A stretch of 64,000 bases of DNA from Sipunculus nudus (lineage: Eukaryota; Annelida; Sipuncula; Golfingiida; Sipunculidae): NCBI GenBank assembly GCA_026874595.1, contig CM049316.1:26767339-26831338 (forward strand), read 5' to 3'. The notes beneath the pieces were generated by a model, which searched no databases, was not told where the DNA came from, and was given only the letters and a program-made list of their open reading frames with translations. The position numbers and the translations under genes are program-made. This document shows, one piece after another, positions 1-64,000 of this stretch (position 1 is its first letter; every line of letters begins with the position of its first letter).

Positions 1-148
1 GAACAGGCCACAGGCACAGAGAGAATTGCCCCACACGTGGTTTCTGAGCGGAGCCTGATGCCTGTCAAGTGTTTGTTGACTTGCATTTGGTTGGCTGCTC
101 ATCACATCAGCAGACAGGCCCATGTGCACCACCTGGTGTTTAAGTGCA

Positions 149-234
149 TCATAAACGGTCAAAGCAGGCAGCGGGAAAATCAGTAGCTTCTTTAGAAGTG
201 CAAGATTTCCGCTGCCTCAGGAGCTTAGCGACAC
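149..234 (-). other. Possible terminal exon of an unrecognised gene (weak)
   Basis: Bases 1-240 are richer in G+C than the flanking DNA. On the minus strand ATTCCTAG at 235 could be an acceptor. It is followed by an 86-base frame (VAKLLRQRKSCTSKEATDFP then AACFDRL) and TGA at 149. Other frames across 1-220 are also open, so the coding frame is uncertain. No family recognised. Confidence 0.15.
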
Positions 235-1084
235 CTAGGAATAGATATTTAATACAAGTACATCCCTGCAGACAATAATTAGAAAGCATACTACATTTAG
301 CTACTGACAGCTATGGCCTAGTCACCTGTCAACCATGATGCTGTATTACTGTTTGGCTGGCCATGTACTCCCAGACATTCTATGGTTGGAATTGTGCGCC
401 ATTATTGCTGATGCTGAACTGCTAAATCAGTCAAATATTGAGACGGACGTACCGGTACCATAGTGAATGTTGTCATCTTTACTGGTTTATACTCGTTATC
501 TGTACTGGTATATACTTATGATACATTTAACAGGTTTTCCAACAGACTGTTTCTGAAGAGTTAAAATTTGATAAAAAAAAGAGAGGTTTATCATGAAGGT
601 AATGTGATATTATTAACTTGAAATATTTAAGTACGTGATCAATAAAAGCTCTTCTACAATCAGCAAAAAGTGTATTATGGATGTGACATGATAAGACTTC
701 AAAGCCAGGATTAAATTTCACTCCGTCATAAAAGATTCTCCAACATATTCATATTCAAACAGAGTACACATTGGCCTTTATACACAATTAAACCTACAAA
801 AACATATGTAGAAGACCAAAGATCAGAGAGAAACAAAATAACCATTACAAAAATTACCTTTAACATATTCAGACATTTTCAGACAAATTTATGACGTTTT
901 ACTAATTACATCAGATCAGGGATGATTTCAGACTTTTTTAAAGGATAGATCTAGAAAGGCCCATCTAGATGAGGATGAAGGTCACCATATGATAAGAATG
1001 ATATTTTACAATTAAGCTTTCAGGATTTCAGACTTTATATGTACATGGGTAGCAATAATCAAAAAGTCATAACCTGTCATTAAG

Positions 1085-1205
1085 ACAATGAAGCAAATCT
1101 CTGAGGTTCTATAAAGATTTCACCATGATGAAACTGGAGCACCGGTAGGGTCCTTCCCCTCTAAACTTCACACCTTAACAACTGGGCTATATCCCACCAC
1201 TCAAA
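1085..1205 (-). mobile_element. tRNA-derived SINE, family 1 (copy 1)
   Basis: On the minus strand it starts with an A-box-like TAGCCCAGTTGTTAAGG, continues through a decayed B-box region with CCGGTGC, and ends with ATGGTGAAATCT and AGAACCTCA. The same order and words occur on the plus strand at 59,710-59,835. Confidence 0.6.
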
Positions 1206-1690
1206 TTCAGATTTTTCACTGCCTGGTCAATTCCAATTCTAGATTTTATAATAAACCTAAATTCCATTTTGATTCCAATTCTGTGTGATGGAAACACAAA
1301 TTCCAATTCATTTTATCTAATTCAAATTCAATTCACAAAATTCAAAAAGATTGCAATTTTTTTATACAATTGTTGGACAAACAATTCAGTGTGTGAGGTC
1401 AAACAGGATTTCACTCTGCTCATTTGTGCTCCTGTGACACCTTTGAGAGGCATCTGTGTTTGACGGTGACCAAAAAATGCATGGGTGATATGTAAAATGC
1501 AGAACTGAAAATGAATATCATGTTCTAATGCATGGCAGTTAAGAAGATGGTACAGCTGGAACGTTTGTTCATCAATTCAGTTGAACCATCTGAACTGCAC
1601 ATATTAAACCCATTTCAATTCCAATTTGTTAACAATTTTAATTCATATTGTTTTCCATTCTATTCCAATTCAATTACAATTCAGAACTGA
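1201..1690. repeat. Degenerate AATTCC/AATTCA-rich simple repeat
   Basis: Words such as CCAATTC, AATTCCAATT and CAATTCA recur many times over about 490 bases with little other content. Confidence 0.5.
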
Positions 1691-1722
1691 TCTCAGGATT
1701 CATTTACATGTATGTATATATA

Positions 1723-1757
1723 TGAGAGAGAGAGAGAGAGATGGGGGGGGGGTGGGG
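1723..1757. repeat. (GA)n followed by a G-run
   Basis: Nine GA units, then AT and a long G tract. Confidence 0.8.
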
Positions 1758-2449
1758 TTCACTTTATCATAGAGATGTAATTTGTACCATGATCTCATGA
1801 AATCTGTTCACAGCTAGGCTGCTCCTCCTGTCCTCATATGATATAAAAAAGTTTGCTGTACCTGCTATTAAGACTCATCTGAAGCTGTAATGTTAAAACC
1901 TGAAACACTAGACTGTACACATCTGGCCTGTATTAAATGAAGATCACTGAACTCATTTGTGATTTGTGTCATGGACATATCAGTTCTACTATCTTCAATT
2001 TGACAAACTCTTTTCACCTGTACATCATTAACTAACCAATACATGAAACACCAACTGCAACTAATCCAGCCATACTGCAAAAATGTAACCATACTCATTA
2101 AAAAAGTCAATATCTAAATTGAAAGCAGTTTATATATTAGAAGAATCTAAGGAACCATTCTTAAGTTGAAAATACCAAGATATATTCTCACACATGTAAC
2201 TTTTTGACAAAGCATTTGTTTACATCATATGACCTTATTGAGTTCTTAATTACATTTGCGTCACAACAATAATCAAATATTGTGCCTCAGCTTGCATCAA
2301 TGATATTACCCTTTCACATGTATCATGTCTTGCATTATAAATACTTTGTTCATGATCCCGCACACATTAGTTTTAACAAATGAATCTTTCATCTGCAAAC
2401 TTTTGTGATAAAGTGAAATCTGCATTATGAGACCAAACATTGGGCTGGC

Positions 2450-2595
2450 TGAAGTGGTCTTTATTCACAGTTGGTCTTATTAATAGACAGGTCAATTTAA
2501 CCCAATATGAATGCTTTTGGTTCACCCAAGGGGTGGTTTTAACAGACAGGGGGTCTAAATAGACAGGTGGTCTTTCAGACAAGTTCCACTGTAAA
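2450..2595 (-). mobile_element. MITE-like fragment with TACAGTGGAAC terminus
   Basis: On the minus strand it begins TACAGTGGAACTTG and holds repeated AGACCACCTGTCT-type words. The terminus is the same kind as the elements at 33,866 and 52,314. The other end is not clear. Confidence 0.35.
2460..2465 (-). terminator. Candidate SYS1 poly(A) signal
   Basis: AATAAA on the minus strand about 455 bases past the SYS1 stop; no closer canonical hexamer was seen. It lies inside a MITE-like fragment, so the assignment is tentative. Confidence 0.3.
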
Positions 2596-2920
2596 TGTTC
2601 AACAGGAAAACTATTCTGACAAATTACCTCTAGACCAGAGATTCAGAGGCTAACCTTTGACCTATTTCAAAGGTTAACTTTTGCCATAACCTTTGACCCA
2701 TTTTATCTTGTCTCATGGGCTTACCATTAACATTTTATATTTTCTTGCAGTCTTGCAGTAGACATGTTACATCAGTAATTGTTCCACACAGAATGCCGCA
2801 AAATAGTACAAAATGTATTTTCATGTTACATCTCTACATTATACACAAAGAATGCCTCAAAAATGGTACATTTGGTTGTTTGAAAAATCATACAGTCTTT
2901 CTTGTGATAAGTATATGGCA

Positions 2921-3161
2921 CTATAAATCAACTTTAGGTCCCAAAGCGAGAGGAATGGCCTTCATCTCTGACCTCATACATAAAAATTCTCCCAGGACGG
3001 TCATTATAACGATGCATACAATGTTCATGAGCCACCAAGATAAAGTATTAGGGAAGGCAGCATTATATGCACAGCACAAAACTAAATGAAGAAAATGAGC
3101 TGTTAGCGTAAAGTCAAGACACTGTTTGGTCCTCTTGACGGTATACCACAAGCCTGCAGCA
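2921..3161 (-). CDS. SYS1: SYS1 coding exon 3 (residues 77-156, stop)
   Basis: Acceptor TTTGTTTCAG; reads AAGLWYTVKRTKQCLDFTL and onward through two further spans to ...LGPKVDL and TAG at 2921-2923. The plus-strand open frame at 2715-3089 is only antisense to this exon. Confidence 0.95.
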
Positions 3162-6100
3162 CTGAAACAAAAAAGAATAAATATGCTTAGTGTGGTACAC
3201 TTAAAAACATGATCACTGTTATAGAATATTGTAATACTACTTTTGCTTCTTATCACCACCTTAGTATTAACTATTAACACTTGAAATAATTATTTCTTGC
3301 TGTGTATGCATAAGCATATTTCAGCTTTTCTTATGAATTCTGCTTAACCAAGATTTTTTTGTTTAACAAGGGACCCATGGGTCACGGCGCTCAGCTGTTA
3401 TATATGATAAAAATATGATTTGGGAAAGAGGCACATGCTTGTTTTGTGTGGTAATAAATATAAGCTTTATTATGAGTTGTTGGTGTTTAGCTTATGTATG
3501 ATTTTGATAGTATCTTTGGAGACAGGGAAGAGGATTGATTTCATTTATTTTATTAACAAATGGAGTGCTATTGTCACACAGATTTTGACTTGGCCATATA
3601 ACTTATTAGCAGCATATGTTATAAAAGAGTTTAACTATTTATTAAAATTTATAATAACAAATATTGTGCCAATATAGTTTTTATTTAAAAAAATAAGAAA
3701 ATCATATGATTTTTTAAAATAAAATATAACTGAAATGATTATTGAAATAATATTATAGAATATATTCATGAATGCATTCATGAAAACATTTTGAAAGTAC
3801 CTGCACTGGTATTCAAATACTTTCATTTTTACCTGAATTCCCATTCTTATGCAATAAAATTGTTTTAATGCAGTACATATTCATATTCGTATTCAAATAC
3901 ATTTGCAAAGCATTCACACCATGTCTAGTATTTATTCAGTTTTAGCCAAACAAAGATGTTGAGAATCCAGAATATACAAAATTCACAAATTTAAATAATG
4001 ATCTTAAGTACCTGGTTTTATGGCTTTTATTTATATTAAAAAAAATAAATGTAATGTATTCACTTTGGACTACTTTCACATCAATCTACACACTAGACAC
4101 AGTAGGAATCTAGATTAATATTATCAACTGTGTCTTCCTTCATATGATCCCTAATGATTAGTAATGAATAATATGATTTATTTTTTTATCATTAAAATTT
4201 CACTGAAAAATACCATAGGTGACTGCATGGTGTTATTTGGAATAACATTGACATTGACATTCTATCCATCTATACAAGATTCTTACATCATCAGTAACTG
4301 CAAGTTAATTTTCTGTTACTCATCAACTAACAAATTCCTTTTCTATTAATTTTTCTTTAATTTGTTATAAAAAAAAACAATACAAAATTATTAATTTATT
4401 GTTTATTGTTATGTTGTTTTTCAAAACAACTACTAGATGAGTTGGGTTGGACACCTGGATCAACTGTGGCTGGGCATTAGCTGCCTGGCTGCCCTAGTGT
4501 ATGCTTCGCTCAAGCATGCATAATTTGATGAAAGGTCAACAAGGTCAACATACAGGTGACTGAAGAGGGGCTGGATTAAGCCTGGGTCTGACATGGTCTC
4601 ATATAAACATTAATAAAAGCTACAATATTTGGCCAATTTCTTTCAGCTTTCTAAACTACAAAGATGAAATCCTTATGTGTGCATGATATGAAAATTATAT
4701 CAACAGTGCCCTCAGGAAACAAATGTGCCATGGTCAAAGTTGGGCAAAATTTAAGGTACTAATTTTATATTTATATTTATACTAATAACTTATAAAATTT
4801 GAAAAATTCAGAACTAATTTTTGGTATTCAATTGAATCTTGATTAAATAATGTTACATCCCTGACAAAAAATCTCTAGCTTCAGCAATCCTCTTGTTAAG
4901 GGAGTAAATATATTTCTTGATTTTTTTTAAATTGCATGATGTTTGGGCCCATAACTTACAACAATTACGCAATACTGACATCATTTCTGGCATGTGCATA
5001 GCGAATGTATAGAAAAATATGTATATTATATATGATCAAAGTCAGATCAGTGGTTTTGATATTAGGCAGTCTTACAGTGTAACAATGGGTTTTAAATGGA
5101 AAAATGAAGTTTTTCATTAATATTTCGAAGGAATTAAGTCCTAGTGATAAAATTCTTGGCATGGTAGGGGATTTTGGAGACATCTAACTGTATGCTAAAT
5201 TTAGAGCTGAAGCTGGGGAGCTGAGCTCTAGCAAACTGCATAACACTAGCTTGATGTAAACTTTATGTGACATGGTGCTTGAAAACTTGAATAAAATCTA
5301 CAGTTTTTGATCAACTGGTTTCAAATTTTTGATGTTAACAGACAACATGCTAACAAAAACATGCTGTGAAAATTAAATCCACAGTACTTACAGGAAAAAA
5401 AACGTGCCATGGTTAAACTTGGGCAAAATTTAAGGTACCAATTTTATATTTTTGCCAATATTTAAAAAAATTTAACAGATTTTGATCTAATTTTGGGTAT
5501 ACAATTAAATTTTGATCAATTAAAGTTGTATTACTGAAAAAAAGTCTCTACCTTTAACACTTTTGGTCTTAAGTGACCAAATATCTTTCCTGATTTTTTT
5601 ACAGTCCATTATGTTTGGGCCCATAACTTTTTTATAATAAATAATACTGACTTAAATTCTGGCATGTACATAGGAACTATATAGAGGAATATTTATGGTA
5701 AATATGAAGAAAACCAGATGAGTGGTTTTGATATTAGGCAGTCCTGAAGTGTGAAAATAGATTTCTAATAAAAAATTGAGGTTTTTCCTTAATATCTAGA
5801 AGGAACAAAGTCCTATGGACCAAATTTTCGGCATGGTAGGAGATTTTTGGGACATCTAACTGTATGGCAAATTTCAGATTCGTAGGTCCAATGGTGTCGA
5901 AACGTGCCAGTCTTACGGACGGACAGACGAACGGAAAGACGGACGGACAGACGACAGACAATGGACCACGACTATAGCTCAGATGACTTATAGTCAGCTG
6001 AGCTAAAAAACCTTTTAAAGATTTTTGTTGGTGGAGGTAACTGCCTCCATTTTTTATGCTCGTCTTATCTAATGTCTTATCTAAGTAGGTACATATACAT

Positions 6101-9100
6101 ACAGGTACATCATTTCTGTTTGGGACCACATAACAGGGCAATAGCACTTGCTACCTATCATGTTCTTTTGTATCCTGGTGTCACACCGGCCAGTTGTCTA
6201 CTGCACCTGCTGGTCCAGGATGAGTAATAATCACAATTCCTGCACCCAGGAATCTTCCAAAGACACATGCTTTTGTGGGTGATAAATGGCTGTGCCGCTG
6301 TGGGACACAGTCTTCCCATTAACTTAATAATTAAGCATGCAGTCTGCTCACCCTGGCTGGAGGCATAGTGGAATGGCCAACTGTGAAAATTCTCACTGTT
6401 CCTTTGCCAAGAACTAAACTAATGGCCTCCCTGCTTGGAGTCATGTGTATCTAGACCAAAGAAGTCAGATTATGAGGATACACATCTAGTCTGAACAGTC
6501 TCTCTCTGATGGTCATATTTTTATGAAATGAACATAAGATGACTTGAGATGCATAATAAAAACTAGAATAAAGGTAGTCGACAAGCGACTACGTGTATCT
6601 GCCAAAATCAGAGTAAGACAGGTTAAGTGAGGCATGGATTGAGTGGCAAGGGGAAGTCCTAATGACCCAATTTTCGGTATGGTAGGACATTTTGGAGACA
6701 TCTAATGGTATGCAGAATTTTGGATTCGTAGGTCCAATGGTTTCAAAACATACCCTGCTAACGGCTGGACGGCCAGACGACGGACAAAGGACCATGACTA
6801 TAGCTCAGATGACTTATAGTCAGCTGAGCTAAAAGGCTTTCCAGGATGTAAATGTATGCCAAATTTCAGGTGAATTAGTCAAACCACTGCAGAGCTATGA
6901 GTGATTTTAACCCAAGGCAGACAAACTGATGGATGCTATGCAAAAATAGTTGCAGGTGGCTTCACCGTTTTCGTGTATGTTATAAAGCTATCCAAGGACA
7001 TTTGTACAAATTGTTTTTCCTGATTGGTCAAACAAGTCCAAAGATGTGTGTATTAATGTGTCAAAACAGACTCACAGACGGACGCACTGGAGAGAGGAAA
7101 GGTCAAGGTCAACGCTGAATCGTTAAGCACCAGGGTTGGGTTTTATCCGGATAAAACTTGTTTAATCCAGGACAATGGATAAAATTGGGTTTTATCCGGT
7201 TTAATCCAGTTTTATCCGGATAATACAGGTTTAAACTGGATCAAACTAAGAATTACCTTGTAAAATTTAATTAAATAAACATAAATGATAATCTGGATAA
7301 ATAAGTTCAGAAGGATTATTAATATATGAACAATATATAAGTTTTATATCAAATTGGCAATTTCCTCCAGGTTCATGTTTCTCTGTTGCCAACATCCACT
7401 GTTAACTTATGTTCAACACTCCAAAATGAGAAGCTGTCACTTTGTCTTCTTTGTTACTTTTCTGGCTAGTAGTCAATTTTTAAATAGGATGTATCATCTT
7501 TATAGCATCATCCTCGATCAGCCATTAAATATTTAATCATAGTCATAGGGCAGGTTAATAGGGTAACTTTTGTGGCCCTATAGTCAACAACTAATTATAG
7601 AGACCGTGGAGGAGGATGCCTGAATGACTTTAATCCAATGGAGGTATCACCTCTCAGGCTGTCATGACTGGATGATTGTCAAATGGTAGTCCACTGTGGC
7701 TCCTTGTGTAAACATGCCTTACCAGTGGCAAAAGAGTCAAGGATTTATACTACTACCCCACATTCAGAGAAACCTACTTGGGCAAGATAGCTTTTTAAGT
7801 ATTTAATTATTTGCTTCATGAAAGGTCACCCCCACAAAATTACTGACATAGTGACTGATGTCACTGTGTATCTCAAGTTATTTATGCAATAAATAACTGA
7901 ATTATGTACATCTCTCTCAGATGTAAGAATAGATGCTTATCTGTGAATATATGATATTCTATAGTACCACTCATTGTGAAGTTTAACTAAACATGTGTGA
8001 ACTGCAATTGTTTATCTTTTTTACAGTATAATGTACAAAATAGGTGAGAATGTTTTAATAAGTCATTCTCTAATTGACCTCTCTAAAGAAGAGAAATATT
8101 TTCAAGTTTTAAAATTATTATTAAAATCATGTCATGACTGTCTGTGACAAAAACAATGAGTTTTATGTATAAATATATGGTAGCATTACAATTCAGTTCA
8201 CTAGACATAAATGTTCCTTATAAGAACTGTATCTTTTTAAAGTGGAAAGCTAAACTTTATATAAAATGTCTACTTCACAGACAGTATACACCCAAATTTC
8301 GGATAAAACTGGATAAAACCTGTTTTATCAGATCCTGATTAATCCAGATTTATCCAGTGGATTAAACCAACTGCAGATAAAACTGCCAACCCTGTTAAGC
8401 ACCAGTTCACATGTGACCTAATAACTGGTGTAAGATTCAGAAAAATTGGTCTAGTAGTCTCAGAAGAGTTCTCTGGAAACTAACACTGCGGTGGTGGCGG
8501 AATCAAGTCAAAAACATAGTATCCGCAAAACTTTTGGCGGATACAACTAACAAATGGTGACAAATATCACATACACAGCAGTTCCTGTTTCACAGTTACA
8601 AACTGAGCAAATCACTATAAATGTTTTTCATTGGTAATACAGTGAATTATTTTGAATATTTATATTAACTTTTAAAAAAGAACTCAAGTAGAAACGATAA
8701 ATGCATCAACTGTATATACAAAGAAACTTTAAAAGAAGTTTGAAGAACAAATTTCATCACTTAATGTATTATACTCTTTATTTTTTACATCCAATATATC
8801 AAATATTTCCAGTCACTCAGTCATTATATTTTATGATGCATGGCATCATAAAATTTTGCAGTCATAAATACTGTCCATTCAGCTTGCACTGGTGACTAGG
8901 CAATTAATCCTGAGCCCTAAAGTTTTATGACCTCAGAGTAAACATCACACCTCTTCATCAAGTGGTTTGTTCCAATCAAGTACTGCCCTGAAACTCCAGC
9001 TGGGTACTGATCACTGAAGCCAATTAGTGATAGAGGGGGAGGAGTAATCCAGTTTCCCAAATATGACTAGAAGGCATATTACTAACCTGGTTAAAGAGTT

Positions 9101-9191
9101 TAGTACAAAGGCTCCCATTAATAACCTTCCATGACTCTCTGTAAACTGGAAAACCTGCAATATTGATTTATAATATATGAGCTTTTCTGTA

Positions 9192-9223
<32 letters not shown>

Positions 9224-9766
9224 TCATTTCATATAAAATCACATGTAACCATGCCAATAATAACCTAAGACATAACAATTTTAACATTCTGACAACTGTT
9301 AACCAATTTGCATTCAGTGTTTTAAATGAGATGTTAAGGTTTCAGTAAAGATAAAAGGTACTGTCTTTTAAGTAAATTATTTTCTATCACCAATAAAATA
9401 AAATTCTGAAATATTCAAACACACCTTTGAATTTGTCAGAATTAAGAAAAAATTACTGTTAAGAACCACTGCCTTTTACAGATATATATACATTTACAGT
9501 ATTTAAAACAAAATTGTAAGAAGATTCTGAAAAAAAAATAAAAATTTTCACCATACACTCTTATCATTATATAATCTTTTTATCATATTAAAGCAAATCC
9601 CTACCTTATAACCAAGAAGCTGATCTAGCGATCGATGGGATCCCACCATGAAGCATGTTACCGTGATCCAAGTGCCTAAACTGACATAAAAAAAACACTG
9701 CATGGCAACCATCTGAGCCACAATCAAGCCTGGGTCCCAGGCTGCACTTCTGAACTGTCCTGGCAT
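2921..9766 (-). CDS. SYS1: SYS1 Golgi-localized integral membrane protein (3 coding exons)
   Basis: Joined minus-strand exons 9766..9605, 9154..9087 and 3161..2921 give 156 codons plus TAG, the same length as human SYS1. The N-terminus MPGQFRSAAWDPGLIVAQM and the stretches KQCLDFTLTAHFLHL and VLGEFLCMRSEMKAIPL match the SYS1 family closely. Four hydrophobic spans are visible at about residues 13-33, 64-85, 91-110 and 118-138, followed by a short polar tail. In other animals and yeast SYS1 sits in the trans-Golgi and recruits the Arf-like GTPase ARFRP1/Arl3, so it supports Golgi-endosome traffic. The start is the Met aligned with the family N-terminus. Intron phases are 0 and 2, with GT donors and AG acceptors. 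Intron 2 is about 5.9 kb and full of repeats. It is read away from COX4, probably from a shared promoter near 10.4 kb. Identification is firm; function is by homology. Confidence 0.96.
3365..3398 (+). mobile_element. Isolated 5' head of family G element
   Basis: AACAAGGGACCCATGGGTC followed by ACGGCGCTCAGCTG matches the 5' head of the minus-strand element ending at 26,731; the body is missing. Confidence 0.5.
3399..4610. other. SYS1 intron 2, AT-rich, no gene seen
   Basis: Very AT-rich sequence with short spurious open frames on both strands; no coding pattern, repeat family or RNA gene recognised. Confidence 0.6.
4611..6007 (+). mobile_element. Family B repeat, two tandem units (B1)
   Basis: Two diverged units of about 680 bp (4,611 and 5,290) share GTGCCATGGT..AAA..TGGGCAAAATTTAAGG, ATGTTTGGGCCCATAACTT and TTTTGATATTAGGCAGTC. 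The second ends with a GACGGACA-type microsatellite and a 31-base hairpin at 5,975-6,005 (TAGCTCAG...CTGAGCTA arms) plus an A-run. The short open frames inside are not coding. Confidence 0.75.
6178..6480 (-). mobile_element. SINE family 2 (copy 1)
   Basis: Minus-strand words CAGTGAGAATTTTCAC, CCAGGGTGA, and the distal GGGTGCAGGAATTGTG line up in the same order with copies at 37,020 and 51,098. Confidence 0.5.
6653..6836 (+). mobile_element. Family B 3' fragment inside A3 (B3)
   Basis: About 185 bases matching the last part of B1, including TTTTCGGTATGGTAGGA and the terminal hairpin at 6,801-6,831. Family A sequence lies on both sides. Confidence 0.7.
7131..8394. mobile_element. Non-autonomous hAT-like transposon with 8-bp target duplication
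   Basis: Termini CAGGGTTGG... and ...CCAACCCTG form inverted repeats, followed inward on both sides by AATCC/TTTTATCC-rich subterminal repeats. TTAAGCAC is duplicated exactly at 7,123-7,130 and 8,395-8,402. The 8-bp duplication and CAGGG termini are hAT hallmarks. No transposase frame is present. The left end includes the perfect palindrome GTTTTATCCGGATAAAAC at 7,140-7,157. Confidence 0.88.
8550..9086. other. SYS1 intron 2, distal part
   Basis: AT-rich, with no recognised feature. Confidence 0.5.
9087..9154 (-). CDS. SYS1: SYS1 coding exon 2 (residues 55-77)
   Basis: A 68-bp exon coding VFQFTESHGRLLMGAFVLNS and then LT plus two bases of Ser77. It is preceded by TTGCAG and followed by GTTAGT. 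The GRL..FVLN.LT pattern matches the second span of SYS1, and the phases fit both neighbours. Confidence 0.93.
9197..9223. repeat. (TA)n microsatellite in SYS1 intron 1
   Basis: Uninterrupted TA dinucleotides. Confidence 0.9.
9605..9766 (-). CDS. SYS1: SYS1 coding exon 1 (residues 1-54)
   Basis: Starts with ATG (complement of 9764-9766), contains the first membrane span, and ends at ...LLGYK before a GTAGGG donor; phase 0. 162 bp. Confidence 0.95.
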
Positions 9767-10139
9767 TTTTTTTAAGTCTGTGGTATCTTCTTCTTAAAAT
9801 GTCTTAATAGATATTATCACATCAAATATTCCACTTTTGTGGAAATATTTAATTGGCCCATTCAGCAGGAATATACATCTTGCAAAACTGCCAAAATATT
9901 ATGTTCCCTTGATGATTAAAAATGTTTTCAAAGTTCTGAATCATGTCATAAATCTAAAGTAAGCCATTTTCTTTAAAAAAAATACGGGCAATATTACAAA
10001 AGATGAATTGTCAAACGTTATCACCAAAGTTTGACAGTTAAGAAATTTGAGTAACTAGAGAGGAAGTAAAAAGTGAAAACTGGCTATTCTCCGTCTTAAT
10101 TACGGTAATACCGATATCTCTTGATCACTATGATCATTT

Positions 10140-10260
10140 ATTGACTGCGCTGGAATCTGTTGTTGACAATCCTGTGACCTCGCAGTCAGACACTGATGGG
10201 TGCGAATTTGATCCACTCTCGGTGTTGTAACAGTGGATCGTCAGCCTACTCTACCGTTAC
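10140..10260 (+). mobile_element. Possible tRNA-derived SINE remnant
   Basis: GGGTGCGAATTTGATCCAC resembles a tRNA B-box and is preceded by CTCGCAGTCAGACACTGATG. The A-box side is poor and no second copy was seen. Confidence 0.25.
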
Positions 10261-10366
10261 TTAAACCTCCTCAGTCGCTATAGAATAAAATATAATACAT
10301 AAGCGACGAAAAGATGGGAATAAAGTCAATGATTCACGAAATAAAACGAAGTATCCGGGTAAATAC

Positions 10367-10504
10367 CTTCAGAAACTTTGACGTATCACAGATGACATGG
10401 GCGTCGCCATGTTGAATACCGTGAGATTTCGCGCATGACCGAAACCAAACGATACCACACACGAGACTTCCGTTGTACCAGCTCTCTACCGGAAACTCCT
10501 GCAT
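10367..10504. promoter_or_regulatory. Probable bidirectional promoter of SYS1 (-) and COX4 (+)
   Basis: A locally GC-rich block between divergent genes. It has a YY1-like site (minus strand CAACATGGCG, about 10,403-10,412), an ACTTCCG ETS-like site at 10,466 and ACCGGAAA at 10,488. YY1 and ETS/GABP sites are typical of TATA-less housekeeping and respiratory-chain promoters. On the minus strand a GTATTT donor follows 10,367, which would close a SYS1 5'UTR exon. That exon would hold a 13-codon upstream ORF starting at the YY1-site ATG. On the plus strand GTGAGT follows 10,504, a candidate donor for the COX4 5'UTR exon, since the COX4 start exon has an acceptor 13 bases before its ATG. Transcript starts are inferred. 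Confidence 0.5.
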
Positions 10505-11882
10505 GTGAGTACATCGCTGTCAGGTACTACCAGCCAAACTTTCGTACAATTCATTTAGTGCAATGAAATTTTGCAAGCTTTATATGTCTTTATACAGTAG
10601 CCTGTCTGTGTTCTCAAATTGCCTGGAGTTATATACTTTCGATCTTTTTTACCGGCGCTTTGGGATCACCCAAGCGACCTTGACCAACCTTGGTCGGATG
10701 CCGTGGTTCCTGGTTTCTTTTTCGTGGTCGTGACAGATAACATGGACCAGTGTACAAATGTTTACATCAAGGTCATTATATACTACCAACCTTAGGTGTT
10801 ACCGTGAATGTTCCAATGATCTTATGTGTCTTCTGATATTGTGATCGATCGGTGCATATCACATTCAGCGGATTAAACAGTTAAAAAGCTCTGACAAATA
10901 GGCCTGGTGCAAAACTGTTTACACAATGACAATGTGACTTGTTTGACAGTGACCAGGTGACTGTTTGAGTTTTGTTTAGCAGTTTATTTTTTGGCAGTGT
11001 TTAATATATTTGATAAATAATAAATATGGTTTGTTTTACAGATAATGATTTAATTTGCCAAAGAATAAGACATATTGATTTATTTATATTTACATAATAT
11101 ATTTAAAATATAAAATGTAGAAACAAAATCCCATAAACTTTGTAATTCTGAGCTTCACGTGAAATATTCGTGAATTATTTTAAACCAACATAGGTGACGA
11201 AACACAATTATAAATTCATAATTGTAAAATAAATAAATCTTTTTATTAAATTGTTAAATTGTTTATTAATTATTACTTATTTATTAATGTTTATTAAATC
11301 AATCCGAGGAGTATTCTATCAAAGGACAGATACACTGTGAATGTTACCATTGTTGTAAAATGACGCTGTTACACAGAGAGCATAGCAGTTTCAAGTCAGG
11401 CCATCCTTAAAAAGTTCTGTGTTGGGGCTAACCCGGCCAGTCGTGATTTTTGGCTGCGGCTGGAATTTTTTTTGACATATCTGCAAATTAATATTTTTAT
11501 GTGATCTGCCGCAAGCACCTGGGCCCGTAAAAATCTGCCTTCATGTGCAAGAAAAATAGTCATTCTATTACATTTTTAGATGCACTTAATTTCCATAATG
11601 AAAGGTATTACCCAACGTCGCCGATAGTTTAATTTGAGCCCTAACAATTAGTCAGGTTGTGCCTATATATATACACGTGGAACGATCGCTACACTCGTGC
11701 GCGAGAGTAGAAAAACTGCCCGGAAACCGCCATCAAATTTTGTTGTTCTGGCGAAACAGGCTGAAAAAATATATTGAGCAATTAGAAATGGTTCTTATTT
11801 GATTTCAAATAAAGCGGAAGCTTACCGCTGTCGCACTAACTGATTAAATGAAAGTTCTCTCGACATTCATACTGTCAACTGA

Positions 11883-12058
11883 CCAATGTTGGCATTTAAA
11901 CCATGTGACACGTTGATTTGCATAAACAAGTGCCTGGCCCACATAAACATTCTTGTGATTGGCGGAGCGGTCACGCGTCATAGCCAGAGAGCCAATAAGA
12001 GGTTCGTAGTAAAAGTTCACCCCATATGACTTCATTCATCACTATTTTGGCGGGAAAA
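11883..12058. promoter_or_regulatory. E2F / CCAAT / octamer cluster
   Basis: TTTTGGCGGGAAAA (12,045-12,058) is a near-ideal E2F site. CCAAT boxes lie at 11,883, 11,958 (inverted) and 11,992, the last two about 30 bases apart, and the octamer ATTTGCAT is at 11,916. This combination is typical of cell-cycle promoters. It lies inside the 2.33-kb element. The only frame starting at it (12,058-12,252, 64 aa, one hydrophobic stretch) is not recognisable, so any gene served is unknown. Confidence 0.35.
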
Positions 12059-12499
12059 TGTTCACTGACATCGTGTCGCTTACACTGGGTATAATTTTTT
12101 CAGCAACACTCACGGTAGGCCTATATCAAGCAAATGAAGCGGGCCTATTTAATGGAATCTGCAACTTACGACGTGTAACGCACGATCTCCACAAATCAGA
12201 TGTTTGGTATTACAAGAATTGCATGATTTTGTCAGTTCTGTGGCGATCATGACAGGGTTTTGCGAGGTGTCTGACGCATCGTTTCTACCGGCCACAGCTG
12301 ATCAGAACAGGCATAACATATAAGCGCCTTTCTTTTTTTTTTTTGGTTGTGTTTCTTTTTAACTGCCTTTGTAAATTTATTTCAATTTATTAATAGCTTT
12401 TATAATAAACAGATATTTCCTGACCGTACGGCATTTCTTGTTTAGACGTAGACTAGATAGAGATCAACATTGCTCGCTCAGTCATTAATTACAGAAAAA

Positions 12500-13055
12500 T
12501 ACTAGAATATCAGCAAAAGCTGACAAAAGCCCTCAGCCAAAAGAGCAGTATTTATGGGTGGTAACAGTAACAAGTATTCATGTAATATTTGTTCTCACAT
12601 GGATATATATCTGTACATATGTCTTTTGTTCAAGCTATGAAATGGAACTAGAGAGGTATGAACTTTGTAAGTCTGGCCCCAGTCTTTGTGAGTCATGCAG
12701 CACTTATGAGATCATCAAGGCCAATGACCATTCCATATTCCAAAACAATCCATCCAGTGGTTCTTTAGAAATAAGCTCCTAAGTTTTTTTTCTATTATAA
12801 GCTCTGTGACCTTGGGTCATCCATCTTGGAACTTGACCGAGGTTTTGTTGATATGTATCAGCACCAAAGAAATGAAATTTCTGTGTTGAATACTTTTGGA
12901 GATATCCTCCTCACATGGTAAATGTTAACACACGCCGGTTATTTTCTATAATTCGCTCTAAAACGTCGAGAAATAAGTCAAGGTCACCCATCTTCGAACT
13001 TGACCAAGATTTTGTTTGTATATACATCACACCGAAGAAATAAAATTCCTAATCA
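12500..13055 (+). mobile_element. Family E element E2 (3'-truncated)
   Basis: Begins ACTAGAATATCAGCAAAAGCTGA-type head with the sub-terminal AGCCCTCAGC at 12,528-12,537, then modules with AAATAAGCTCC, CTCTGTGACCTTGGGTCA and TCAAGGTCACCCATCTTC, shared with E1 at 35.5-36.5 kb. Confidence 0.65.
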
Positions 13056-13311
13056 GGGTACACATTCAATATATGGTTTCATCTTTCAAAAAGTACAGTT
13101 TTACATATATTTATATAAACATTTTATATATTCTACTACCTTATTAGGCATTGACTATTACTAAGGAGTTCATTTATTACCGTCCTTCTTAATTATACCT
13201 CTTCACTTGCAAAGGAAATCTCAAACTGCACTCATTCCTACAATTCTGGCACTCGCATACAACACAAAATAAAATTGTCTGCAAATTCATGTGAGATCCA
13301 GAACAAGGCTT

Positions 13312-13410
13312 ACAGGCCTAATGCGAACCTGTGCAATGGGATATACATCAGTTATAATGCTTCCATGATAACATGCTTGACCATTATTGGAAAAGTACTT
13401 GATAACTTTT
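13312..13410 (+). mobile_element. Family M 5' head (M2)
   Basis: AACAAGGCTTACAGGCCTAA followed by TGCGAACCTGTGCAA and TATAATGCTTC matches the minus-strand head ending at 25,615. Confidence 0.6.
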
Positions 13411-14602
13411 CAAATACCTGAATGTTTGACATGTACATGTTCAAAGCATGTACTAAAACATTTTAAACCCAAGTACAGGATTTTAAGCCTGTAATAAAAC
13501 ACAAAATCTGTTCAGAGATACCTTGTTGTGCATGTTTCAATGGTATCGAGGCAAGGAATGAATGGAGTACGGGTATGTAATTTGACATAAACCTCGCATA
13601 TGCTAATATCCGGTAAAAAAAGGTGTAGTAAACTCCAGATCCTCCTTTAAAAAAATATTTTTTTCCTCCCTACCTGATGACTTTTTTTGGACCAATGTTA
13701 GCCCCAACACAGAAATTTTTAAGGATGGCCTCATAAGGACAATATAAAACAGGTCAATTGAATTTTCTGGAGAGTAAGTTTAGAGTTTACACCAATATCT
13801 TGACACGGCCAGATCCACCAAGCTTTCGGTTCACATGTTTAGACATGACAGGACCGTGTAAGCGGCTGATGTCAAACTAAATAATTACTAACAGGGTTTC
13901 TGGCAGAAAATAATGGGCACTGAGCACATGAGGTAGTGGGGTGGGGGAAGCCCCCCTCCCACAATGTGAGAAAATTTTGAATATCAGACCTTAAAATGGT
14001 GTGTTTGGGGGATGCCAGAGCGCTAATTTGATCAGTTACAAACGAATCTGATTTTCTTCATACTGTTTGATAGGTGGTGATTCATTTCATTGATGGTCAT
14101 GACTTGCAAGAGATATGAACTTAACATTGATAGAAAGTAAAAGCATTATGGATGCGGCAGTCAGGTATCAGTGCTATTGAGATAACAGTCATATTGTTTG
14201 AGTTGTTATCCGCTGCGCAACTGATCTCGTGCGCTTATTTGCATTCAGTGCTCATTGCACTAGTATTGACAGGTTTATGTATTTTGATCAGCAAAAATTC
14301 AGTTTTCATGTGCAAAGTTTAAACATTGTGGTTTAATTAACTACTGGTCCTAGGATTTGACGAAAGTCGTCGACATCGTCACTGTTTAAGGGTTGGCGAC
14401 ACAAATTGATTACAAATGATCAGAATCAATTGTTTTTATTTTGGTTTCAGGTTGTTGGGGCGAAATCATGCCCCCCTGCTCCCCTTATTTTCATGCAGAA
14501 GTGTTATTTAGTGCACCCCATGGCTAACATTATCATCAAAATAATTTAGGTAGAATATGTGCATCAAGTTTTAATCTCTTTAGAGTGTGGAAGAATGTTT
14601 CT

Positions 14603-15034
14603 TCAAAACTTTAACAGACGTGGTTCTGTTAAGTGTGACAACCCCCGAATTCTAATTAAAATCATACTACCAGCTGTGCAGGGTGCACGGTTGATGGAAC
14701 AGCCACATGGCGACCGGCTCTCCCTGGTCCCGAAAACACTGCGGTCAGGTTCTTGACAAAATCCCTCTTGTAAACTTAGTTTTAATGTGCCATTGCGGAG
14801 ATCAAATGTGTGTTCACCAGGGATGGGTGGGCGTGTAAACTCAAGCAGGTAATACCCCTTATTACCCGGGTGGGCAATAAACCTTAAAACCCACATGCAG
14901 GTTTTAATTGGCAATATGATTTGGGCTTTTCTAGAAGCATTCTTTTCAATTTCAGAATCACTGCATAAAATCCATATAATCAAATAAAGAGGAAAAACTG
15001 CAGTGATTGTCCATGAAATAAGTTTAGGTTTCAT
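14603..15034 (-). other. 143-codon open frame, doubtful coding status
   Basis: The longest open frame in the window. It opens MKPKLISWTITAVFPLYLII, which looks like a signal anchor, after a favourable CACC context. The remainder runs through AAAACCC/CAGGGATGGG-rich sequence that looks transposon-derived, and no homologous family is recognised. It lies in the long putative COX4 5' intron. Probably fortuitous. Confidence 0.15.
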
Positions 15035-15773
15035 GGTGACAGTCAGAGATCACACTATGAGTGAAAAGACCTAAGAACTAAATATCTCTCACATGCCCTG
15101 GATATATATAGCAGAATCATACCATAATGAAATCCTTTGTAACTCTTGACTACCTAGGCTGTACTCCACTTCAACCTCTATTATTCTTGTAATAACAATA
15201 ACCCCCAAAGTGTCAGTGCCCAGTGGATGCCATTGCTTCTGCAGCACAGTCCCAGTGAGGTAGCACTGTGGCCTGACCTGTATGGTATCCTATACATGTA
15301 CTGCCAATCAGTTGACACTTGGCAGCAAGTAACAATCTTGTGTCGACCAGTTAGCCAGTTTGTTTACACACCAAATAAGTAATCCATGCACTTTTAATCT
15401 TTCATTGATACAAAGGAAATTTCAAAATCATTAAATAATTACAATTGATAGATTCAGATTATGATTGAAATAATGGGAGTTACAAAGTATGGTAGGTTTA
15501 TACTCCATCTTAAAGACTCCTGATTTTTTTTAAAATTATCATTATAACTGCTATATATAATCAATATCAGTTATATATTATATATATTTATATAGTTATA
15601 TATATCTTAAAACAAAGAAGCGTACTGATCACAGTATTTCCCAAGCTGGTACAAGAAATTTGAGTTCAGTCAAGTTGCCATTTGAGACTATATTACCCAT
15701 AAAACCCGGGTTAACCCAGTAAAACCCACTGGGCTAGGTTTTATGCTTAAAACCCTGGTTTTGCCCAACCCTT
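14818..15773. mobile_element. Possible degraded hAT-like MITE
   Basis: Left CAGGGATGGGTGGGC and right GGTTTTGCCCAACCCTT are imperfect inverted ends with TTAAAACCC-rich subterminal parts on both sides. No target duplication was found. Confidence 0.3.
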
Positions 15774-15806
15774 TTATCTTCGGATTTCCTTATGAAATCC
15801 GAAGAT

Positions 15807-18790
15807 ATGCCGTCATCAAAATCCATTTACCAGCAAAGTTTGAATTATACATGTAAATTTTCAAGTGACAGTCAAGGCCGATATTTCAATTAACAGACTT
15901 TTTTCAGTGTCAATAATTACCACTGATGTAATAGGTAAGCCTTGTATGGAACTTTCAGAAACAATTGGAATAGTTGGTTGCCTCTCTTAAATAAAAAAAA
16001 AGAAAAGATTGATTTCTATTCTGGTATGAGAAGATTTTTCACGCTGACAGTCGCTCTGGAAGGAAATGTCAGTATAAGATCACAACATGCCACGCCGTTC
16101 CAGCGTACCACACTACCGTACAGTTTACCATACCATGATATTGTGATATTTGACTGAGAAATAAATAGAAAATATATTAGTATACAATACATAAAAACTA
16201 AGATTTAATTATTATGCCTAATATTATTAATAGTTGATACATTGACTTTATGGATTTAAAGACATTAAATGCAAATCTAAAAGTGATATGTTAAAAGGAT
16301 TGGAAAATAAAGTAAATATTGGTTATATAAAATAAATGAGAAAAATGTAACAAAATATAGTTATTTTGGGAATTATTGACACTTAAACTGTATCTTAAAT
16401 ATTTAAACTCTTAATACAAACTTTTATAATAATGCACAAGGTATGTCTCTTTGAAAACTTTTGTATGAATTTTGAAAAGCCATTTACAGGGAATGGTGCT
16501 AACTTCTCCCTTTGGTATAGTCCCTTGCATTAAATTAAATCAGTAAATAATAGTTTCCATATTTACTTAAACTATAGTTTTCCTTAATCATCAGTTATAT
16601 CATTAATTAGAACATAAGAAAATAAAATCTGCAATATAGGCATCATTTAGCATAAATTGGTTCAGGTCTGTACATGATTTAAAAAAAATTGATTCTGAAT
16701 CGATAATCGGATCAGTTTATCTCATCGAAAATCGAGTTTGATTTACAAGGCCGATTCCTAACACTATAATTAACATGCATGTGCTGTTGCGGGATGCCCC
16801 TCCAGTGCCTGACTTTGCACTGTAGTACAATTTGTACCACACAGGGAATTGTGAAGGGGCATGATTCATGAAATTTGTATATAGAGTTGAACAAATTCAC
16901 AGAGTATAATTAGGTGCCTCAGTTGAAGCGGGATTTTTGTCAGTGAAAAACATGATGGTCAGACAGACCACCAGGTTGGAGGTCAGATGACGTCTATTCA
17001 AATAAAGTCGAGGTCAACCAATCGACGTATGGGTCAAGTGACGTTGATGCAATATCATTCAATAGGTGTGGGATCAGGTGTCAATAGGATTAGCTTTCCG
17101 GGAACTCATGCAGCAAGCACATGTTAGTTTAAATATCATTCACTAAAGTTCGCTCACAATCACATGAGAGTTGACCAAACGCAAATGCTGCGGTCTTTTG
17201 TCACGCACCTGCACATCTGATATGCAAGTTTACTTTTATTTATGGCTTCATTTCACCACATGTTGGTGCCCCAGAAATCATTCCCCTAAAAAGGCGATAC
17301 ATGCAATTTAATTGATTGGCAGACACAGCAATAGGAAATGGAAATTGGTTCACAGCCAGTCAGTTTTGCGTCGCAAATTGCAATGCGATGCCACTAATTT
17401 CAAGGGTTGAAAAATAATAATATGTTCAATTACAAAAAAATGCAAACTAAATTTAAGAACTATATGTCATTCACAAGTGCGGCCACCCAGTACGCAAGTC
17501 AAAACAATATAGGAAATAATTATCAACAAATAGTTTTTCCTGATCAGACTGATCTTAACAGACTGACCAAATAAAATCGCTCCTGACCAGAGTTTTTAAT
17601 ATAATCATGACATACTCCTAAAATAAACAACTTAAAATTGCGTATTGTGAATTCCTTATTGAAGTAGTATAAAACATTGCTGTACAACTGCGAAATCTAA
17701 ATGGAGATCGTCAGTACTTGTTTTCTGCACCCTCATTTTCAATAATCAGAACTGTCTCGGTAAATTCACATGGGACGGCCAATTTGTCAGGGATGGAGGC
17801 TGACGATGTCCGCAGGTGTATGAAACAGAATCCCGCAGTTTAACTGCAAGTTGTGCAACATGTCACAGCCTCTAAAACGAAAGCTTATTCTCTACTTTGA
17901 TTTGTATGACCCTTATATTCTTCACTTATACTCTGTTATGGGATTGACACTTCTCAAGTGATTACAGTACAACGTAGTTATAATTAATATTGTGGGGTGG
18001 CTGTCAGCCAACTTTGTATATCCAGTTATGTGTACATTGACATGGTCTTCCAGTTTCCTTTTCCAAATTAACTGACGGGAACCAATGAAAACAAAAACAC
18101 ATACATTTTTCTCTATTTTACGGACTCCTCCCCCTTTGTTTCGTTCTTGAAGTTGTTCAAATTTTATCTTGTAATTGACAAAGTCATAACAGGGCCGCCT
18201 CCGTGGAAACCATAAATGACGTGTAATGAGGTGAAACTATTGGCAGCAAATGCAACTCTCACTACCTCGGTACATTCATATCTGACATGATAAACTTGGG
18301 AATAATCTGGGTAAACCAACACATTTTCTCCTAAAGTTCAGAGCAGGCAGGGGTAAAAGAACGCCCTCTATCGATCAGGAAGAAATGTCCATTTACAGAA
18401 ACCCTGAATTTAATCTTGAATTTGACTGAATCGTACCAGGGCTGCCACTAGTCATGGCAAATTTAGCCAATGAAAAGCTGCGCCATTGTATCTATGGTTG
18501 CAAACCTTGGTCTGTACCAATTTTGTCATTTCACAACTCCACAATTCTACTTGATTTAGTAAAAATGCTTAAAGGAGATAGATGGAAATGCAGTCCTGAT
18601 TTGATTATCAGACACCAAATGTAATGCCCCAGTTTATATCTTATAGCAAGGCTGTCAGATTGTCAAATCACTAAAGGTAATGGAGATTAATTCACATTTC
18701 AAGGTGGATTGGAAGTCTGAAAGGTAACTTATCAATATTTATTTTATTTATAATAAACTTTAAATATTTTTCAAATTGCTATGATTATAC
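15807..18790. other. Long non-coding stretch upstream of COX4 start exon
   Basis: No gene recognised. Mostly AT-rich. It ends in a (TA)(TG) microsatellite at 18,794-18,828. Confidence 0.5.
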
Positions 18791-19190
18791 AAGTATATAT
18801 ATATATATGTGTGTGTGTCTGTGTGTGCAAAGTTTGTTAAGATGGCATCAACATCCCCTACAGCGAACTCTTGTCCCTCTTAATACCTTAGCCCTGTTTT
18901 CATTTCCCCAGGGTTTCTCTTACAGAAGCTGGTTTAGGGAGATCAACTTCTCCCTTAGATTTCTGGTTGCAATCCACTCTGTGCTATTGACCAGTGACAC
19001 AATCGTCGGCATCGTGGTGTATTCCTCTGCGGTCACAGGTGTCAGAGTGCCTTGATCAGGTCCACAACTTCCTTTTCCACCTCCGCGTTTGTCTGACTTG
19101 TTTTCAGCAAGTTTGACAGCACAGACTGGTAATATCAGATCAGTGTATACATACTGCCTGCCCTTTGCTGTGGTTGATTGAGCTTCAGAG

Positions 19191-19680
19191 AACCAAACTT
19201 ATCCCTACCATGGTCCCCACAGAGTAGTTTGCCTACTGAATGTTGCAAACTGACTTGATAAGTGGGACAAACTGATTCAATCAGTCAGTCCAGCATATGG
19301 TTGGAATAAAAGCAACGCTGGATTTCACCCTTGCTTGATCAATGCACCATGTGCAGGGCCAGTCGGTTAACATCAAAGGAAAGGAAACATGGGTCCCTCA
19401 TAAAGTAGATGGCATCCTACATGGTATTGCGCTTCACTCTGTCCTTCGCATTAAAATCCCTCCAATGTCAAAACATGTCACAATGTTTGATTCCCCAGAG
19501 AGCTTCGAGGAACCAGACCTATAATCCCTACCATGGTCCCCACAGCGGTGTGTGCCTACTTAATTTTGCAAACTGACTCAATTAGTCAGTCCAGAGTATG
19601 GTTCAAATAAAAAGCAACACCGGATTTCACACCTGCTTGACCAGTGCGCCCTGCTGATTGACATCAAGTCAGAAAATAGG
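19191..19680 (+). repeat. Two tandem copies of a ~310-bp repeat
   Basis: AGCTTC..AGAACCAAACTTATCCCTACC at 19,191 recurs as AGCTTC..GGAACCAGACCTATAATC at 19,501, each followed by CCATGGTCCCCACAG, CAGTCAGTCCAG and GGATTTCAC words. The second copy is partial. Confidence 0.7.
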
Positions 19681-19964
19681 TCAATAACTTTGTTTGTGTC
19701 ATGAAATGCAATGTCAGAGTCTGAATCCAAGGCTGTCTCTTTGTCAAAGCTAATTTCTTCTGGTACCCATTTGTTTCTTTTTTTTTTTTTACAAAAAAAA
19801 AGGTTGGATTGCAAGGTTTTCGGATTGTCAAGGGTTGGAATGTCAACTCCGGACTGTATTTGCAATTTAAACTATAGGTTGTGATATTGGATTTGTGTAA
19901 CCAAAATGTTTGAAATAGAATTTTATATATTATTTTCTTACTGTTTTGCAGGAGCACCAACACG

Positions 19965-20091
19965 ATGCTAAGAGCACTTGCACGGCGTGGTCTGCAGCTG
20001 TCTCAGCGATCGCTGAGCACCACTGCTGCCAGGCGACAGGAGGTCATAGTGATTTCCCAGCATGACAAAGAAGTAGCCTACCCCAAGCTGG
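19965..20091 (+). CDS. COX4: COX4 coding exon a (presequence, residues 1-43)
   Basis: Acceptor ends at 19951, then 13 bases of 5'UTR, then ATG. It codes the mitochondrial presequence and ends ...EVAYPKL plus one base before GTAAGT. Confidence 0.94.
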
Positions 20092-23000
20092 GTAAGTGAA
20101 AAAAAGAAGTTGTTAGACAGAGAAATGCTTTAATACCCTTTGGTGGTTGAAATGAGTAAGTTTGTCTTCTGAATGCAGAATCAAGAAATCAGGCTTTGAT
20201 TCTGATGCATTGGAAAATGCTTCATTTGCTTTTACATACAGTTCTATCATTAACCTTTCATTTGTCTTATGATAGTAATGAAATAAATGAATATTTTTTA
20301 AGAGTTGTATAAATATTGTGCCATTGTGAATCTACAGTTGATATCTCAAGATAAAGTAACACAAAATCCACAAAATAAGACCAGAGAGTTAAAAAAAATA
20401 GCTAGCAGACTACTTCCTTGAACTTAGATTAAAAAACGATTGGACACATTTTAGTCAGGTTCCAAAAGCATACAGAACTAGGTAAACAATGTGAAACTCA
20501 TTTTTTCATTATCTTAATCCGTTTACATTAAACTGGGTTTCATGCATATGGAAATCAAATGAATTTGGTCAAGCTCTTTGTCAGCCTGCTTATTTCAATC
20601 CAGCTTTTATAGTTGGACATTTAAAGGGGGAACTTGACACACTGCACAGAATCAGACTCACAAGAGTACAACTCTGCTGTTTAGGCGTTGTGGGTGTCTC
20701 AGTCTGGCCCATACAATACACAGTGGCTTCTAAATACACAGATGGCATAGATATAAATGTAGTGAGGAGGTTAATGAAGTCCATTCAAAATTTGTTGGAT
20801 AAGAATTGTTTCAAGGCAAAAAACATAAATATGGGTTATTTTCTTGGAAAGGATTTCATTGAATAATTGGAATTTTACAAGCCCAAGCATGTGAAATATA
20901 GGCAGAAAGTGTTTTCTTGAAGTGTAACAAATTTTAATTTAAAATTTTGACAGGTGGTCCCGGTTTTCCCAGTTCCCACAGTACTTATCAGGTGGAAGGG
21001 TAGAAACTAGCCACAATACTGGCCCAACCTACTGATGACAATACAAATGAAATAAAGTTTCCAGATTAATAATATTATCATTAGGCTATATAATTTGCTG
21101 TTTGTAATGAGAATGTCATTGCTTCAGAGCTCCATTAGTGAAAAGTAACCAGCATTAATGCATTATAATTGTAGGAACATTCAGGGAAACAGCTTTACTT
21201 ATTAATTTTATAAGCCCTATTTAAAAGTGCTTTCTGAAGCCAGATATGTTTTGTTGACACCAAAATCCTTTTATATGTGTACTGATGCCCTACCTCACGA
21301 ATATTGGCGCTTTCTCTTGAGGATTTAAGTAAACCTGTAATTATCAAATTCCTCTTTATTAAAAATTCAATTTAACCATAGGCATAAACTTCTATGTCTT
21401 TAAATAAACTAAGGATTCAATTATGCATGATTATGTTGAATATTTAAAAAAAAAACTATTAATTTTATAAATATATAATTTTTTGTTTCCTCATAGTTAA
21501 AATATCATATATAAATCCATCACAAATATGTTTTCAAATTCATATACTGCAAAGCATATCATGTAGATATATTGTGCAAATTATCTGGTTATTTCTTTTG
21601 GCAGATTTGAAGTGTAAAGTTTTACCTGAATATTCTGGTTCATAAACATTTTATTACCTTAGGAAACCGTGATGTGGTGGGATACGGCTTCAACGGCAAT
21701 CCCACATACCAGGACCGCCCTGAGATGCCCATGCCTGCAGTGCGCTTCATGGAAAACACCCCAGAGGTCATGGCCCTCAGGGAAAAAGAGAAGGGAGACT
21801 GGAAGAACCTGTCTCTGGAGGATAAAAAAGCCTGTAAGTATTTTAGTAAAATATTACTATATACTAGGATTTCAAATGTATAAGCTGTGCTTTGCTTCAT
21901 GTTAATGGGGTTAAATTTCGCGATTTTCACCTTTTTGGGTTTTGCAACGGTTCCATTCTTGCAATCTCACAGTATAAAAGTCCTATACACAGAATATAAG
22001 CATTATTATGTGAATTAATTAAATCAAATATTATATGCTCGAAATTTTTTAACAAAAATATAGTTTGTTAATGGCGAACAATTGGAAAGATCTGATAGTA
22101 TTTAAAATGTCATTCTGTTAATATACAGAATATATTATTATTCATAATGACAGCCTTTTACTTTTCAACCTTGCCTTCGACAATGGCACTTCTTTTTCAT
22201 GAAGGTTTAATTTTCCAGGGATTCCCCTTTCATGAATTTTGTGAATATGAAACCCTGGTAAATAAAAAGGCAACCAGAGAATGTATCAGGATTCCACCAG
22301 ACTAAAAATTGTCGGAAAATAGTTTGTATTTTCATGTCCTTTATGTTGCTTCAATGACCCTAACAGGTTTACACTTAAGCATTTTCCTCGCAGTTAAGTG
22401 CATTTTAGCTCATGTTCTTAAATCATCTATTATTGCATGCTGATGCATAAAATCTTAACACAAGTGCAGGAGAAACATTTGAGAAGGTGGAAAGAGATGC
22501 GATGTGTAATCATGTGTTGAAGTATTTTTGATGTGTTTAAAATATTACATGTAAAGAAAGATAATGCAAAGAGAATGTTGCCAAAATGCAAAATTGCACA
22601 TAAAAAACACAGAGAAGAGCTAGGAAATGCTAACAACAAATATAAAAAAATATAGCAAAAATGCTTCATGCCAGAAAGATTTGTAAGAATGCAGGTGAAA
22701 TCACATGAAAACATACATTAATGTGGCAACCTATGGAAACTGCCACATGTTGCTTGTCTTGAAAATTTGGCCTCTACAATATTCAATTGTTGCACAAATA
22801 AAAGGTGTGAGGGTCCTTTTATTTTTTTTTATTTTGAAAATATGCTTAAAGAGATTTTCAGTGTGTGCATCAGAAGCACCAGTTAATTGGTACCAGCTCT
22901 GGTTCAGTGTCTCATTTCATAAATATACACCCCACGGTTTACCTGGTGTATTTTTCAGGGTTTCTCTTAGTGGTAGGAATTGGTTTAAAATCATAATCAG

Positions 23001-26000
23001 TAATTTGGGGGAAAAAACAAAGATTGATTATTGATCTATTATTTTATGTACTTTCTATATGACCTTAAAATCTGCTGTATACTAGTACCTTAAATATTGA
23101 TCCCAGTTCATAGTCTGACATGTAGGCCTACATTGGTATTCAAAATTAAATCATCAATCCACCTGCATCCAAGGTAGACCTGCTCTCTGACAGAATTAGG
23201 TTCTTTTTATGTGCATACATATAAATCTGTATTTATCAGCTCAGCTGACTGAGAGTCATCTGAGCTATAGTGATTACTCTTTGTCCAACTGTTTGTCTGT
23301 CCATCTGTTGGTCCGTTAACAAGGCAAAAATCATTGCCGATGGATCTAGAAACTTCTAATTGAAAACCCATGGAGGTCCATATAAAATCCCCTGGCAAAC
23401 CTGAAATAGCTCAGTGAGTTAGAGGGTTGTAATAATGATCATGAGATTGCAGGTTCAAAGCCAGATGGTGCCGTATCATATTTACTCTTCTTTCATGCAT
23501 CTTGTTAGGACCCTAAAAAATGGTGCCCTGTAGTGATCACTGTGTCCATCTGTCTGTCCGACTCTTTTCTTTTGTGGGGGATATCCCAATGGATCTTTCT
23601 CAAATCCACAGGGATGATTTGTTCCAAGGAGGGCTCCGTCCCTATCGAATTTCAGACCTGCCAAAAATTCAATATGGCTGCCAGAGCACAATTGGTGATT
23701 TTCTTTTGTGCACGATATCCCAAAGGGAACATGATGGCTTTTCCTCAGATTCACAGGAATAATTGGTACCAGTGTGGGCTCCAGACCTATCAAATAACAG
23801 GTCTGTTACATAATTGGCAATCACAGCACAATCAGTGATTTTTTTTAGCGCACAACATCTCAATAACAACAGGCTTGATCTTTCTCAAATTCACAGAGAT
23901 GAGTGGTACCTATGAGGGCTCCAGGTCTATTGAACTACAAACCTGTCAGATTTTCAGTATGGCCCAAATGGGACAATCAGTGATTTTCTTTTGTCCGCAC
24001 TATCTGAACTAAAACATTCTTGATCTTCTCAAATTCACAAGAATGATTGGTACCGATGAGACCTATTGAATTACAGACCTGTCAAACTTCAAATATGTCA
24101 ACCACAGCACAATTGGATTTTATTTTTCGCACAGTATCTTAACACAAACCTGCTTGATCTTTCTCAAATTCCTAGGGATCGTTGGTACCAATGGGGGCTC
24201 TGTCCCTTTCAAATTACACAACTGCCAAAAATCCAATATGGCAGCCAGACCACAATCAGAGATTTTGTATTGCAGACATTGCATGAGACATATCTTCATT
24301 AATATGAGTTGAACCAGTAGCATTTTTTCTCATCATGCATATTGATAAAAACCTGTTTCTCTTTGTCATATTGTGAACTATAAACTTTTGCCCAATATGT
24401 AAACAAGCTAACCACTACCTGAAATGCTGTACCATCTGATGACCATTGTCCAACTACATCTGGTAGTTCTAATGAATTCCTTGTCTTATAGGTTATACAG
24501 GAGCTGGTAATAACTCTGACTTAGTGAAATAGTAAGCTAGAAGAGGCTTAGGTCTTTTTTTTCCAGAACAGCTTTCACAGTACACGAGTGATTCTCTTGT
24601 CACTCTGTGCATTGAATCATATACCTGGTAATTTCAGTGTTTCCACCTCCTGTCATGTGCATTTACTGTTTCAGTGTACCGTGCCAGCTTCAGAGAAACA
24701 TTCGCAGAGATGCATGCCCCCAATGCTGAGTGGAAGCGTATCCTAGCCCTGACGCTTCTGGGCGTTTCTGTCACAGGCTGGCTGTTCATCTTCTTGAAAC
24801 TTTATGGTAAGTACCTGTATTGTTCAAATCAGCATCCATGTATCACTGAAACATTCATATTTATAATTTTCTTGACAAGGGTTAGTTTCACAAAGCAGCA
24901 AGATTATTCTAAAATAATTGAAAATATCTTCCATTCTTTGCACATACTTTGACAATTCTTTTGTCATGATCATATACGGCACAGTATCCCAGGATACTTC
25001 AAACTTAGCATTGGGGGGGGGGGTTCATGAAAATCTGTTGGCAGTAATGGGGAACCAATTGCTGAAGTTTCTCAGTGCAGTAGATGGATTCTATTTATAG
25101 CTTTGGCAGACTGCCAACTGTGTCAAATTATGCAACAGGTCAAGAGTTCACTCAGTGCAGCCAGGTACAGGTCAGATGTTCACTCAGTCTAGCCAGGTGC
25201 AGGTCAGGAGTTCACTCAGTGCAGTAGCTGGAGCCAGCAATTTGTCACAGTTCACTCTGGGCTTTCAAGACAGGTGTTGCCACCTTCAATGACTTTTGCA
25301 GAGTGTATGTGCCTGCTTATTTCTCCAGAGGAATTTGATATATCAGCCTGAAATTGGGCAAATTTATAAATAGTGTAAAGTTTTGTCCTATACAAGACTG
25401 GTGATGCCACCTACAAAATTTTTGCACAGTGTTTGTCCCTGCTTATTTCTCAGGAGGGGATATCAGCCTGATATTGGGCATAAATATACATCTCTGATAC
25501 CTTCGTCTTATACAAGACATGTAGACCTACTTGAAAAGTAATGGCCCAGCATTGAAGCATTATACCCGATTTATAAACTGTTGCACAGGTTCGCATTAGG
25601 CCTGTAGGCCTTGTTTGTTATTTTAACAAATATTTTTTATTTTTACCATAAAATGACAACAATCATGTCAGTTTCCCAGATGTGATAACATCTAGTGTCA
25701 AAAGATCTGGTGTGTTTATTGTTCACAAGTGGATGCCCTATAGTAATCACCTTGTTTGTCTGTCTGTTTGGATGTCTGTCCATCTGTCAGTCCCCACAAA
25801 TTAGTATCCAGATGATAACTCCAGGTTGGATTGACACATGGATTTCAAACTCGACTTAAATATGGCCCACCACTAAAGCAAGAACCTATATGATTTTTGG
25901 GTCATGAGGTCAAGGTCACAGGACTTACTTATTTAAATAGATTACGGCTGCATTTTAAGCCAAGCTTTTCATCCCAAACTTTCCAACTTATGCATTTAGC

Positions 26001-26927
26001 AGAATTGCCAGTTTGGGGAGAGCATATATGAATTTTAGTTTCCGGATGATAACTTCAGTTTAGTTTGACATGTTTTTTTCAAACGTAACTTATATATGGC
26101 TCACCACTAAGTAAGAACTGTGACGATTTTGGGGTCCAGCGGTCAAAGGTCAAGGTCACAGGACCCATTTCTTTAAAAAGAAATTATGCATTTCAAACCT
26201 TCCATCTTCAAGATATTGCTAACCTGCCAATAGGGGAAGGTTCTATTGGATTTTGGGGTCAAGGGGTCAGCGGTCAAGGTCACAGGGCCCATACATTCAC
26301 AAATTAGTTTATGGATGATAATTCTGCTTTGCCTAGACAGATTGACTTCATACTGGATTTATTAATGACCCAACACTTAAGTAAATTCATTTTGATTTTC
26401 AAGGTCCAGAAGGGTCAAAGTTGAAGATCATGGGAGCCACATCTTTAAAAAGATTGTGGATGCACTGGAAAGCAAACTTTTCATCCCAAACTCTCCGACT
26501 TTAACACATGGTTTACTTGCCCAAAGTGAGGAAATATGTAAATTTTGAGGTTACCTGGTCAGATTGTTACAATAATCTAAATGCTGCAAGTTCAAGGATA
26601 AGCTGCAAGTCCTAAGATTTTTGGTCACAGGGGTATTGACCAAGGTCACAGGACTGTCATTCTGAAAAATTTCTTTAAAATATCCTTATAGAAAAACTCA
26701 GCTGAGCGTCGAGACCCATGGGTCCCTAGTTTATGAAAAAACTGAATCACTGAATATTCAATATTTATCAAATGTATACAATCTGTGTTTCAGTGTATCC
26801 TCCTATGCCCGTCACCATCACAAAAGAATGGAAGGAAGTCTGTCTTCAGCGCATGGTGGACCAACGACAGGGCCCAATCGAGGGTATCGCGTCGAACTAC
26901 GACTACGAGAAGGGACAATGGAAATAA
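19965..26927 (+). CDS. COX4: Cytochrome c oxidase subunit 4, mitochondrial (4 coding exons)
   Basis: Exons 19965..20091, 21663..21833, 24675..24806 and 26794..26927 join in frame to 187 codons plus TAA (human COX4I1 is 169). Residues 1-26 are Arg/Ser-rich without acids (MLRALARRGLQLSQRSLSTT), a mitochondrial presequence. The matrix part has REKEKGDWKNLSLEDKKALY and FRETFAEMHAPNAEW. One membrane helix lies at about 121-139. The intermembrane tail has PITIT-like PMPVTITKEW and ends GIASNYDYEKGQWK, the family C-terminus. COX4 is the largest nuclear-encoded subunit of complex IV and binds regulatory nucleotides in mammals. Introns are phase 1 throughout with GTAAGT donors. The start exon has an acceptor (TTTTGCAG) just upstream, so a non-coding 5' exon must exist, probably near 10.5 kb. 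Confidence 0.96.
20586..21015 (+). repeat. Dispersed repeat L, copy 1 (COX4 intron)
   Basis: Shares, in order, CAATCAGACTCACA-like, TTCTAAATACAC, ATATAAATGTAG and GTAACAAATTTTAATTTAAA-like words with 46,896-47,225 on the same strand. Confidence 0.6.
21663..21833 (+). CDS. COX4: COX4 coding exon b (residues 43-99)
   Basis: Acceptor TTACCTTAG; reads GNRDVVGYGFNGNPTYQDRP through SLEDKKA, with GTAAGT at 21,834. The two longer open frames starting at 21,669 and 21,640 are other-frame shadows of this exon. Confidence 0.95.
22000..23230. other. COX4 intron 2, proximal part
   Basis: AT-rich, no gene or known repeat recognised. Confidence 0.5.
23237..23400 (-). mobile_element. Family B 3' fragment (B4)
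   Basis: Minus-strand copy of the family B terminal hairpin (23,237-23,267, TAGCTCAGATGACT..AGTCAGCTGAG form) with adjoining sequence. Confidence 0.5.
23407..23476 (+). mobile_element. tRNA-like SINE head
   Basis: A-box-like TAGCTCAGTGAGTTAGAG and, at the expected spacing, B-box-like GCAGGTTCAAAGCC. It has no cloverleaf that pairs well, so it is not a functional tRNA. Confidence 0.5.
23520..24300 (-). repeat. Family G element with ~140-bp tandem modules (G3)
   Basis: Modules recur at about 140-base spacing, each with TTTCTCAAATTCACA, ATTGGTACCA, GGGCTCC and ACAATCAGTGATTTT. The left end GGTGCCCTGTAGTGATCAC resembles that of the element at 25,728. Several apparent open frames here are repeat-derived. 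Confidence 0.65.
24675..24806 (+). CDS. COX4: COX4 coding exon c (membrane helix, residues 99-143)
   Basis: Acceptor TGTTTCAG; reads LYRASFRETFAEMHAPNAEW and then the hydrophobic helix ILALTLLGVSVTGWLFIFL, closing with GTAAGT at 24,807. Confidence 0.95.
25136..25231 (+). repeat. 32-bp minisatellite, 3 units
   Basis: CAGGTCA(A/G)...GTTCACTCAGT begins at 25,136, 25,168 and 25,200. Confidence 0.8.
25260..25615 (-). mobile_element. Family M element (M1)
   Basis: The 5' end at 25,615 reads AACAAG then hairpin GGCCTacAGGCC on the minus strand. The interior has two modules with TGCTTATTTCTC and ATCAGCCTGA and a GGTGATGCCACCTAC motif. Confidence 0.6.
25728..26731 (-). mobile_element. Family G element (G2) in COX4 intron 3
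   Basis: Minus-strand head AACTAGGGACCCATGGGTC, then three or four modules of roughly 200-250 bp carrying GGTCAAGGTCACAGG, and a left end with GTCTGTCTGT microsatellite and TGCCCTATAGTAATCAC. Confidence 0.7.
26794..26927 (+). CDS. COX4: COX4 coding exon d (C-terminus, residues 143-187, stop)
   Basis: Acceptor GTGTTTCAG; reads VYPPMPVTITKEWKEVCLQR and ends NYDYEKGQWK then TAA at 26,925-26,927. Confidence 0.95.
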
Positions 26928-27274
26928 CTGCATTCATCCTAGGTTGTCATTCTAACAAGAGATTTTATTATTTAAATGTCACTCCTGTCCAGTGTTTAAT
27001 GGTTAATTGCACATTGAACCGTGAACTTTCAGTCATTGTCAGGCTGTGTGATAAAATTTCAGAGCTGGTCATTGTACAGGGACAAAATCAATGCAGGATG
27101 ATTTAGAGCATGCTTTATGCTTTATTTAGCAGTGTATATATAGGCCATAGGGAATCAAGACACCATCCAACTTATGCAAGGCAGGAATACCTCTAAGGTC
27201 TACTTACACATTATCAGGTCGCACAGTGATACTTGGTTGTTGACATGATTGTAACTTATCTTGGTGTTTGATGT

Positions 27275-27280
27275 AATAAA
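27275..27280 (+). terminator. COX4 poly(A) signal
   Basis: AATAAA about 350 bases after the stop, followed by a T/C-rich stretch (about 27,299-27,328) that could serve as the downstream element. Confidence 0.6.
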
Positions 27281-27299
27281 ACATGGGACTTTACTTAAT

Positions 27300-28630
27300 T
27301 TTTTGTCTTTTCTTTTTCTTCTCTTGTAGCAATTAGGTCTGTGTTTTTAGTCTGTATGTATGGTCATTGATGCCTGGTGTAGTGTCCATTTGAAAAATTT
27401 TATCAGAAATATCTGATATCTGTCCACAAGGATGATCAGGGATCCAAATTTTAGGATTGTGTTAAAGAAATATATTAAATTCTACTTAACTTGCCATATT
27501 GCAGTACTGTTTAAGGTCTGCAGTCTCTGTGTATGCCCTATTTCTCAAATGTTTGTAAATTTCATTTAGAGACAAATTTATCTCGTAACTTGTATTGATG
27601 TTCTGTCATGTCAATATACATTTGATAGCCCAGTAGCATGAATTTTAAGCTCTGCTCATTATAGATCTTTGCAACAGAAACAATTGTTCCTCTTTATTCA
27701 AATCTTCCCATGACCATGTCCTGTCTCTCCATTAGTGCAGTGAAAATTAGATAATCCTGCCAGTAGACTGACAGATAGGTCAAAATGTGAGCTCTATATA
27801 GGTATGCTGCATATATATATATAAGCAAGCAGAGGTAATGAATCCTAAAATTCTGTGGTTATTGGTTAAACCCTGATATTTTTTGCTGAAAACTAGGCTG
27901 GAAACCTGTATATGTGGTAACCATCATTCCCAGTTCTAGTGCCTCTTGGAAATTTGACTGCTTGCAGAATTTGAAAAATCTTTTCCCAAAAACCAGAAGT
28001 GTCTAATGAATCAAGAGATCAAAGTCCTTGCATTTGTATTAAGTGAAAATACCACCCACCCCCCCCCCCCTTAGTTGTATAGTAAGAATACTACTTATCT
28101 CACATACTGTCTGCTCCTGGAATATTGAGGTGTATCATCAAATCAAACCTAGTTTATATAGTCTTCTGTATAACAATTGAAAAAGCATCCAATATGACAA
28201 CGCAAACCCTGCAGGGAACATGTTCAAAATATGTACCTTGGATTGAAAAAAAAGTGTAATTCCTAGGAACTTTTTCATGGACTATATTTTGAAAAAAAAA
28301 AACCCTGGACAGTGGTATTGCTTTCCTTGACTATAAACACAAACAACAACCATGGCCCCCTCTCAGTATGCTGTATGTTGATTTACTGGTGTGAGTTCAT
28401 TGTCCTCTGTGGCCATATTGTCACATCCCACATCCTAGTGTAAACAGATATGTAATAAAACGCATCAAGAATTCATTCTTGGGTTATTTATGCTTGGATT
28501 TTGACTAAAATTTAGACAGAGATTTTCCCAATACTAACCTATACAATATTTTCAATAACATCTGTGGTACCATTATTCAAATATCACACAGAATTTAGTG
28601 AAACACTCAATGCCTCGCACAGGGTTAATG
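27300..28630. other. COX4-VPS35 intergenic, unannotated
   Basis: Downstream of the COX4 poly(A) signal. A C-run lies near 28,060. No gene recognised. Confidence 0.5.
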
Positions 28631-28639
28631 TAATTCATT

Positions 28640-29813
28640 GTATCCGCCAAAACAAAGTTTTGTGGATACTGTTTTTTACCGGGTTTTACCGCCGCCGCCG
28701 CATACATGTCCGGAGATCTCCTCTGAGACTACTGAAAGGATTTTTCCAAAACTTTCACCAATTATCGGGTCACATGTGAACTGGTGCCTAACCAATTTGT
28801 GTTGACCTGTGACCTTTCCTCTCTGCCCAGCATCCATTTGTGCGTCTGTTTCCATACATAAACCCACATATCTAATGAACCGTTTGACCGATCAGGAAAA
28901 AAATTTTGTACAAATGTAGCCCTTGAATAGCTTTATAACATACAAAAAATATGGTGGCGCCACCTGCAACCATGTTTGCACAGTGTCCCATCTGTTTATC
29001 TGCCTTGGGTTAAAATCACTCGTATCTCTGCAGTGGTTTGACTAATTCACCTGAAATTTGGCATGTGTATACATCCTGGATAGCTTTCTTTATATTATCA
29101 CAGGTGGCGCCACCTATATTCACGTTCACTCTGCAAACATCCAAGCTCGTATCTCGGGAACCGTTTGACCGATTGGGCCAAAATTTTACACGTGTATTTC
29201 ACATAGCTCTTTATCATACGCAAAACTGGTGGCGCCACCTGCAACCATTTTTGCACAGTGTCTGTCTGTTTGTCTGCCGTAGGCTAAAATCACTCCTATC
29301 TCTGTAGTGGTTTGACATAACTGCCAAAAATTTTGCATGTTTATACATCCTGGACAGCTTTCTTGATTTTATGACAGGTGGCGCCACCTATATTCTTGTT
29401 TATGCTGCAGACATCCAAGCTCATATCTCGGGAACCGTTTGACTGATTGGGCCAAAATTTTGCTTGTGTATAAAATCTCACATAGCTCTTTATTATACAC
29501 AAAACTGGAGGGGCCACCTGCAACCATTTTTGCACAGCGTCTGTTTGTCTGCCGTGGGCTAAAATCACTCATATCTCTGTAGTGGTTTGACTTTTCTGCC
29601 TAAAATTTCCATATGTATACAACTTGGACAGCTCTCTGGATTTGTGGTAGGTGGCGCAACCTATATACACATTTCGGCTGCAGACATCCATGCTAATATG
29701 CAACACACCTCACCCTATTTCACCTTGCCACTCAATCCATGCCTCACTTCACCTGTTCCACTCTGATTTTGGCGGATACACGTAGTCGCTTGTCAACTAC
29801 CCGTATTCTAGTT
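28640..29813 (-). mobile_element. Family A element A2 (near full length)
   Basis: The minus-strand 5' end at 29,813 reads AACTAGAATACGGGTAG with hairpin arms, then GTATCCGCCAAAATCAGAG. The 3' end at 28,640 is a hairpin closing in TTTTGGCGGATAC. The interior has about 135-base modules with perfect GGTGGCGCCACC at 28,954, 29,103, 29,228 and 29,377. Confidence 0.85.
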
Positions 29814-30297
29814 TATAATGTAAAACAAGAACTGTTTAGGTTGAGAAAACTTATTGCGTGAAAAAGTGGCCAGGTCATGTGCAGAATAACTCGTATACTA
29901 TCTTGCAGAACCTGGTGTCCCAGGTTTGGATTAAACAACACCATTTTTCATTATTACAACTTGTATTGATATAGCATGCAGTAAAATGCATCCTACGTTG
30001 TTAAAAGTATCTTTATCAATAACCAAACAAACCATAACCTCATAAAGAGGCTCCTTTTCATAGACATGCTTAAGAAGCATACTCCCTCAAACGTTTCAAC
30101 TTGAAAGTATTATAAAACCGTGAACTTTCAACTTTTTATGTGCTCAGTGAGGGTGTCTTTGATAACAGCTACTCAAGATACCTTATCTGCACTGCCAGAT
30201 TATACACACATATATAATATATATAATGAGGTTTATAGTTTTATATTCTGTTGTGCAGTCAAGTGACTATAGTTTTAAATATTTTATATATTTTTGT

Positions 30298-30311
30298 GGG
30301 GGGGGGGGGGG
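30298..30311. repeat. G homopolymer
   Basis: Fourteen consecutive G; assembly or polymerase slippage is likely here. Confidence 0.8.
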
Positions 30312-31164
30312 AGACAATTTGATTCTACAAACTAGAAAGATTTGATAGTGTTTTATGCAAAACCTGTGGTGACAGTACTGCAAAGCCATCCCACACAGTA
30401 TCCAGGAACTTTTTTTTACCTTTATATGTTTATATTTAGACCCTCACTTTAGTGTTTTCGTGCCTATGGTAACAGACAACCTGCTGAGTATGCTCTCAGA
30501 AGAAGAATGATTTGTCAGGGAGTTTAAAGACATTTGCAATATTTAGATAATGAGAGCATGCTCTTGCACTTTTTTTATACTCTGACTCCACAAAAATTAT
30601 TTATATAATTTTCCATGTAAATATATTTAAGATATTTTAAAGGAGAAATTTGAATAAAAAAATACCAAATCTAAAACTTTGGAACTGTTTAAAGATCAAG
30701 AACCACCACTCAGTCATTTTTTCGTTAAATAGTCATGAACGCTCATTTATATCAAGTTAAGTAGATAAAAGAGGTGACAAAGGCACTGTCAGATCAGACT
30801 TGCCAGGATCCTTGACCTTGCTATGTTGCCAGGGGTTGTCCCATGGGGTACCCATCCCTATGTCATACGCATACTAATCAGCAGAAAAACTAAAGGCTTT
30901 TTGGACAGGAATCCTGGTAGTGCATTGTGCATATTACAAAATTGAAATTAATGGAAAACCATTTTAGAACATAAAGCTCCATGATTGCAGATAAAAAAAT
31001 TTACTTTTTAAAAATGACTTCACTAATTTTAAAGATTATAAGGCTGTACAAATCCCAATCTGTTTGGCAAAAACTTTTTGTTCCCGATTACAGACACATA
31101 CACATTACCACACAGAATGTTACTACTAGACATTTCATGGCATAGTATCCCCACACAATTAATT

Positions 31165-31182
31165 CCCCCCCCCCCCCCCCCC
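31165..31182. repeat. C homopolymer
   Basis: Eighteen consecutive C. Confidence 0.8.
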
Positions 31183-31249
31183 ACTTTAAGGATAGGCCCC
31201 CATCTTCAGCAGCATATACTGACACTTGACAAGTGACCATGGTTTCTTC

Positions 31250-32880
31250 CATCTATCATCTAGAGAAACAATATTTTTCAACAAAAATATGGGGCAAATA
31301 TGGTAAATCATTCTCAAGAAAAGGGGATAAATTTACACTATTAAAATGGTGAGGTAGCTGGCGCTACCTGTCTGGTTGATGAGATAACTCTCCAAGATGG
31401 ATGTATATGCCTTATTGCAGACCAACACATTGAACAATTCCTTTGATATGAGCAATTTTCATCCAAAGCAAATGTACGGCTGGACGCCACATGAAAACTA
31501 TTGCAGATGGCACCACCAGTCTTGAATATGAGATGCAGGTATCCAAGATCAAAGAACAAGCATAATTTCAGGCCAATACGGCAAATTTTTCCTAAAAAGG
31601 GGGCATTCATTTATACTATAAAAACGGTAAGGTAGGTGGTGCCACTTTTCTGCTTTACGAGAAAACTCTCCAAGATGGATGTACATGCCAAATTTCAGAC
31701 CAATACATTGAACCACTCCTGATGAGCAATTTTCACCTAAAGCAAACATATGGATGGACACCACATGAAAATGATTGCAGATGGCCTACCAGTTCTAAAT
31801 ACAAGATGGAGGTATCCAAGATCAATGGACATGCACAATTTTAGCCCAATCTGTCTATTTGTTTTTTACTTCTAATGCTCACATACTGTCAAGTGGCAAT
31901 GATGGGTTATTAGAAGGCGCGAAAACAAGAAAAGGACAGAAGCTGGCACCACCTGTCTTTGGCAGAAGACAAAGCTGTCTAAGATCTTTGGTTAATTTGA
32001 TTTTTGGACCAATCCATGCATCCCTTATTGAGATATTTATGATTCTGTGTGATTTTCACCTTAAATTCCAATATTCAAGGTCACTCTCATGGGAAACATC
32101 ATGACCCCAATTTAAATATACATCATCCCATAACCCATACCTATGTATATGCATAACATGAAAGCAATCTATTAGTTTTTGACCATAATGCTCACAGTAC
32201 TGGCAAGTGGCAATGAATGGGGGTATAAAATGGCACGAAAACAAGGAAAGGATAATAAGTGGTGCCACCAGGTTCTGGTACGTGACTACACTACCCAAGA
32301 TCTTCAGTTAACTTAATTTTTGGATCAATCCATGCAATATTTCTTGAGATATTAAGAATTTGTGATTTTCTAAAAAATGGACTTTTCAAGGTCAAAGTCA
32401 CTCTCCTAGTAAAGGTCATGACCCCATTTTGTATAGGCTTCGTTCTCTCACCCATATCTATAGACATTTCAAGTTTGGGAAAGATCCGAGAAGTATTTTT
32501 CGAGTTTTCTCACCTGAAAGAAATCTCTGCGGCGGTGCAACCGTGCCTAAACCATAGTATCCCGACTTTGCCCGAGGATACAATTATGATGATGAAGATT
32601 AATTTCTTTACACTATTTCCCAAGATGCCTGGTACTCCTGTCTGCATGATTTGAAATCCTCAAATTACCTGGCACTCAGTAGAGCTTATATCTCTGCCAA
32701 GGCCAACAATTCTATTTAATCCCTCCAAATAGTTACATAGATTTGCATCAAAACTGAATAGGATCATCCATGGTCCATGTCTGACCTCTCCACAAAGTGG
32801 AAATCAATTTGATAGTTTTTTTGGCAATCCTGGCAACAGACAGACAGACACATGATGCAAAAACATCACCCTGCCGCCTC
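31250..32880 (+). repeat. Family H tandem-module repeat
   Basis: Roughly 300-base modules with AACTCTCCAAGATGGATGTA, GAGCAATTTTCA and CACATGAAAA, then modules with TTGGATCAATCCATGCA and TTCTTGAGATATT. Each carries a degenerate GGTGGTGCCACC-type motif. It ends in an AGACAGACAG microsatellite. Confidence 0.6.
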
Positions 32881-32884
32881 CGCC

Positions 32885-33085
32885 AGCGGGGTATGCGTTT
32901 ATCCCACAACATTACTCGCACAACCAGGAACAGATTCTCATGCAATGTTCGTGGCGATTAGGCTAATGAAGAATCAATTAGATTAAGATGTGGATCTGGC
33001 ACATGAGCCAGATTTAGGAACACCATCAAGGAAAATTCACATACACACACATGAACCTGGGAATATGGACAAAACAAGTTAATGC
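32885..33085 (-). repeat. Family I repeat, copy 1
   Basis: Shares CAATTAGATTaAGATGT, GAGCCAGATT, CATCAAGGAAAATTCACA and GAACCTGGGAATATGG with 39,358-39,655. Confidence 0.6.
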
Positions 33086-33865
33086 ATGCATTGTTATTGA
33101 AGGTTTCTTGTTATTAAATGGTGTGGTTGTATATAATTCAAAGATAACACAAATGCTTCTTAGACTGTTTGATATTGTTTATATATGTATCACCGTACAT
33201 AAACATGAACAATTTCCTACATAATAAGGAGCAGGTATCAAATATAAAATATAGTTTTAATAAGGGAAGAGAGCTATGCTGGTGACAGTATGCCCAGTTT
33301 ATAAACCTAGTGAACAAAGTAGATTCTATAAAATGTACCACTCTATACAACATGATGGCACAGAATTCTGAAGACTTGTGCAGTATACGGTAAGTAACAT
33401 TGTTGTAGTTTTTTTACATAAACAGTTGTTACAGACGGGGCATTTAAGGTGGAAGCAAGATCAGATGTGACTCAGTCTCATGCAGGCTGCACTGTATTAA
33501 AAGATCTACCATATCTTGGTCTTCCTTAATGAGTATTGCATAATATTTAAATAACCTTGTAACATCATTTATGTGACACATGTTCATAAGGCATAAGGCA
33601 TGGTTAATATTGATGAAAATGTTACCGTAGTCTTCACTGCATTTGATACATTTATAGTAATTGAAAATTTCTTTTAATGAGCTTTTATTGTAGACTGCAT
33701 TTAATGAACTCTACAAAATAAATATGGCTACCCTCAATTTCACTAATGAATGTTTGTGTGTGTGTTTGATCTCAGCAAAAGATCAAGACAGTATGATCCC
33801 TAAATGCTCAATAATATATCACTCACATGTATCATTCAAGTGTAACCTTAGTGCTGTATAAGGTA

Positions 33866-34047
33866 CAGTGAAACCTCTTTAATGTGGGCACCCTTCAGAT
33901 TGGGCCAAACTCTATGGGTGTTCCCACTATATGGAGATCATGACCGCAACATAAATAATATGAAGGAGAAAATGTGGACTGTCAAAACCAACCCACTATA
34001 TAGAGGTACCGGCTGAATGGAGGTGCCCGCGATGAGAAGTTCCACTT
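33866..34047. mobile_element. pogo/Tc1-type MITE
   Basis: Imperfect inverted ends CAGTGAAACCTCTT and GAAGTTCCACTT flanked by TA (33,864-33,865 and 34,048-34,049). Short and without coding capacity. Confidence 0.55.
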
Positions 34048-34224
34048 TATATGTTCTTTCTTGTTATAATCATTTAACAAAGTATGAATCTAAAGTGAAC
34101 AACTGGTACTCTCACCTGTAATGTATGCAGGTAAATTACTCTGAAGCACCTTAGCTTCTACTAATTAAATATATCACAATTCATAACAATGTTATATTAT
34201 GACTTCTCTGCACCTTTCTCAAAC

Positions 34225-34230
34225 TTTAAT
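34225..34230 (-). terminator. Candidate VPS35 poly(A) signal
   Basis: ATTAAA on the minus strand about 285 bases past the stop. A canonical AATAAA follows at 33,684-33,689. Which one is used cannot be told from sequence. Confidence 0.3.
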
Positions 34231-34514
34231 CAAATGATGTACACAAATACATTATATGGGATACAACATATACCTGTCACACCCACAGGTATATATTAAC
34301 CTCTATATGTAGTTCAACTAACCTTTTACCACTGACCAAGAAAAATATTTAAAACAAACACTTTCATTAACATGAAGTCTCCTACTGTTCAGTTCTTGAA
34401 ATATTTCACAGAATAACAATAATGATCATAGATATAAGCTTAGAGAGGAAATTAAGAGTCCAATAATATCTTCTCAATGAGTTAGGGAGGATGATAACAA
34501 TATCGATAGTATGA

Positions 34515-56529
<22,015 letters not shown>

Positions 56530-56540
56530 TTTGACACCGT

Positions 56541-56555
56541 GACCCGGAAGTGAAA
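56541..56555 (-). promoter_or_regulatory. ETS/GABP-like site at the VPS35 start
   Basis: CCCGGAAGTG on the plus strand (CACTTCCGGG on the gene strand) lies about 15 bases upstream of the VPS35 ATG. Such sites commonly sit at TATA-less housekeeping promoters, and the Met-only exon means the transcript start must be close by. Confidence 0.5.
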
Positions 56556-56699
56556 CCAAATACACTGACTGGCGGCTTGTCACTAATCTACGCCCTCTGT
56601 AGACTGGTTCCCTGCTCCCAGGGTGCCAACTTGAAGTCGCGCACTTTCCCTCGACTACATTATACAAACCGTTAACACATTTTACTTCCGACTATTATT

Positions 56700-58500
56700 T
56701 CATCTTATACATTAAAATAATTACACGAGAGATAGCCTACGTCATATAGGCCTATATTTCAGTCTCATTTTGCATTGCATAGGCCTATTTACATGCACTG
56801 AACACCGTTCCAAACTGTTTTATTTTTTTGTATCCTTAAATTTAAATGGGGATTACTCCAAATATACCTTACATAATATCTAATACAATTGTATAACTTG
56901 CAGAATATCTAATACAGTTTATACAATAACTACTTAAAGGACCCAATCCCCTAAATCTGACCTTTCTGGACTAAAGGTAATCCCTTGAAGCTTTAATAAA
57001 TATAGGTCAGAAAACGTGGATATCACCGCACAGAGGCTGCTAGTTTGTTTATATAAACATGTTTATAATATGTGGGGATCCGCCAAAATAATCAAAACAA
57101 ATTCAACAAGGCATCTCATGACAAGTCAGATAAGCCATACAGAGCTATGCAAAAGGTGTTCTGCAACAAAAGACTTTTTTACCTCCGCAAATACGCAACC
57201 TAACACCTTAGGTTACATGATTTCCTGTTAGTCAACATTGCGGTGTTTACAAACATGTTGTTGATAAATTCATACATCCTTCAAGGAGGCCTTATAGAAA
57301 TTTTTCATAACCAAGTTACCCTTAGATCAAAAATATATGGAGATAAAATGTAAGAGGAAGAGGTAATAAAGGCCATGGTTGGTTTATACGATTGGTTTGT
57401 ATTGATGAGCAAGAAATTATTGCAAATAATATTTTGTGACCTGACCATGTGTTTCCTAATGTTGAAACTGAAGCATGTGAGGAGTTTGTGAACATATGAT
57501 CTGTATTATTACCATGACCATTAGTTGGCTTTTTGATTAACTGTTGACATTTCAGTAGTTTACACGTTTGTTCAATTGAATCTATTTTTTTGTATAATAT
57601 ATATTATTAAATATATATATGAATTTTTTTATGAAATGTATACAGTTGAAATATTTCTAATTAACAACATAAAACAGGGCAAACAAAGCCTGATCTCAAA
57701 TTCAGCTGAGGAGGGAAAATAATGAACAAATGTTTGTATTAAATCTTCATTTTTTATCACATCAATTTTTTTATTATAAGTTTATATTTCTATACATTTC
57801 CAAAATAATATATATATCTGAATATAAAAGTTGATTCATAATTCTCAATTGCATCATCATAAATCTCAATCTTTTCAGAAAACAGCACATCATGCATACA
57901 CATGTTTATTTATTTTTTACCACAAAAATATATCTTTTAAATCTGCAAAACAATAAATATCTTAAAATAATACTTGATTTAGATTTCACAATTTTTAATT
58001 GTGTCTTTATTTATCCATAATGTGCTTCATATTTTATAAATTTAAGCATACTGATGGGTTCAATTATATTTGTTAAAATCATTTAAAAGAAAATTGATTT
58101 CTTTAAAAATGCAACATTACACAACATTGCATCTTCTGGATTACACCTTGAATTACCTTTTCAAGGAAAGATTTTGCATATTGGAGTGGAAACAGCATTA
58201 CAATTAAGGAGATACAGTGAAAACAATAATAATTACTGCATAACACTTGGTGGCTTGGGTTTGCAGGGGAGGGGTGTTTGGGGTGGTGATATGAGAATAA
58301 CTGTACACCTGTCACAGCAGGTGATTTCCCCCAATGACTGTAACAAATCAGAAACTCTGGCATAGCTGCACCCAGTCACCTGGAGTGGGACCCTGCATCT
58401 GAAATCTGTAATCAAAGCAAATGACTACAATAGAGCCTCAAGAAAAAAAAATCAATAACTAGCCTAATTTTCAAGCTTTTATTTTCAAATTTCAGATTTA
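56700..58500. other. Upstream of VPS35, AT-rich, no gene recognised
   Basis: Short open frames on both strands without recognisable protein pattern. Confidence 0.5.
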
Positions 58501-58519
58501 TACAAATTAAATATTAATG

Positions 58520-59107
58520 TTTACATGCTGTGAAAATTAAATCAATGGTACTTACAGGAAAAAACCGTGCCATGGTCAAAGTTGGGCAAAATTTAAGGTA
58601 CTGATTTTATTTTTATGTGAATAACTTAAAAAAAATACAAAATTCAGATCTAATTTAGAGTAAACAATTGAATCTTAATTATACATAGATATATACTTGG
58701 AAAAATAGACTCTAGTTTCAAAATTTTTCATGTTTAGTGAGTAAATATTTTTCCTTATTTTTTACAAAGTCCATTATGTTTTGGCCCATAACTTAAACAA
58801 TTTATACTTAACAGACTTAATTTCTGGCATGTACATAGAAACTATATAGAGGAATATTTATGGTAAATATGAAGAAAAACAGATGAGTGGTTTTGATATT
58901 AGGCAGCCCTGAAGTGTGAACATATGTTTTTAATAAAAAATTGAGGTTTTTCCTTAATTTCTCAAAGGAACAAAGTCACAAAGACTCAGTTTTCGGCTTG
59001 GTAGGAGATCTTGGGGACATCTAACATTATGCGTCTACGGACGGACGGACGACGGACAATGGGCCACGACTATAGCTCAGATGACTTATAGTCAGCTGAG
59101 CTAAAAA
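58520..59107 (+). mobile_element. Family B element B2
   Basis: Colinear with the second unit of B1 (ACATGCTGTGAAAATTAAATC to the terminal hairpin at 59,073-59,103), then an A-run that merges into the next element. Confidence 0.75.
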
Positions 59108-59628
59108 AACAAGAGCACCGCAAATGGTGCATAATACGCCTGTTGCATATTTTTGTGACCTCTGCCCTCATTAAATATGCGTGAATTTGCAGATAATTTA
59201 ATTGAGGTGTAAAACTCTATAGATAAGTATGTATAAGGAGTTTCATGAAAATCCATAGGATTTTTGGTAAGTCACCACGGTGCCCCAAAAGTGCGGTGAC
59301 CTCTGATCTCATTTAATATGCGTGGATTTTGCTAAAAGTTGAACTAAGGCGAGATATTTATTTATTAACATTTCTGTTGAGTTTTATCAAAATCCATCAT
59401 ATTCTTCGTAATTTACACCACAAATTATCCAAGTGACCTCTGACCTTATTGAATATGCGTGGATTTTGCCCATAATCGAACTCGGGCGAGACAATCTATT
59501 AGATAGTAGTTATAGTGAGTTTCGTGAAAATCCATCAAAGCTCCGGTAAGTTATCGCGGCAACACTAAAAGTTAACGGACGGACGGTGGGTATACCATAA
59601 TACGTCCGGTTATAGACGGGCGTATAAT
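59108..59628 (+). mobile_element. Family F element
   Basis: Head AACAAGA with hairpin GCACCgcaaatGGTGC and sub-terminal ATACGCC (59,134-59,140). Modules with GTGACCTCTG and AATATGCGTG at 59,155, 59,296 and 59,433. An ACGGACGG microsatellite and a tail hairpin close with the inverse GGCGTAT (59,619-59,625). Confidence 0.8.
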
Positions 59629-59709
59629 CAAGGAAGGGCTGTATTGATATAGGACAGAAATATGTTGACTTGGTTCCGCCGAGGCAGCTCTCAAAGAAGT
59701 ATCATGTTA

Positions 59710-59835
59710 GGACGTAGCCCAAGAGGTAAATGCGTTGGACATCAGAGCTGAAGGTCCCCGATTCGTACCCCGCCGGTGCCTGCTTGGCATAATGGTGAAA
59801 TCTCGTTAGAACCTCACAATTTGCGTAAATAACCT
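59710..59835 (+). mobile_element. tRNA-derived SINE, family 1 (copy 2)
   Basis: A-box-like TAGCCCAAGAGG at 59,715 and B-box GGTCCCCGATTCGTACCCC at 59,753, then CGCCGGTGCC, ATGGTGAAATCTCG and AGAACCTCA, colinear with the minus-strand copy at 1,085-1,205. Confidence 0.7.
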
Positions 59836-60599
59836 GAAATCCAGAAGGCTGAATAATAACAGATCATATCTATGGCATCGTGTCAACAACAGGATTTCCC
59901 CTGGCCTTGTTCACGCCATTTAGTGAAATGTCTGGTAGAGACCAGACGAAAGGTCTGCTTTCAAATATCTTTGCATATGAGTACTGTTTAATTCATTTCA
60001 TAATAATTAATAACATATCATTCTTATTATTTGAACATCTTTATTTAATAGAAAGTGCCACCAAAAGGCCATTGACCTATCCTTGATAAAAAGGAAAAGA
60101 AAAAAGTGTAATATTTTTGAAGGACTTTTCAACTTGGTCACATTATTTCTTTACTTTTTCTGTAAGGATTCGTTTTGTTAGTTTTTTTATGCACGGAGTT
60201 TTCACACTAAAGATTTTTTCTGTCTATGAGTCTTCTTAGGTCGCCATTCGTATATGGAGCGTTATGTTTTCGGGTTCGTCATGCTTTCTTTGAGAAATTG
60301 GTCGTTCACAACACCATTATATATGTATTTGTGTGCCCATGCAGTAGATATCGCCTACACCGGTAACGATGGGAAAAACCACTATACTAAGATCATCTAG
60401 GTAGGATATGTTATTTGTCAGAGTCTTGGTGGGATCATCTAGCTAGGATATGTTATTTGTCAAAGTCTTGGTAGCTTGATAGAATCGGCTACCGTTTCCC
60501 TTAATAACAGCACTGGCAGGCCAAGCATTTCTTATGTACAGCTGTAGTCAGTGGTCAGTTGATCATGTAGGCGTTGAAATCTGAAGAGATCTCCTTACC

Positions 60600-61275
60600 T
60601 CATGAAAATGTGTACCATTGTGTCTTTTTAGCCAATTCGTTGATAAGCCTATTTCGTCTTAAATAATTTGAGATGAGAACGCCCAGATATTTGATTAATT
60701 TTGGGGAGTTAACTGCATTATTTTACATTTGATTGGCCGAAACATCATACCCTACTTCTTGGCGCGCTTGCCAATTGTGTTCATGTCCTGTTGGAATTTT
60801 TCCCTGTGTCTTATATCTGATGTCCTTGTAGCATACACAGATTTCTGCGAAATGTCTAATGATTGATGATACATCTTCGGAAACGTCATGTTATTTTTAT
60901 CATTTGGCACGCAATCGCATGTTCAATGACCAGACGTTCTGCTTTCGATTGCATAGGAAGGCATTTATCCATTGTATAGTCTGTCCGAAAATGAAAAAAA
61001 TTATAATAATATTTTAATTTGCATTTTAATCATTTAGGTGACACTGTATCGAACGCATTTTCGAGGTCTAATTTGTATGCTTCTGTGTGTAGACCAATAA
61101 ATATTTATAATTAGTTGAATTTCGCAGCTGTGATATTTCTTTAAAGCATGTTGCCTATTTGAAATTATGATGAATGTTTCCTTATGGTGTATGAGTTTTG
61201 GGCAATTATGTGTTTCATAATTTTGCACAGTATGGTTGTAAGTGACAGGACTGGGGTTATGGCTGTCCATAACAT
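60600..61275 (-). pseudogene. Decayed LINE-type reverse transcriptase
   Basis: Fragments in different minus-strand frames fall in the order expected of a non-LTR reverse transcriptase. QHALKKYHSCEIQLI (about 61,160-61,115) resembles the QHGFR..RSCETQL region. EAYKLDLENAFDTVSP (about 61,080-61,035) is the motif A region with its Asp. IKYLGVLISNYLRRN (about 60,695-60,645) is the thumb-proximal KYLGV motif. Frameshifts and stops separate them, so it is dead. A CR1/L2/jockey-like origin is plausible, but the clade cannot be fixed. Confidence 0.65.
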
Positions 61276-61717
61276 GGGAAAGCCGAAAACATACCTTTAA
61301 CTGCCTAAAACAGGTTAATGCCTAACCTGATTAAAATGCAGTTAACTTCCCAAACCTAATCCGACTCACTTATGACGAGCAGTTGAACTTTATTTCAATG
61401 CTATACACAGCTACGTACACTTAAGATGCATTCTAAACAAGTTAAAAGTGAGAAACATTATTATTCAAACTAGTAATTAAACTAGTAATATTTTAGAAAA
61501 AAAGTTGTAAATATAAAAAACAGTTCTCTAATTCTATCAATCCAAGTCTTCTTTCCCACTTCAATAACAAAACACAAGTTTGCTTGCTCTCCCCACCCCA
61601 CATCTGTTTCTTATTTTGTTACGAGCTAGTGAGGCTAAAGGTGCTGAACACCATTTGATAATTCTTGCTGTCAAATTATCAACACCACATAAAATGAAAC
61701 CTTACCAAGAGGTGTTT

Positions 61718-62045
61718 TTAGAGATCCTTGTCGCTTCTTCCTGATAGAATGTCATTAAAGATAGGAACATGCATCACGTGGAAGTTGATGAGGGTTCTGA
61801 CTAAGACTGGGTCACGATTAACAAGCCAGTTGCTCGCATTTTCGCGCTTCCCAGTAATGAGCCTCTCATCCCTGAACATTGAGGCAACATATGTATACTG
61901 CAAGGTGCTCAAACGTGATGATATCCTTGGACCTCTTGCGATCAACCTTCTTCTCATCGGACCGAAGCATAGGATCAGACATGAGGTCAAAACAGGCAGC
62001 AGAAAACATCAGTATTTGATGAATTATCTCTCTGGCTCTTATTCA
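61718..62045 (-). pseudogene. Unrecognised coding-like remnant with a frame change
   Basis: The minus strand reads a well-composed stretch (AREIIHQILMFSAACFDLMS, then LRSDEKKVDRKRSKDIITF) up to about 61,915. A second frame then continues with QYTYVASMFRDERLITGKRE and LVNRDPVLVRTLINFHVMHV to TAA at 61,718. The join needs a frame shift or a missed intron. The protein family is not recognised; a retroelement or other transposon origin is possible because a LINE relic lies just downstream. Confidence 0.35.
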
Positions 62046-62200
62046 GACCACAGGTAATGAGCAGAAGTTGTTCAATCTTAACATTTTTTTGTACCCACAG
62101 AGTAATCCATCACCTTTGTTGCTATAGCACTGTGAATGACATGTCCTCTTGAACTTTTTAGCTCCTGCCGTTTTTGAGATAGCTATGGTTAACGTACAGA

Positions 62201-62260
62201 CAACGCACGACGCACAACGCACGACGCAGGACGCACGACACACGACGAACGACGCCGCAC
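62201..62260 (+). repeat. ACGACGC-type minisatellite
   Basis: CGCACGA/CGCACAA units repeat about eight times directly before the family A array. Confidence 0.75.
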
Positions 62261-62279
62261 TATCGCATAAGCTCACAGG

Positions 62280-64000
62280 TTCGCAAAAAATGGTGGCGCC
62301 ACCTGCAACCATTTTTGCACAGCGTCCGTCTGTTTGTCTGCCGTGGGACAAAATCACTCATATCTTGGCAGTGGTTTGACATATCCACCTAAAATTTTGC
62401 AGGTTTATACATCCTGGATAGCTTTCTCGATTTCGTGACAGGTGGTGCCACCTACATTCACATTTACGCTGCAGACATCCAAGCTCATATCTCGGGACCC
62501 GTTTGACCGATTGGGCCAAAATTTTGCATGTGTATAGATCTCACATAGCTCTTCATCATATGCAAAACTGGTGGCGCCTCTTGCAACCATTTTTGCACAA
62601 CGTCCGTCTGTTTGTCTGCCGTGGGATAAAATTACTCATATGTCTGTAGTGGTTTGACATAACTACCTAAAATCTTGCAGGTTTATACATCCTGGACAGC
62701 TTTCTGGATTTTATGACAGACGGCGCCACCCACATTCTAGTTTATGCTGCTGACATCAAAGCTCATATCTCGGGAACCGTTGGACCGATTAGGCCAAAAT
62801 TTTGCATGTGCATAGATCACATAGATCTGTATCATACACAAAACAAGAGGGGCTACCTGCAACCATTTTTGCACAGCGTCTGTCTGTTTGTCTTCCATGG
62901 GCTTGACATGGTTTGACATATCCACTTAAAATTTTGCAGGTTTATACATCCTGGATAGCTTTCTCGATTTCGTGACAGGTGGTGCCACCTACATTCACGT
63001 TTACGCTGCAGACATCCAAGCTCATATCTCGGGAACCGTTTGACCGATTGGGCCAAAATTTTGCATGTGTATAGATCTCACATAGCTCTTCATCATATGC
63101 AAACTGGTGGCGCCTCTTGCAACCATTTTTGCACAACGTCCATCTGTTTGTCTGCCGTGGGATAAAATTACTCATATGTCTGTAGTGGTTTGACATAACT
63201 ACCTAAAATCTTGCAGGTTTATACATCCTGGACAGCTTTCTGGATTTTATGACAGACGGCGCCAACCACATTCTAGTTTATGCTGCTGACATCCAAGCTC
63301 ATATCTCGGGAATCGTTGGACCGATTAGGCCAAAATTTTGCATGTGCATAGATCACATAGATCTGTATCATACACAAAACAAGAGGGGCTACCTGCAACC
63401 ATTTTTGCACAGCGTCTGTCTGTTTGTCTTCCATTGGCTTGACATGGTTTGACATATCCACCTAAAATTTTGCAGGTTTATACATCCTGGATAGCTTTCT
63501 CGATTTCGTGACAGGTGGTGCCACCTACATTCACGTTTACGCTGCAGACATCCAAGCTCATATCTCGGGAACCGTTTGACCGATTGGGCCAAAATTTTGC
63601 ATGTGTATAGATCTCACATAGCTCTTCATCATATGCAAAACTGGTGGCGCCTCTTGCAACCATTTTTGCACAACGTCCGTCTGTTTGTCTGCCGTGGGAT
63701 AAAATTACTCATATGTCTGTAGTGGTTTGACATAACTACCTAAAATCTTGCAGGTTTATACATCCTGGACAGCTTTCTGGATTTTATGACAGACGGCGCC
63801 ACCCACATTCTAGTTTATGCTGCTGACATCCAAGCTCATATCTCGGGAACCGTTGGACCGATTAGGCCAAAATTTTGCATGTGCATAGATCACATAGATC
63901 TGTATCATACACAAAACAAGAGGGGCCACCTGCAACCATTTTTGCACAGCGTCTGTCTGTTTGTCTTCCATGGGCTAAAATCACTCATATCTCTGTAGTA
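62280..64000 (-). repeat. Family A tandem array with ~536-bp higher-order unit (A4, runs off the edge)
   Basis: Family A modules in minus orientation. The same 7-mer and its surroundings recur at 62,434, 62,971 and 63,507 (536-537 base spacing), each higher-order unit containing four ~135-base modules. Successive units differ at only a few positions. A perfect GGTGGCGCCACC is at 62,292. Small open frames here are repeat artefacts. Confidence 0.85.

Follow-up and report, generated by a model that had tools for sequence, protein, structure and literature searches.

The closest described systems are the Helentrons and their non-autonomous derivatives. Thomas et al. 2014 (PMC4067079) treated HINE/DINE-1 elements together with autonomous Helentrons, a HINE being a deletion derivative of a Rep/helicase/endonuclease element, and one family published there has its gene in reverse orientation. 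These elements bear subterminal inverted repeats, a 3′ palindrome, tandem cores, a microsatellite and a T-rich target, as do the repeats described here. In the mite HINEs of that paper, the distance to the 3′ end is ~8-35 bp for the palindrome and ~38-60 bp for the 3′ repeat, whereas here it is 2-11 nt for the hairpin and 17-32 nt for the 3′ word, and the end is CT(A/T)G. As far as the available text of that paper goes, a 3′ CTAG belongs only to a Phytophthora "proto-Helentron" without endonuclease. The likeness extends to Helitron2 (Bao and Jurka 2013, PMC3627910), whose 5′ repeat, part of a 5′ hairpin, is 0-2 bp away from the terminus and whose 3′ repeat, ~20-30 bp away from the 3′ terminus, directly precedes the 3′ hairpin; Helitron2 inserts after TTTT, and its RepHel is sometimes reversed. 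Compensatory changes were described there in one element pair. The oyster Cg_HINE elements (Vojvoda Zeljko et al. 2020, PMC7492417) likewise combine a 5′ repeat and its inverse, a GTCC-type microsatellite in the left flank, a tandem array, a 3′ repeat followed by a palindrome, and a TT/T-rich target. In the available text of that report, the authors tied none of them to an autonomous Helentron, whereas here families G and D could be linked to such partners.

Helitron1 (PMC3627910, PMC5148889) was considered as a class and rejected. Its 3′ hairpin and CTAG, which fits CTRR, are matched in our families A, D, E and X. However, Helitron1 starts with 5′-TC, ends with CTRR-3′ and has no 5′ hairpin, whereas the 5′ ends found here are AGCTC, ATGCC, GCTTG and similar, with a hairpin, the CTTG ends of C, F, M and most G copies seen do not fit CTRR, and the partners in lineages I and III (below) carry an endonuclease. 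Listings of the literature on CTAG and terminal motifs in Helentrons brought up no paper giving the present 3′ end for endonuclease-bearing Helentrons, which is not proof of its absence.

RESULTS

Repeat anatomy in the window

We analysed a 64,000-nt stretch of Sipunculus nudus DNA, hereafter the window. A sequence-only reading had described in it at least seven families (A, C, D, E, F, G and M), each with an AACTAG or AACAAG "head" followed at once by a GC-rich hairpin and, in five of them, a sub-terminal word returning inverted at the "tail". This anatomy proved real. All the quoted words were in the window, with AACAAG/AACTAG heads at 3365 (+), 26731 (-), 35306 (+), 39733 (+), 59108 (+) and 25615 (-), the family A head at 6561 (+) and the family E head at 35552 (+). 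The inverted word was recovered in five families: GTTCACTCTGTGAA in C (39756/41782), ATGCCCCCGCC in D (35331/36986), ATACGCC in F (59134/59619), GTATCCGCCAAAA in A (28640/29767, plus 8532) and AGCCCTCAGC in E (12528/36536), the E words coming from two separate copies. The hairpin follows the head at once except in A (7 nt between) and E (4 nt between).

The orientation had to be turned around. Since the Rep-helicase frames of coding loci with G and D ends (below) run from "tail" toward "head", what had been called the "tail" is the 5′ end, whereas AACWAG, taken for a 5′ head, is the 3′ end: a hairpin, CTWG, then TT. This is also the orientation given for Cg_HINE (PMC7492417). The window elements, which contain tandem modules, are listed accordingly:

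3367..6004, - strand: probable HINE of family G; 3′ GACCC/GGGTC hairpin and CTTG at 3367, 5′ AGCTCAGCTGA hairpin at 6004; ends match the G-ended Helentron
6563..8544, - strand: HINE of family A, copy 1; 3′ GTAGTCG/CGACTAC hairpin and CTAG at 6563, 5′ GTATCCGCCAAAA at 8544
13304..13360, - strand: second M copy, 3′ end region; AACAAGGCTTACAGGCCTAATGCGAACC
25520..25613, + strand: family M 3′ end region; AGGCCT hairpin overlapping CTTG 25610-25613; 5′ end not found
26650..26729, + strand: second G copy, 3′ end region only; hairpin, CTAG 26726-26729
28640..29811, + strand: HINE of family A, copy 2; 5′ GTATCCGCCAAAA at 28640, 3′ CTAG 29808-29811, 274-bp tandem core
35308..36996, - strand: HINE of family D; 5′ end 36996 (ATGCCCCCGCC hairpin), 3′ end 35308 (GTGTCG/CGACAC hairpin, CTAG)
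35554..36545, - strand: HINE of family E, nested in the D element above; 3′ CTAG at 35554, 5′ AGCCCTCAGC at 36545; supported also by the end pattern and the ends of 10 other copies
39735..41796, - strand: HINE of family C; 3′ AGACCC/GGGTCT hairpin and CTTG at 39735, 5′ AGTTCACTCTGTGAAC at 41796, 339-bp tandem core 39868-41640
58700..59102, - strand: G copy, 5′ portion; its 5′ end at 59102 abuts the F 3′ end via a seven-A run
59110..59625, - strand: HINE of family F; 3′ GCACC/GGTGC hairpin and CTTG at 59110, 5′ ATACGCC at 59625

Positions 3367 and 6004 are probably the two ends of one G element. A G 5′ fragment ending at 6830 is inserted in A copy 1. The E copy near 12500 starts with TACTAG; in the copy at 35554, the 3′ word was not seen. 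A search of the window for an M "tail" (5′ end) found none.

CTWGTT occurs at 83 sites on both strands of the window, and a GC-containing hairpin precedes 11 of them, as compared with a mean of 1.4 and a maximum of 5 in 30 first-order Markov sequences and with 0-5 for six control hexamers under the same hairpin criterion. Family ends account for seven of these 11 (two for G and one each for M, F, C, D and A); the four outside the families lie at 23323, 29395, 37306 and 54584. In families C, X, G, D, F, E and A, the 3′ word stands directly before the 3′ hairpin, at 21 nt (C and X), 22 (G), 23 (D), 24 (F), 26 (E) and 32 nt (A) from the 3′ end, while M, for which no 5′ end was found, has a presumed 3′ word 17 nt from its end. 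The hairpin itself ends 2-11 nt before the 3′ end across these families.

Genome-wide copies and element boundaries

Heads were counted genome-wide with an exact pattern, the reversed pattern serving as control. Counts were 5,514 for M (control 0), 3,635 for A (0), 3,154 for D (3), 1,792 for E (3), 292 for C (0) and 117 for F (19). Among the first 100 matches listed, the family hairpin was missing in 3 of 100 for D and in some for F. In ten copies each of D, A, C and E, conservation stopped at CTWG/TT (the slash marks the boundary) in 40/40, CTWGTT being part of the search pattern, and 35 of 39 D 3′ matches in a similarity search, one of them the window's own, reached the last T of CTAGTT. The 3′ ends of these four families were thus observed directly, and they coincide with AACWAG as the sequence-only reading had it.

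The 5′ ends of G and D were also read directly. The 5′ word stood at the 5′ end within the 5′ hairpin in 10/10 G copies and in the 8/8 D copies fetched of 17 found with a pattern that included the hairpin. An inverted-repeat word in a hairpin was also seen at the X 5′ end; for A, C, E and F, the arrangement comes from the window copies, and F 5′ ends could be placed in 2/10 fetched copies. Five T preceded all ten G copies, which were top-scoring matches to a query containing the T-run and hence biased in this respect. At least five T ran up to the boundary in 5/8 D copies, and the other three were T-rich but interrupted.

Alternatively, these repeats could derive, as MITEs, from a cut-and-paste transposon whose terminal inverted repeats are imperfect, since inverted words lie close to both ends, and one report (PMC5139131), in its available text, files pearl elements as MITEs. 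However, the words are placed asymmetrically, flush at the 5′ end and 17-32 nt inside the 3′ end, where such a transposon would have its inverted repeats flush at both ends, and the partner genes are Rep-helicases. We consider this origin extremely unlikely.

Coding Helentron loci with G and D ends

Two Helentron loci carry, respectively, both G ends and both D ends, which upholds the earlier assignment of the families to a Helentron-derived non-autonomous class. The G-ended locus (G000:C17:35625479-35640361, hereafter C17) spans ~14.9 kb, with a 2,342-codon frame between the two ends; counting from a second G 5′ end, 724 bp inward of the first, could make its length 14.2 kb. Upstream of the frame is the G 5′ end, TTTTT/AGCTCAGCTGAC with hairpin and GTCC repeat, and downstream is the G 3′ end, CAGCTGAGC, TGACCCATGGGTCA, CTTG/TT. 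In the D-ended locus (G000:C3:41766495-41778497, 12.0 kb), the D 5′ and 3′ ends surround frames of 964 and 877 codons. Over 467 aligned positions, the D copy of the window matches the 5′ part of this Helentron at 87.8% identity; for the last 57 nt the identity is 87.7%.

Helitron_like_N and PIF1 exceeded the Pfam cut-offs in both loci, in separate frames at the D locus. Among the proteins examined, the HUH motif was present in 9/9, Walker A in 9/9 and the two-tyrosine motif in 8/9. The endonuclease scored 32.9 bits in C13b, of lineage I, and 49.8 bits in C11, of lineage III, both above its cut-off. In C17 it scored 20.4 bits, under the cut-off of 24.5, and rests on alignment to relatives; at the D locus, where it was also under the cut-off, its support is a TETHS motif and the alignment with C11. 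Because the D-locus frames are interrupted and the open frames contain no two-tyrosine motif, the activity of this locus itself is doubtful.

We then considered whether these ends are chance neighbours, that is, separate HINE insertions beside unrelated Helentron genes. The families have thousands of copies, C17 holds a nested A element, and in C13b, which is closely related to C17, the G 5′ match is weak (77%) and the 6.6 kb fetched after the frame contained no G 3′ end. Also, because there are 5,514 M ends, ~0.15 of them would be expected by chance in sense in the 75 kb read at 13 + 10 Rep loci. For D ends, in contrast, the expectation was ~0.05 on the sense strand of 45 kb (13 loci), and the D 5′ and 3′ ends stand on either side of the genes in the correct order. 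Downstream of the 13 Rep loci, hairpin-CTWGTT gave 11 sense matches in 10 loci versus 1 antisense and 0.4 in shuffles; by eye, ten were G-type (one imperfect), against a single antisense match, and one was D-type. Moreover, three Helentron copies, ~98% identical, lose similarity directly after CTTG/TT. Taken with these data, chance neighbourhood is very improbable, and we retain G- and D-ended Helentrons as partners of the two families.

Three of the 13 loci (L025, L026 and L031) had no hairpin-CTWG end downstream; L031 is the Rep match with the best E-value among the 143 listed. Ten further Rep loci showed hairpin-CTWGTT in 2/10 (antisense 0, shuffles 0.25) and no such end in the other eight. 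No Helentron partner for A, C, E or F appeared in the 3′ regions read at 29 Rep loci (6 + 13 + 10), among 143 Rep matches listed. The expectation of an autonomous Helentron bearing family ends was thus borne out for G and D, with one weak link for M.

Helentron lineages, family X and stem covariation

The sequence-only reading had held that a single enzyme, reading structure rather than sequence, mobilises all the families as cognates, with AACWAG as 5′ head. Seven families do share hairpin-CTWG/TT ends with differing stems, and four have no partner of their own found. Yet the Rep frames run in the opposite direction at both the G-ended and the D-ended locus, and the two kinds of end sit in separate protein lineages, ~32% identical. 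Sequence matters too, since CAGCTGAGC is kept within lineage I, between C17 and c1/L020, whose proteins are 60-62% identical.

Stem covariation within families, scored in D and A, did not favour structure reading either. In D (95 rows of 96 typed and 100 listed), one double compensated cell was found versus a shuffle mean of 1.09; in A (74 rows of 100 listed), five versus 3.56, a value reached in 261/1,000 shuffles; rows of other length and the last part of the A listing were left out. Neither family thus gave a signal of the compensatory changes predicted, as expected because copies mutate freely after insertion. Two compensated stem changes occurred among Helentron-associated ends, and stems differ yet stay paired only between families and lineages. 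Collectively, these data make a single structure-reading enzyme unlikely, and favour mobilisation lineage by lineage.

In the hairpin-CTWG scan, a third lineage (III: C11, C4, C8, C13a and e1) yielded no convincing 3′ end in sense, whether of G, D or another type. It is tied, less firmly than in the G and D cases, to family X, which has 2,251 sites within two mismatches (control 0). In all four lineage III loci with at least 10 kb of downstream DNA, X 5′ ends lay downstream of the gene on the opposite strand; because the 5′ hairpin is itself nearly palindromic, the strand was called from an exact 11-letter word together with the microsatellite that follows. This suggests that the lineage III gene is reversed relative to the X ends, the X 3′ end not being reached in the upstream DNA. 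A damaged lineage III locus had an M 3′ end in sense, which could be chance given the 5,514 M ends.

DISCUSSION

The layout of these repeats matches the published Helitron2 and HINE descriptions. Families A, C, D, E, F, G and M are very probably non-autonomous Helentron (Helitron2-type) elements, or HINEs, copied lineage by lineage by the Rep-helicase(-endonuclease) of full Helentrons. Such an element consists of a 5′ half, in which a T-run is followed by the inverted-repeat word in a 5′ hairpin, a GTCC-type microsatellite and tandem modules, and a 3′ half, in which the inverse of the word, 17-32 nt from the end, precedes a short GC hairpin and CT(A/T)G/TT. Copying would proceed by rolling-circle transposition; in the published model, the 3′ hairpin marks the element end, and pairing of the two inverted words would open the 5′ hairpin. 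These steps are inferred, as are the roles of the hairpin and CTWG, and A, C, E, F and M presumably have partners of the same kind. Each Helentron lineage would serve its own end sequences; this implies at least two, probably three enzymes rather than one.

One could go further and see in hairpin-CT(A/T)G/TT a stop signal common to endonuclease-bearing lineages of ~30-37% protein identity, with the word as a lineage-specific key and with A, C, E and F relying on foreign Helentrons for mobilisation in trans through the common signal. We regard this extension as speculative and rather doubtful.

What is new is the identification of partners for two HINE families and of the CT(A/T)G end across lineages, Helitron2 having been compared by its text description. 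Abundant gene-less repeats are hereby tied to Helentrons with the same ends, a link that was sought but not made in oyster, as far as the available text of that study goes (PMC7492417). The finding fixes which end of these elements is 5′ and which is 3′, and it supplies an end rule, hairpin-CTWG/TT, which picked out the abundant family X from one site.

Two coding Helentron loci and the orientation of the elements

Families A, C, D, E, F, G and M of the window, G000:C11:26767339-26831338, are taken as HINEs (non-autonomous Helentron elements). The sequence-only reading had at least seven families begin with AACTAG or AACAAG and a hairpin, repeat a head word in inverted form at the tail, close with a hairpin, TA and A-rich sequence, and move by a single rolling-circle enzyme that recognises structure; it had also asked for an autonomous Helentron with their termini. 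The Helitron_like_N profile (PF14214) gave 143 genome matches (150 of 195 candidates scored; two matches at some loci), and two coding loci with these termini were found:

G000:C17:35625479-35640361; G-ended Helentron locus (hereafter C17), 2,342-codon frame in sense, G ends on both sides
G000:C3:41766495-41778497; D-ended Helentron locus, frames of 964 and 877 codons, D ends on both sides

At C17, the frame is preceded by TTTTT^AGCTCAGCTGACTGAAAGTCAACTGAGCT (caret, element boundary) with a GTCC microsatellite and followed by TCAGCTGAGCATCA-TGACCCATGGGTCA-CTTG^TT. These termini are the reverse complements of the window's G tail and G head; the locus also holds another G 5' end, 724 bp inward of the outer one. 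The D-ended locus has TTTTT^ATGCCCCCGCCAC... before its frames and CAGCGGGGGCATTCGTGTCGTTCCGACACATCTAG^TTT after them. Because the frames lie in sense between the G ends and the D ends, the "head" is the 3' end and the "tail" the 5' end. AACTAG/AACAAG (AACWAG), proposed as the start of the elements, had therefore been placed the wrong way round, the Rep frames at both loci running from "tail" to "head". Published descriptions of oyster HINEs (PMC7492417) and of Helitron2 (PMC3627910) give this same layout.

Over 467 aligned positions, tandem units included, the D copy of the window matches the 5' part of the D-ended locus at 87.8% identity; for the last 57 nt of that locus the figure is 87.7%. 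On account of these identities, family D appears to derive by deletion from a Helentron of this type.

In the Helitron2 model of PMC3627910, the copied strand ends in a 3' hairpin, and two inverted words (short terminal sequences returning near the other end) pair, so that a 5' hairpin opens and the end point is set. The anatomy seen here fits that model. By analogy, the 3' hairpin would mark the end of the copied strand in these elements, and word pairing would open the 5' hairpin and fix the end point.

The terminal motif and its boundaries

All family words quoted for the window were present. A hairpin followed by CTWGTT, which is the proposed head in reverse, occurred 11 times there, as compared with a mean of 1.4 in 30 Markov sequences and with 0-5 hairpin-preceded sites for six control hexamers. 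Of these sites, seven coincide with family ends: one each for A, C, D, F and M, and two for G. An additional hairpin-CTAG^TT site, AACTAGACCCTGGTCT, lies at window position 37301, outside the named family ends. Exact end patterns (family word, gap, CTWGTT) were then counted genome-wide (1.43 Gb, 153 contigs) against the reversed pattern.

Table. Hairpin stems, and genome-wide exact end patterns versus reversed control
D; GTGTCG/CGACAC; 3,154 versus 3
C; AGACCC/GGGTCT; 292 versus 0
F; GCACC/GGTGC; 117 versus 19
A; GTAGTCG/CGACTAC; 3,635 versus 0
E; TCAGC/GCTGA; 1,792 versus 3
M; AGGCCT/AGGCCT; 5,514 versus 0
G; GACCC/GGGTC
X (further family); CGACC/GGTCG

The proposal that genome-wide ends coincide with AACWAG was borne out. 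In D, A, C and E (10 copies each, chosen by a pattern that itself held CTWGTT), letters were near-invariant as far as CTWG^TT and then fell to 0 to 1.1 bits. In a similarity search with the D 3' end, 35 of 39 matches, one of them the window's own copy, reached the last T (40 of 939 candidates scored). AGCTCAG of G was preceded by five T in 10/10 copies (top-scoring matches; the query contained the T-run), and at least five T ran directly up to the D 5' boundary in 5 of 8 copies, the remaining three being T-rich.

Stems of different families differ in sequence and keep their pairing; those of C and G both contain GACCC/GGGTC, as claimed. Two compensated changes were seen among Helentron-associated ends: TGACCC/GGGTCA to TGGCCC/GGGCCA in lineage I (see below; loci L027 and L112, with a related form bearing one mismatch at L024), and CGACC/GGTCG to TGACC/GGTCA in X (locus C13a, where TC, not TT, follows CTTG). 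Each may be a single event. Within D and within A, double compensated changes did not exceed shuffles. The expected covariation is thus borne out only in part: paired stems survive sequence change between lineages, but compensatory change was not detectable within these families.

We also observed a 12-bp palindrome, GGTGGCGCCACC, which is shared by the tandem modules of families A and C and by the arrays near 48.5 and 62-64 kb, although these families differ in other respects; it has 11 exact copies, at window positions 28953, 29103, 29228, 29377, 40952, 41291, 41629, 48534, 48683, 48812 and 62292.

Several Helentron lineages rather than one enzyme

Comparison of the proteins, nine of which were also placed in a tree, revealed three Helentron lineages:

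Lineage I; C17, C13b and five others; about 60-90% identical to C17
Lineage II; the D-ended locus (one locus); 32% identical to C17, 37% to C11
Lineage III; C11, C4, C8, C13a and e1

Helitron_like_N and PIF1 were over cut-off in C13b, C17 and C11, and also at the D locus, on two frames. The endonuclease was over cut-off in C13b and C11, under it in C17, and supported by alignment only at the D locus. Each of the three lineages has DUF6570, and C11 has OTU; HUH and Walker A were found in 9/9 proteins each and the two-tyrosine motif in 8/9. The N-terminal part of C11, C13a, C13b and C17 holds tandem in-frame repeats of about 21-23 residues, whose number varies by copy. Three full-profile-span Rep matches on one strand (G000:C7:48525832, 48556035 and 48587672), about 30-32 kb apart, are possibly a tandem duplication.

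Downstream of 13 Rep loci, there were 11 sense hairpin-CTWGTT matches, in 10 loci, versus 1 antisense and 0.4 in shuffles. Typed by eye, 10 were G-type (L023 imperfect) and one D-type (L022). In a further set, 2/10 loci had a sense end, both G-type. At L029, L030 and L032 (about 98% identical), similarity is lost right after CTTG^TT. Every 3' end identified at lineage I loci is G-type; at C13b, of this lineage, none was found in the 6.6 kb after the frame. The sole lineage II locus carries D ends. Hence the idea that one enzyme moves all families was not sustained, G-type ends going with lineage I and D ends with lineage II, at 32% identity to C17. An M 3' end, in sense, at one damaged lineage III locus could be chance, and no partner for A, C, E or F was found among the 29 Rep loci read.

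L030 carries two G-type 3' ends in sense (positions 1213-1258): that of a lineage I Helentron and, some 40 bp beyond it, a second one. Its right flank resembles the G copy of the window, as would be expected had a Helentron landed in the T-run of a G element. A G 5' end directly adjoins the 3' end of a different HINE at window 59102-59110 (F) and at L072 and L078 (E; two of the 10 E copies fetched), as if G preferred the T-run following CTWG.

Family X is connected with lineage III: in 4/4 loci with enough DNA, X 5' ends are present downstream of the gene but on the other strand, the X 3' end not being reached upstream. Given this arrangement, the gene of lineage III may run in the opposite direction to its element ends. 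Among the first 100 matches, X 3' ends cluster at G000:C1:63.4-67.7 Mb, a region shared with a number of Rep matches, and at G000:C2:3.51-3.58 Mb, the latter as a same-strand run spaced about 5-16 kb; several pairs are about 1.93 kb apart.

The earlier observation was well made, on a kind of element already known, with its orientation read backwards. What the analysis adds is a pair of partner loci, a CT(A/T)G terminus that families of different lineages have in common, and family X, predicted from that rule.
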